From assembly GCF_964204645.1 (NCBI RefSeq), contig NC_134036.1:5777600-5841599 (forward strand): 64,000 nucleotides of DNA, in the 5' to 3' direction. Both the position numbers and the translations under genes were made by a program. This DNA comes from Tubulanus polymorphus. Taxonomy: Eukaryota > Nemertea > Palaeonemertea > Tubulaniformes > Tubulanidae. Positions 1 to 64,000 of this stretch are shown here, piece by piece (the first letter of the stretch is position 1; each line of letters begins with the position of its first letter). A model generated the notes under the pieces. That model had not been told where the DNA came from. It saw only the letters and a program-made list of their open reading frames with translations, and searched no databases.

Positions 1-35
1 ATTTCGTGTGCGTAGTTCATTTTCAATTGAAATGT

Positions 36-420
36 ACGGAAGCGATAAGGGGCCTCGAGATGTCGCGTTCCAACGCGACAAGTCGTCATATTTATGTCGA
101 TATATCGCGATATATCGCGTCAAGTCGACCTGAATATGTCGACATATCGCGACGTTTTGACGACATATTTCGTTTTCGCGACCATTTCCCTCGCAACCCA
201 GTCGTCATATTAGTGGCGTCCTCATCTTACATTTAGACGTGTCTTCAAATGACGGCTTGTCCCGTGGAAAATGGGCGAAAAAGCGAAATTCGTCGTGAAA
301 ACGTCACGATATGTCGACATATTCATGTCGAGTTGACGCGATATATCGCGATATGTTGACATAAATATGACGACTTGTCGAGTTGGAACGCGACATCTCG
401 AGGCCCCTTATCGCTTCCGT
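36..420. mobile_element. MITE with long terminal inverted repeats, end ACGGAAGC
   Basis: The two ends are inverted copies for more than 100 bp, beginning ACGGAAGCGATAAGG and closing with its complement. The flanks carry a short direct repeat, GAAATGT, on both sides, which looks like a 7-8 bp target-site duplication and would fit a hAT-type transposase. There is no coding capacity. It sits inside the dispersed ~110-bp repeat that continues from 421. A second element with the same outer ends lies at 3517-3788. Confidence 0.75.
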
Positions 421-700
421 AGAAATGTCCTGAACACACGTGAAGTGTGGCCTGTCCGTTTTTCTTTAAGTTTGCTGATCAAAATGTGCGAGGTTTGTTG
501 TTCAATTTAAGTATATCCTGCGAAGCACTGAACACACGTGAAATTTGGACGGTCGGTTTCTGAAAGGGCGCCGATTATGAAATGTCTAACGTCTAGTATA
601 TTTGCAGTTCATTTTCAATCACGAATATTTCGGGTGAACTACCGAACATAAGCGAAGTATAAAACGATCGCAATCGAAAAGCGTGCCGATAAAATGTCTA
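421..700. repeat. Degenerate ~110-bp dispersed repeat
   Basis: Degenerate units contain 'gaacacacgtgaa', 'ggtttttgaaagtg' and 'gtagttcattttca'. The same motifs recur at 1-35, 1890-2225, 4040-4100, 8760-8890 (opposite orientation), 11890-12000 and 59180-59900. No coding potential is seen. Confidence 0.6.
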
Positions 701-860
701 ACTTCTTGAGCTAGAGATCGAGGCAGCAAACATGATTTAGGTATAACTTACGCTTTCGATGCATCGGCTGATAAGGCGCGTACCCCCACGCCGCTGCAAA
801 AAAAAACCGAAATGATATTAAAATAGGTGATAACGAACTCCGTCATAGGAATTTATACCG

Positions 861-1152
861 AACCCTTTCAGTGCTGACTAATTAATACCCTATAGTGCTG
901 GAGAAAATTTGAAAATTCTCAAAAATTCCACCCTAGTGTGTTGAACAATGGGAATACCACTATAGTGCGTCTACACCGCAGTGCGGTGTATCGTTAGTTA
1001 CTATTATTTCACTATGTTTGACACTTGCTGCCATTTTTCAATAGAGATAATTACAAATTACTAATTACATCAATACACCGCAGTGCGGTGTACTGGCAAA
1101 ATCCATCACTGATTTATACACCGCACTGCGGTGTAGACGCACTGAAAGGGTT
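861..1152. mobile_element. MITE, TIR AACCCTTTCAGTG
   Basis: The terminal inverted repeats read AACCCTTTCAGTGC at the left and its complement at the right. Inside are three copies, in both orientations, of the palindromic word CACCGCAGTGCGGTG. A diverged copy in the opposite orientation lies at 30114-30369, which supports a real transposed family. It is non-coding. Confidence 0.7.
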
Positions 1153-2267
1153 GACCTAATGAAGCTTCTATTCATGAGTAGCGAAAGCTCGCGCGTCAAA
1201 TAAATAGTCAACCAATACTATCGTCTCGTTAGGAATATATACGGAGATCATTTTTTTCGAGCGCTCATACTTACAAACGCCGCTGACTGCGGATAATAAA
1301 ACTATCGTCGCGTGTACAGCGTTCATATCGATATCTTGATCGCCGAATCGAATTATCGCTATTATTTGATCTTCGAAATTCTGTAAACAAACAACAACAA
1401 AAAACTAAAATCTATTGACGCATTAGAAAGCAGCGCGCGTGTTAGTAAATCCTATTCGTAATCGATTCGCGCCCGTTTTGAAACAAAATAATCCGTAACC
1501 GGAATGATATGAGTAAAAACGCCTCACCTCGAATTGCGGTCTTGTCTTCTCGGGCGTCTTTCGTCGAAATACGTGTCCGCCTTTGTGTCTCGCGATGTTT
1601 ACATATCGTGTTACAATAACGCGTCAACGTCCACAAGAAGGCGTTTTGTAAATGCGTTCTGTCGTGAACAGGTGGCCGTTTTACCGGCTACGGTTTAGAA
1701 TCTTTCGGCGTCATCGCGTTAATTGCGACAATTCGTCATCGGTAAAGATGTCGATAATGTTCGATGGGAATGATATTCGCTCGGTTTTTCACACGTCAGC
1801 TCGACTTTATTGGTTTCCCGTCGGTAACCGATTCGTTTCGCTGTTTTTTTTTAAAGTTATCGTCTGGGATGTGTAATGCGTGATGTATAGTGAATTGTTT
1901 GTGTAGTTATTTTCGAATTGAAAATGTATCGGGTATATAAAGTATGGACGATCCTCCGCATTGGAAGCGCGCTGATGTGTTTTCATTGTAACTATACATG
2001 TAACGTTAGAACTAAAATCGACTTGATTTGGTGACTGCGTCGACAGGGCCCTCGTCAGTCACAAACCGCCAGGGGGCACTGTCTAATGTCACGCGATTGG
2101 CAGTATATTTCCAACTGGAAATGTTTCAGCTGAACTCCTGACCAAATGTGTCGACGATCTGTTTTTGAACGTACGTTGAAAAAAAATATCAAATGAACTC
2201 CTGGAAACGAATGAAGTGTGGTCGAGCACTTCGTCATCTCTTGTCGATCTTTCGGATCGAACGTGCC

Positions 2268-2575
2268 ATCATGTTCGAATCCCTGCCTGGGAGGAACGTG
2301 GCAGAACTCGCGATGTCATCATGTTCGAATCCCTGCCTGGGAGGAACGTGGCAGGACTCGCGATGTCATCATGTTCGAATCCCTGCGAGGGAGGAACGTG
2401 GCAGAGACTCGCGATGTCATCATGTTCGAATCCCTGCGAGGGAGGAACGTGGCAGAGACTCGCGATGTCATCATGTTCGAATCCCTGCGAGGGAGGAACG
2501 TGACAGAGACTCGCTATGTAATCATGTTCGAATCCCTGCGAGGGAGGAACGAGGCAGAGTTTCGCAATAGCCATC
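2268..2575. repeat. 50-51 bp minisatellite containing a tRNA B-box-like word
   Basis: About six tandem copies of a 50-51 bp unit contain GTTCGAATCCCTGC followed by GGGAGGAACGTGGCAG. The GTTCGAATCC word matches a tRNA internal promoter box B. The same word followed by GGGAGGA forms the termini of the palindromic elements at 17748, 41580 and 45108, so the array probably arose from such an end. Open frames across it come only from the repeat unit. Confidence 0.85.
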
Positions 2576-2749
2576 AGGTTCGATGCTTACAAGGGATGAA
2601 TAGGGCAGTCTAACGACGACATCAGGTCCCAATTCCCGCGCCGGCGACCATTCTGGCCATTCTGCCGCTGTCAATTCGAACTAACAGTTGTCAAACAAAT
2701 CGTATCCATTCGATGAAACAAAAACTATAATTGCATTAACGAGAGAAAT

Positions 2750-2850
2750 CCCTCAATAAATTCAGCCAAAAAGAGAAACTTGAGTAGAAAAGTATATATT
2801 TGCGCAACGTTTCGGCTAAAGACTATTAGTCATCATCAGGCGTACTGAGA
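2750..2850 (-). mobile_element. Penelope-like 3' end fragment with hammerhead-like core
   Basis: On the minus strand the segment reads CCTGATGATGACTAATAGTC, then TTTAGCC, then GAAACGTTG. This matches the arrangement at 56295, where it follows a GIY-YIG-like tail. The CTGATGA...GAAAC spacing resembles the conserved core of the hammerhead ribozymes described in Penelope-like elements. No protein remnant is seen here. Confidence 0.5.
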
Positions 2851-3430
2851 ACAGGGGAATATTACAAGATATTTATGCAAGACAAAAACAATAGAAAACA
2901 GAGTGAAAAACCGAACAAAAATGCCAACAACGCCCCGGCTGTTTTCGACGCGCAGAACGTTATAATATAGACAGGTACATCAATATTACTGTTATAACTA
3001 TAACATTATTATACATGTACAACAATATTCGAATTAATGTATTCGTATCTGATAAACAATTTAACAGTTGCTAGCCGCCATTTTGTTAGGGTACTTTTTG
3101 TCCTGTATCGTTGCGTCGTGTTTTCTATTTTTTAAAAACTGCGATGCGTGTATTATCATATTTCACTCGTACCCAGGTTGGTTTTGACCGTTTTAGCAAC
3201 ATTTAAACCGTATGAAACTCCAGTTTTCGTTCGTGAAATCATATATAATTGCGTTAAAACTAGATAAACTAGGTCAGAACGCCCGCAGCTGTTTGACCCA
3301 GTTCAGAAAATGTGCTATGATCTGCTAGATGATTGGACTAAGAAAACGCGCACCCAAACCGAGTATACCGAAATGTGCCATTGTGCCGAGGTCTAGGTGC
3401 TGGTAGGGGAATGGCGTGCGACGTTGCGAA

Positions 3431-3808
3431 GTCCAGTTCCACACAGTTCGGAGTTAAAATTTGACTCCATTGAAAATGAAGTAACTTTAATTCTAACTCT
3501 CAACAACGGTGGAACTACGGAAGCCCCTAGGTGACATATGAGATATTTTTTTTCATAATTTTGACATAATAAGTCGAATTTCGTGTTAATTAAGTCGAAT
3601 TTCGACTTAATAAGTCGAAATTCGACATGAAAATAAAACTCGAAATTCGACTTAATTAACACGAAATTCAACTTATTATGTCGAAATTCGACTTAATTAA
3701 CACGAAATTCGACTTATTGCATCGAAATTCGACTTAATAAGTAAAATTTGTGAAAAAATTTTCTCGTATGTCACCTAGGGGCTTCCGTAGTGGAACTGTG
3801 TTTCCAGT
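3431..3808. mobile_element. Small MITE interrupted by a second MITE (nested)
   Basis: The left part, 3431-3516, resembles the complete element at 38773-38880 (end TCCAGTTCCACA, then GGAGTTAA and CATTGAAAATGAA). It is interrupted by the element at 3517-3788 and resumes at 3790 with GTGGAACTGTGTTTCCAG. This gives an insertion order: the host element is older. Confidence 0.55.
3517..3788. mobile_element. MITE with ACGGAAGC ends and palindromic core
   Basis: The inverted ends ACGGAAGCCCCTAGGTGACA match at both sides. GTGGAACT occurs immediately left (3509-3516) and right (3790-3797), an apparent 8-bp target duplication. The interior consists of repeated AAGTCGAATTTCGACTT words, each itself a palindrome. 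It is non-coding and shares its outer 8 bp with the element at 36-420. Confidence 0.75.
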
Positions 3809-4215
3809 CGTTGAAACCTTATCGCATCGACGTGCGAGCATTCGCGTTCGGAAAGTTTAGTCTTCATTCTCGCAAATACGTAAAACACACGCGCGCTTGC
3901 GCATAAAAATATATTTTGAGGACAGGACATCTCGAGGTAGACAGCTGTGTCACCAGCGGGTGCCAAAAATTGCCTCGAATGACGTATCGAAACGTTGATG
4001 TCCCGTGTTTTGTTTTTGTTTTTCATTATCAATTAGAAGAGTTTATCGGTTAAGTACGGGCGATCAGTTTTTGAAATGACGCTGATAAAAGACGACCTCG
4101 TGGCTTGGTTTTTAGTGGGCGCGCTGGATAGACGTGGAAATACATACAATTTGTACTATTGAGCTCTTTGTTTCGATAATTCCCATATACGTAGCCGATA
4201 ACTCTGGGTAGTCGG

Positions 4216-4593
4216 TGGAGATTTAACCGTTACCTAGAGTTATCAGCTTCGGACATGTATGAATTACTGTAAAGAATATCGTGTCCTTCAAACGTTCCGT
4301 TTCTCGGCAAGGTGCTCTTGAAAGCGTCGACTATTATAAGTTAATATCGTCGGGTTTGTTTTGAAACGTGTTTAATATCGGAATCAATGTTTCTCGTAAA
4401 CGCACCCTATACCACCGGGAAACGCTCATGCGCGTTTTCTACAAATCATCGTAACACATCGATATATCCGATGCTTTTGGTTCGTTTTTGATCACGATTA
4501 AAAAATCTCCCATCTCGGCTTCTACGTGCAAAAATTTCGTGAAAAACCTCACCTATACGAATTATGTACTCTTTCGGTTGTTTCAACCTGGAC
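4216..4593. repeat. Direct segmental duplication, copy 1
   Basis: About 378 bp, nearly identical by eye to 5291-5670 in the same orientation about 1.08 kb away. It includes 'cagcttcggacatgtatga' and 'ccgatgcttttggttcg'. No reading frame is conserved beyond chance. Confidence 0.85.
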
Positions 4594-4607
4594 GTATCGG
4601 CCCCACT

Positions 4608-4631
4608 CCGCGCGGTGGCGCCACCGCGCGG
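4608..4631. repeat. Perfect 24-bp GC-rich palindrome
   Basis: The arms read CCGCGCGGTGGC and GCCACCGCGCGG with no loop, just after the end of duplication copy 1. Its function is unknown. Confidence 0.8.
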
Positions 4632-5254
4632 GATTTACGCGAAGCAGCAAACACAAACACGGCCACTCTCTCAATTTTCAATGATAGAAATCGTGTGTGC
4701 ATTTCAATTATTTCGGCTGTTAGGGTTTTAAGGCACAATATAAGTTGATGATGTGATATGGCGATGTTAATTAATGATAATTCCGCGGTGAAGCTAGTCA
4801 CGAACGGTGCCGATTGAGTGTACAGCTGCCAAAAACACTGAAATGTGCATAGTTGCGCAACTATTTGCAGTGAATTGCAGACGAAACATGAAGCCTTAAC
4901 GGCCGTTTAAAAAAGAATTATACCAATTGCAATTGTAAAATAAAAATGAGGTAGAACCTAAGTTAAAAATTCTGGCCATTTCTAAAATGTTATTACTAAT
5001 TTTTAGTCAGTGCGGAACGTTTAGTTTTCCAACAATAATGAGGGGTGGTAGGTAGTCATGCAATTCAAGTCATCATTTATTACACGTTACTTCCGTGTTG
5101 TTGAAAATCTCGCGAGTCACTGACCAAACCCCAATGAACAATGTGATCTGTGTGCTGGCCACAAATGTACACAGATCACACTACACTACCCATTACACAC
5201 TCCAGTACCCACAGCTTTCATATATCCATCCAAATATTTAGAGTGTCTTTATTC

Positions 5255-5313
5255 CTGGGTAACGGTCAAATCTCCCCCGACGATTCGTCGGGGGAGATTT
5301 GACCGTTACCCAG
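5255..5313. repeat. Perfect 29-bp-arm inverted repeat
   Basis: Two 29-bp arms, starting CTGGGTAACGGTCAAATC, are perfect complements around one central T. It lies exactly at the left boundary of duplication copy 2. The corresponding place beside copy 1 (4198-4245) holds only an imperfect palindrome. It could be a recent hairpin-mediated rearrangement or an assembly fold-back. Confidence 0.9.
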
Positions 5314-5670
5314 AGTTATCAGCTTCGGACATGTATGAAATACTGTAAAGAATATCGTGTCCTTCAAACGTTCCGTTTCTCGGCAAGGTGCTCTTGAAAG
5401 CGTCGACTATTATAAGTTAATATCGTCGGGTTTGTATTGAAACGTGTTTAATCTCGGAATCAATGTTTCTCGTAAACGCACCCTATACCACCGGGAAACG
5501 CTCATGCGCGTTTTCTATAAATCATCGTAACACATCGATATATCCGATGCTTTTGGTTCGTTTTCGATCACGATTAAAAAATCTCCCATCTCGGCTTCTA
5601 CGTGCAAAGATTTCGTGAAAAACCTCACCGAAACGAATTAAGCACTCTTTCGGTTGTATCAACATGGATT
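5291..5670. repeat. Direct segmental duplication, copy 2
   Basis: Near-identical copy of 4216-4593. Its left edge is the palindrome at 5255-5313. Its right edge runs into the 3' flank of gene A, where AATAAA is present on the minus strand near 5668-5673. Similar sequence occurs beyond the 3' ends of genes B and C. Confidence 0.8.
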
Positions 5671-5711
5671 TTATTACGATATACCGTTATGCGAAAATAA
5701 CCCGAACCAAT

Positions 5712-5962
5712 GGTACGATAACCGCACTCAAACGCGGTGAACAGATGATAAGATAAAAACCCACTATATTAAAAATTAACAGAAATCTAAAATCGAGAAT
5801 TTATTCATTGAAACAATCTAAAATATAAGAACACGACGTTTCGATCTCACACTAGAGATCATCGTGAGGTGGATGTCGTGTTCTTTTATTTTAGATTGTT
5901 TCAATGAATAAATTCTCGATTTTAGATTTCTTTTAATTTTCAAATAGTGGGTTTTGTATCTT
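5712..5962. mobile_element. Fold-back Penelope-like terminal element
   Basis: Arms of about 85 bp (5750-5835 and 5872-5962) are nearly perfect inverted copies around a core that reads GATGATCTCTAGTGTGAGATC then GAAACGTCG on the minus strand. ATAACCCGAACCAA flanks the element on both sides (about 5698-5711 and 5963-5976), an apparent 14-bp target duplication. A single-arm relative lies at 13655-13823. The insertion disrupts the 3' flank of gene A. Confidence 0.6.
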
Positions 5963-6109
5963 ATAACCCGAACCAAATAGCTCCACCGGAACGCCACGAC
6001 GATACAATTGCATTCTATAATCGGCTACAATATCACGCAAAATCGAGCTTCATTCGGCGAATAGTAATTCTTTTTTCTCGATATTCACGAGTATTTGGTA
6101 TTATTTCGC

Positions 6110-6480
6110 TTGGACGTGTTGCGTCTATAATCAGACGACGGTGTTTTAAGAAGGCGGGGCCGGTTGCTGAAACGTTGTTCCCGCCCGGAACAACTGTTCA
6201 GTCACACGCGAATGGACCCATACCTTTTAAGTCTGACTTTGGTTCGACTTAAAACGTATGATAATGTCGGGCCAGACCCGAGCCATGTTTTCGCCAGGGA
6301 CAACTAATTGCGAGCGAATTGTAACTGGTTTCGGCAACGACTCATTTCGCTTTGTTTTAGCATTTTTCAGTATCGAGTGAGTGGTTTACGCGCTCTTTAA
6401 ATAAGGCACGGGCTCAATTCGACTCGGGTCCGATCCGTACCAATGAAAGAGACGCCATTTTTCTTCGGCGCCATTTTGAA
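6110..6480. repeat. Dispersed repeat shared with 43430-43880
   Basis: Contains 'atcgagtgagtggtttacg' and 'cgactcgggtccgatccgt', both also present near 43760-43850. No gene is seen. It lies 3' of gene A. Confidence 0.5.
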
Positions 6481-6599
6481 GCTCGTTTCTCACGACGTTG
6501 TCGATCCGATGTAGTCGATAGATGGCAGCACTAATTCTATATCCAAATCGTTTCCATGCGGTGGCAGCTAGATCTCGATTCAATCGCGTTCTGTCCGAT

Positions 6600-9500
6600 T
6601 TAGTCGCACTGACATGTGAACTTCAACGCCTCTTGCGCAACTCCTTGCATATTTGTCGTTTCCTTGAACTGAAGGAACATGACGTCACCCTCGCCTTGGA
6701 CTCCCGGGATTGGTGTGGTCTGTTGGCCGCATTGCCACTGGCTCCAGTCAGCCGGGTCATTGGTTTCTTTCACTTTATGTCGGAATCCTTCGCTACAGCC
6801 GCCGCGGCCCGCAAAGTTAGCATTGATGGCCGTAAACTCGCTCTTCACTTTCTGCAACAGAATACATTTTAATAGATTATGTGATTTCATTAAGAACCTA
6901 TTGTATTTTAACTACTCGCTGCGCGCACGCTATGGTTCACCTAGAACCTATTGCGTATGTTCTACTCGCTGCTCTCCCGCTACGGCTGTGAGGACTTGGT
7001 TCACTGAGAACCTATTGTGTATGTTCTACTCGCTGCTCTCCCGCTACAGCTGTGAGGAGAGGGGTTCACCGAGAACCTATTGCGTCTGTTTTATTCGCTG
7101 CTCTCCCGCTACAGCTGTGAGGAGAGGGGTTCATCGAGAATCTATTGTGTCTATTTTACTAGCTGCTCTCCCGCTACAGCTGTGAGAAGAGGGGTTCACC
7201 GAGAACCTATTGCGTCCGTTCTACTCGTCGCCCCCCGCTACAGCTGTGAGAAGAGGGCTTCACCGTGAACCTATTGCGTATGTTCTACTCGCTGTTCTCC
7301 CGCTACAGCTGAGTGGCGACGGGTTCACCGAGAACCAATTGCGTATGCTCTACTCGCTGTTCTCCCGCTACAGCTGAGTGGCGACGGGTTCACCGAGAAC
7401 CTATTGCGTCCGTTCTACTCGTCGCCCCCCCCCCCGCCTGCAGCTGTGAGATAACACAGTTCCTGTATCGCGTGGATACGTATGAATTTAAAACGGAATT
7501 ATCCTCACCTGATCCTGTTTGGGACAAATCAACGTGAACGTCGTAGTTTTTCCCGCGGCATCGCTCCACAAAAGAACGTGGTCACCTGACATGGTTCCTT
7601 CGGGACATTCTAGCACTCGTCCCGGTAGTGGATGCACTGCATTGAAAATACATATATAGGCACTAAGGAAATTAATGCTCTGATAATTACTACGACATTA
7701 TTGGAAGATAAGAAGTATCAGATCGCCGCGTAGTAGTATCAACGTATTATTGGTCGAACTGGTCCCAATTATCGTACGGTAACCGATAGAACAAGGCTTC
7801 TAAACGTCGGTGAGACGGTAAGTCCAGATTGTTCATATTCTACTTACGACAGTCGTGCGCCTGCACCGGTTCGCATTCCGGGGTTTTCGGGTACTTTTGG
7901 CAGACGTACGGCGACGGTTTGAGTCGAGTAGACGGGTACGCCGCTGGTGGGTAGTGGTGTCCGCTTCCCGGCGGGTAGTACGGTCTCATTCCCGGTAGGT
8001 AGTGCGGTCCCGGTCCTGGTGGATAGTTCGATATCTTTGATAGAATTGAATAGCGAAGGTAAAATGAATGTTTATTGAACAAACTAAAAAGTCGAACGAA
8101 TGTACAGCGTTAGCGTAATTGGCTACACGGGTGAACTATATTTTTGACTTGTGACATTCACGGGTTCTGTTCATCAGTGTCGCGTGATATGCGTACGTAC
8201 GTCAAAAAATGTTCCTACTTAATCGAACTTCCCTGCGCGTCTGCTAGGTGGGGCGAAATAGCGGCTAACAGTGATTCTAAAAATCGCTCCTTTTTTTGAA
8301 AGATTTATTAGGCATTTTTACCTTTTCACAGAAATGTATTTATCAAGGTCAGAGATACCATTAGAAATAAGTTGTTTTTTTACTTTACTACAGTTCCGCT
8401 CTGATAAGATGTTTTACTTGTATTGGAAAGATTGCGTTCATTGGTATTTTTGGCAACTTTTAGTTCGGCTCGAATCAGCTAACTTCTGACAATAAGACAA
8501 TGATCAAAATATCTGAAATCTGATACGACGCAAAAGAACAAAAACGGCCATACTTACCGGTTGCCACTGGAAATAGCCTGGGCTCGATGCTACAGGACCC
8601 GCTGAGAAAAAAAAAACTATGATTACAATGTTGTGTAGAATCTAATGATCGAGCGTATTCGTGTATTTGTGGGCGGTAATAATCTGCAACCAGGACCTAC
8701 CCTAGTATGGGATCTTCCCTAAAATCACGTTCCCTTCAGTTTTCGCATTTCGCTTAGATCTTTTGATTGAAAATGAACTACGAACCCCAGATATCAGACG
8801 TTTAGCGCACTTTCAAAAGCTGTTCGTCTATGCTTCGCGTGTGTTAACGTCTCTAAACCTGAGACGTGTTGTTGAAAATGGACTAGACACCACAAACATT
8901 ATGAATTTTATCAGTTCATGTTCAAATACTGATACTTCACATCCGTGCAGTGTTTATCCTTGGTTCCGATTGAAAATAAACTAGGAATATTAGGAATTTC
9001 ACCAGTAAAATTCCAAAAAAATGATCGTCAAGTACAATGTGGTTTATCGCGCGGTTAATTCATGACTATGGGTATTGAATTTTGCATTGCGAATCCATAT
9101 TCGAATCTCAGGTTCGAGTTTGCTTAGTCGCATTCGAAAACTGCGTCGCGAAACGCATTGATTTTCATAGATTTGGTAAAGCGCGGATTGCATCGAGTTA
9201 AGCGCGCTATGAAATGCGTTTTGTCGACGACGTCTAATTTGAAACGACCATTTTCAACTTACGATCGGCCGAAGCCGGGGCGGCTCCGTCGTTCGAGAGT
9301 TTGTACGGTGGTCCGTACGGTTGGCGAATTGAACTCGATCCCCACGCTACAAATAGACAGAAATTCCATCAACAAAAAACGTCGTAAAGATTTTACAGCG
9401 GAAAGTCAACGAGAAAAAGCAATTGAATGACATCGAGCGTTTTCTCTCGGCTTCCAAAATAGAAAAATATCTAAACCATTAGATGAAGTTGGACTTTGAG

Positions 9501-9951
9501 AACTGAAACTTTGTTAGCGCGCATTATCGCCACGAATCTTATATCCCTGTTCCTCAAATTTGCGCATTTCAAGACCAATTCCGAAATGATGGGTCAGCTA
9601 TTATTCATCGAAATCGTATAGCTTGTCATAATACGGCATTTCAAGTGAGTTCGAATCAAATTTCCTAACACTTGTCGGCGTATACTTACGACTTCCAACA
9701 CTCATGAAATCTGAAAATATAAATGCGGGAATATTTTTTTTTTTTTTTAGTAAGTGCAGCGTCTTTTTTTCACGGTATTTTAAATGTTGCGCGAATCCAA
9801 GTGCAAAATTCGAATTGAAGCGCCGAACATTTTCGAAAATGCTATGCTCATGATATGCAAATATACAAATTCGTCACGCTTTCAAAATAAACCTGTACTT
9901 ACACGCTTGAGCGCTAGCCAACGCTAGGATAACAGCGACGACGACCTTCAT
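6600..9951 (-). CDS. Gene A: secreted Pro/Gly/Tyr-rich protein with Cys C-terminal module (254 aa)
   Basis: Seven coding exons join in frame: 9903-9951, 9690-9710, 9263-9346, 8558-8601, 7848-8034, 7509-7636 and 6600-6851 (stop TAA at 6600-6602), all with GT-AG introns. Residues 1-16 (MKVVVAVILALASAQA) are a signal peptide. Residues 24-66 are Pro-rich. Residues 67-128 hold NYPPGPGPHYLPG-type repeats and end in VCQKYPKTPECEP. Residues 129-171 carry ECPEGTMSG. Residues 172-254 carry GFRHKVKETNDPADWSQW and end CQCD. The acceptor before exon 5 (atcaaag) is weak, and this exon is more diverged than in B and C. The start ATG directly follows an intron acceptor, so the 5' UTR is spliced. I do not recognise the family; an extracellular structural role is inference. 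Confidence 0.85.
6890..7455. repeat. 66-bp minisatellite in last intron of gene A
   Basis: About eight copies of a ~66-bp unit contain GAACCTATTGCGT, CTCTCCCGCTACAGCTGTGA and GGGGTTCACCGA. The unit is divisible by three, so long spurious frames appear. The same unit sits in the last intron of genes B and C and, inverted, in the third coding intron of D and E. Confidence 0.9.
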
Positions 9952-10346
9952 CTGCGCTCGTCGTGAAAATGAAGGCAAAGAAAAGAAAATTGAGACAACA
10001 CATACTTTTGTCTAATGTCTTTAATTTGCGTTGTATATTTGAATGCAGAGAGCCTACGATGAGAAGTATGAAAATTAAAACGAGCTTTAGGCCCCCAATG
10101 CGCTGCACAATCCGCGGAATATTCTCCCAGAGAAAACTCGTGGGCTTAATGAGTGCGATTCCTTTTTTTCTTAAATCGCGCGTGTATAAACTATCGATGA
10201 TTAAGCATAGATTCGCGTATCTACTTTTTCAAATTGAAAATCTCTTCAGTCACTATAGTTCTTCAACCAAGGGTTTCGTATCATAATAGCGTGTCTTCAG
10301 AATGTTGCAGAAAGTAGCAATATACAAATTAAACAGGTTTAATCAT

Positions 10347-10349
<3 letters not shown>

Positions 10350-10404
<55 letters not shown>
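10350..10404. repeat. (AT)n microsatellite
   Basis: An uninterrupted AT dinucleotide run upstream of gene A's signal exon, inside the 5' UTR intron. Confidence 0.95.
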
Positions 10405-10406
<2 letters not shown>

Positions 10407-10485
10407 TATTATAATTGATATGATAATGGTTAATTTTGTAAATCTAGATATTTTAAAAAAAGTAAGTCAGGGATATAGAACTCAC

Positions 10486-10565
10486 CTCAGGCTGATTTGT
10501 TTACCCGATTATCTCGGCGATTCGGCGCGACTGCCGTGCGAAGTCTGGAGCAGCGAGATTTAATG
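10486..10565 (-). promoter_or_regulatory. Gene A promoter and 5' UTR exon
   Basis: The minus-strand donor CTGAG|gtgagt at 10480-10490 ends a non-coding first exon that splices to the acceptor at 9952. CATTAAATC at 10556-10564 is the best TATA-like box, at the place where B and C have clearer boxes. The alignment with the B and C promoters is recognisable but diverged, so the start site (about 10530) is approximate. Confidence 0.55.
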
Positions 10566-10633
10566 CTGAACGAGAATCTGTTCGGCAGGTGTTACGCCGA
10601 AAATTGCGTTGCGTAAACAAAATATCGACGATT

Positions 10634-10678
10634 GAAACCGTCTCGAACACGCGGTCCCAGCGCGCGCGATGACTTATG
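10634..10678 (-). promoter_or_regulatory. Conserved upstream block AAACCGTCTCG ... GATGACTTATG (gene A)
   Basis: The same two words, in the same order, occur upstream of gene B (16301-16356) and gene C (26499-26559), about 70-150 bp beyond the TATA-like box. On the gene strand the second reads CATAAGTCATC, close to an AP-1/CREB-type site. Conservation among diverged paralogues suggests a cis-element; function is inferred. Confidence 0.5.
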
Positions 10679-10699
10679 GCCCTAGTGCCTTGGGACGGA

Positions 10700-11160
10700 A
10701 CTGCGGAGAGATGACTGAGACACAGTTAGTGGTACGTGTATTGAAACCTATGTCGCTTCTCAACACGGAGACGACTGATACACAGTTACGGATATAGGCC
10801 AGGGGTAATAATACCGATGTCACTTATCTCCAGGGAGAAACGACTGATACACAGTTACAGATATAGGCTAGGGGTAATAATACCAATGTCACTTCTCTCC
10901 AGGGAGAAACGACTGATACATAGTTACAGATATAGGCCAGGGGTCACTTCTCTACAGATGTCACTTCTCTCCAGGGAGAAACGTCTGATACAAAGTTACA
11001 GATGTAGACTAGGGGTAATACCAATATCGCTTCTCTCCAAGGAGAGATGACTGATACACAGTTACAGATATAGGCTAGGGGTTATGATACCAATATCGCT
11101 TCTCACCAAGAAGAAATGACTGATACAAAGATGCATATAAAACGACTGATACACAGTCAG
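10700..11160. repeat. ~69-bp minisatellite upstream of gene A
   Basis: About six copies of a unit contain AGGGAGAAACGACTGATACA, CAGTTACAGATATAGG and AGGGGTAATA. It is non-coding and lies just upstream of gene A's promoter, as the 57-bp array does for B and C. Confidence 0.85.
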
Positions 11161-12240
11161 ATGAAGGGTTTATGATGCCACTGTCACAATTCGAGAGAAG
11201 TATTTTTTTTTCAAATTCACAGTTATCTTATAGCTAATTGACTACATGTACAGTTCAATCACCATATATCAAAAGGGGTTGGGCCATTTACGGGTCCAAA
11301 ATTGGCCTAGGCCATCGAATCCTTTTTGATCAACTTATATATAACTCAAATGGTTGTAAAAGGTTGGACTTATACATTGGGAAAGTTAGGGGGTGGGGGC
11401 TGATTGTGTATTCCAGAATTGATTTAGCAAAATTTCACCAGGTCCGAATTAACATCTTGGCTTGAAAAATGATATATTCATTTGTTTACTATCTGTTTTA
11501 GGTGGCGACTATTGTCAGGCGTGAAACTCTATGTATAGCGAAAGAGCACTGTAATCTTTACATCATCGCTTGAACGCCCAATGCCATTGAGAACAAATGT
11601 ATTTCTCTTGATATGGGTAACAGGGTAACGCCATCTATTAGTCTTTCGGCAATTTAACGACTTAAAAAAGCTATACTGATGCCAGTGCGGTTTGAGGATC
11701 CACCGACTAGTTCGCCATCTAGCGGATAATTAGTTTCGTAGGTCAGTCAGCCGACTGCGCCAGGTTCTAAAGATTCCGTTGAAACTCCCACCTGACGATA
11801 TCGACGAATGAGTAAAATTGCTGTGTCATTGTTAAACATCGTAGAATATCTTCCAGTAAATGGGTCGCCTTTTTTTCGACACGGGCGTTTTTTGACAGTT
11901 CGGTTTCGATTAGAAATGTCCCTAGTTAAGCCCTGAACCCAGGTGAGGTGTAGATGATCAGTTTTGGAAATGTCGTCGCTGTTTGAACGTTAAATGTCCG
12001 TTGTTTTATGGGCATTTCCAATCATAGATCGTTCACCGCGCGGTTTCTACGGGGAAAAACGTCGGGAAACGAAGAAACCACTTATCCCGTGCATTCGTCT
12101 TCTTTGCGCCCACGTGGGACGTGGATGGACAAGTTTTTGAAAGCCGGCGCTTATAGAATGGCTTACGTCGTGATTCTATTCCCGATCACGAATGTCTCAT
12201 CGCGCTTTCTACGGGCAAAACGGGCTGCGAAGACCATACA
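11161..12240. other. Spacer between genes A and B, no gene seen
   Basis: Reading frames here are short and show no recognisable product. 11890-12000 carries the ~110-bp dispersed repeat. A 3' flank like that of gene C begins near 12240, with AATAAA on the minus strand near 12283 and again at 12399-12404. Confidence 0.6.
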
Positions 12241-12398
12241 TAAACGAACCAACTACCTTTTTTTCAGTGATTTTAACCTGAATTTTATTCGGATATACCT
12301 TACGAAAACCCGAAGTGAACTCTTCCACCATATGGCCATGACGATACAAGTCGTTCAATGATAATGATTAGTGTTAGATATCTCGCAATCGAGATACA

Positions 12399-12404
12399 TT
12401 TATT
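12399..12404 (-). terminator. Candidate poly(A) signal of gene B
   Basis: AATAAA on the minus strand about 150 bp downstream of gene B's stop codon. Another lies near 12283-12288, at a position that also has AATAAA beyond genes A and C. Confidence 0.45.
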
Positions 12405-12549
12405 TGAATATTCATTATTTTGCTTAGAGATCCAAAAGTATTTCGTATAATTTCGCGCGTACATCTTGTATCTATGAACAGATGGCGTCGTTTATACTGC
12501 TTCTCTTGTATGTGAATGTAGATCTCGACTGGTTCGCGTTCTGTCCCGT

Positions 12550-15500
12550 TTAGTCGCATTGACAAGTGAACGCCAGCGCCTCTGGCGGTCCGGACAACGC
12601 GGTGGTACCCTTGAATTGAAGGAACATGACGTCACCCTCGCCTTCGACTCCCGGGATTGGTGTGGTCTGTTGGCCGCATTCCCACTGGCTCCAGTCGGCC
12701 GGGTCATTGGTCTCTTTCACCTTATGTCGGAATCCCTCATCACAGCTTCCGGCGGAAGCTTCATTGTTAGCATTGATGGCTGTAAACTCGGCCTTTACCT
12801 TCTGCAAGAAAATAGAATCAGTGGACGGGCGATGAGTTAGAGATACTTAATGTCAGAGGTTCAGAGAACCCTATGTGTCTGTTCTGCTCGCTGCTCTCCC
12901 GCTACAGCTTTGAGGAGAGGGGGTTCACCGAGAACCAATTGCGACTGTTCAACTCGCTGCTCTCCCGCTAAAGCTGTGAGGAGAGGGTGTTCACCGAGAA
13001 CCTATTGAGTCTGCTCTACTCGCTGCCCTTCCGCTGCATGTGAGGAGAGGTGGTACACCGTGAACCCATTGCGTCTGTTTTGCTGGCTGCTCTTCCGCTA
13101 AAGCTGCCGGATAGAGGGGTTCATAGAGAACTTTTTACGTCTGTTCTACTCGCTACTCATCCACTAATGCTGCCACGAGATGATCGATTTCTTGCTATGG
13201 ATAGCTATGCGTTCATGACGTAACAATAATCCTTACCTGGTCTTCTTTGGGACAAACCAATGTGAACGTCGTGGTTGTACCCGCGGCTTCCGACCACATG
13301 AGATTGTTGGTACCTGACATGGTTCCTTCTGGACATTCTAGCACTAGTCCCGGTAGTGGATGAGCTGGATTAGATTGAATATACAGATATTTGTTTCGGC
13401 AATCATCCTGTGGCAATATTGGGGGAAATAGAAAATCACCGAGTTGAATTATCAGATTTTTGATCGAACCGATCTAGTTTTAACGTATCCTCCAGGCAGC
13501 CGTTACGGCATGGGCTCGATCCTAAACCCGGTGTATCGATCATAAGTTACGTCATTAGTTTTCATTTGGCAGCTTTACATATTTTGACGTCGTAAAAAAG
13601 CGTCGAAAACAATATTTCCATACATCGAAAAAAACTATTACGCATTAGAACGATAACCACACTCAAACGTGGTGAACGGATAATAAGATAAAAACCCACT
13701 ATCTATAGATCACCTGACGATGATCTCTAGGGTGAGATCGAAACGTCGTGTATTCTATATATTTTAGATTGAATGAATAAATTCTTGTTTTTAAATTCTG
13801 TAGATCGTGGGTTTGTTATCTTACTATTACGCGTTATTCTATGGGTCCTATGTAAATGGATGACGCGTTCTACATCATCGAATCGGCGGCTTTATAAAAA
13901 AAGCGATGAGAATTTTGGAAATCCTCGTTTATTTTGTAATTGATTGAATTTTACCACTATAGGCTATAGGCTTTCCTTTTCCAGAGAAGCCGTGTGAATT
14001 TTCATTAATGGTTAACCGTTGATTCTACCGAGTTGTGGACGTTGCTGACTTTAGGTAAGTAGAGATTGTTCGTATATTCTACTTACGGCAGTGCGCGTGC
14101 GGCGGTTCACATCCCGGGGTTTTCGGGTACTTTTTACAAACGTACGGCGATGGTTTGTACGGGCGTGGCGGGTACGGTCCCGGCATCGGCGGGTACATCG
14201 GTCCCGGTCCTGGTGGGTAGTGCGGTCCTGGTCCCGGTGCCGGTCCTGGTGGATAGTGCGGTCCTGGTCCCGGTGCCGGTCCTGGTGGATAGTTCGGTTT
14301 CTGTGATATAAACGAATCACGGTTGAAAATCTATGTTTTTTTTAAATTTTTATTATCAACATTAGTTTGATTTTCGTTATCAAAACGTTTACAGGAGGTA
14401 AGTAATCCAATTGACTTATCGGTGACACGTAGTGTACAAAATAAGGTTCATAGCAGCGCAAAACTAGTGATAGGAACCACGATTCTAAAAACGTAAATCC
14501 GTATCTTCTTTGTCAGCGCTTGATCTGCCTCGATTTTGTGTCGATTGTTTCATAGAACTTTTCAAACAGAAGAGACAATTAGGAAGAACGGTTTCACGAC
14601 GCTCAATGATGCGTTCTTTGGAAAAATTAAGTCATACTTACTGGTTGCCAAGGGAAGTAGCCCGGGCCCGGTGCTGCAGGACCCGCTGAAAAAATAATAA
14701 TGATAATTTTCTAATTGTGAGGCTATAGCCGTTTCTGTTTTTGTCGTAGCTGGTTTCCAGTATCTGAGACACTTTAAATCAAATACAAACACCGTGAATG
14801 AGAGATATTTTCAGTTGTGAAGACTCAAAAGGCTACGAGATGGTATTGTAAAGATCTAGGCTACATATACTGATACTGGCATTTTGGGGTGTTTACAGCA
14901 AATTAGCAATCCGTTTCAAATTTCTACTTCGTCCTACAGTAATTGCGGTTGCTTAATGCCATTCGAACAGGGCTTCGCGCAACGTATAGATTTCTATAAC
15001 GTCAGTTAAGCGCAGTTTGCATTGATTTAAGCGCTATATCAAATGATCTTTCATCACGAACAAAAACGATAGTATTCAACTTACGATTGGCCGGAGCCGG
15101 TGCAGGTGCCGGTCCGTACGACGGTTTGTACGGTCCTCCGAACGGTTGGTGAATGGGACCCATTCCCCACGCTACAAATGTACAGTAAGTCTATTAATAG
15201 AAAATCGTTGAAAATAACATGGCTAAGTCAACACAACTTCACGAAAGCGAATGCATATATTCATCAATCTCGTAGTTCGTCCTCACAGAATTTTCGAGTA
15301 GGTTCGAATTCTATAAAAGTCGTGTGCTTTCGAATACAGTTTCGAAGCATTGGTAAATATGTTATTTCTATAGGCCCTATTTCTATTCGGTCAAATGGTA
15401 TCGATTATTTATAGTATCTAATCTATCACTAAGTAAAGCAGTAAGCAAAACATCCGCCAGTGTATCACAAGCTTCGTTCGGGGTATCTTTCGTTTTCGTT

Positions 15501-15796
15501 AGGAATTATTTTCGAAATTCTAGAAGAACAATTTTTCTAGTGTATACTCACGACTGCCGCCCATGAAATCTGAAAAGTATACAAATACGGAAATGAATTT
15601 TTTTACCGCGGCGCTTGAAGTAGCGTACGAATAATGCGCATATGCAAAGCCCGTCGAACTTTTTGTCATTTTCGATGACGATGATATGCAAATCATATGC
15701 AAATATGTATGAAAATTATTCGCGCTTTAAATCGACAGGGTACTTACACGCTTGAGCGCTAGCCAACGCTAGGATTACAGCTATAACGACCTTCAT
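12550..15796 (-). CDS. Gene B: secreted Pro/Gly/Tyr-rich protein with Cys C-terminal module (263 aa)
   Basis: Coding exons are 15748-15796, 15552-15569, 15085-15171, 14642-14685, 14087-14300, 13237-13364 and 12550-12801; the lengths sum to 792 nt and close in frame. Residues 1-16 (MKVVIAVILALASAQA) are a signal peptide. Residues 17-22 start YFMGGS. Residues 23-51 end in a PAPAPAPAN run. Residues 67-137 repeat NYPPGPAPGPGPHYPPG and end YVCKKYPKTPGCEP. Residues 138-180 include CPEGTMSGTNN and LVCPKEDQ. Residues 181-263 contain DWSQWECGQQ, a GPPEAL word and a terminal CQCD. The tandem Pro-Gly-Tyr repeat and the secretion signal suggest a structural extracellular protein (inference). Intron phases match A and C exactly. 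I do not recognise the family. Confidence 0.88.
12855..13170. repeat. 66-bp minisatellite in last intron of gene B
   Basis: About five degenerate copies of the unit seen at 6890-7455, in the same orientation and the same intron as in genes A and C. Confidence 0.85.
13655..13823. mobile_element. Short Penelope-like element with hammerhead-like core
   Basis: The plus strand reads CCTGACGATGATCTC, a short loop, GAGATC, then GAAACGTCG. GATCTC and GAGATC can form a 6-bp stem between the two conserved words. Outer ends AAGATAAAAACCCAC and GTGGGTTTGTTATCTT are near-complementary. CTATTACGCATTA on the left and CTATTACGCGTTA on the right give an apparent 13-bp target duplication. It lies in the fifth coding intron of gene B. 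Confidence 0.6.
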
Positions 15797-16121
15797 CTGC
15801 GGCAATTTAGTAAAACAAGAGACATATGATGCTTTATAATACGGTTCGCATATCTATATATTATTGAACGAAGAAAGCCCGCAATCATAGGTAGAAGCAA
15901 TTTAAGTGTGGTAGCAGCGTCGATACTCAAACGCTTCTAGCTATTACCATTAGAATTATTATCATTTTCGTTATTTTTTATCAATTTTTTTTCTCCATTA
16001 TTTCTATTGATGTCTGGGTAAAGAAAATAATAGTAATGATAATAGCAATGATTACGATGATATAAATAATGATATAAAATCTGATAACAATGATAGTAAT
16101 AATCTGGGATGATTCACTCAC

Positions 16122-16216
16122 CTCGAGATGATTTTCCTCGCTCGATCAAACGGTTCTATCTCTCCGGTTCGGCGAGATACTAATCCTGTGCGACGGCGCG
16201 AGGTCGCGTTTTTATG
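16122..16216 (-). promoter_or_regulatory. Gene B promoter and 5' UTR exon
   Basis: The first exon ends with CTCGAG|gtgagt at 16116-16127 and splices to the acceptor before the ATG at 15796. A TATA box, CATAAAAAC on the minus strand, lies near 16208-16216 and would place the start near 16180. The block is nearly the same as gene C's promoter. Confidence 0.7.
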
Positions 16217-16300
16217 GAGGTCGGACCCGTTCGCCAGGTGGCACATAATTTCATCAATGACACTTCCGAAACGACATGAATCGCTGGTTTATCGGCCATT

Positions 16301-16356
16301 AAAACCGTCTCGGACACCCGCTACCCGCGCGCGCACGCAAGCTCCGATGACTTATG
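16301..16356 (-). promoter_or_regulatory. Conserved upstream block AAACCGTCTCG ... GATGACTTATG (gene B)
   Basis: Counterpart of the blocks at 10634-10678 and 26499-26559. Spacing between the words is similar to gene C and slightly longer than in gene A. Confidence 0.5.
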
Positions 16357-16593
16357 ACCCGCGCGCTCCGGTTGCGAATAGAACTAAGAAAACGTTGATC
16401 AAGCGGTTTATTTTTCTAGTGCAAAAGACATAAAAATCGGCCGCAGCACCAGCTGTGGCTATTGTTAAAATCGCTGCAAAGTTTCGTTTCAATGAAATAT
16501 GCACATAAATCTGTGGTTGAATTACGTTAATGAAACTCTCAGCAATCACTTGAATCCTTCCAAACGTTAATGTAGTTTAAATAGCAATTTCGA

Positions 16594-17095
16594 TATTGAG
16601 GGATACAAGGGGTCAGTTACTGAAAGGTTGTTTATTGTAAACCAGTGTTTAAATACCGCGGTACAGAGGTCAGTTGCTGAAAGGTTGTTTATTGTAAACC
16701 AGTGTTTGAATACCGCGGTACAGGGGTCAGTTGCTGAAAGGTTGTTTATTGTAAACCAGTGTTTGAATACCGCGGTACAGGGGTCAGTTACTGAAAGGTT
16801 GTTTATTATAAACCAGTGTTTAAATACCGCGGTACATGGGGCAGTTACTGAAAGGTTGTTTATTGTAAACCAGTATTTAGATACCGCGGTACAGGGGTCA
16901 GTTACTGGAAGGTTGTTCAATGTAAACCAGGGGTTAGATACCACAGTACAGGGGTCAGTTACTGAAAGGTTGTTTATTGTAAACCAGTGTTTAAATTCCG
17001 CGGTACAGGGACCAGTTACTGGAAGGTTGTTCAATGTAAACCAGTGGTTAAATACCACAGTACAGGGGTCAGTTACTGAAAGTTTGTTTGTGTAA
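16594..17095. repeat. 57-bp minisatellite upstream of gene B
   Basis: About nine copies of a 57-bp unit contain AAAGGTTGTTTATTGTAAAC, CAGTGTTT, ATACCGCGGTAC and GGGGTCAGTTACTG. Because 57 is a multiple of three, both strands stay open, giving frames of 155-163 codons that are artefacts. A larger array of the same unit lies at 26755-27575, upstream of gene C. Confidence 0.9.
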
Positions 17096-17747
17096 ATGAT
17101 ATATACGTGAAATGTGGGTTATAGTATTTATTTTTTTACCTTTTTCTTTGAAAAAAGGTGTGCTGATAAAAAGTCTAACACCTGACATGATAATAATTCC
17201 GTTGACATGTGTTACTGCGACCTTGATAAACCTTTCAGTTTTCGGCCGCCTATTCCATAAATTACTATTTTAATGCCAGGTCAGCAAGAAGTTTTCGCAT
17301 TTATTCCAGATGCTACCGGTGGCGATTATGGCTTTCTCGGCAAACTGCATCAATCAGATTGTTCTCGGAGAAAAGTCGAGTACACGGTTTCGCAGTACCC
17401 ATAAAGGGACGCTTTGGTTTGGTATACGCTCGCGTTACGCGACAGTTCCGAGAACGGCTTCGTTAGGAGGAGAGTGCCCGTTACGTGGCGGATGGAAGAC
17501 AGGGCATGCAGAGTAAAGCCCCGTAAATACCCAGCTGAATAGATGAAACTATATCCGGAGAAAAGCGATTCTTCATTTTACCGCCGACATCCAATCCTTC
17601 CACTGGTGGTGGAAAACCCGGGCACGTCGCGGACGAAGTTAAACAAGTAAGTCGTACAACGAAACCGGACAATCGAAACGAATGTTCACCGGAGTGGGGC
17701 AAGGCGCTTACGTGCCGGTACTGGTATCATCGGAGCCTGGTATTCCC

Positions 17748-18085
17748 ATCCTCCCTCTGCAGGGACTCGAACCTGATGGCATCGCTACACTCAGCCACGG
17801 CACGAACCCCTGCATCAGTAGACCGGGTGCGCAGGTACATGCGCAGCTATCCGAACGAAAACTGGCGGCACCAATCAGATTGCTCGTTGTATAATCGTTG
17901 AGGCAAATTTCAAGGAAGAACTATAAATGGGAAAACCCGGGCTAAAATAAAACGGGATTTCTGATTGGCTAAAAATCACATCATATGAACTGCGCATGTA
18001 TCTGCGCACTCGGTCGATTATGGCAGGGTTTCGTGCCGTGGCTATCTCGATGCCATCAGGTTCGAATCCCTGCCGGGGGAGGATG
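17748..18085. mobile_element. 338-bp palindromic MULE-like element, copy 1
   Basis: The whole element is an imperfect inverted repeat: it starts ATCCTCCC and ends GGGAGGAT, and each arm carries a GGTTCGA(A/G)TCCCTGC word resembling a tRNA B box. GGTATTCCC flanks it on both sides (17739-17747, 18086-18094), an 8-9 bp target duplication. Long inverted repeats with 8-9 bp duplications are typical of Mutator-like elements. Copies of the family lie at 41580-41916 and 45108-45445. Confidence 0.75.
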
Positions 18086-18094
18086 GGTATTCCC

Positions 18095-21000
18095 GATGCC
18101 CGCACTAAGTTGCGGCTAACGTTGCTGATGAACGCGAATTGCCTCGCCTGGAACGGACACTCCCGGAAAGTCAACGTTGAAATCAGATCAAAAAAAGTTT
18201 CGAGGTATTCGGATGAGGAGGTGAACAATTTCTATAAGATATCGAAACTGGTCGCGATTTCGCCGGACGGGATAAGTCTAAGGGCGTAGCGGCTTTTGCA
18301 ATGCGCTCAACCACTAGACCAAGTACAGCGTAATTGCATTGCATTGATGCAAGCAATGGCGAAAAAGGCAATCCCATTATCTTAATTTTAGAAAATGATT
18401 TTAAGCTTTTTTAAAGAAATGCTCGGGGGTAAATACACGGAATGGGTCTCGCAATCCGAGTTGTTACGTATTTCACAGACATTTATGAAGTGGAATCATA
18501 AGAGTCCTACATTTGCGAGTGGTTGACGTGGCCACTAGGACGGGGCGGATGATTTACAACGTTTTGAATCATAGTTTCCCGCCCAACTGAGGCAATTGTG
18601 CTAGGGAAATGTTCAAATAGGCCTAGCCGATGAATTTAGGCTGAAGAAACTAAAATCGGCTTATGACTCCGATGCAGTTTTATAAACCATGGCCACCAAA
18701 TAACCGAATCACCAAATGACTAACCGGTTTTTAGAAAGCATGTCAAAGGTCAATCGTGCAGGAGTGAAAGTTCGAAATCTTTTCCTCGACCTTGAGAGTA
18801 AATGTAGAATGTCAGTAACGGAATGAACGACTGCCTAATGTACGAATACTACCGATCAAGATATTTCTAGTGAGATATTAGCACGTTCATCAAATTTGGA
18901 TTGACATGGAAGGGGTAGGGGCAATCGAATGGAGAAAGCGCTACTACCTTACTGGCGTCTGTTGTCAGTATAGTTCCTGCAACATAAAAAAAAAAAAACA
19001 ATAATGGCCATTTTGCAGATGTTGTAATAGACAGTAGTGTTATGATTATGGATAATCAGATTTATCACGAGTCCCCGGATATCCTAATAATGAAGGTAGT
19101 TAAAGTGAAATTTGCTCATTGAACCTTTAAAGTACTAATTGTATCGTTATATTTTGGAATTGAAATTTATTTTCATTGAAATGTTGCATTATCGGACGAT
19201 ATAACAAATACAGGCAAACGAAGAAAAATGTAACAGGATATAGGGGCTATTTGTTCTACACCAGGTTAACGCGGCTGCTCTACGAATCTTCTCAATATCG
19301 CGTTTAGTCGTATTGCTTTTATCCGTATTGGTCATATTTTCTAAGAATGAAGTTGCCTTGTTTGTCTTTACCTGTGTATCATTCATTACTGAGGGTAATA
19401 AGTAGGCCTACGTATATAAAGAGTGGTGGCTCAATTTAGAAAACGATTACATAGCATTCTAGTTTGCTGTAATGTATGAATTTAAATGTATATATTATAG
19501 TTTGGGGGTAATTCGGCAGTCGATTGAAACTACGTCCGAGTTTCAGTCGCTCTGTTCGTTATCCTCCGACTGTTGATTATTTCACCGACGCGCGTTCATT
19601 TGACTCTCTTTCTCGGGGCGACGGCCGCGACTGCTTCGGGGATATTTCGTCGTCGCTGTACCGAATTTCGGTCGCAAAACTTCATCCATCCGACCAGCGT
19701 CGATGGCACCATTTCGCGCCGACCACTGGAAGCTCGTTACTACCCGGAGCAGTTGTCTGACGCAAGGCTAATCGTCGCGATGCGCGATCAACTGCTGGGT
19801 GTCGATAGTCGACCGCGAACATCAACTAAATAACCAGTCCCAAATAATCGAGCTACGTCATCGGCCGGCTCAAGAACTAATGATCGAACGCGCTTTAGTT
19901 CGGTCGTAACGCAGTTCGCGGTGTCGGCCATCTTGGAACTAGGCCCGAACCACGGCGACCGCGCTCTATCCCGTGGTCGGCCATTTCCGGGCCATAGTTC
20001 CGACTAATATTGACAATCGGTTTCGTTCGGTTCGACTGTAGTCGACTAACTCCAATAACCGAAGTTCGCGCTTGCGTAACACCAGGTTACCGACAGTCGG
20101 TTCGCTCGCTGCGCGCGTTTGAAGTGCGCACTTCGGCGATCTGTTTAAGCGGCGATGTAACGTTAGCACTGCTATACGTCGTGTTAAAGCCGTGCCTCGT
20201 TACAAAATCTAATCGTCACGTCAGAATGCAAATCTTCATAGATACCTAGTCGTCGCGGTTACTTCGCTGGAGCATCTCGAAATGTCGATACGTGTGTCAA
20301 TAAGAACGACTGTCTAGTTCTTTCCTGCCCCCTGTCCACCCCTTGATAAGACACATAAGACACCGTTCCGCGAGTTAATCTAATTGAGACAACAATCATA
20401 ATTTTGAGATGCTCCCTCAACATTTCACCGCGTCGTGCCGAGTCGTTTGCTGTTTTGTAACAAATTTCAATCGTTACAGTTCTCGTCCTCGCTTGCCAGG
20501 GTTTGGTTGCCAGCCCGGCCGCAGAATTTTACGCCGCCGCGATTTTTTTTTTCACAAGAGAGTTTCCGCCATCTTGTTAGCAGTGCGCATGCTCCCCATT
20601 CTATTTGTAAACACGATCCACACGTGTGCACAGTGCGTTCGCGGCTATTTACCTACAACCAAAACCGCGTCAAATACCCGCAAACCCGGGCACCTTTTCT
20701 ACGATTTTACATGATGAAGTAAATTTTTGAAGTTGACTCTTTTTGTCACGACGGGGTTTGCGTTGGCGAGGGCTTCAACAGTAAGCAATCGAACCCTGGC
20801 AAGCGGGGAAGACCTATTCTGCGCGTCGTCTATGCATCGTCTTTTGGGCGGGATTCGTTCTCGAGACCCGTGTCGGATAGAACCTCGTTTAGTGGTTATC
20901 GCAGTTTCCTCGAGTTTATTTCGGTGGTGGGCGAATTGCAGATGTGGTTGTCCGGCGGCGAAATGACTCCTTACATCCGACCCTATATGAACTCAATTAT

Positions 21001-21780
21001 TTCCGATATTTTAATATTTATGTGAAATTTGTAATATTTTCTATTCGTTTAGTTCATTAGTTCATCTGGTCGTCTTTCTTGATTCGATTTTCGGGGTGAA
21101 ACTATTTACTCACGTTGAAGGTATCAGAAAAATGATCGTTATATTCCTTCAATTGATAAGTTAGCAATAGCTATATAGGTTATTTAGAATAGTTTTACGG
21201 TTCCTGGTATCACTACTGAATTATGGTTGAACTGTGTACTGTGCTCGCATCCGTCATCGGATGCATTTGAACTGCGGACAGAATCATTACTATTTCGAAA
21301 TAGAAAAACACCTTTTGACTTTTTGGGGTCACTAATTTCATGAACCAATATTCTTTTTCCGGATACCAGCGGAGGCTTTTATCGCTTTCTTTAATTCGCG
21401 AAGAAAACGGCAGTTCATCAAAGTTTCACGGTTAGCATTTAGCGGTGCCACTTGGGTTTAGTCGCCGCTCTCCTCGAGCGAGGGACTTCGTGGCAAAGGG
21501 ATTCGCCATAATCTTGGCCCACAACGATGCGGGGTACAACCTCGTAGGTAACCCAGGTCAACGAAAAACAGAATCTCTCTTATCGACGACTACCATTCCC
21601 GATTCTAATTCATCCTCGATTAGAGTAGATATAGTCGTGCTGTATATCTGATATATCGTGTATTTCTCGTTCGTTTTCAATTATATATTATGTCCCAGCG
21701 AGGCTTCGATCCGAAATAAAAAAAAAACTGCCGAGAAAATGTCAACCTAAACGAACTAACCACTTTTTCAGTGATCGAAC
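18095..21780. other. Spacer between genes B and C, no gene seen
   Basis: The longest frames, around 20.4-20.7 kb, overlap each other in different frames and resemble no protein known to me. GCTTGCCAGGGTTT near 20490 and its complement near 20795 are weak inverted words about 300 bp apart and may mark an old element. Confidence 0.5.
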
Positions 21781-22048
21781 CTGAATTTTATTGGCATATA
21801 CAGTACGAAAACTACCAGAACCAAACGCTTCCACCAGAATGGTACGACGATACAATTTCATTCTATAATCAGCTATAATATCAGATATCGCGCAATCGAG
21901 CTACATTCCGTGAATTTGCATTCCTTTTCCCGGAGATTTACACGTATTTGGTATCATTTTTTTTTCGGACGTCGTGTATCTATAAACAGATGACGGTGTT
22001 TAAACTGTATGTGAATGTAGATCTCGACTGGTTCGCGTTCTGTCTGGT

Positions 22049-25000
22049 TTAGTCGCATTGACAAGTGAACGACAGCGCCTCTGGCGGTCCTGCCAGCAAG
22101 CTCGTTCCTTTGAATTGAAGGAACATGACGTCACCCTCGGCTTCGACTCCCGGGATTGGTGGGGCCTGTTGGCCGCATTCCCACTGGCTCCAGTCGGCCG
22201 GGTCATTGGTTTCTTTCACTTTATGTCGGAAACCCTCTTCACAGTCTCCATTAGCGTCTTCAGCGTTAGCATTGATGGCTGTAAACTCGGCCTTTACCTT
22301 CTGCAAGAAAATAGAATCAGTGGACGGGCGATGAGTTAGAGATACTTAATGTCAGAGGTTCAGAGAACCCTATGTGTCTGTTCTGCTCGCTGTTCTCCCG
22401 CTACAGCTGTGAGGAGAGAGGGTTCACCGAGAACCTATTACGTCTGTTCTACTCGCTGCTCTCCCGCTACAGCTGTGAGGAGAGAGGGTTCACCGAGAAC
22501 CTATTGCGACTGTTCTACTCGCTGCTCTCCCGCTACAGCTGTAAGGAGAGAGGGTTCACCGAGGACCTATTGTGTTAATTCTTTCTGCTATTCAGTTACT
22601 CCTCGCATGAGATGACAAACTTCTTTTCTATGGATACATATGAATTCAAGACGGTATAAACCTTACCTGGTCTTCTTTGGGACAAACCAATGTGAATGTC
22701 GTGGTTTTACCCACGGCGGCGGTCCACAATAGAGGGTTGGCACCTGACATGGTTCCTTCTGGACATTCTAACACTAGTCCCGGTAGTGGGTGCGCTGCAT
22801 AAGATAGAATATACAGATATTTGTTCCGGTAATACCCACGCGGAATTATTTGGGGAATATAAAATCACCGCGTAAATTCGAACTGATCTGGGTATACTGT
22901 ATCCTTCAGACAGCCTTTATCGGCAAGGCGCTCAGCAATGCTACGATCGTCGATGCCTCAATGGGGGTCTGATTTTACTTTTTACTGTATTTCATGACCG
23001 TTACACACAATGTTTTTAAGTTGTGAAAAAAAAATGAATTGGTTACCGTTAATATCGACGAGGTATCTTGGTCGACTCTATTAGACGAAACGTGTTTATA
23101 TATTCTACTTACGGCAGTGCGCGTGCGGCGGTTCACATCCCGGGGTTTTCGGATACTTTTTGCAAACGTACGGCGACGGTTTGTACGGGCGTGGCGGGTA
23201 CGGTCCCGGCATCGGTCCCGGCATCGGTCCCGGTCCCGGAGGGTAGTTCGGTCCTGGTGGATAGTTCGGTTTCTATAATACAATCGAATCGTGAGTGAGC
23301 TCAATGTCTATGCGTGTATAAGATTTCGAGCTCGACCCGCACGATTGTGATTATACTAATTATTGTTATTTGTATTATTATGATCATTTTCAATAATTTT
23401 ATCCGGCGAGATAGTGAAATCCGACAGATTTTGGCGTAGTCACCTAACGACCTAATTGTACACTAGATGGCGAACTAATCGAAAGGTCGACACTCAAGCA
23501 GCACGTGCTTTTGGTCTGTCTAACAGTCGTTGAGATGCTCAAACACTGACAGATTGCGATACCTATAGAAATTTTTTTGGAAAAATTGCAAAAAATCCCC
23601 AGATCTAAATACCACGAAGGGGTTTTAACGTAACGTAAGAATTAGAATCGTGATTGAATCACGTAGTATACGAAATAAGCCTAATCAGCGCAAAACCAGT
23701 GATAAATGCGTGGTTTCCAAAAAAAGATGAATCGTCATCTTGTCAGCGAGTGATCTACCTCGATTAAGCGTCGATTAGTACGGACAGCATTACAGCAGTA
23801 AAGAAAAGTAGAGCAACGCCACGGCGCTTACGAATACCAGTCTGACTGTATCGCATTGCTCACAACCACGATACCATTATCTAGTAAGCGCTTATATCGT
23901 GTTACTGTCTTTGTTTGCTAAAAATGAGTATGAAATGCATTTTAGGTATTTTCTGGCGAAATCTATTGTTTGCGTAATATTTAAGAGGGTCTAATCATCA
24001 ATGAGTGAACAGATTGATAGGTGGTCGAGTTCTCCTTAAATCATCTTGGATCCGCCCCAGGTTGTGTGGATATACAGAGAGATTGTGGGGTGTGGTTTTC
24101 GAAGATGAATACGCCTTATTAATTTCTGGGGGTCGGTTCCTCAGTTGAGACTTTAAGTCCAAAAATGGTCTTAAATTTTAAGACTGGTCTTAAGTTGTTA
24201 GATTGTTTATAGAACTAACATGGTCTTAAATTGGTCTTAAGTCTAAGCCATGACTATTAAACCGGCCCCTGAGGGTTAAAGAATTGCCTTCTGGGCGCTA
24301 ATTCGATTATTACGGGGTTCCAAACCGAGGGGAATATAAGCGCAATCATTGCGTCGGTATAAAGCGAGAACAGTGTATGGAATGAGTGGTTGCGAGTGAT
24401 ACGATACAGTCAAACCCTGGAAATTCGTTCTTGAGAAAAAACAGTCATACTTACCGTGTGCCACGGGAAGTAGCCGTGGCCCGGTGCTGCATGACCCGCT
24501 GAAATAAAAAAAGAACAAAATCGTTATTACATTTTTATGATAAGGCTATTATCATTCAGTTTTCCGCGAGTTGGTACGTGTATTGTCGTGCAGTGGAAAT
24601 CCTATCTGCAGCCAGGACTGACTACCCACAATATGAAAAGTTTTCGCCGTAGCCTGTGTTCAGTTCTTTGTCCGTGATATTTTCAGTCGACATTGTCAAC
24701 TTCAAACCCCACAAATGAGTCATCTACTCAGTTGCCAAGAATCAAAACTACAGGTGAGGTCGTCATTGAAGTCCTGGGTACAGATGTTGAAACCTGCATA
24801 TGTAGATGTATACAGCCAATCGGCCATATATGCAACAAATTATAACCTCGTCTAAAGTGACTGCAGTGGCTTGATACCGTTCGTAAATTGCTTCGCGCGT
24901 CGTGTCGATTTCTATCGCGTCGGTAAAGCGCGTTTTGCATCGATTTAAGCGCGATGTAGAATGCATTTTATTTACTAACAAAAAAAAACTTACGATTCGC

Positions 25001-25844
25001 CGGTGCCGGTGCAGGTGCCGCTCCGTACGACGGATTGTACGGTGCTCCGAACTGTTGGTGCATCGGACCCATCATTCCCCACGCTGGAAAAATCGAAAGG
25101 AAATCTTTCAATACAAAATCGTCGAAATAAAACAGGCTAAGCCGACGGGAAGTAGCGCGATAGCAATTGAATGAGATGTCGATCGAATTTTCCTCGGCTT
25201 TAAACGAATTCATGATAAGTAAATGGATTTGGATTGTGATAAATTGTTAACCGAATGAAAGCACTCCGCGCGCTAAATTCAAGATATACTAATAAATATC
25301 TCCGTTTCTCAAATTTTGGCATCGATATCTATTCGTCAATCTTGCAGCTTGAACATTACGGACTTAACGAGTCGGCTTGAATTTCATAGAAGTATCGTAG
25401 TCGAGTGCTTTTTCAATTTGTCGAAGCGTTTATAGTACAGCACTTCAGTTCTATAAGCCTAATTTCGTTTCAATCTTTTATCAATTATATCGACTGGAAT
25501 CTTTGACAAACTACCCCTCAGCGCTTCGTTCGAGAATACGAATTACTGTTCGAAAATGTTCCGAGGGATTCGTTCTTGGTGTATACTTACGACTTCCACC
25601 CATGAAATCTGAAGAAAAAAACAAATAAGGAAATTATTTCTATTTCTCTAGTAAAGGCTGCGTCCTTTCCGCGGTATTTGAAGTATTGTGCGAATTACGC
25701 TCAAATCTAAATACAACAGCATCGGCTTTTTCCGATAATGATATGCAAATTGTATGCAAATTCTTCACGCTTTAGAAAAGAAAAACAGTACTCACACGCT
25801 TGAGCGCTTGCCAGTGCTAGGATTACAGCTATGACGACCTTCAT
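22049..25844 (-). CDS. Gene C: secreted Pro/Gly/Tyr-rich protein with Cys C-terminal module (246 aa)
   Basis: Coding exons are 25796-25844, 25591-25608, 24994-25083, 24455-24498, 23113-23272, 22667-22794 and 22049-22300, totalling 741 nt with closed frame. It is the shortest of the five because the Pro/Gly/Tyr exon (residues 68-120) has fewer repeats than in B. Residues 1-16 are MKVVIAVILALASAQA. Residues 23-52 contain WGMMGPMHQQFGAPY and an APAPAPAN run. The Cys motif ends the low-complexity exon. Residues 121-163 carry CPEGTMSGANP and LVCPKEDQ; residues 164-246 carry DWSQWECGQQ and end CQCD. B and C share introns, promoter and upstream array, so they are the most recent A-C duplicates. AATAAA lies on the minus strand at 21787-21792. 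Function unknown. Confidence 0.88.
22358..22580. repeat. 66-bp minisatellite in last intron of gene C
   Basis: Three to four near-identical 66-bp units, same orientation and intron as in genes A and B. Confidence 0.9.
24127..24270. mobile_element. MITE with GGGGCCGGTT-type ends
   Basis: An inverted-repeat element closes with ACCGGCCCC and contains repeated 'ggtcttaa' words in both orientations. A relative lies at 36163-36292. It sits in the intron between exons 4 and 5 of gene C. Confidence 0.65.
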
Positions 25845-26082
25845 CTGTGGTCATCGTGGCGATTTAGAAGGAGATTAGAGAAAAAAGAGACATGACAACA
25901 TGTTTCAATTACGAGCAATTATTTCCAGATGAAGGAGGTGAATGAATTGCTCCTAATCATCAGTAGAAGCTATGCAAGTGTGATACCATTTACACTCTAA
26001 TGCTACTATTAGCTATTATCACTATAACTATTACTTCTACTATCATTATTTTGATTATCATTATTACCATTATCATTATTAT

Positions 26083-26127
26083 TTTTATGCATTATTATTA
26101 TTATTAATATTATTATTATCATTATAA

Positions 26128-26183
<56 letters not shown>

Positions 26184-26238
26184 GTTATTATTATTATTAT
26201 TATTATTATCATTATTATTATTATTATCATTATTATTG

Positions 26239-26269
<31 letters not shown>

Positions 26270-26300
26270 CATTATTATTATTATAATCATTGATTATCAC
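26083..26300. repeat. (ATT)n microsatellite next to gene C's first exon
   Basis: About 215 bp of ATT/TTA triplets with ATC variants, ending immediately inside the 5' UTR intron. Asn- and Ile-repeat frames over it are artefacts. Confidence 0.95.
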
Positions 26301-26304
26301 TCAC

Positions 26305-26414
26305 CTCGAGATGATTTTCTTGCCCGAATCTAGATCAAACGGTTCTATCTCTCCGGTTCGGCGAGATATTAATCCTTAGTGACGGTGCCAGGTCTGGCGC
26401 GATGGGGTTTTATC
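26305..26414 (-). promoter_or_regulatory. Gene C promoter and 5' UTR exon
   Basis: The first exon ends CTCGAG|gtgagt (26299-26310), as in gene B. GATAAAACC at 26406-26414 on the minus strand is the TATA-like box, placing the start near 26375. The exon and core promoter match gene B closely. Confidence 0.7.
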
Positions 26415-26498
26415 CTGTGCGGATCTGTTCGCCAGGTGGCACATATTTTCATCGCTGACACGTCCGAAGCGAAATGAATCGTCGGTTTATCGGCGATT

Positions 26499-26559
26499 AA
26501 AACCGTCTCGGCCACCCGCTACCCATCGTGCTCACGCACACAAGCTCCGATGACTTATG
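26499..26559 (-). promoter_or_regulatory. Conserved upstream block AAACCGTCTCG ... GATGACTTATG (gene C)
   Basis: Same two words as upstream of genes A and B. Farther out, 26630-26735 is almost identical to 16430-16545 (contains 'cagcaccagctgtggct'), so the B-C duplication included about 500 bp of upstream DNA. Confidence 0.5.
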
Positions 26560-26754
26560 ACCCAGGCGCTCTGGTTACGAACAGAACTAGAAAAGATGAT
26601 CTAACGATTTGTTTTTCTATTGTAAAGGACATAAAAATCGGCCGCAGCACCAGCTGTGGCTGTTGTTAAAATCGCTGCAAAGTTTCATTTCAATGAAATA
26701 TGCACATAAATCTGTGGTTGAATTACGTTCATGAAACTCGAAATAGTTCAATAC

Positions 26755-27575
26755 GTAAAGTCAGTTACTGAGGGACTGTGTAATGTAAACCAGTGTTTAA
26801 ATACCACGGCACAGGGGTCAGTTACTGAAAGGTTGTTTAATGTAAACCAGTGTTGAAATACCGCGGTGCAGGGGTCAGTTACTATGAGGTTGTTTAATGT
26901 AAACCTGTGTTCAAATACCGCGGTACAGGGGTCAGTTATTGAAAGGTTGTTTAATGTAAACCAGTGTTTAGATACCGCGTTACAGGGGTCAGTTACTGAA
27001 AGGTTGTTTGATAAAAACCAGTGTTTAAATACCGCGGTACATGGGTCAGTTACTGAAAGGTTGCTTAATGTGAACCAGTGTTTAAATACCACGGTACCGG
27101 GGTCAGTTACTGAAAGGTTGTTTAATGTAAACCAGTGTTTAAATACCGCGGTACAAGGGTCAGTTACAGAAAGGTTGTTTAATGTAAACCAGTGTTTAAA
27201 TACCGCGGTACAGGGGTCAGTTACAGAAAGGTTGTTTAATGTAAACCAGTGTTTAAATACCGCGGTACAGGGGTCAGTTACTGAAAGATTGTTTAATGTA
27301 AACCAGTGTTTAAATACCGCGGTACAGGGGTCAGTTACAGAAAGGTTGTTTAATGTAAACCAGTGTTTAAATACCGCGGTACAGAGGTCAGTTACTGAAA
27401 GATTGTTTAATGTAAACCAGTGTTTAAATACCACGGTACAGGGGTCAGTTACTGAAAGATTGTTTAATGTAAACCAGTGTTTGATACCGCGGTACAGGGG
27501 TCAGTTACTGAAAGATTGTTTAATGTAAACCAGTGTTTAAATACTGCGGTATAGGGGTCAGTTACTGAAAAATTT
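26755..27575. repeat. 57-bp minisatellite upstream of gene C
   Basis: About 14 copies of the unit described at 16594-17095, with lower divergence between neighbours. Both strands are open for over 220 codons because the unit is a multiple of three; there is no start context or splice support for a gene. Confidence 0.92.
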
Positions 27576-28400
27576 CTTCATACTTTTCAACGGCCGAACG
27601 TCGGCCACGTAAATAAAATGAATCATTTCAAAACGATAGTAAAGCACCTACAGCTATTCATGTACCGGTTAAAGCGTTTCGGTAATCGCAAAACCGTCCA
27701 TTACGTGCGCGGTTATGTGGTCTTACGTCGGCACATTGCAACACGCCAGGTGTCCGTAATGGCCGATGATAAAGTATATCTATTCAAATACGGTTGACGT
27801 CCGGCCCCTCACGCGCAGCCGGTCACGCTGCCTGTATAAATCACGAAAAGGCAAGCATATCCGGGAAACGGCACCGTTGCAGTCCTACGTCGTGTTATAT
27901 AGCGGCGTGGTTGCGTAGGCGTTTGGCGATGGCTTCCATCTCGGCCAGTCGTGTAACATTCGACGAGTAGCTCAGCGGTACACTGTTGCATCGTGGCTGA
28001 GTGACAAGCAGGTTTCTAGCGGTACCTCGAAAACCGTGCTCCCGTCGTTTATAGTTTCGATGACCGATCCGAATAGATTAGATAGCGTTGATTTTTAACT
28101 AAGATACCAAGATCCGAACGGCGTAAACCGCTAGCCCACCAAAAGAGTAGGAAAAGGGTAACGATTTTCGGCTTCGATTAGGGTTCAGGTTGTGGGCTGT
28201 AGGTAAAACCTATTGGCTCTAGGTATCTGAGTCCAGCAGCACAGGGTTCGTCCATAAGGGCAAAATAACGTTTACACGAATAACGTCTGCCACATATCCA
28301 ATTCCTTTTAAATGACTCAGTTTTTGTCATGTTACGCTACCACTGGAAATGTTCGGATGAATTTCGATCGAATTGTCGAATTAATCCGGGGGCGTCGTCG
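27576..28400. other. Spacer upstream of gene C, no gene seen
   Basis: Contains only short frames. 27965-28020 has an A-box-like word (TAGCTCAGCGGTA) with a degenerate downstream B box, probably a tRNA-derived remnant. Confidence 0.5.
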
Positions 28401-28404
28401 TTTG

Positions 28405-28614
28405 TTTGTTGGTTTGTTTGTTTTTTTGTTGGCTTTACGTCACTTGGTTGGTTTCCCGAGACTAACCCGATTGGATTGTTTATTTAACGACGGGACGGCC
28501 TTACACGCGTTGCCCGTACACTGTAAGCAGTCAGCAGGACTCGAACCCACTTGTCATTCAGCACTGCTAGTGGATGTTGCAGCATCACGCCTTATCCACT
28601 GAGCTAACGAGGCC
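28405..28614 (-). mobile_element. tRNA-derived SINE
   Basis: On the minus strand a tRNA-like head begins GGCCTCGTTAGCTCAGTGGA (box A) and has GGGTTCGAGTCC (box B at 28538-28549). A body containing GACTAACC and CCAATCGGGTTAG-type words follows, and the tail is a run of CAAA units. The body is shared with 57545-57770. The head extends into SINE body rather than ending as a mature tRNA, so it is not called as a tRNA gene. Confidence 0.65.
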
Positions 28615-28624
28615 GCTGTAAAGC

Positions 28625-28690
28625 ACACTAGCGACACCTGGCGGATCATGTTCGCTTGCCGTAAGCGGAACCCTCGATTGCCACAGTCGA
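28625..28690. repeat. Partial copy of CTCF-motif-bearing repeat
   Basis: Contains TAGCGACACCTGGCGG and CCCTCGATTGCCACAG, the right end of the family also seen near 36590, 40620, 44410 and 63220. Confidence 0.55.
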
Positions 28691-29086
28691 ACGTGACGAG
28701 TCGACGAAACAGCGTTTAAAAAACCTGACGTTTCTTGCGTTATCAAAGTTTTGGTAGACGAATATTCGAAAAAACTGATCGATAATTCGTCTTTGAAAAT
28801 AGTGCATACACAATCGAGTAAAATCGAAAGTTCACTCGGAACTCTATGTAGAAATGTATATAGGAAGTATAGGGCCATCGATACTGGAATCGTAGGTTCC
28901 TGAAATATTTAGATCGCGTTTCGAGTACTCACTTGTGTCTCAGCGACGCGCTCTCCGAAGCTCAGGTCCTGGAACACGACCTACGCACAATCATCTCGAG
29001 ATGATTGCCCGCAGACACGACGCACGGGGACGAAAACCAAAATCATATACAAACAAACGAATATCGTCTACGGCGAATAAACGACC

Positions 29087-29092
29087 TTTATT
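29087..29092 (-). terminator. Candidate poly(A) signal of gene D
   Basis: AATAAA on the minus strand about 165 bp after the stop codon of gene D. Gene E has the same signal in the same local context (36906-36911). Confidence 0.55.
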
Positions 29093-29255
29093 TCACAAAT
29101 GATTATGCGCTTTTCTTTTCCAAGCGATACGACTTTTTAAACTATCTAATTATATTCAAATATGTAAATAGCAAACGGGGTTTTCGCGGGTCGGGCGGGC
29201 GTTCGATGTGCGTCGGAATGGTCGCCCGACCGCTTATGGCTCCGCTGTTCGGCAT

Positions 29256-32200
29256 CTAGACGCATTCGACTTTGTATTTAAGAGCTTCGGGCGGTCCGCT
29301 CGGCGCGGTGGTACCGGTGACTCGAACCTGCAACAGTTCGCCCTCGGACGTGAACGTGTCCTTGTCTCCCGGTGTGCCACACACCAAAGCGCTGTAGTCG
29401 GCGTCCTCGTTGTTGCCCTTGATGTTGATTTGGAAGCCGTCAGCGCACGAGCTGTCCGTGTTGAAGAAATAATCGTCGATCGTGATTTTCACTTTCTGCA
29501 ATATCGAATAACGAAACGAGCGATGCATTGGGATAAAGCGCATAGGGAGGTCGGTTATACGGAAATAGTGTCTATCCGGCCTTCGTCGAAATAGAAATGG
29601 GATCAGGTTATCATTTTTGTATCAGTTCTGTCCCGCGATGCCGTCAGGTTCGAATCCCTCGCGGCGCCATCGGGTTCAAGCCCCGGTCGCGGCGGTGTTT
29701 CTGTTCGACGACGCGGTCAACCTACCTTACCAGCCTCGCACGAGTAATAAGTGGTGGTGTCGACTTTGTTTTCGATGTCGCCGTAGATGACGGCTACGTC
29801 GGTGGCCGCTGTGGTCGCGTATTTGATGGTACCTTCAGGTAATCTTGCTGAATGCGAAATAGAAGAAAATAAGTCTACATTTGTTCTATATCAATGGTTA
29901 TGATAATAATAATAATTTATAACAATAATAACAATAATAATATAATAACAATTATTATTATTATTATTATTCTTATCATAATAACAATAATAATAATAAT
30001 AACAACGATATTGATAATTATCACGATAATGCGATTTTAATAGCGCTCAATCCAGCCAGAATGCTCAGAGCGCTTTACATGTCAATAAATAACACCTCAA
30101 AAAGATAGCATTTCACCCGCTTCAGTGCGTCTACACTGCAGTGGGGTATATAAATCGGTGAAGGACCGCGCTAGTGCGCCGCATTGCAGTGTATCCATGT
30201 TATTCGTGATAAGTTTTTAAGTCTATTTAAAACATGGCAGCTTCTGCCGGTCGTAGTGAAATACTAGCAACTAACGATACACCGCACCGCGGCGTAGACG
30301 CACTACAGCAGTATTCCCGTTACACAACTAAATGGGGAAAAATCTTTTTAACCCTCTAGTGCTTCAGCCCTTATGTATAATATTTCCTATGTTTTCTGCA
30401 TACTCTCGCCGCATAAATACAACAGAATTCAGTAGCAGTTTCGAAAAATTTGAGAAAAAAATTTTCTTCATATTTCAATGAACGTAATGTGGACATCAGG
30501 CTATAGAGCCTGGTTCTAAAGTTTCAATTCATGACCACAATACCTGGACGCCATCTATCATGAAAACTATGTACTAAGTGTCAACTTCTGTGGGCATCAG
30601 GCTTTCCGGGCAATTTTTTAGATTCCTTATATAACTTGCAAGTCAGCTATGATTGGATTAAGTTTGTCCGCGTGCGTTTCCAGCACTTTTGGGTATCGGT
30701 TAGTCAGCACTGATGGAACTGATTGCTAACGAAGGCTGACAAAGCTTGTCCGACAATTTTTGGGCACTATTGGAAAATTCGCGGCCACTATGAGTAATAT
30801 TATAAAGGAGCAACTAATGAAACTTGATGAGCTGTTTGAAGTGCGTGAGGTGGACAGTTGAGTGTTGACGAGTTCGATAAATATGCGAAGGTGATTAATT
30901 GTTAAATGATAGACATTAATAGACTATAGACGAATGTATGAATACGCCCACGCTTGGAGTGGGAGCTTTCACCAGGTTCATCAGGTGAATGAGTGATGAA
31001 AATAATATAAATGCGGGTACTTGAAGTAAGCTAGTTTATCCACGAAGCACAATCCGCCTAGTTTTGATAGTAATATTCCGCTTAGACTGTTACCGGTATC
31101 AACTTAACCGCAGTAAGAGACAGTGCCTACTGTATTTCACAAACTCTTACTCAGTATTTGATACCAACTCGGGGTAGAATTTTACCGGTATCAACTTTAC
31201 CGCAGTGAGAGACAGAGTCTACCGTATTTCACAAACTCTCACTCAGTATTTGACACCAACTCGGGGTAGAATTTTACCGGTATCAACTTTACCGCAGTAA
31301 GAGACAGAGCCTACTGTATTTCACAAACTCTTACTCAGTATTTGACAGCAACTCGGGGTATAATTTTACCGGTATCAACTTTACCGCAGTTTAAGACAGA
31401 GTCTACTGTATTTCACAAACTCTTACTCAGTATTTGACACCAACTTTTGGGTAGAATTTTACCGATCTGACTTTTGACCGCAGCAAAAGATGCAGACAAG
31501 GTCTATTTCCATTGCTCGGATTGCTCGCCATACTTACGGCATTTCTTCTCCGGTTCCGGTTTCGGGCAGTTCGGATGGTTAGGGTACCGTTGACAGACCC
31601 ACGGAGCGACCGGGTACGTACTCGGCGGATATGGGTGAGGTTGGTAGGGTTGCTGCTGCTGCGGGTACTGGTAGAACTGCGATGGCGGCTGCGGCTGCGG
31701 CTGCGGCTGTTGTCCGTAGGGTGGCCACATTTGTTGATACGGCATTTGAGACTGAAAATACACACAGAATCGATACGCTATTCGTCTATACTTGTTCGAA
31801 GACGCTAAATCCAATATAGCACTATTATGAGGGGATTACGAACGAAATTATATTTTTCACAACTTTTTCGAAAACCGGGCTTTTGCTCGGTGAAGGGGAC
31901 ATTTTTGGACTCGATTTTATTACTTAGTACTTACTCCCGGGTATGCTGGATGCGTGTGAGCTGGATCTGTTGACTGTATAATGAGAAAAGTATTTGATAG
32001 CCATCACAATGTTTGGTTATATTAACGACCCAACTTAGGTGTTTCAGCAAAATTATGATTAGTTACTAATGACGGTTAGTTCATTCTCAATAACTTCAAC
32101 GATTTAGCATAATTATGATTAGTCATAATGACGACCTTTTTGATCTCAATAACTTCAATGTTTCAGTAAAATTATGATTAGTTACTAATGACGACCTTCA

Positions 32201-33658
32201 CATTCTCGATAATTTCGACGATTCAGTAAAATTATGATTCGTTAATAAATACGACCTTCTCATCTTCAATAACTTTAAACGATTCAATCAATTTATGATC
32301 GGTTACTTATGACGACCTACTCATTCCCTATGACTTAAAAGTTTGATCAGTTTTTCTATTACTCTAAAAAGAGTAAAGAAACTCAGTCCCTAGTAATCAG
32401 ACTGATTGCACTAAGCTCTGATTCACCTAGTAGTCGCTATGATGTATCGTACTTACATCATGTTGGTGCATGTATGGTTGTGTCATTGGCCATTGCCCCG
32501 GGTGTTGGTGTTGATTGGCGTGTGCGTGGTTCGGATCGGTGTTCTGTAATTTCGAATCAAAATTCAGCGTTAGACAATATTATTTTCTTGATATCGTCAC
32601 ATAGCTGCGAGTAGAACAGCCGCAATGGGTTCTCGGTGAACCCCCTCTCCTCACAGCTGTAGCGGGAGAGCTGCGAGTAGAACAGTCGCAATAGGTTCAC
32701 GGTGAACCCCCTCTCCTCACAGCTGTAGCGGGAGAGCAGCGAATGGAACAAACGCAATAGGTTCTCGGTGAACCCGCTCTCCTCACAGCTGTAGCGGGAG
32801 AGCTGCGAGTAGAACAGTCGCAATAGGTTCACGGTGAACCCCCTCTCCTCACAGCTGTAGCGGGAGAGCAGCGAATGGAACAAACGCAATAGGTTCTCGG
32901 TGAACCCGCTCTCCTCACAGCTGTAGCGGGAGAGCTGCGAGTAGAACAGTCGCAATAGGTTCACGGTGAACCCCCTCTCCTCACAGCTGTAGCGGGAGAG
33001 CTGCGAGTAGAACAGTCGCAATAGGTTCACGGTGAACCCCCTCTCCTCACAGCTGTAGCGGGAGAGCTGCGAGTAGAACAGACGCAATAGGTTCTCGGTG
33101 AACCCTCTCTCCTCACAGCTGTAGCAGGAAAGCAGCGAATGGAACAAACGCAATAGGTTCTCGGTGAACCCGCTATCCTCACAGCTGTAGTGGGAGATCA
33201 GCGAGTTAAACAGGCCATTTTGGGTTCTTGTTGAACCCTCGTTCGGCTAGTCAAGCATCTTCGTTGCCGATAATCTTTAAGCTGTAGGGTTAATGATAAA
33301 CCTATCGTTTGAGTTAGTCTTACCGCGTGGCTATGAACGTAACCGATGTACGGTGGCTGTCCCTGGTGCGAGTGCTGATTCGGGTCCGCTGAAATAGCAA
33401 ACAACATATTCCGATGAATTCATGTGTTACGAAACATCGTTTAGAAAGTAAGTGTACGGCTTAAGTTATTTAATTTCGACTTTCATTGTTTACGGTCAGT
33501 CTGTTTTACTACTTATAAGAGGATGTTTTGTATCGGTACGTACGCTGTTGGTATCCCCAATCTGAAAGAGATCGAATATCATCACCATTACTACTGTAAT
33601 TATCAATATTAATATGATTATTATTGCAGCTATTGTATTTCGATGATGCAGCAATGGG

Positions 33659-33708
<50 letters not shown>

Positions 33709-34437
33709 CATTATTATTATTATTATTTTGCTATGTTTCATGTAAAACTTTAGAATATATAAATTTAAATAGTTACATAATAGAAATGACGAACTACGTA
33801 ATCGATATGATTATATCGATATACGTTTTTACGATATAACAGTAGGTTAGATATATAGGAAGCAATATTTGTATCAGACGTTACCCTAACAAAACGATAA
33901 AGAAAAAACAAACCGGAAAGAGAATAGAAAAACTGAACAAAACTCTAAATAATAATGAATTAAACACATCTGAGATATAGATATTTTGATCAAGGCTATT
34001 GGCAAATAATTCTTTTAACTGTAATTTGACATAAGTTTGATTTTCAAGCTATATTTGAAGCCGTTAATAGAGGGTGCATTGTTTAGGATTAAATCTAAAC
34101 TGTTCCCAAATTTTTTGAACATCTGCTTTTATTGAAAAGCGTTTCAAGACTAGGGCAAGATAAGCGTTGCACTCTTGTAGCGATGGAGAGCTGGGGAAAA
34201 TAATTCATCTGATTTCCTTAGCGTCTTAAGTGTTTTAAGAAGCTTATCTTATCCTATCATATTTTTTCCTATAATGTTTTCATCGAGATTTTTGTTTTTT
34301 GAAAAACTTCACGGGAACGGACGGTCGACGGAAATGACGTCACGTATTTATGCAAATCGTGCGTCACGACGACGGGTATCATACTTACACGCTTGAGCGC
34401 CAACTACCGCTAAAAGTATCAAACACGCTGCCTTCAT
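29256..34437 (-). CDS. Gene D: secreted Gln/Pro/His-rich protein with Cys C-terminal module (277 aa)
   Basis: Eight coding exons close in frame (834 nt): 34389-34437, 33544-33561, 33324-33388, 32457-32543, 31935-31973, 31538-31751, 29726-29847 and 29256-29495 (stop TAG). Residues 1-16 (MKAACLILLAVVGAQA) form the signal peptide. Residues 23-86 are rich in His, Gln and Pro (PNQHSHQGQPPYIGY). Residues 87-157 carry Gln-Pro runs and end WVCQRYPNHPNCPK. Residues 158-198 hold LPEGT and YYSCEAGK. Residues 199-277 contain CADGFQINIKGNNEDADY, CGTPG and SGPPEALKYKVEC. The last two exons correspond to those of A-C, with a shared GTTAxSGPPEAL word, while the middle exons differ in number and composition. 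Histidine clusters could bind metal (inference). Family not recognised. Confidence 0.87.
29888..30010. repeat. AAT/ATT microsatellite
   Basis: Imperfect AAT and ATT runs in the intron before gene D's last two exons. Confidence 0.85.
30114..30369. mobile_element. MITE, second copy of the 861-1152 family
   Basis: Inverted relative to the first copy. AGTGCGTCTACAC and TGTATCGTTAGTTGCTAG are recognisable (minus strand for the latter). It lies in gene D's intron between exons 6 and 7. Confidence 0.65.
31075..31475. repeat. 92-bp minisatellite in gene D intron
   Basis: About four copies of a unit contain CAACTCGGGGTAGAATTTTA, CCGGTATCAACTTTACCGCA and GTATTTCACAAACTCTTACT. The same intron of gene E has copies (37780-37960). 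Inverted copies fill the GPCR region (46640-54735). Confidence 0.88.
32030..32345. repeat. ~60-bp tandem repeat in gene D intron 4
   Basis: About five copies of a unit with AAAATTATGATTAGTTACTA and ATGACGACCTTCTCATTCTC. The matching intron of gene E has it (38570-38970). Inverted copies are at 55550-55830. Confidence 0.85.
32596..33245. repeat. 66-bp minisatellite in gene D intron 3, inverted
   Basis: About ten copies of the same unit as in genes A-C, but in the opposite orientation and in a different intron. The unit keeps the minus strand open for almost 200 codons, which is an artefact. Confidence 0.92.
33657..33728. repeat. (ATT)n microsatellite
   Basis: A nearly pure ATT run in gene D's first coding intron. 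Confidence 0.95.
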
Positions 34438-35357
34438 CTAGGAAAAATAAGAACGTCTCTGATGATAACATTATGAGTCAGATGATCGTAGCCAGGTCGT
34501 AGGTTCGAATTCCGCACATTACCAGAAGATTGTCCCCACAGGACACTTACTTCAATAACGACAATAATACATTTTTAAAGATATCTCCGAAATGCAAGCC
34601 CGTGTCGGGGTTCGGGGACCGGGCGTAACGGACGAACGCCCGACAATTTTTCAAAGTGTCTTTCAAAGAATTCAGTGTAAAAAATTTTGGTTGAAGTTTT
34701 TTTTGCAAAAATTGGATATACAATGTTTTTTGTTTTTCAAATGAAAAGTCATCGATGCTCAAATGATGTATTCCGGTACACGGGCACTTCGTGTTAACCG
34801 TCCTTTTTCGAAAGGAAACCGCCCCATCTATCTTGGAATAGAATTGACCCCTCAAAAAGCACGGCACGGGCCTGAAATGCGTATATATTTGTTTCTGTAT
34901 GGACGGTTTTGGAATAAAATTGCTTGAAATTATCAGTTCATCGAAATCGTTACCAAGCTTATTTCATACGAATCTATCCGAGCAGAAATGAATTAAAAGA
35001 ATCTATAATAATATAAGGAAACTTAGAATAAATGAAACGAAATGAATTCGCGTTTATCGAAATACGTCCGAAATGACCCTCAGAGCAATTAGAATTTAAC
35101 CAACTTTAGAGCAAGTAGTCCCCCCCCCCCCGGGGCCATTTTTGCTGAAAAAGTTAGTTAAAGATGACCGGCGAATAGATATCACGGTCAAAACGGACTT
35201 CTGATTGTCAGTACGTCAACTATCCACTGGTTGACTTTCGAGCAACTGCACTGCAGTTTTTGAATTTCAGAAAATACGTCATTTCGAAAGAAATTGTCTC
35301 GATGTCATCATTTTTGCGAGTCTTCCCCCGCTCCGCTCGCGTCTTTTTCCCACCTAC

Positions 35358-35477
35358 CTTTTTGCCGTGTGTTCAGAGCTTTTTCGTCGATTTCAGAGAA
35401 GATCGCGTTAATAATTCGATGAACTGGTTAAAATCCTCGATGTGACCGAGTCGTCTCGACGCGTCGGGTTTTTATGC
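35358..35477 (-). promoter_or_regulatory. Gene D promoter and 5' UTR exon
   Basis: GCATAAAAACC on the minus strand (35467-35477) is a good TATA box; the start would lie near 35437. The non-coding first exon ends GGCAAAAAG|gtaggt at 35352-35366 and splices to the acceptor immediately before the ATG at 34437. Confidence 0.72.
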
Positions 35478-35760
35478 GCGCCCGTTCGATTTGTCACACC
35501 ACGCCCCGCGGCGGCGCGTGGTTTTTGCCGAGACACCCACCTGCGACGAGCGGCTGGCGCCCGAACATTCCATCCATCCTTGCCACACCGTAGAACACAC
35601 CTCGCCGTGAGTAAGACGCGGCGGCGACAGGTGTGCGCTCGGTGATCTACACCGAATCGCGGCCGTAATGGATTTCTCGTAGCTGGTGCGCATTGTTTTC
35701 GGCGTTATGGGTCAATTGCGCGCTGCGCAACGTGCGAAGACGCAACGCCGGCGATTTATG
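35478..35760 (-). promoter_or_regulatory. Conserved upstream region of gene D
   Basis: This stretch is nearly identical by eye to 43091-43370 upstream of gene E, including TGGCGCCCGAAC, CATCCATCCTTGCCACACCG and CGTAATGGATTTCTCGTAGC. It is better conserved than the introns of the two genes, suggesting a functional regulatory region or very recent gene conversion. Confidence 0.65.
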
Positions 35761-36162
35761 CGTTCTTTCTTTTCGCGTGAAGCCGGCCTCCCAGCTGCGG
35801 CGGCCTCCAGCGGCGAAAAGTGTCGGACTGTGAGTCCACGGTTTTCGACCTAAAAACTAAAAACTAAAAGCCGGCGGTCGTCGTCGGGCGCATTTTCGGA
35901 GCTCCGTCGTCTGAGAAACGAAATCGATTTAATCAAATCCTTTTACTTGTTTGATGTTAAATACTGCGATTAACATCAGTGGTCCATTCGCAGTTTTTTG
36001 TTTCGATTTTTTATTTTCGATATTTACAGACTTAAAACATTAGAATAATGAACTGATTCGTATTCTTAAGTCAATCTCAAGAGGAACTGGGTCCAAAACG
36101 ATTACCCCGAGTCCCAGTTCTGGTGATCATAATTCACAGCTTCTTCGGGACCGCGTGTAGCC

Positions 36163-36292
36163 AGGGGCCGGTTGCAGAGTCATGGCTTAGCCTTAAGACC
36201 AGTCTAAGACCAATTTAGTTCTATAGCCAATCTAACAACTTTAAGATTTAGGACCATTTTTGGATATAAAGCATGACTGGGCAACGGGCCCC
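36163..36292. mobile_element. MITE with GGGGCCGG ends
   Basis: Begins AGGGGCCGGTTGCA and ends TGCCCAGTCATG-type inverted words with GGGCCCC at the edge. Internal 'cttaagacc' words match the element at 24127-24270. Confidence 0.6.
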
Positions 36293-36587
36293 AGGAAAGT
36301 AAGCAAGATTCGAAGCCATCCGTGGTTTGATATTGTCACTCCCCGTTTGACGACATCATCGAATGGGTTTTAATTAATTAGATGAATTCAATTTAATTCC
36401 CAACACTCGGACAACCTTCAATTTCGAAACTATCCCCTTCGGGCCGTTATTTGGGCCAGGATTTTCGAACTAACCGATGCCATAGGACAGAAAAACGTTA
36501 CAAATTTCGCCAATGGCGCCCGGGTAACGTGCAGCTGCAACAACGCTACTGCGGCAAGCGAGGATTCCGCGTATGGCAAGCAGAGAT

Positions 36588-36815
36588 CCACCAGGTGTCG
36601 CTAGTAGTTACTTGGTCTTCCGCGTGAATTCATACAACATTTCAACTTGAAATCGGATGAACTTTTCTGTGAAACTGATAATATCTAATGATATCGAATG
36701 AAAACTTTCGGAAAATTAAAGCGTACTAAGTTGGCCGTACGATAATGCACGGACTAAAGAGCCTAACTAATTCAACGGAGGACCTACTATACTCGTCGCG
36801 CCATCTGGTGGCGTA
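36588..36815 (-). repeat. Interspersed repeat bounded by two CTCF-like motifs
   Basis: CCACCAGGTGTCGC at 36588-36601 (plus) and, on the minus strand, CCACCAGATGGCGC at 36798-36811 bound a ~220-bp segment. The latter matches the animal CTCF consensus CCASYAGRKGGCRS at all 14 positions, the former at 13. The family recurs at 40355-40660, 44165-44465 and 62950-63275. Confidence 0.5.
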
Positions 36816-36905
36816 GCTTGTGTAAGCAGCTCCCCGATTAACGATCCCGACATTGTACAACGTAACAAACCAGGCTAGAGTAATCTATACGCTAAACAAA
36901 TGACC

Positions 36906-36911
36906 TTTATT
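36906..36911 (-). terminator. Candidate poly(A) signal of gene E
   Basis: AATAAA on the minus strand about 130 bp after gene E's stop codon. Confidence 0.55.
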
Positions 36912-37040
36912 TTTCTTTTTTTTCAAAACGAAAAAGCTTCTCTTCGATAAGTTATATGCGGATGTTTTCGCGGTTCGGGCGGGCGTTCGATGTGCGACGG
37001 AATGATCGCCCGATCGCTAGTAGCCTCCGGTGTTCGGCGT

Positions 37041-40000
37041 TTAGACGCATTCGACGTTGTATTTGAGAGCCTCAGGCGGTCCGCTGGGCGCGGTGGTACC
37101 GGTGACTTTCACCTGCAACAGTTCGCCCTCGGACGTGAACGTGTCCATGGCTCCCGGTGCGCCGCACACCAAAGCGGTGTAGTCGGCGTCCTCGTTGTTG
37201 CCCTTGATGTTGATTTGGAAGCCGTCAGCGCACGGGCTGGCCGTGTTGAACGCGTACGTGACGATTGAGACTTTCACTTTCTGCAATGTCGAAAATAAGA
37301 AACGACGTTAGATAAATATAGCATCGCGATTTTCTAATAAATAGTAACGGTTTATTCATCGTTTCGAATCGCTTTTCATAATCAAATCGAGTAAACGATT
37401 TCGTTGGGTTTCGCTACGTCGTCGGATTCGAATTGCGGCTGGTTGGGGTCTGGCGTGGCAAGCAGGTTCGAATCCAGACTTTGTGTGAAACCTGGCAGAG
37501 CCTCGCGGCGTCATCGGGTTCGAATCCCGGTCACGGCGGTATTTCTGTTCGACGACGCGGGCAACCTACCTTATCATCGGCGCACGAGTAATAAGTGGTG
37601 GTGTCGACTTTGTTTTCGATGTCGCCGTAGATGACGGAAATTTCAGTGGCCGGCGTGGTCGCGTATTTGACTGTGCCTTCGGGTAATCTTGCTGAATTTG
37701 GAAAAAGAACGAGTAAACGGTGTGAATTATCATAGATGAGACACGGTAAAGCGTAGGATTAGTTTGGCCATGGTTCTTTACCGAGTGAAGAGACAGTGGT
37801 CTATTGTAAGCAGTGAAAGACGGAGTCTAATGTATTTCACAAACTCTTACTCAGTATTTGACACCAACTCGTGGTAGAATTTTACCGGTCTCAACTTTAC
37901 CGCAGTAAGAGACAGAGTCTACTGTATTTCACAAACTCTTACTCGGTCTTTGGCACCAGTCCAAATTTTATAGAGTGTTCTGCATTTCATAAACTATTGA
38001 TCAATATTTGGTTCGAAAGACTATATACTGTAAATGCTCGTCGTACTTACTGCATTTCGGTGCTGCCACTGGTTTCGGGCAGCCCGGGTGGTTAGGGTAT
38101 CGTTGGCAAACCCACGGGGCGACCGGGAACGGGTGCTGCGGTTGCGGTTGCGGCTGCGGCTGCGGGTACTGGTAGTAAGGCGGGAACTGCGGCTGTGGCT
38201 GCGGTTGCGGTTGCGGTTGCGGTTGAGGCTGCGGTTGCTGTTGTCCGTATGGTGGCCACATCGGTTGATATGGCATTTGACCCTGGAAATAGAGAATCGA
38301 AACTCGATCAATGGATGCTTTATAGGCACGCGGCTAATTGAATATTTCTCTAAGCAAAAAAATAAGGAATTAGTAGTAAGCGGGATGTTATTCACGAATT
38401 GGGGATAGTGCCCAGTGTACCGGGATAACAGTGACATTGCTCGAAGTCGAATTTGTTATGTATGTGGTGGTGAACTTACTCCAGGGTACGCTGGATGCGT
38501 GTGAGCTGGATCTGTCGACTGTATAATGAGAAAAGTATTTGATAGGCATCACGATGTTTGGTTATAGTAACAACCCAACTTCGGTGTTTCAGCAAAATTA
38601 TGATTAGTTACTTATGACGATTAGTTCATTCTCAATGACTTCAACGATTCAGCATAATTATGATTAGTCATTATGACGACCATCTCAATCTCAATAACTT
38701 CAACGATTCAGTAAAATTGTGATTAGTTACTAATGACGACCTTCTCATTCTCGATAACTTTATCGATTCCGGATCCAGTTTCACAGTCAGGAGTTAAGAT
38801 TTGACCCCCTGAGTTAACTCATTGAAAATGAACTAACTTTAACTCAGAGTTCACTCTAACTCACAACTGTGGAACTGGATACAGGACAATGCTTAATCGT
38901 TGTCACTTATAAACGACCTTCTCATTCTCAATTACAAGATTCAGTTAGATTATGATTAGTTATTATGTTACTCTGATTCACCTAGTAGTCGCTATTATGT
39001 ATTTTACTTACATCATGTTGGTGCATGTATGGTTGTGTCATTGGCCATTGCCCCGGGTGTTGGTGTTGATTGGCGTGTGCGTGGTTTGGATCGGTGTGCT
39101 GTAATCAATCAAAACAGCAGAATTAGTTGATATGTATTATATCTATCGGTATTTTTGACGCTATTGAAACCAATTCACTAACGATGTTAGATATTGAAAT
39201 TGACTTTAAACGACTGTTTGTGCACTACGTCATCAATATTGGCGTTCCAAAACATAGCTTCTGGTTGAGTTTATTGGCGTTTAATTTGAAATTGATTATA
39301 TGTCATGACTTCTATTTTTATTTTCGGTGAAATTCCATGTATTTCAAATAATGAATTCTAATGGCAGGGATGATATAGTGTAGGTGGGTGCGGACTACGT
39401 CATCGAAATTAGGGCTAGACGGTTTGCAGGTCAATACAATTCAATTGTCATTTATTGGAACAGGCACAATGGGATCTCGGTGATACCCTCTCCTCATAGC
39501 TGTAGCGGGAGAGCAGCGAATAGAACAGACGCAATAAGTTTTCAGTGAACCCCCCTCCTCACAGCTGTATAGCAGGAGAGCAAAGAAGTAGATCAGACGC
39601 AATAGGTTCTCGGTGAACCCGCTCTCCTCACAGCTGTAGCAGGAGAGCAGCGAGTAGAACAGACGCAATAGGTTCTCAGTGAACCCCCTCTCCCCACAGC
39701 TGTATAGTGGCAGAGCGGCGAGTAGATCAGACGCAATAGGTTCTCGGTGAACCCACTCTCCTCACAGCTGTAGCCGGAGAGCAGCGAGTAGAACAGAGGA
39801 TATTACCCACTGTAGCTTTCCGATGGCAATTCTTTCACCAAGGGTGAGATCAAAGCTGTATCTTGTAAATAAATCTTACCTGGTGGTTATGAACATAACC
39901 GATGTACGGAGGCTGCCCCTGGTGAGAGTGCTGATTTGGATTCTCTGAAAAAAAACAATCAAGGTTTGATCAGCATACGATAGTTTAGGCTATAAGGATT

Positions 40001-41536
40001 TGGAATTCGGGAAAACAAAACGTGCACGCAATTAAAATTAGTCGATTCAAAAGTATAGAAAAATAATGGTTATAATCACACTCACGTTGTTGGTATCCTC
40101 CCCAATCTGAAAGTAAAACATACGAAAATTAACAACGTTTTCTAGTTAGGTTCGACACGGCAGAGTGTGGCTAGCGCGTTTCCGCTAGATGGCGTGAGTG
40201 AATGTCAGTTGATTTTTAGATATTGTTTAAACGTATTTTATAGCCTCTCTCTGTATATACCATGCTTACGGTTGGGGTTTGAATGTTGATTCCTAAATTT
40301 TTCGCGCTTGTACTATTCGTTCATTTTCAAACAACGAGGACTCCGTGTCGCCAGCTTTCCCGGTAGATGGCGTGCGTATCAGTGCGACGACCCGGTCGAT
40401 ATTTAGTTCATTTTGATTTTTAGCCTCCCTCATCAGAAATTAGGCAAATAACTCCTCTGGAGTAACTCGGATGATCTTTTGGTTCGTATATAGGGTGAAT
40501 TTTACTAATCACCATTCAAAGAATTTGAGAAATGATGGATAGATTTCGATCGAATCTGAGAAGAAATCCGGGAGTTGTCGTCTGAATGCACTCTAGCGAC
40601 ACCAGGTGGATCCTCACTTGCCACACGTAAAGTCCTCATTCTGAACCGCTGTTACGAATGCAAACATAACAGTACAAATGCGCGAAAGGACACTGTTGGC
40701 CGTCGACATTTTTGTGAAATTTAATGCTAAGAATAGATAGTAAGGACATTTTCTTTAATCATCGCTTATGTTGATCGGTATAGAGTTCCGTCCTCTGGCG
40801 GAAAACCCTTAACGAATCGATAACCCGATAGATGGCGCACGGGTTGTGTATTTTGATATTTTTAACGCTTGTCACCGTTTACAGATTGCCGCTTCGATAT
40901 AAACACCGATATCAGCCGATTCGCGACCCTAAGTTGCGAAAAGTTGCGGTCGAGCAGATAGTTTGCGAAAGGATGAATTTGCAAAAATAGTTTTTTTGAA
41001 ACCATAAAAACCGTTACAATTATGTTAACATACATTGATAACTACTATGCGTTATTTTTTCGGGGTTCTGTGCGAGTCGATGTGCACTACGTCAAAAAAT
41101 ATTGCTGTTTCAAAACAACCATTGTGATTGTGAATTTGGCCTTCATTTTGTAATCAAACATCTAATCCACGGATCTAATTTCAAATTTGATGAGCTATAT
41201 TGATTTTTCGATAGGATGTGCACTACGTCATCAATATATCGGGGATAGACTGGTTGCCGGTCAATTCAATTCAATCATTGGAATATTCAAATCCAAATTA
41301 ACTGTATGCAATGGAGTGTTTTCCGTTCCGTGTCGCACGTGGTCTCGTGGTTTTTTTTTGCCGTCAATGTTTGGAGACATGCCGTATATACATAACAGCA
41401 AAACAAAATCGTATCATATTCAAATTGCGTGTCATGGCGTCACGTTTTTATGCAAATTAGGCACCATGACGTCATGCGCATACTTACACGCTTGAGCGCC
41501 TACAACGGCTAAAAGTATCAGACACGCTGCCTTCAT
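37041..41536 (-). CDS. Gene E: secreted Gln/Pro/His-rich protein with Cys C-terminal module (284 aa)
   Basis: Eight coding exons close in frame (855 nt): 41488-41536, 40086-40106, 39880-39944, 39012-39098, 38480-38518, 38051-38282, 37570-37691 and 37041-37280. Signal peptide MKAACLILLAVVGAQA is identical to gene D's. Residues 17-23 start YWGGYQQ. Residues 24-87 are His/Gln/Pro-rich. Residues 88-164 hold a long alternating Gln-Pro run and end WVCQRYPNHPGCPK. Residues 165-205 carry LPEGTVKYATT; residues 206-284 carry CADGFQINIKGNNEDADY, CGAPG and SGPPEALKYNVEC. The Gln-Pro exon is 18 nt longer than in D, from repeat expansion. Exon 1 appears to end in ATG directly before the coding ATG after splicing, so an extra initiator Met is possible. 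Family not recognised. Confidence 0.87.
37780..37960. repeat. 92-bp minisatellite in gene E intron
   Basis: About two copies of the unit at 31075-31475, in the same intron and orientation as in gene D. Confidence 0.8.
38570..38970. repeat. ~60-bp tandem repeat in gene E intron, split by a MITE
   Basis: Same unit and intron as 32030-32345 in gene D. The array is interrupted by the element at 38773-38880, which must have inserted after the D-E duplication because gene D lacks it. Confidence 0.8.
38773..38880. mobile_element. 108-bp MITE, TIR ATCCAGTTYCACAGT
   Basis: 15-bp ends match with one difference: ATCCAGTTTCACAGT and, inverted, ATCCAGTTCCACAGT. It contains AGTTAAGATTTGACC. A relative is at 3431-3808. 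Confidence 0.7.
39467..39805. repeat. 66-bp minisatellite in gene E intron 3, inverted
   Basis: About five copies with the same orientation and intron as gene D (32596-33245). Confidence 0.88.
40355..40660 (+). repeat. Interspersed repeat with CTCF-like ends
   Basis: Starts near GGTAGATGGCGTGCG and ends with TAGCGACACCAGGTGGATCC, enclosing TTTTAGCCTCCCTCATCAGA. The same order of motifs is seen at 44165-44465 and 62950-63275. It lies in gene E's first coding intron; a solo CCGCTAGATGGCGT is at 40182-40195. Confidence 0.6.
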
Positions 41537-41579
41537 CTGCAAAATAGAAATCAGAATATTTCAGTTGTCATTGACTCGT

Positions 41580-41916
41580 AATTCCTCCGCAAGGTTCGAA
41601 CCCGATGGCATCGAGAATTGCCACGGTACGAAACCCTGCCACATTAGACCGAGTGCGCAGCTACACGCGCCGCTTAGATGATGTCATTAATAGCCTATCA
41701 GATATCCTGTTTTATTTTAGCCCGGGTTTTCCCATTAATGATTCTTCCGCGAAATTTGCGTCAGCGATTTTAAAACGAGCAATCTGATTAGTGCCGCAAG
41801 TTTCCGCGCGGTTAATCTTCGCATGTACCTGCGCGCTCGGTCTAGTGCGGCAGGGGTTCGTACCGTGGCTGAGTTTAGCCATGCCATCAGATTCGGATCC
41901 CTGCCGAGGAAGGATG
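41580..41916. mobile_element. Palindromic MULE-like element, copy 2 (diverged)
   Basis: Same structure as 17748-18085 but in the opposite orientation and more diverged. The GGTTCGAACCC and CAGATTCGGATCCCTGCC ends remain. Flanking TTGACTCG and TTGATTCG may be a decayed target duplication. It lies about 45 bp upstream of gene E's signal exon, inside the 5' UTR intron. Confidence 0.6.
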
Positions 41917-42989
41917 CCGTTGATTCGGTTGTTTTCACTATCGTTATCGGGCCCGAAGATCTAAAAATCACTTGCGCGCATCGTCTTTTTTGTCTTTATA
42001 AATTTATAACATCATTCAGTTTTTTTTGGATAAAATATTACAATTAAAAAAATCGAAATATTAAAAAGCGATTTTCTGTTTATGTCCTCGAAATAGAATT
42101 GCCGCTCAAAAAGCTCGGAATGCGCCTGGCCTGAGTGTACGGCCTGTTCTACCACATATTATTTATGAAATTATTTTCATCTTTTTAACTTATTACACCG
42201 AATCAATAAATATCTCGAGATGATTTATTTTTCGAACGTAAATACTTTGATTTCGGCCGATCTATATTTTCGCATACGAATAAGAGACGTACTGCGAGTA
42301 TAGATTCGAGATAAGATTCAGCTAGAATTTAAAAAATGAGTTTGTCAAAATTGCAAAATTGAAACGCATTTTGTATTCATTACTAAATTTCCTAATTTTT
42401 CGTTTTTTTTCTTGAATATATTTTTCAACCGTTATTTCGTTAGTGATGAAAACCTAAACGAATTCAACGTCCATTTCAAAAAGTTCGCGGTGCATAAGTT
42501 CGCCTGTCGGATCAAACCATCTGAAACGAACTCATTTCGACCTAAACTAAACCTAGAAAACGAATCCTGAGATATTCATATGTAACATTAACTGAAAAAA
42601 ATAAGTATTTTCTATGAAAAAATTGACAAGAAAATCTAAATAAAAGAAAGATGAAGAAAAAGAAAAATATTTTTAAAAACCAGGACATTCATGACCGCCA
42701 GAGACTGATTACAATCTCGATATTTCAGAGTCGATAAGCAAAATCGACAGTTCGTGATATAACAGTATATTAGAACAGTTCTTCGGTATTAACTTAACTC
42801 CATCATCAGGGAAACGAAGAAAAAAAAAAATGGTTTCCCCGAGTTAGAAATAAAATCATGAATTATTTACAAATGAAAGCCTCAGCTGCATAACTATAAT
42901 TTTTTTTTTCCTAGAAAAAAAAAAATATTTATATAAAGACCGTATATCTTTCTTTCTTCCATTTTTTCGAACGAATCATTTTTACGTAC

Positions 42990-43090
42990 CATTTTTGCGA
43001 ATATTAAATCGATCGACGATCGTATTTGTTTTCGGAACGAATTAATCCTCACAGTGATCGAGTCGTCCGGACGCGTCGACTTTTTATACG
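42990..43090 (-). promoter_or_regulatory. Gene E promoter and 5' UTR exon
   Basis: CGTATAAAAAG on the minus strand (43080-43090) is a strong TATA box. The first exon runs from about 43050 to the donor AAAAATG|gtacgt at 42984-42996. Confidence 0.72.
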
Positions 43091-43370
43091 CGCCCGTTCC
43101 GATTTGTCACACCACGCCCCGCCCGGTGCGATCGGTTGCGGGACTCCTACGCGCCAGCGGCTGGCGCCCGAACGTTCCATCCATCCTTGCCACACCGTAG
43201 AACACACCTCGCCGTGATTAAGACGCAGCGGCGACAGGTGTGCGCGCGGTGATCTACACCGAATCGCGGCCGTAATGGATTTCTCGTAGCTGGTGCGCAT
43301 TGTTACCGGTGACACGGGTTAACTGCGCGCTGCGCTTCGTGCGAAGACGCAGCGCCGGCGATTTATGCGT
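43091..43370 (-). promoter_or_regulatory. Conserved upstream region of gene E
   Basis: Near-identical counterpart of 35478-35760 upstream of gene D. Conserved words include TAGAACACACCTCGCCGTGA and GGTGATCTACACCGAATCGC. Confidence 0.65.
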
Positions 43371-43429
43371 TTTTCTCGTATTCTGTTTATGGTTATTACT
43401 CATTGGCCTCGAAGACGCGTCGAGCGTTT

Positions 43430-43880
43430 TTGGCCCTTGCCAAATCGGTCCCGACTGCGGGCTCGAGCCCCTCGTAACCGGGCCGAGTTCGACCGAGCTC
43501 GAGCGGATTTTCGTGAATTGCTATTGGTTCCAGTGGTGGCTCACTTCGCTCGGTTCCGAATTAGTGGTTTACGTGTGGGCACACGCTCTTTATGAGGCGC
43601 GGGTCAAATACAGCCGTGACTAACGCGGGCGTTTTTATTTGGCCCGACCACAAATGCGGGACCAGGCCCGAGCCAAATTTTAGCACGGGACAAATGGTTG
43701 CGTTTGATTTCGTAACTCGTACCGAAAATGACCCGCTTCGCATTGTTCAAGCATTAATAGTATCGAGTGAGTGGTTTACGTGTGAGCGCGCTCTCTAATC
43801 AGGGGCGGGCCAAATTCGACTCGGGTCCGATCCGTGCCAATGCGGCCCGTGCCGAATCGTGTCCTGCGATCGCTTATGAA
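43430..43880. repeat. GC-rich degenerate repeat upstream of gene E
   Basis: Repeated words such as GTGGTTTACGTGTG and 'cgggtccgatccgtgcc' occur several times, and again 3' of gene A (6110-6480). No gene is seen. Confidence 0.5.
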
Positions 43881-44164
43881 CTGGTTTCGCAGGCGATGAA
43901 CTCTCGTGTGGCTTTCGTCGGGTATCCAGCGGCGCGTGTTTCGCAGAGGTCGAGTGTTATCCTCGGAATGGAATGTATAACCATTAAATACGCCATATTC
44001 GGGACGATATTTTAGCCAGGAAATATAATACGAAAATTCTAAACCATCCATAGTAAAATAATTCAACACCCTTTAGATCGTATTTATAAACATTTATTAC
44101 AACATCTTCGGGGACGTTATAATATAACCAGAATTATCAATGGGAAACCGGCACAACAGCTATC

Positions 44165-44465
44165 CCGTCAGATGGCGCCACTGAGATATCAGACGCACTC
44201 GACCAAAACTAGTTCATTTTCAAGTAACTTTGATCCCAATTTTCGGTCTCCCAATCCAAAGAGTTGGGCAAATCACGCTTCGAAATAAACTCTCATTAGT
44301 CTTTAGAGTTCATACGTGCCACGATTTTCATATATCATGCTTAGAATTTGAGAAATTATCGTTAGATTTTAATTGAGTTTGAGAAGAAATCCAGTGTCGA
44401 TGTCGTATCGTACACTAGCGAACCTGGCGGATTGTGGTGGAATTCCGCTTGCCACAGTAGCGTTG
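44165..44465 (+). repeat. Interspersed repeat with CTCF-like left end
   Basis: CAGATGGCGCCAC begins and CTAGCGAACCTGGCGGATT ends a segment homologous to 40355-40660. Confidence 0.5.
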
Positions 44466-44938
44466 CCGGTACCCCATTGCAACATATGGAAGAAATACAT
44501 TTTGAAAATGAAACGTCGAGCCACCCGTCGTTAAAGTTTTACGTTCGAATTTTTATCACGGGAAGCGCGCGGGAGGCTTTATACGGAGATCATCGACAAA
44601 GAGAGAGAGAGAAACAAACAAACAAACGACAATAAAATTTACAATTGTTCAACGAGAAAAATACGATTCTAAAAGGGAGGAAGATTCAGATTCAGATTTA
44701 ATCTTTTGCTCCAGAAAATATACAATTTTTTCGAGCATAGGATACAATAAAATAAACGATTTACAGTTATACAATTACAGTTACTCCAATTACATTTATA
44801 ATATACAGTAATAGTTTCTTCTTCTGTACATATCATTATACACTCAATTAAAACGTGTGCGCACAGCGATGGCTAGATGAGGCTATGTGCCTTTTCTATA
44901 AATACTGCTAACTTCCTCAAGATGTTTGGGTCTTGTGA

Positions 44939-46340
44939 TAATAATAATAATAATGTTTTATTTACGAATTAAATTACAATATAAAGTAGTAGGAATTAGT
45001 ACAAAATATTGTAAAAAAAGGACGTTGGACGACAGGTGACGTTAAAATAAACTTATTACATGAGAGGCCCAGTCGCCCACACACTCACATTCACGCCCCA
45101 TTCATACCATCCTCCCTCTGCAGGGACTCGAACCTGATGGCATCGCTACACTCAGCCACGGCACGAACCCCTGCATCAGTAGACCGGGTGCGCAGGTACA
45201 TGCGCAGCTTTCCGAACGAAAACTTGCGGCACCAATCAGATTGCTCGTTGTATAATCGTTGAGGCAAATTTCAAGGAAGAACTATAAATGGGAAAACCCG
45301 GGCTAAAATAAAACGGGATTTCTGATTGGCTAAAAATCACATCATCTGAACTGCGCATGTATCTCCGCACACGGTCGATTATGGCAGGGTTTCGTGCCGT
45401 GGCAATCTCGATGCCATCAGGTTCGAATCCCTGCCGGGGAGGATGCATTCATACATACAAGTTACATGACAAAAACATTCAACATAGAAAATATGATAAT
45501 TGCAGGATATTCAGTATATTAGATTGATCAATTAGAAGTACATAATTTCATCTAAACATATTGGGAAATGAGATAATTGTTTACAGTATTTTGAAACGAC
45601 GAGATAGAATGACATAATTTCAGATTTTTCTGCACAGAGATCCAGAGTTTTGGGCCTTTATGGATTATTGTAAATTGCCTATAATTATGCTTTGTGAAAG
45701 TTACATCTAATTCCTTATGTCGACGTGTATTGTGGTCGTACTTCGTTTGTAAATAAATTATTGTATCGCTTAGGAAGTAGGTCATTTATAGATTTAAACA
45801 TGAAGTGTAGAACTTGTTTCATTATTGATATCGAATATTGTGAGTTGTTTCGTAGATTTGAATAATTGTCCTGAATGTTCTAGGTAATGTTCCTTATTTA
45901 TTATGCGCATAGCTTTTTTCAGTAGGATATAGAGATTATTTAGTCTTGAGGGGTAGTTGTTAGCCCAGACGATATTACAGTATTGTATGTGAGGTAATGC
46001 TAATGATTGATATATTGTTTTTAAGGTGTAATTAGGAAGTTTATGTTTTAGTTTGCTAAGGATAAAAGGTATTCTGCGAAATTTAATTTCAACTTGATGT
46101 ATGTGGTGTTCCCAGGTGATTTTGTCGTCAATTATAACGCCTACAAATTTGGCAGCTGTCACCTTTTTTATTTCTTCATCATCAATGCATAGTTTAATGG
46201 TCTTCGTTATTTTAAATCTTCCCGAGAATAATAAGAGGTTGGTCTTATCGATATTCAAAGATAGTTTATTTGCGGAAAGCCACTTGCTTACTAATTTTAA
46301 TTCATAGTTCATTTCGGTTTCGATGGTTTTAGGACATCTA
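44939..46340 (-). mobile_element. 5'-truncated non-LTR retrotransposon (LINE)
   Basis: Two minus-strand frames (45794-46312 and 45552-45785) encode the end of a reverse transcriptase. The first has a KWLSANKLSLNIDKT segment and then HIQYCNIVWANNY; the second has a C-terminal GPKLW tail. They are in different frames, so the copy is frameshifted. The upstream catalytic part is absent (5' truncation). The element ends in an ATA-rich tail near 44940, and its 3' region is interrupted by the palindromic element at 45108-45445. It is dead. Confidence 0.8.
45108..45445. mobile_element. 338-bp palindromic MULE-like element, copy 3
   Basis: Starts CATCCTCCC and ends GGGAGGATG; the same length as copy 1 and almost identical to it by eye. 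CATTCATAC directly flanks both sides (45099-45107 and 45446-45454), a clean 9-bp target duplication. It inserted into the 3' region of the LINE. Confidence 0.85.
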
Positions 46341-46634
46341 TGATGTAAAATGATTTACAAATTTTCTTAAGTTAGGGATATTTACTAATTGTTGCATTCA
46401 TTATTGTTTGTTATTAATCTATTCCATACCGTCAAACGACCGACTGGCTGGCTTGCTGGTTGACCGACTAACTGACTGGCCGGCTGAGGGACTGACCGAC
46501 TGCAATTTCTTGCAATTCATTGAAAATTGCTTTAATTTTATAATTTGCGAATTCGTTCTGCGGCGTTTAAACGAGCGGGCTGAAATTTTTTCAGACACAA
46601 AATCACATCGACTCTCATGTCTCATACTGCGGAT

Positions 46635-47700
46635 AAGTTGAGACCGGTAAAATTCTACCCCGAGTTGGTGTCTAATACTGAGTAAGAATTTGCGAAAAGA
46701 TTATGCCTCTTAAAGCGGTTAAGTTGAGACTGGTAAAATTCAACCCTGAGTTGGTGTCAAATACTGAGTAAGAGTTTGTGAAATAACGTTATACGTAGAT
46801 AGCACTCGCGTCAATCACCTAATTTCAAGTCGATTGAACACAATTTCTGTATATCAACATCAAGCTTCGTTGAATAAAAATAATAGCGCCTTTTTAATAA
46901 CTTGGAGAATGGATTTTTCAACAACAACAAAAAATTTTCGGGAGGGAGAATTAATGGAAAAATAAAAAGACGGTAATCAAAACTTGAATTTTTTGCCTTT
47001 TTAGAGGGGTATATGAAAAAATAAATCGGATACAGTTTCGTTGATTCGAGAATTTTCTAGATAAAATCTTCAAGTTAAAGAAGAGTGAAAATTGAGATGA
47101 ATTGAATTCGAATTATGGACGAAATGAAGAAAGCTAAGTTTTTGGCGAATCATTAGATCAAAAACAACGACGGAAATGAAAATTTCTGGATTTTTTTAAT
47201 TCAAAACGCAACAAAGGACTAGAGAAATAGAGTAAACTCTATTACTGCGGTAAAGTAGAGACTGGAAAATCTAACCCTAAGTTGAAGACAAATACTAAGT
47301 AAGAGTTTGTGTAATACAGTAGACTCTGTCTTACCGCGGTAAAGTTGAGACTGATAAAATTCTACCCCGAGTTGGTGTCAAATACAGAGTAAGAGTTTGT
47401 GAAATACAGTAGACTCTGTCTCTTACCGCGGTAAAGTTGAGACTGGTAAATTCTACCCCGAGTTGGTGTCAAATACTGAGTAAGAGTTTGTGAAATACAG
47501 TAGACTCTGTCTCTTACTGCGGTAAAGCTGAGACCATTGAAATTCTACTCCGAGGTGGTGTCAGAAACAGATAAAGAATTTGCTAAATACGATGGACTCG
47601 GTCCCTCGCCAGCTTAAGTAATGATTGTTAGAATTCTGCCTCAAGTCGGTTTCAGATACACGGTTTACGGATTAAAGGTTTGTGAAATACAGCAGACTTT
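46635..47700. repeat. 92-bp minisatellite units and duplicated GPCR flank
   Basis: Inverted units of the 92-bp repeat occur at 46635-46790 and 47230-47560, separated by 46795-47215, which is a copy of the GPCR 3' flank also present at 49370-49960 and 52475-53060. Confidence 0.75.
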
Positions 47701-48201
47701 GTCTTTGACTTGGTTCAAATGGGGACACAATGCCCAACCGCGTCAAGGCAGAACATATATACTACACATTAGAAGTTGAAACCAACTTTGTGAATTTACT
47801 AGCATGTTTTACTTTATATTTCGCAGATATATAATTCTACAGCAAGATATATGCGCGTGATTTTTTTCACTGTCGATTCAGATCTAGCTATATTCAATAT
47901 TGGAATGTAGTATATGGGTAGAGGTTCGCTACACTGAAATTGCAGGTTTATTTTGCTTCGCTGTCGGGTGTCAAATCGAGAACTGCTTATTTCGACTTCT
48001 AAAGTCTCTCAGCGTCAGCGCGCATTTGACTCTGTTCAGTTTGTTGGTTTTACCTCCGTTAAAATCTACGCAGGTTTTGCAAATGGGAAATCGCTTATAA
48101 CTTGTGATGTCGTTGGTACTTTGTACAACGATAGATTTGGAAGATTAAACCGATTGTTTCTCTTTTAACAATCACTGATTGTGTGTTGTGTACAGTCTAA
48201 A

Positions 48202-49329
48202 ATGATGACTCCAGAAAATATATCGGTTGGCGCTCAGTTTCTCGACCTCAACGGATCGGACCTGACAACCAGCACTGAGAAGGCAGGGTTTAAACCTCAT
48301 CCGCGGTGTAAATACATCCATCACGCCGATTACAAACCGTTTCACGTGAATCTCTATCTACAGATTACAACGCACGTCGTTTTTAGCATCGCCATCTTCG
48401 GTTTCGGCTCCAATTTACTGTCTTTTATCATTCTCAGTAAAGAACGTTCTAACAACACCAGTATATTCTATTTGAGGTGTTTGGCTGTTTCTGACACGTT
48501 CACTTGTTTGTCTTATATCGTATTTGACTTTCAGTATCGGCTCTACAGTCATACAATGTTACTGGACATGACTGCTGAAATAAACCACGTTATGAAGCGC
48601 ATGTATTCATACACTCAATTCATTCGACTTTTGTTTTCAGATATCAGTGATCTGATAACATTGTTAATAGCTATAGACAGATATATCGTTGTTTGTTTGC
48701 CTTTAAAAACTGTTAGAATTATAAGTATGAAAAGAAGTTGTATCTACATCACGTTTGTACTGGTCATTTCAGTTTGTAATCAGTCAAGGAATTATGTCAA
48801 ATATTATACACGTCGGTCTATTAATCCGTGCACTGGACACGAGAGATGGACTCAGAAGTTGACTCCATTTGCTAAAAACATTTATTTGAGATATTATGAA
48901 GTTTTTGTTCGCGCTCCTATATTCACTATACTCCCGACAGTGATAGTGGTTCTAATAACTATCCGATTGATTTTCACGTTGAGACGCGCAGGAGCAGCAA
49001 GAAAAACCATGTCTACAAATAATCAAACTTCTAACAGCAGCAGCAGCAGCAGCAGCAGTGACCGTAGTTTAACTCTGACGTTAATTCTCATTTCATGTTT
49101 CTATTTACTGAAAAAGGCTTTTGATCTCAGAGCATCGATCCACAATCTAATTCTTACTCTCAACGGAAAACTCGGTAAAGGCTCTTCAGGCGCAATGTTC
49201 AACCAAATTAAAAATATAGTCAGAATGATCGTAGCGTCTTGTAATTTCGTCATTTATTGCGCTTCGAGGCGTCGCTTTCGAAATCAACTGAAAGCGATGT
49301 TTTCGATTGCGAAGAAAAACAACGATTGA
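48202..49329 (+). CDS. Rhodopsin-class GPCR 1, peptide-receptor-like (375 aa)
   Basis: Intronless frame; the first ATG is at 48202, immediately followed by a second. The N-terminus has glycosylation sites at N6 and N17. Seven helices are visible: TM1 with N71, TM2 with D98, TM3 ending in D159-R160-Y161, TM4 near 181-192, TM5 near 226-250, TM6 near 288-306, and TM7 with NFVIY (348-352) in place of NPxxY, followed by a basic helix 8 (SRRRFRN). The third intracellular loop carries an 8-Ser tract (279-286). The TM7 form and the DRY context resemble FMRFamide- or myosuppressin-type receptors, often expanded in lophotrochozoans; the ligand is unknown. It could also be chemosensory. The neighbouring gene at 50754 is a recent tandem copy. 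Confidence 0.88.
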   Translation: MMTPENISVGAQFLDLNGSDLTTSTEKAGFKPHPRCKYIHHADYKPFHVNLYLQITTHVVFSIAIFGFGSNLLSFIILSKERSNNTSIFYLRCLAVSDTFTCLSYIVFDFQYRLYSHTMLLDMTAEINHVMKRMYSYTQFIRLLFSDISDLITLLIAIDRYIVVCLPLKTVRIISMKRSCIYITFVLVISVCNQSRNYVKYYTRRSINPCTGHERWTQKLTPFAKNIYLRYYEVFVRAPIFTILPTVIVVLITIRLIFTLRRAGAARKTMSTNNQTSNSSSSSSSSDRSLTLTLILISCFYLLKKAFDLRASIHNLILTLNGKLGKGSSGAMFNQIKNIVRMIVASCNFVIYCASRRRFRNQLKAMFSIAKKNND

Positions 49330-49369
49330 TTGAACAAAACGACAGTTAACGACACGAAATACCGTTTTT

Positions 49370-49960
49370 TATACAGCACTCGCGTCAATCACCTAATTTC
49401 AAGTCGTTTGAACATAATTTCTATATATCAACATCAAGCTTCGTTGAATAAAAATAACCGCGCCTTTTTAATAACTTGGAGTACGGATTTTTCAACCAAA
49501 AAAAAAATATTCGGGAGGGAGAATTAAAGGAAAAATAAAAAGAAGGTAATTAAAACTTGAATTATAGGCGTTTTTTGAGGGGTATCGGAAAAAAATAAAT
49601 CGAATACAGTTTCGTTGTAGGATTCGAGAATTTTCTAGATAAAATCTTCAAGTTAAAGAAGAGTGAAAAATTGCGATGAATTGAGAAACTAAGTATTTGG
49701 CGAATCATAAGATCAAAAATAACGACGGAAATGAAAATTTCTGGATTTTTTAAATTCACGATCCAAACGCAACAAAGGACTATGAAGAAATTTATTCTTT
49801 TCATAAATTGGATTTTTGTTTTATTTTGATGGAATTCTGCAGGGCAGGATCCGGCCTCGATTTGGATCAGTGATATTCACAGCTTCAGAAACGGTAACCT
49901 AACCCTAATTTAACAATAATGTTTATTCACGTTTCATTTTTTTCATAAATTGCAGGAAAT
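49370..49960. repeat. GPCR flank duplicate
   Basis: Nearly identical to 52475-53060 and partly to 46795-47215, containing CACTCGCGTCAATCACCTAA and ATTCGGGAGGGAGAATTAA. It marks the ~2.55-kb duplication unit. Confidence 0.85.
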
Positions 49961-50753
49961 AGAGTAAACTCTATTACTGCAGTAAAGTAGAGACTGGAGA
50001 AATAAAACCCTAAGTTGAAGACAAATACTAAGTAAGAGTTTGTGAAATACAGTAGATTCTGTCTCTTACTGCGGTAAAGCTGAGACCATTGAAATTCTAC
50101 CCCGAGTTGGTGTCAGAAACAGATAAAGAATTTGCTAAACACGATGGACTCGGTCCCTCGCCAGCTTAAGTTATGATTGTTAGAATTCTGCCTCAAGTCG
50201 GTTTCAGATACACGGTTTACAGATTAAAGGTTTGTGAAATACAGCAGACTTTGTCTTTGACTTGGTTCAAATGGGGACACAATGTCCCATCGGGTCAAGG
50301 CAGAACATATATACTACACATTAGAAGTTGAAACCAACTTTGTGAATTTACTAGCATGTTTTACTTTATATTTCGCAGATACATAATTCTACAGCAAGAT
50401 ATATGCGCGTGATTTTTTTTCACTGTCGATTCAGATGTAGCTATATCCGATATCCGAATGTAATATATGGGTAAAAGTTCGCTATACTGAAATTGCAGGT
50501 TAATTTTCCTCGCTGTCGGGCGTCAACTCGGGAACTGCTTATTTCGACTTCTAAAGTCTCTCAGCGTCAACGCGCACTTGACTCTGGTCACTTCGTTGGT
50601 TTTACCTCCTATAATATCTACGCAGATTTTGCAAATGGGAAATCGCTAATAACTTGAGATGTCGTTGGTACTTTGTACAACGATGGATTTGGAAGATTAA
50701 ACCGATTGTTTCTCTATTGACAATCAGTGATTGTGTGTTGTGTTCAGTCTGAA

Positions 50754-51884
50754 ATGATGACTCAAGAAAATATATCGGTTGGCGCTCAGTTTCTCGACCT
50801 CAACGGATCTGACCTGACAACAACCAGCACTGAGAAGGCAGGGTTTAAACCTCATCCGCGGTGTAAATTCATTCATCATTCTGATTACAAACCGTTTCAC
50901 GTGAATCTGTATCTACAGATTACAACGCACGTCGTTTTTAGCATTGCCATCTTCGGTTTCGGTACAAATTTACTGTCTTTTATCATTCTCAGTAAAGAAC
51001 GTTCAATCAACACCAGTATATTCTATTTGAGGTGTTTGGCTATTTCGGATATGTTTATTTGTTTGTCTTATATCGTATTTGACTTTCATTATCGGCTCTA
51101 CAGTCACACGCTGTTACTGGACATGGCTGCTGAAATAAACCACGTTATGAAGCGCATTTATTCATACACTCAATTCATTCGACTTATTTCTTCAAATATC
51201 AGTGATATGATAACATTGTTAATAGCTATAGACAGATATATCGTTGTTTGTTGGCCTTTAAAAACTGTTAGAATTATAAGTATGAAAAGAAGTTGTATCT
51301 ACATCACGTTTGTACTGGTCATTTCGGTTTGTGATCAGTCAAGGAATTATTTCAAATATTATACACGTCGGTCTATTAATCCGTGCACTGGACACGAGAG
51401 ATGGACTCAGAAGTTGACTCCATTTGCTAAAAACATTTATTTGAGATATTATGAAGTTTTTGTTCGCGCTCCTATATTCACTATACTCCCGACAGTGATA
51501 GTGGTTCTAATAACTATCCGATTGATTTTCACGTTGAGACGCGCAGGAGCAGCGAGAAAAACCATGTCTACAAATAATCAAACTTCTAACAGCAGCAGCA
51601 GCAGCAGCAACAGTGACAGTAGTTTAACTCTGACGTTAGTTCTCATTTCGTGTTTCTATTTACTGAAAAAAGCTTTTGATCTCAGAGCATCGTTCCAAAA
51701 TCTAATTCTCACTCTCAACGGAAAACTTGGTAAAGGCTCATTATTTACAATTATGAACCAAATTCAAAATATAGTCAGAATGATCGTAGCGTCTTGTAAT
51801 TTCGTCATTTATTGCGCTTCGAGGCGTCGCTTTCGAAATCGACTGAAAGCGATGTTTTCGATTGCGAAGAAAAACAACGATTGA
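50754..51884 (+). CDS. Rhodopsin-class GPCR 2, tandem paralogue (376 aa)
   Basis: Intronless and collinear with GPCR 1, with starts 2552 bp apart; its 5' flank (50090-50750) is also duplicated. One Thr is inserted near residue 21. The IDRYIVVC motif is followed by WPLK rather than LPLK, and the Ser tract is shorter and broken by Asn. The NFVIY and SRRRFRN end is retained. Differences concentrate in TM2, TM3 and the segment before TM7 (KGSLFTIMNQ versus KGSSGAMFNQ), where ligand or coupling differences could lie. It is intact, so probably functional; ligand unknown. Confidence 0.88.
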   Translation: MMTQENISVGAQFLDLNGSDLTTTSTEKAGFKPHPRCKFIHHSDYKPFHVNLYLQITTHVVFSIAIFGFGTNLLSFIILSKERSINTSIFYLRCLAISDMFICLSYIVFDFHYRLYSHTLLLDMAAEINHVMKRIYSYTQFIRLISSNISDMITLLIAIDRYIVVCWPLKTVRIISMKRSCIYITFVLVISVCDQSRNYFKYYTRRSINPCTGHERWTQKLTPFAKNIYLRYYEVFVRAPIFTILPTVIVVLITIRLIFTLRRAGAARKTMSTNNQTSNSSSSSSNSDSSLTLTLVLISCFYLLKKAFDLRASFQNLILTLNGKLGKGSLFTIMNQIQNIVRMIVASCNFVIYCASRRRFRNRLKAMFSIAKKNND

Positions 51885-52194
51885 TTGAACAAAACGACAG
51901 TTAACGACACGACCTCGAATTGTTGATACAGAACCAAACTTTCCTAAATGGCCATATAACAGGCCCGTACCCACGGGGTGCCTTGGATGTGAACGCATCT
52001 CCCCAGAAGTTCCAAAGTTCCACTATATTTCGTCACAAAGAGCATTTATTGAACTACCCATTAGTGTTTGTTCAACTGACTTCGTTATATGAAATATTCA
52101 CTAACATTGGCTGGAAATGTCTCCAAAATTCCCGACGTCAAATAAGTTTCAATTCGCGTCCGGCCAAAGTACAGTCATTAAGTCATGCCTTAAC

Positions 52195-52470
52195 TTTTTC
52201 TCTTACTGCGATGAAGTTGAGACTGGTAAAATTCTACCCCGAGTTGGTGTCAAATACTGAGTAACAGTTTGTGAAATACAGTAGACTCTGTCTCTTACTG
52301 CGGTATAGTTGAGACCAGTAAAATTCTACCCCGAGTCGGTGTCAAATACCGAGTAAGAGTTTGTAAAATACAGTAGACTCTGTCTCTTACTGCAGTAAAG
52401 TTGAGACCAGTAAAATTCTACCCCGAGTTGGTGTCAAATACTGAGTAAGTTTTCGTGAAATACCGTTTTT
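52195..52470. repeat. 92-bp minisatellite (inverted units)
   Basis: Three copies of the 31075 unit on the opposite strand, between GPCR 2 and the pseudogene. Confidence 0.85.
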
Positions 52471-52474
52471 TATA

Positions 52475-53060
52475 CAGCACTCGCGTCAATCACCTAATTT
52501 CAAGTCGTTTGAACATAATTTCTATATATCAACATCAAGCTTCGTTGAATAAAAATAACCGCGCCTTTTTAATAACTTGGAGTACGGATTTTTCAACCAA
52601 AAAAAAAATATTCGGGAGGGAGAATTAAAGGAAAAATAAAAAGAAGGTAATTAAAACTTGAATTATAGGCGTTTTTTGAGGGGTATCGGAAAAAAATAAA
52701 TCGAATACAGTTTCGTTGTAGTATTCGAGAATTTTCTAGATAAAATCTTCAAGTTAAAGAAGAGTGAAAAATTGCGATGAATTGAGAAACTAAGTATTTG
52801 GCGAATCATAAGATCAAAAATAACGACGGAAATGAAAATTTCTGGATTTTTTAAATTCACGATCCAAACGCAACAAAGGACTATGAAGAAATTTATTCTT
52901 TTCATAAATTGGATTTTTGTTTTATTTTGATGGAATTCCGCAGGGCAGGATCCGGACTCGATTTGGATCAGTGATATTCACAGCTTCAGAAACGGTAACC
53001 TAACCCTAATTTAACAATAATGTTTATTCACATTTCATTTTTTTTCATAAATTGCAAGAA
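52475..53060. repeat. GPCR flank duplicate
   Basis: Copy of 49370-49960 placed directly before the truncated GPCR copy. Confidence 0.85.
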
Positions 53061-53083
53061 AAAGAGTAAACTCATGTAAAGAC

Positions 53084-53548
53084 ATGACTCTTGAAATGAA
53101 CCACGTTATGAAGCGCATTTATTCATACACTCAATTCATTCGACTTATTTCTTCAAATATCAGTGATCTGATAACATTGTTAATAGCTATAGACAGATAT
53201 ATCGTTGTTTGTTTGCCTTTAAAAACTGTTTGAATAATAAGTATGAAAAGAAGTTGTATCTACATCACGTTTGTACTGGTCATTTCAGTTTGTGATCAGA
53301 CTAGGAATTTTTTCAAATATAATACAAGTTGGTCTATTAATCCGTGCACTGGATACGAGAGATGGAATCAGAGGTTGACTCCATTTGCAAAAAACATTTA
53401 TTTGAAATATTATGAAGTTTTTGTTCGCGCTCCTATATTTGCTATACTACCGACGGTGATAGTGGTTCTAATAACTATTCGATTGATTTTCACGTTGAGA
53501 CGCGCAGGTGCAGCGAGAAAAACCATGTCTACAAATAATCAAACTCCT

Positions 53549-53617
<69 letters not shown>

Positions 53618-53878
53618 GACCGTAGTTTAACTCTGACGTTAATTCTCATTTCATGTTTCTATTTACTGAAAAAAGCTTTTGTTCTCAGAGCATCGATCCA
53701 AAATCTAATTCTTACTCTCAACGGAAAACTCGGTAAAGGCGCAATGTTGAACCAAATTCAAAATATAGTCAGAGTGATCGTCGCGTCTTGTAATTTCGTC
53801 ATTTATTGCGCTTCGAGGCGTCGCTTTCGAAATCAACTGAAAGCGACGTTTTCGATTACGAAGAAAAACAACGATTGA
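53084..53878 (+). pseudogene. GPCR 3, truncated copy with in-frame stop
   Basis: Homology to GPCR 1 and 2 starts in the loop before TM3 (MTLEMNHVMKR) and runs to the same C-terminus, so TM1 and TM2 are absent. A TGA at 53231-53233 replaces the Arg codon after LKTV, just past the DRY motif. The Ser tract in loop 3 has expanded to about 24-26 uninterrupted residues (AGC repeat). A short frame from 53243 could still be translated, but it would lack TM1 to TM3. Confidence 0.88.
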
Positions 53879-53911
53879 TTGTACAAAACGACAGTTAACG
53901 ACACGACCTCG

Positions 53912-54135
53912 AATAAAGAAGTTTCCAGTTTCTAGGCGCCATTATGTGGCGGTCCCTCGAGGTGCCCATTGTTGCGATAATTTGCGCTCATTTTTAAAAC
54001 ATAAGTTTAGATCGAATATCATATAGTTCTGCAGTCCTTTGCTCGACGAAATTAATTTATACACCATTTTAAAGGAAATGAAATGCAGATATTTGCTGGC
54101 GTTTTTTTGAATTTTTGAACGCAACAATTGAGAAC
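53912..54135. repeat. Dispersed repeat, copy also at 57966-58155
   Basis: Both copies start GAATAAAGAAGTTTCCAGTT and continue TTCTAGGCGCC and ATAGTTCTGCAGTCC. Non-coding. Confidence 0.75.
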
Positions 54136-54324
54136 AGTGACGATGTGAAACCAAGGACCGCATATCTTAACCCTGCGTAAAACAAGTCGCAACATTTATA
54201 AATTTTGAGATATCCTAGTATCTCTTGAAGCTATATTTCCTTTTTTCACAGAGGTTAAAGAGGGTAATTTGCAGTTTAAGCCTGAGTTTAAGTCTTTTGG
54301 ATATCTCTCCTGTAGACTGATCTG

Positions 54325-54735
54325 TACCCGCGATGAAGTTGAGACTGGTAAAATTCTACCCCAAGTTGGTGTCAAATACTGAGTAAGAGCTCGTGAAATT
54401 TCAGTAGACTCTGTCTCTTACTGTGGTAAAGTTGAGACTGGCAAAACTCTACCCCGAATTGGTGTCAAATACTAAGTAAGAGTTTGTGAAATACAGTAGA
54501 CTCTGTCTCCTTGTGCGGTAAAGTTGCGACTGGTAAAACTCTACCCCGAGTCGGTGTCAAATACTGAGTAAGAGATTGTGAAATACAGTAGACTCTGTCT
54601 CTTACTGCGGTAAAGTTGAGACTGGTAAAATTCTACCTCAAGTTGGTGTCAAATACTGAGTAACAGTTTGTGAAATACAGTAGACTCTGTCGCTTACTGT
54701 GGTAAGGTAAGAGTTTGTGAAATACAGTAACGTAG
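54325..54735. repeat. 92-bp minisatellite (inverted units)
   Basis: About four and a half copies of the 92-bp unit downstream of the GPCR pseudogene. Confidence 0.85.
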
Positions 54736-55257
54736 ATAGCTAGGGCTGTCGCCATAGACCTAGTCACACCGGGAACAGTTATAACTGTCATTTTCAAATA
54801 AACACCGAAGATCGATGGAATGATTCCGCTTAAAACGTTAGAAAATAAACGATTATAACTGCAGTTGTTCGAATTTATATGACGTGTGGGTTTCTGTCGA
54901 TTAAGGTCCTCGCGGTGAGTAACGTTACCTCGCGCTCGCACGTGCTACGTGTCTAATTAAACGCGTAAGATCGATGGCCCGCACACCTGTAGCGCGACAC
55001 GCGGTCACATTTTAATTCCCCGGTGATTGTTGCCGGTGCGTACGTGTCCTTTGTCTCGTTCGTAATGGGCGCGCATCATTTTTCCGAAGCGTTGGATTTT
55101 TATGCGGCCTCGAGCCCATCTGCGCGCACCGCACGGGTTGAATCATCGCGTGTACGTGGGAACACAACCGATTAAAAACTCGTGCTGTTTATTAACGCGT
55201 TTATATATAGGTGTTCACACGTGTGTATATAAAGGAATTCGAAGATCGGACTCGGGA

Positions 55258-55490
55258 CTTCATTTGCTATAGGTTTTGAGGCGAAGGGGAGATGAGTTGA
55301 GAGTCTACATGTTTATATTTCTAGTCTTTGGACGTCATTTTCTATAGCCTTTGAGGCGAAGGGGAGATGAGTTGAGAGACTACATGTTTATATTTCTAGT
55401 CTTTGGACGTCATTTTCTATAGCTTTTGAGAGGAAGGGGAGATGAGTTGAGAGTCTACAAGTTTATATTTCCAGACTTCAGAATTTCATT
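55258..55490. repeat. ~80-bp tandem repeat, three copies
   Basis: Unit contains GAAGGGGAGATGAGTTGAGA and GTTTATATTTCTAGTCTTTG. No coding role is seen. Confidence 0.85.
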
Positions 55491-55549
55491 GAGCGAACTC
55501 ACAATATACATCATAATTAATGCATCATAACTATACACCATAACTAATC

Positions 55550-55830
55550 ATAATTTCACTGCATCGTTGAAGTTATCGAGAATGAGAAGGTCGTCATTAG
55601 TAACTAATCATAATTCTACTGAATCGTCGAAGTTATCGAGAATGAGAAGGTCGTAATTAGGAACTTATCGCAATTTTACTGAATCGTTGAAGTTTTGGTT
55701 GATGTTATTGAGAATTAGCAAGTCGTCAAAATAGTAACCGATCATAATTTTGCTGAATTTCTGACGCAATTGAGAATGAGATGGTCCTCTTTATTACTAT
55801 ACTGAATCGTATAAGTAATTGACATTGAGA
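55550..55830. repeat. ~60-bp tandem repeat, inverted relative to genes D and E
   Basis: Units with GAGAATGAGAAGGTCGTCAT and TAACTAATCATAATT are the complement of the arrays at 32030 and 38570. Confidence 0.8.
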
Positions 55831-55868
55831 ACGTTCAGGCACTCAAAGATTATGTGGAATAGCGAATC

Positions 55869-56395
55869 TTGTCTTTACAACCAATCACCAATTTGACTTT
55901 CAGAATTCGAAACTTATTTATCCTTCCTTGTAAAGATATTCATAAGAGACACATAGTGGAATCAGCCCTTATATGTAAACTTTCGAAATCCAATTTATCT
56001 ACTAATTTAAATACTGGTTTTTCTCCACATAACCAATTATTATCCAGACACATAAACTCTTTATTAGATTTGGGTTGATGTCACTATGTGTCACTCTGTT
56101 ATCGCCACCCTCTTCAGTCCACTTCACATAGTTACATAATTTGTTTTTACTCTGAACTGTTTAGAATTGCTGTGGTTTCCACGGTACCCCTTGGTGTTTT
56201 ATTGCTTGTTCTGTTTATCTTTAGTTTTGACACACTGCTTCTATTTTAGATCCTGCGAGTTTATATGCTTTGTTACTTGTTTTTCTGGTCGTTCCACCTG
56301 ATGATGGCTGTTAGTCAACAACCGAAACGTTGTGGTTTCGTAATAATAAATTTGATAGTATAATTTCAAATTCGAAGTGTGGGATTTCTTCATTT
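55869..56395 (+). mobile_element. Penelope-like retroelement, 3' fragment
   Basis: A 69-codon frame (55869-56078) contains KRHIVESALICKLSKSNLST then NLNTGFSPHNQ, which resembles the C-terminal part of a GIY-YIG endonuclease domain. About 215 bp downstream, CCTGATGATGGC ... CCGAAACGTTGTGG resembles the hammerhead core reported in this retroelement class. The 3' edge GTGTGGGATTTCTTCATTTA resembles the edges at 5940 and 13800. The reverse transcriptase is missing, so the copy is inactive. Confidence 0.6.
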
Positions 56396-57544
56396 ATCTA
56401 CAGTTTACACGGATTATAGTGTTTATTCGGCAAATAACTACGAAAGAAATGAATATAAGGGGTCACTCTCTACGACCTAGATATAGGGGGTCTATAGGTG
56501 CTTGATATTTAGATTTTGATTCATATTCTAATGCGTTTTCCTGGCAATTGAGCAACTTTGAAGAAAATGCTAAACTCTTAGTGTAAACTAAGCATATCGA
56601 ATCAAAATTACAAAACTAAATCGTCGCACTACGGATATCATAACCTGTAGGGCACGGCGGGTATTTTTGTGTGAACAATATTGTCGAGGGCACTTAAATG
56701 GCGAAGACTATCGCACGTGCTGTACATGTGCGACAGTCTGAATACGCCCCTGGGGGTCGTCGCTTAACTAATCACTTTTTCACTGAACGTTTAAATTTGA
56801 AGTCAGGAGTCAGTGAAAATCAGAGTCATCAGACGGTCGTTATTAGTAAGTATCGTGATTTTTTGTTACTAAATCCATCCAGTAAGACAAATGAGCTGGC
56901 CATCACTAGCGACTAATCATAATTTTAGTGTTAATTGTTTGAACTCACCAAGAATGAGAACCAGAAGATTGACTTGAAAGTCTGTTGACGCCTAGTTTAT
57001 CGATGTATAATAAACATTATTGTAACGGTTTTTACGACGTCAAAAATTCGTTATGAAGATCGCATCACGATCAAAACAATCTCGTTTTATTTAACGGGGG
57101 ATCGTCATTGTAGATATTGGACAGATTATCATCGTAATGTGTATACCGCGTTTAATCGGGATTCGACACCGCACACGGTATATTCTAGATCTGCGACGCG
57201 CGCGGTGATGACGATGGATATATCAGCCGCAGAGCGTCGTTCCATCGATTCAGCTGGTGCGGTTATCATCCTTTGTCTCGCTCGCTGGCTACCCACGCAG
57301 ACTGGCGGCGTACAGAACCCTTCGCGTCTCGGCGCGCACTCGCTTCAGAGATGCTGCGTTGTCACAGCAAAGCCGAGCTGTCAAAAATGGGTCCGCGATC
57401 TAAATCAGCGCGTCTTACCGTGCTACGCGATAGGTACCGTATACGAATTTGACGGCGTTTCGATGTTTATATCGCGACTGTATCGGCGACTAGTATGATC
57501 TGAACGGTTTGATCGTATTCGAAACTCTAAATCAAGCGTAGGTT

Positions 57545-57770
57545 TTCAGTGTTTGTTGATGTTGTTTTTTCGTTTGTCTCTTGCTTCAGTTCGCGTCGTT
57601 CGGATCTGGGCTTCCCCGTGGTTTTGTCTTGTTCCCCGAAGACTAACCCTATTGGATGGTTCGTCTAGGCTCAAGACGGGAGCGCGGAGTTTGTAGTGCT
57701 GCACGCGCGCTGTAAGCAGCAGCAAGCGGGACTCGAACCCGCTTGCGCTTACCACTCGGCGAGCCATCTG
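57545..57770 (-). mobile_element. tRNA-derived SINE, second copy
   Basis: Minus strand: GGCTCGCCGAGTGGTAAGCG (box A) is followed closely by GGGTTCGAGTCC (box B at 57729-57740), so the anticodon arm is missing. The body with ATCCAATAGGGTTAGTCTTC is shared with 28405-28614. Confidence 0.65.
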
Positions 57771-58159
57771 ATATTGAATGCAACAGCATCACACGCCTTA
57801 TAGTACAACATCGATACAACGGAGTGAACAGCGCTAAAACTAACATATTCAATGCCGTGAATGGATAGAGAATGCGATAAAAGCTTCTAAAAGGGTGGCT
57901 TGCTTCTCGATGAACGCAGTTGTTATCCCCCAGAGTATTGAAGTAGGCCTATACGTTTCATTCATGAATAAAGAAGTTTCCAGTTTCTAGGCGCCGTTTT
58001 GCGCTCATTTTTGAAACATGAGTTTAGATTGAATATCACATAGTTCTGCAGTCCCTCGTTCGATGAACTCAATTTATACACCATTTCAATGGAAATGAAA
58101 TGCAGATATTTTTTGGCGATTCTGGGAATTTTTGAATGCAAAAATTGAGAATTATTACC

Positions 58160-59180
58160 CGTCTTATTAATTTATTACCCGTCCCGAACATATAGTCTAA
58201 GGAAGGTGGATCGCTCTGTCAGTCAAAGCTATGCTTCAGTGGCGGGTTCAGGGTACCTCAAATACCTCACGTGAGACACTAAAATCAGAAATGCCCTAAC
58301 CGGAAAGGCTGAAAGAATCGAAATTAATTTGAAAACCTGTCAATTGTTTTATCAGACAAAACGAGGGTGTGCCCGAAACGATTAGTTTCCTCAGGGTGTT
58401 TCGAATATTCAATCTCGCATTGGGATCGATTCTAATAAAGCGCCCCTTTTGAAAGGCGTGTCCTTTTCGTCTTCGGTCTTCGGCGAGGCCGTCGAAATAG
58501 GACACTGTGTCCGTTCCCGCAATGTTTTCGTAAACGTGCACGTATCATCTTAGTTTGATGACTCGATCATTGACGCCTGCGTGGTTGGAAGCTCGGTTGT
58601 ATTCACGCATATGCGTACATTGTACGTGCATTACGCGATACTTAATTTGCGAGTAATATTTTACCGGTTATGTCTCATTAAATCAACTGCCGCTCAATCA
58701 ACGCTAATTAGCATTAGTAGTTGAACCCATCGCCGATAGGTAGCGAGCGGTTATGCGATGAAGATGCTAGTCGTCTAGTTTCGGTTGCTATACTTTTGCT
58801 GGCGCTCCGGGTATTTACCACACTCGTGGAAGATTACCATCGCGCAGCCACGGGCACTGTCGTGACCGAAAACAAATTATCTCATCGAGTATATTACGTA
58901 TGCACATACTTCAGGACCTGGAGCCGGTGGCGAATCTTCGGACTGTTGTTAACTAAATATTAGCCTTGACCTCGCAATATTAGCCCCTGTCGTCTCGGAT
59001 CAAGTACGTAGAACCGAATTGGGCTAATTAGACGACATGTTTTGGTTTTTTCGGTTGTCCTCCCGAAGCCATTGCTTCTATAACTACCTTTAAGTAGGTA
59101 CTATTTTAGCGCAGATCCCGTTCAGGCGTTCGCCATCGACGTGTGAAAGTTTATGTATCCCGTCCGTTTGAAAAACTAGT
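58160..59180. other. Spacer, no gene seen
   Basis: Only short frames without recognisable motifs. No repeat array is evident by eye. Confidence 0.5.
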
Positions 59181-59900
59181 TACTATTTAAGTGCGGAACC
59201 CTCTCAGGTGAAATATCCTATGCCTCGTGTTTGGGTTTCTGTTCGTTTTTAGTTTAACAGACGAAGGGCTGAGCGAGGACGGCCAGTTTTCGAAAGTTTG
59301 CTGATGAGTGTGTTGCTGTCTAATATCTGGTATTTGTAATAGTTTATTTCCGAGAAAGCATGTCATCGGAGTAATCATTCAAGGCATATCTCAAGTGCTG
59401 AACACGTCGTGTAAAGCGTGAACGGCCGGTTTTAGAAAGTTTTCCAAAGATAAAGGTTAAGTCCTAAAATCTGGATGATCGCTGATTTGAGAGTGTACAC
59501 CGATGAATGGTTAATTTCTGGTGTTTGTAGTTCATTTTCACTTCACGAGTCTCAGGTGAAGTCCCGAACGCGTGTGAATTGACAACGATCAGTTTTTGAA
59601 AGTGTGCTGATGGAATATCTTAAAAGTCTAGATGTCTCTTGTTTGTAGTTCATGTTCCCTTAGAATTGTATCTGGTGAAGTCCTGAACGCACATGAAAAG
59701 TGGATTTTCGGGTTTTTTAAAGTGCGCTGATAGAATATCCAATTTCAGGAGTTTTGATAGTTCGCAGTCCCAAGGGGAACCCTGACCGCTTGTGAAGTGT
59801 TGAAGATCCGTTTTTGAAAATGTGCTCGTGTCTCATTTCTGGCCGGTTCATTTTCGATTGAAAAAATGTCGGACATTTTCGATCGAAAACCTCTCGGGTG
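59181..59900. repeat. Degenerate ~110-bp dispersed repeat array
   Basis: Five to six degenerate units with GTAGTTCATTTTC, TCAGGTGAAGTCC and TTTTTGAAAGTGTGCTGATG, the family found at 1-35 and 421-700. It ends about 100 bp before the zinc-finger gene. Confidence 0.65.
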
Positions 59901-60007
59901 CGGTCCGATCCGAAGACGCGTGATGCCTGAAGAATTTGACTGTTGTAAAATATCTATCGTCTAGGGAGGGTCTTTAAAAAGGCATAATTAGAGCTTCGTT
60001 TTGTAGA

Positions 60008-62044
60008 ATGACGAATGAAACGTTAGATTCGGCCTCGTCACTGCTGTACTCGCCTGTCCGCAGCGGCATCAAAATCGAGATCACATCGCCCGACCTGCAC
60101 AAGTATCTGATCGGCGCCGACGAGAACGGCGCGCCGAGACTGGTCGCCGCTCCGCCGGAACACGCGTGTCGTCACTGCGGCTGCGCGTTCGTCGATCATT
60201 CTTCGCTCGTGCGCCATCTGGTGGCGCATAAAGTGGCGCGGAACATCGGCGACCAGGCGGCAACGTCCGCGTCGTCGGTCGCGCGCTCGAGAAATGGACT
60301 GGTCGCAGCGACGCCGTCTAAGGATTCGGAACGCCCAACGGACAGCGATGCTACGTCGAACGGCGGGGGCGAACTTTTCGCGGAATCGGATTCGGACGAT
60401 GATTCGGACTGTTCGGAAGAGAACGATTATCGTTTAGTACCGAATTTCGCCACCGGGCGGCGGAAGAGCGGTGTCGGCTGCAGTTCGGCGACGAATCCGA
60501 AACAATCTAGGAATTGCCTACGTTCGCCACCCGACCAACAGGTGGCTTTGGATTCTAGGGTTAATATCGAGGACAACCAACAGGTGTCACCAAATGTGAC
60601 GTTATATCGCGAAAAATCGAGAAACGTTTTCTTGGACGAGCAGTCGGTCGATTTGTCTGAAAAATGTGACGAAATTGGGCGGCTCCAAAATGGTATCGAC
60701 GGAAATGCGCTAACTATTACATCATCTCCGCCCGACGCCGTAACGCGCGAACCGGATACAAGCGATCGTAGCGCGATGCCGCGTACGACGAAAACCACGC
60801 CGCTGAATCGACGACGTTGCCGTCTAGGTGGCGGCGTTTATTCGAAATCATTCTCGGCGGCCGGCGGATTAAACTACAGAAAGACTGTCATCAATGTCGC
60901 GAAAAATCACGACACGCGGTCCGGAAATAACTGTCGCCATTTTCCGATTGGAAGGAAGCGTCTTCTACTCGCTCGCAAAACCGGCCGGAAAACGCACCTG
61001 CGGAAGGGTTACGGATCGGATAGCGCGCTGAAGATCGCGAGGATGAACTTGGTAAACGCTATCGACGATGATCCGGCTAGTTCTACGAATTGTCGTCGGG
61101 AGGGCGAGAAATGCGACGGCGCGGGTCGATCTCGCGAGAACTCACCCGATCAACGTGAAATAGCGTCTAATTATACGAAAGCGTCGGACAAATTACGTGT
61201 GACCGGCGTAAATGGTCGAACGAACATTATTTCGGTTCATTCGGCGATCGATTGCCGCCGTAAAATGGGCCGAACTTCGGTCGTTGCCGCGATGAAACGA
61301 ACGAAACCGACGGCGCTCGATTCGGCAATAGATCGAAGGGTTGATGATAGCGGAATAAAGCGACCTGCGGTTAGTTCCGTGTATATCAGTTCGAAGATAA
61401 GTTCGGTTCGTTCCGTAGAGGAAGAGGCGAAAGCGATATCGGCTGATTCCGTAATAAGCCGAACAGTCGGTAGCGAAACAAATGCATCTTCGGCAGATTC
61501 CGTAATAAACCGAACAGTCAGTTGCGAAACGAATGCATCTTCGGCTGATTCCGTAGTAAGCCGAACGGTCAGTAGCGAAATCAAAGAATCTTCGGCAGAT
61601 TCCGTAATAAACCGAACAGTCAGTTGCGAAACGAATGCGTCTTTGGCTGATTCCGTAGTAAGCCGAACGGTCAGTAGCGAAATCAAAGAATCATCGGCCG
61701 ATTCCGTAATAAACCGAACAACCAATTATAGTAAAGGGAATGAGTCTTCGGTTAGTTCCGTAGGCTATTTGGCAACTTCGGTTGGTTCCGTAGATTTAAC
61801 GTCGGCTGATTCCGTTATAAATCGACGAATGAATAGTAAAACCACGGAGCCTTCGGCTGTCACCGTAAAAAGCCTTAAATCGAAGACCACTTCGGTCGAT
61901 TCCGTCGTAGGCCCACGGCGCTGGAACGTGGGCGGTGCATTTTACGCGTGCGAATTTTGCGCGGCGAAATTCCGTTTTCGCAGCTTGCTGACCGTTCACC
62001 GCAATTGCAAACATCGATGGGGTCGACAACGTTACTACCGATGA
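60008..62044 (+). CDS. C2H2 zinc-finger protein with 17-residue repeats (678 aa)
   Basis: One long frame with ATG at 60008. Finger 1 uses C54, C57, H70 and H74 (HACRHCGCAF ... HLVAHK); finger 2 uses C648, C651, H664 and H669 (YACEFCAAKF ... HRNCKH) at the very C-terminus. Between them lie an acidic Ser/Asp patch around 121-142, basic stretches around 265-345, and from residue 478 a tandem 17-residue repeat of the form SADSVINRTVSCETNAS, in which alternate units form a 34-residue higher-order repeat. Two fingers so far apart are unlikely to act as one DNA-reading array; a nuclear protein-protein or RNA role is possible. 'ttttgtag' just before the ATG could be a splice acceptor, so a 5' exon may exist. 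Orthologue not recognised. Confidence 0.82.
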   Translation: MTNETLDSASSLLYSPVRSGIKIEITSPDLHKYLIGADENGAPRLVAAPPEHACRHCGCAFVDHSSLVRHLVAHKVARNIGDQAATSASSVARSRNGLVAATPSKDSERPTDSDATSNGGGELFAESDSDDDSDCSEENDYRLVPNFATGRRKSGVGCSSATNPKQSRNCLRSPPDQQVALDSRVNIEDNQQVSPNVTLYREKSRNVFLDEQSVDLSEKCDEIGRLQNGIDGNALTITSSPPDAVTREPDTSDRSAMPRTTKTTPLNRRRCRLGGGVYSKSFSAAGGLNYRKTVINVAKNHDTRSGNNCRHFPIGRKRLLLARKTGRKTHLRKGYGSDSALKIARMNLVNAIDDDPASSTNCRREGEKCDGAGRSRENSPDQREIASNYTKASDKLRVTGVNGRTNIISVHSAIDCRRKMGRTSVVAAMKRTKPTALDSAIDRRVDDSGIKRPAVSSVYISSKISSVRSVEEEAKAISADSVISRTVGSETNASSADSVINRTVSCETNASSADSVVSRTVSSEIKESSADSVINRTVSCETNASLADSVVSRTVSSEIKESSADSVINRTTNYSKGNESSVSSVGYLATSVGSVDLTSADSVINRRMNSKTTEPSAVTVKSLKSKTTSVDSVVGPRRWNVGGAFYACEFCAAKFRFRSLLTVHRNCKHRWGRQRYYR

Positions 62045-62940
62045 AACGACCGCCTTCAAGCGCAGCAACGCGACGATGGCTACGTGGCGAAATGCCCGGC
62101 CACGAAATGTGCCCACACACAACATAAAAGAACGTTATGATTCTCGTATGCATTTAACGGTTTTCCTGCTTCAATATGATAATTTCTATGTAAACAAGTT
62201 GAAGTTATGCACCGTGTTATTTAAGTCGCGTTCTCGAGTTAAATGGCGCATATTACATAGATGACATATAAATGAAGGTTCAAATAACAAAAATACAGAA
62301 ATATATCATGTAATAGCGTTTTGGGGTACAGCGTTTTAATTAGTCAGCGAACTTCACGGGACCAGCAAATATTTTCTATTACCGATAGGACGTTATACCA
62401 GGTATGACATTAGTCAGAGTTTCCTACTTTGGATGAAATTCTATATTTGTTATATAAACATGCACATATATTATAATGAAAAGAAAACAACTGACAATTC
62501 GACGTTTCCAACGCCCAATTCTATGGGGTCATTCACAGAAACCAACTTCATTTTCCATAGAATTGGCTGGAAATTCTCAAATACGTGTAGTATTTTCAGT
62601 ACAATGTATAGGTTTTTACCTAATCGGTATCCAGACAGTCACCTGTTTATGAAGAGCAACGAAGTCTTATGATAACTAGAGTGTTTAAAGCTAATTATTC
62701 AATGGATCAAGAAGATAAGCCGTTTTGAAAGAGTTGTTTAGTTAATAGCGTTTTATATGTTTTATATATTGATGTTCGTTTTTACTGTATATATCCAAGT
62801 TGAATATTCCGTTTTATCAGTGTTAGTTATTCTACACCGGTTTTCTGTTTGTTAATGAATTTTTTTGTAATCAATAATGTTGAGCAGGGGCGCCCCCATC
62901 CTCGCTCGCCATGGTTTGATTGCCCCCCCCCCCTAAGGAC
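62045..62940. other. 3' flank of the zinc-finger gene, no further gene seen
   Basis: AT-rich sequence with no convincing frame. It probably contains the 3' UTR, but no clear single AATAAA can be assigned. Confidence 0.4.
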
Positions 62941-62949
62941 TTCGTGCCA

Positions 62950-63275
62950 CCAGCTATTCCGCTAGATGGCGTGCGGTAACAGTGCGTCAACCCCGTCAAA
63001 ATCAAGTTCATCTTCAATTAATTTTCATCTAGATGTTTAGCCTCCCTCATCAGAAATTAGGCAAATCACTGCTCTTGATAGATAAACTCAGATAATCTTA
63101 AGGTTCATATTTAAGGTGGTTTTTACTGATCACCAATCAAAGAATTTAAGAAATTATGGATAGACTTTAATTGAATGTTAGAAGAAATTCGGCAGTTGTT
63201 GTCTGAGTGACCAATAGCGACACCTGGTAAATCCTCGGTTGCCTTAAGTGGAATCCTCGATTGCCACAGTGGAAC
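62950..63275 (+). repeat. Interspersed repeat with CTCF-like left end
   Basis: CCGCTAGATGGCGT (62959-62972) begins and TAGCGACACCTGGTAAATCC ends a segment homologous to 40355-40660, sharing TTTAGCCTCCCTCATCAGAA. Confidence 0.6.
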
Positions 63276-63494
63276 ACAGTCCTCATTAAGCCAATCGGAT
63301 GCGTTATTTTTTCACCGGCGGATTTGCATTATCAAAACAACGCGTCCGATTGGCTAGATGTATAGACTGGTGGGCGCTGTCGAACTCGCCGAAGTCGCTG
63401 TTACTGCAAATCTGTACTCACAAATAGATAGGACTTCGGTAATGCGACAACTTTATCCAAGGCTAAAAAGATTGCTACCTCTCGTTTCTACGCT

Positions 63495-63545
63495 CTGTTG
63501 TTCGAACCCCTGCCGAGGGAGGATGGCACTAATCCCAGGCAATCG
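63495..63545. repeat. Solo end of the palindromic MULE-like family
   Basis: GTTCGAACCCCTGCCGAGGG followed by AGGATGG matches the right terminus of the elements at 17748 and 45108. No partner arm is visible nearby. Confidence 0.5.
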
Positions 63546-64000
63546 ACTCCGCCGTGGCACGCGCCTGATAAATGTACGAAATTTCCTTCGAAAATGTTGT
63601 GCACCCGTGTCGTGAAACAGATTATAGTCGAATCCGTAAAATTTCAGCTATATGAAAATAACGACGATTTTTATTTGAATGTTACCAAACCCTATGTGTA
63701 CTATTTACATATATATTTGTACTCGATCCTATCAAATAAAAAGAATCAATGTTGCTTTTTTCGATGGAACCTTTTGAATTGAATTTGATTTCGCACAGTG
63801 AGTTTCGAGTGTCCGATCTGGCCGGGCACCCCTAATATGTTGAGGTCCGTTGAAATTCCATCTTCAAATATTCCGGGGCGGTGGATATATTACGAAGACA
63901 GATCAAACCTACAAGGTAGAACAAGTGAAGAAATTTTAAAATTCTGTTGTTGCAAATTGCCACCCACATTGCCACCGCGACGTGCCTTGTTTTTTACTAA
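63546..64000. other. Window end, no gene seen
   Basis: Short AT-rich frames only; AATAAA occurs at about 63735 but has no gene attached. Confidence 0.4.

Follow-up and report, generated by a model that had tools for sequence, protein, structure and literature searches.

The window, a stretch of 64,000 nucleotides of the Tubulanus polymorphus genome, contains a tandem cluster of five minus-strand genes (A-E), spliced here from the DNA. Genes A, B and C each comprise seven coding exons: 9951-9903, 9710-9690, 9346-9263, 8601-8558, 8034-7848, 7636-7509 and 6851-6600 for gene A (254 aa); 15796-15748, 15569-15552, 15171-15085, 14685-14642, 14300-14087, 13364-13237 and 12801-12550 for gene B (263 aa); and 25844-25796, 25608-25591, 25083-24994, 24498-24455, 23272-23113, 22794-22667 and 22300-22049 for gene C (246 aa). 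Genes D and E have eight coding exons and a His/Gln/Pro-rich middle, and are located at 34437-34389, 33561-33544, 33388-33324, 32543-32457, 31973-31935, 31751-31538, 29847-29726 and 29495-29256 (gene D, 277 aa) and at 41536-41488, 40106-40086, 39944-39880, 39098-39012, 38518-38480, 38282-38051, 37691-37570 and 37280-37041 (gene E, 284 aa). Re-splicing reproduced exactly the five protein lengths proposed in the first-pass annotation, and its description of canonical splice sites and closing frames was borne out (32/32 coding introns are GT-AG and 5/5 frames close). Intron phases 1,1,1,0,1,0 are common to A, B and C, while D and E share the pattern 1,1,0,0,0,1,0. An AG acceptor lies immediately 5' of the ATG in all five genes, and a non-coding 5' exon therefore fits A-E.

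The first-pass annotation described a five-gene tandem family of secreted proteins. The tandem, secreted and two-part character stands; the count does not, as there are at least eight intact genes and a remnant. At significant E, the family consists of eight intact members (A-F, H and I) and the remnant G, all on a single contig. Gene F (minus strand, 224 aa in total) is the sixth gene: its coding exons 1 and 2 fall within the window at 1326-1275 and 793-752, and the other four lie just to the left of it (C12:5777541-5775357). The remnant, a single exon matching the family, is found to the left of F. Genes H and I are located ~230 kb to the right (C12:6045624-6053539) on the plus strand, opposite to A-F.

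Pairwise identity across the C-terminal module ranges from 35 to 86% among A-E, which together with dN/dS values of 0.37 (A-B), 0.38 (A-C), 0.34 (B-C) and 0.37 (D-E) places the family beyond chance. These ratios were determined for the C-terminal module, where dS is 0.24-0.41 for the same close pairs; the F-H pair gives a dN/dS of 0.43. With close-pair ratios of 0.34-0.43, the family members are therefore maintained coding genes. It is hardly conceivable that the gene models are artefacts or decayed copies. A remnant copy does adjoin F, but GT-AG borders are present in 47/47 coding introns of the eight genes, frames close, phases agree, and close-pair dN/dS is well below 1, so that this reading is already contradicted.

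The regions upstream of D and E are themselves related. Across 341 columns, the block upstream of D (35432-35770, minus strand) and the block upstream of E (43044-43376, minus strand) share 87% identity, and a 246-base part of the D block occurs in two places only in the genome, these two. The respective TATA-like elements are CATAAAAA in the D block and TATAAAAA in the E block, the latter near 43088-43081, at the right border of the interval covered by the first-pass annotation. The block upstream of E is a putative promoter.

Protein layout and cysteine content

A signal peptide, a low-complexity middle and a Cys-bearing C-terminal module are present in each of A-E, as originally claimed. 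The mature N-terminus combines an aromatic residue with glycine (YFM.., YW.., WG..), and each protein contains a short, separately encoded Y/W-P segment. The Pro-rich spacer varies, being Pro/Gly/Tyr-rich in A-C and Gln/Pro/His-rich in D-E, and a small C-x2-YP-x4-C hook is located ahead of the CUB-like module. The latter is encoded by the last two exons on the minus strand (A 7636-6600, B 13364-12550, C 22794-22049, D 29847-29256, E 37691-37041), as supported by CUB profile comparison and last-exon alignment. In all eight proteins an N-terminal Pro-rich part of ~70-140 aa precedes the module, and the cysteine count is odd, with 7 in D and E and 9 in the others.

Probable relation of the C-terminal module to CUB domains

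The first-pass annotation regarded the family as unrecognised. This remains correct in so far as Pfam is concerned: a scan of all eight modules returned no family at cut-off, with CUB absent even at E<=10 and the curated score for CUB (PF00431) not reached by any of the eight; scans of the A module, the D and E modules and full-length B and D likewise gave nothing at cut-off. The best Pfam matches (E 0.034-0.13) belong to unrelated families, all fall below the cut-offs, and were rejected. The cysteine-bearing module is nevertheless no orphan, as both a phmmer search with D and profile comparison by hhalign reveal a resemblance to CUB. When the D module was searched against the PDB, the Neuropilin-2 CUB was the top match (E 0.019), and an 8-row family profile again ranked Neuropilin-2 first of 4 (E 0.17). 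Alignment of the eight modules to 124 CUB stretches taken from this genome gave an hhalign score of 31.3 over 79 columns (probability 73.6; E 2.9e-5, a value that applies to one comparison). The best of 200 column shuffles scored 17.7, the reversed control 14.5 and a C-type lectin profile built from 20 stretches 12.2. C3 and C4 of CUB are in register with family cysteines in this alignment; both are invariant in 8/8 proteins, and C4 is followed by glycine in 6/8 and by aspartate in F and H.

Scores were lower with subsets. Forty CUB subsamples of 20 rows gave a median score of 26.0, with the lowest (16.8) inside the shuffle range. A 6-row CUB profile scored 25.0 with the full family against a maximum of 20.0 among 150 shuffles; taken by themselves, neither D-E (15.9) nor the remaining six members (19.4) exceeded that maximum. 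A CUB HMM built in this work clearly detected D only, at 13.1 bits; six others (A, B, C, E, F and I) ranked among 208 controls, either shuffled or reversed, and H was not among the best 25 matches listed. Invariant cysteines are present before the last exon, but the CUB C1-C2 pair, in which C2 is followed by x-W or x-hydrophobic, was not found: in the hhalign alignment to the 124 CUB stretches, the cysteine preceding 'KKVKI' aligns with the CUB 'AP.G' turn and not with C2. AlphaFold2 models of the last exon alone, considered in view of the ten-stranded beta sandwich of CUB domains, were too poor for use (pLDDT 52 and 49), with strands predicted. Using the better of these low-pLDDT models, Foldseek returned 74 matches at E<=10 and none at E<=0.001. 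MAp19 (rank 3, E 1.5) and PCPE-1 (rank 7, E 3.8), both CUB proteins, were discounted as evidence at such E values. An intron position common to the family and ordinary CUB exons was also considered and dropped, being near in place but different in phase in the sole case with phase determined. A pattern search of prokaryote genome contigs yielded 45 stretches, none of them a relative.

It is rather unlikely that the module represents an independent beta-rich, Cys-stabilised fold, its CUB likeness arising from convergence of short patterns. The absent Pfam CUB match, the displacement of C2 and the detection of D alone as a single sequence by the CUB HMM would fit such an origin; a score far above 200 shuffles and the lectin control, with C3 and C4 in register, argues against it, as does the neuropilin CUB heading both PDB searches. 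Hence, we consider the C-terminal module to be quite probably a divergent CUB-like domain. We use CUB-like and not CUB because C2 does not align and the Pfam CUB model is silent, while C3 and C4 do align.

Possible role in secreted extracellular material

Our preferred model, which we regard as evenly poised, is that the family comprises lineage-restricted, tandem-duplicated small secreted proteins with a CUB-like domain that assemble into secreted extracellular material. Tandem duplication would have produced the two groups seen on the contig, which together hold at least eight intact genes. The CUB-like head may bind a partner, either glycan or protein, with the Pro-rich tail acting as a flexible or interacting spacer. 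Given the odd cysteine count, one cysteine could be left for a putative inter-chain disulphide, and by this means the proteins might assemble into a secreted material such as a tube lining, the organic matrix of a cuticle or shell, mucus or an adhesive. Binding, cross-linking, material and tissue, taken jointly, are tentative and fall just short of evenly poised. A matrix, mucus or adhesive role is suggested by protein composition and by analogy; likewise, the part in shell, tube, cuticle, adhesive or egg-coat matrices put forward in the first-pass annotation stays an inference. An astacin-like protein with a CUB is described in a sea-star footprint (PMC9382459), CUB-bearing secreted proteins are reported to be up in the pedal disc of an anemone (PMC6626399), and CUB genes are reported to be high in the tubeworm collar (PMC8476170), making CUB domains in secreted materials plausible.

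An unlikely alternative casts the family as secreted defence proteins, with CUB-like heads recognising microbes, Pro-rich tails serving as effectors or linkers, and the array resulting from an arms race. In keeping with this, the tandem copies vary in their Pro-rich parts and carry a domain of the binding type, and the upstream blocks are compact and TATA-like. However, the module dN/dS of 0.34-0.43 in close pairs reveals no diversifying selection in a pairwise, whole-module test, and mature A-E, with pI values of 5.7-6.4, range from near neutral to acidic, unlike typical Pro-rich antimicrobial peptides, which are cationic.

Returning to secreted material, a more elaborate version is speculative and improbable as a whole. 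Here, the proteins would be rewired CUB building blocks of a lineage-specific material, having lost the C1-C2 bond, gained C-terminal cysteines and kept an odd count, so that a self-linking head is carried on arms that are Pro-rich in A-C and His-rich and metal-binding in D-E, with two kinds of monomer produced together. A Lox5 homeodomain bearing the KLNGP signature points to a lophotrochozoan animal. COX1 was not found in the genome assembly; a search for the mollusc haemocyanin domain PF14830 also gave no match, a result that does not demonstrate absence. The eight spliced proteins and their exon coordinates provide an exact, testable gene set, probably for lophotrochozoan extracellular material. 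Furthermore, they suggest that an apparently orphan secreted family may be a disguised CUB family missed by current Pfam models; disguised domains are a common cause of lineage-specific matrix proteins being called orphans.

Comparison with known systems

None of the papers listed by literature searches has a title that describes such a protein layout. Shells, tubes, jaws and adhesives contain low-complexity secreted matrix proteins that form a loose class, with which the family shares a signal peptide, Pro/Gly/Tyr- or Gln/Pro/His-rich stretches and tandem duplication; the class has no membership test.

Spermadhesins, single-CUB secreted proteins of mammals that consist of little beyond one CUB domain and are encoded in tandem clusters, resemble the family in small size, secretion, one CUB-like domain and tandem genes. 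By analogy with these clusters, the proteins could be reproductive (egg coat, egg capsule or seminal) and work as spermadhesins do, which we consider quite unlikely: the ~70-140 aa preceding the module in all eight proteins contrast with the near absence of anything but CUB in spermadhesins. The family further differs from spermadhesins in the separate C-x2-YP-x4-C hook and in its cysteine plan.

The module resembles CUB (PF00431) in its length of ~110-125 residues, predicted extracellular location, predicted mostly strand content, profile similarity across 79 columns, and C3 and C4, with a 'CG' at C4 that most members, D and E included, possess. In contrast to CUB, the family C2 sits some residues closer to where the last exon's first strand lies and is not followed by the aromatic residue, one or more additional C-terminal cysteines are present, and E/x-A-L-x-F/Y-x2-x-C takes the place of the closing G-F-x3-Y. 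The system is ordinary in kind, being a tandem duplication of small secreted proteins, and new in detail.

Gene models and family membership

Re-splicing of the minus strand reproduced exactly the protein lengths of the five genes A–E proposed in the first-pass annotation (254, 263, 246, 277 and 284 aa), and splicing is canonical as claimed there, with GT-AG at 32 of 32 coding introns. Genes A–C each comprise seven coding exons and D–E eight, and intron phases are identical among A–C and likewise between D and E. An AG acceptor immediately precedes the start codon in all five genes, hence a non-coding first exon is likely. The upstream blocks of D and E, both holding TATA-like boxes, share 87% identity over 341 columns; a whole-genome search with a 246-base part of this block returned D and E as sole matches.

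A–E belong to a real family that is somewhat larger than first reported. The original count of five was too low, with three further intact members (F, H and I) and a remnant copy (G) now added. Last-exon queries from D, B and I were run against the assembly (267.8 Mb, 77 contigs), and the resulting counts are lower bounds. Members at significant E were found only on contig C12 (NC_134036.1), of which the window covers 5777600-5841599, a single extra match on C1 (E 6.5) being at chance level. Gene F starts at window position 1326 and ends at C12:5775357 (224 aa). H (C12:6045624-6048275, 228 aa) and I (C12:6050117-6053539, 240 aa) are plus-strand genes, separated from gene E by about 230 kb. The 15 coding introns of F, H and I are all GT-AG. 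G, a lone exon to the left of F whose frame is broken, is a remnant.

The Cys-bearing C-terminal module, encoded by the last two exons, was used to relate the eight intact members. The tree pairs D with E and F with H, and groups A with B and C. F and H are 267 kb apart in opposite orientation, and their pairing points to later rearrangement or segmental duplication. Pairwise Nei-Gojobori dN/dS of the module is 0.37 (A-B), 0.38 (A-C), 0.34 (B-C), 0.37 (D-E) and 0.43 (F-H). Synonymous sites are saturated in distant pairs, with D-F, D-H, E-F and E-H at 0.63-0.91 for dS near 1. The family members are maintained coding genes, and this coarse pairwise test revealed no diversifying selection in the module.

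A, B and C each carry the same 65-68-base minisatellite unit in their last intron (6934-7421, 12877-13172 and 22376-22571), and D and E carry it inverted in intron 3 (32603-33213 and 39458-39797). A second, 57-base minisatellite is found upstream of B, C and H (16608-17096, 26760-27570, and about 1100-1730 of L026, a locus near H).

Neighbouring genes and genome-wide features

Three tandem rhodopsin-like receptor genes are present on the plus strand at 48169-49326, 50721-51881 and 53234-53875 (Pfam Srw/7tm_1, E 1e-11 to 7.5e-7), the third as a partial open frame only, with a long serine run. A small two-exon minus-strand gene between F and G (L025:5960-5408, locus L025 being near both) encodes a secreted peptide with knottin-like cysteines (C, C, CC, C, C), weakly matching UPF0506 under the Pfam cut-off (E 0.019). 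By eye, a 688-aa plus-strand frame (59978-62041) has C2H2-like zinc-finger motifs at both ends (Pfam zf-C2H2 at E 0.053 only), and a minus-strand frame (45797-46354) resembles a LINE reverse transcriptase end, a likeness unconfirmed by Pfam search.

Elsewhere, ten Hox-type homeodomains form a single, unusually orderly array, all on the plus strand (C6:5318228-5634747). The fifth is followed by KLNGP, which we take to be the Lox5 signature of lophotrochozoans. CUB-matching exons are densely packed over about 22 kb at C6:6110412-6132061, probably one long multi-CUB gene. The genome search gave only five C1q matches and none for the mollusc haemocyanin domain, which does not demonstrate absence of the latter.

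Protein layout and a probable CUB-like module

The signal peptide is followed by a mature start (an aromatic residue and glycine), a short exon carrying a Y/W-P motif (e.g. NYATWYP, GYFPWQP), a Pro-rich stretch that is the most variable part, a hook (C-x2-YP-x4-C) and the module of about 120-135 residues. Beyond residue 20 the number of cysteines is odd in all eight members (seven in D and E, nine in the other six). An N-glycosylation sequon is absent in seven of the eight, and D and E contain 14 and 15 histidines, respectively.

No Pfam family reached the cut-off in any of the eight modules. A phmmer search of the PDB with the D module gave the Neuropilin-2 CUB domain as top match (E 0.019), again first of four with the eight-row family profile (E 0.17). 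CUB domains are plentiful in the genome (at least 153 matches), and a profile was built from 124 stretches of 28 loci, some of which overlap such that a few rows are possibly duplicated. Using hhalign, the family aligned to this profile over 79 columns with score 31.3 (probability 73.6, E 2.9e-5 for one comparison), compared to 17.7 for the best of 200 column shuffles, 14.5 for the reversed family, and 12.2 for a C-type-lectin profile (20 of the genome's 63 matches). Across forty random CUB subsamples of 20 rows each, the median score was 26.0 (range 16.8-35.6). Two further tests were weaker. With a six-row CUB profile the family scored 25.0 (shuffle maximum 20.0 among 150), D-E alone 15.9 and the remaining six alone 19.4. 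On single sequences the CUB HMM was clear for D only (13.1 bits), other members falling among controls or outside the best 25 rows. Structure prediction of the last exon alone was poor (pLDDT 52 and 49), and Foldseek with the better of the two models found nothing reliable.

The two invariant last-exon cysteines align with CUB C3 and C4, whereas C2 is out of register. On these profile comparisons the module is quite probably CUB-like; it is not assigned to CUB proper because the Pfam and C1-C2 tests were negative.

Possible role

The first-pass interpretation of these secreted proteins is partly supported; the matrix-type role suggested there is conjectural. The module could serve as a binding head and the Pro-rich stretch as a flexible arm, with a spare cysteine available for cross-links. 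Such an arrangement may fit a secreted material, be it tube, cuticle, shell organic matrix, mucus or adhesive; defence and reproductive roles are open alternatives. In a literature search, none of the titles listed described the family. CUB domains are present in comparable settings; by analogy, published work places CUB-bearing proteins in the sea-star footprint (PMC9382459), the anemone pedal disc (PMC6626399) and the tubeworm collar (PMC8476170).
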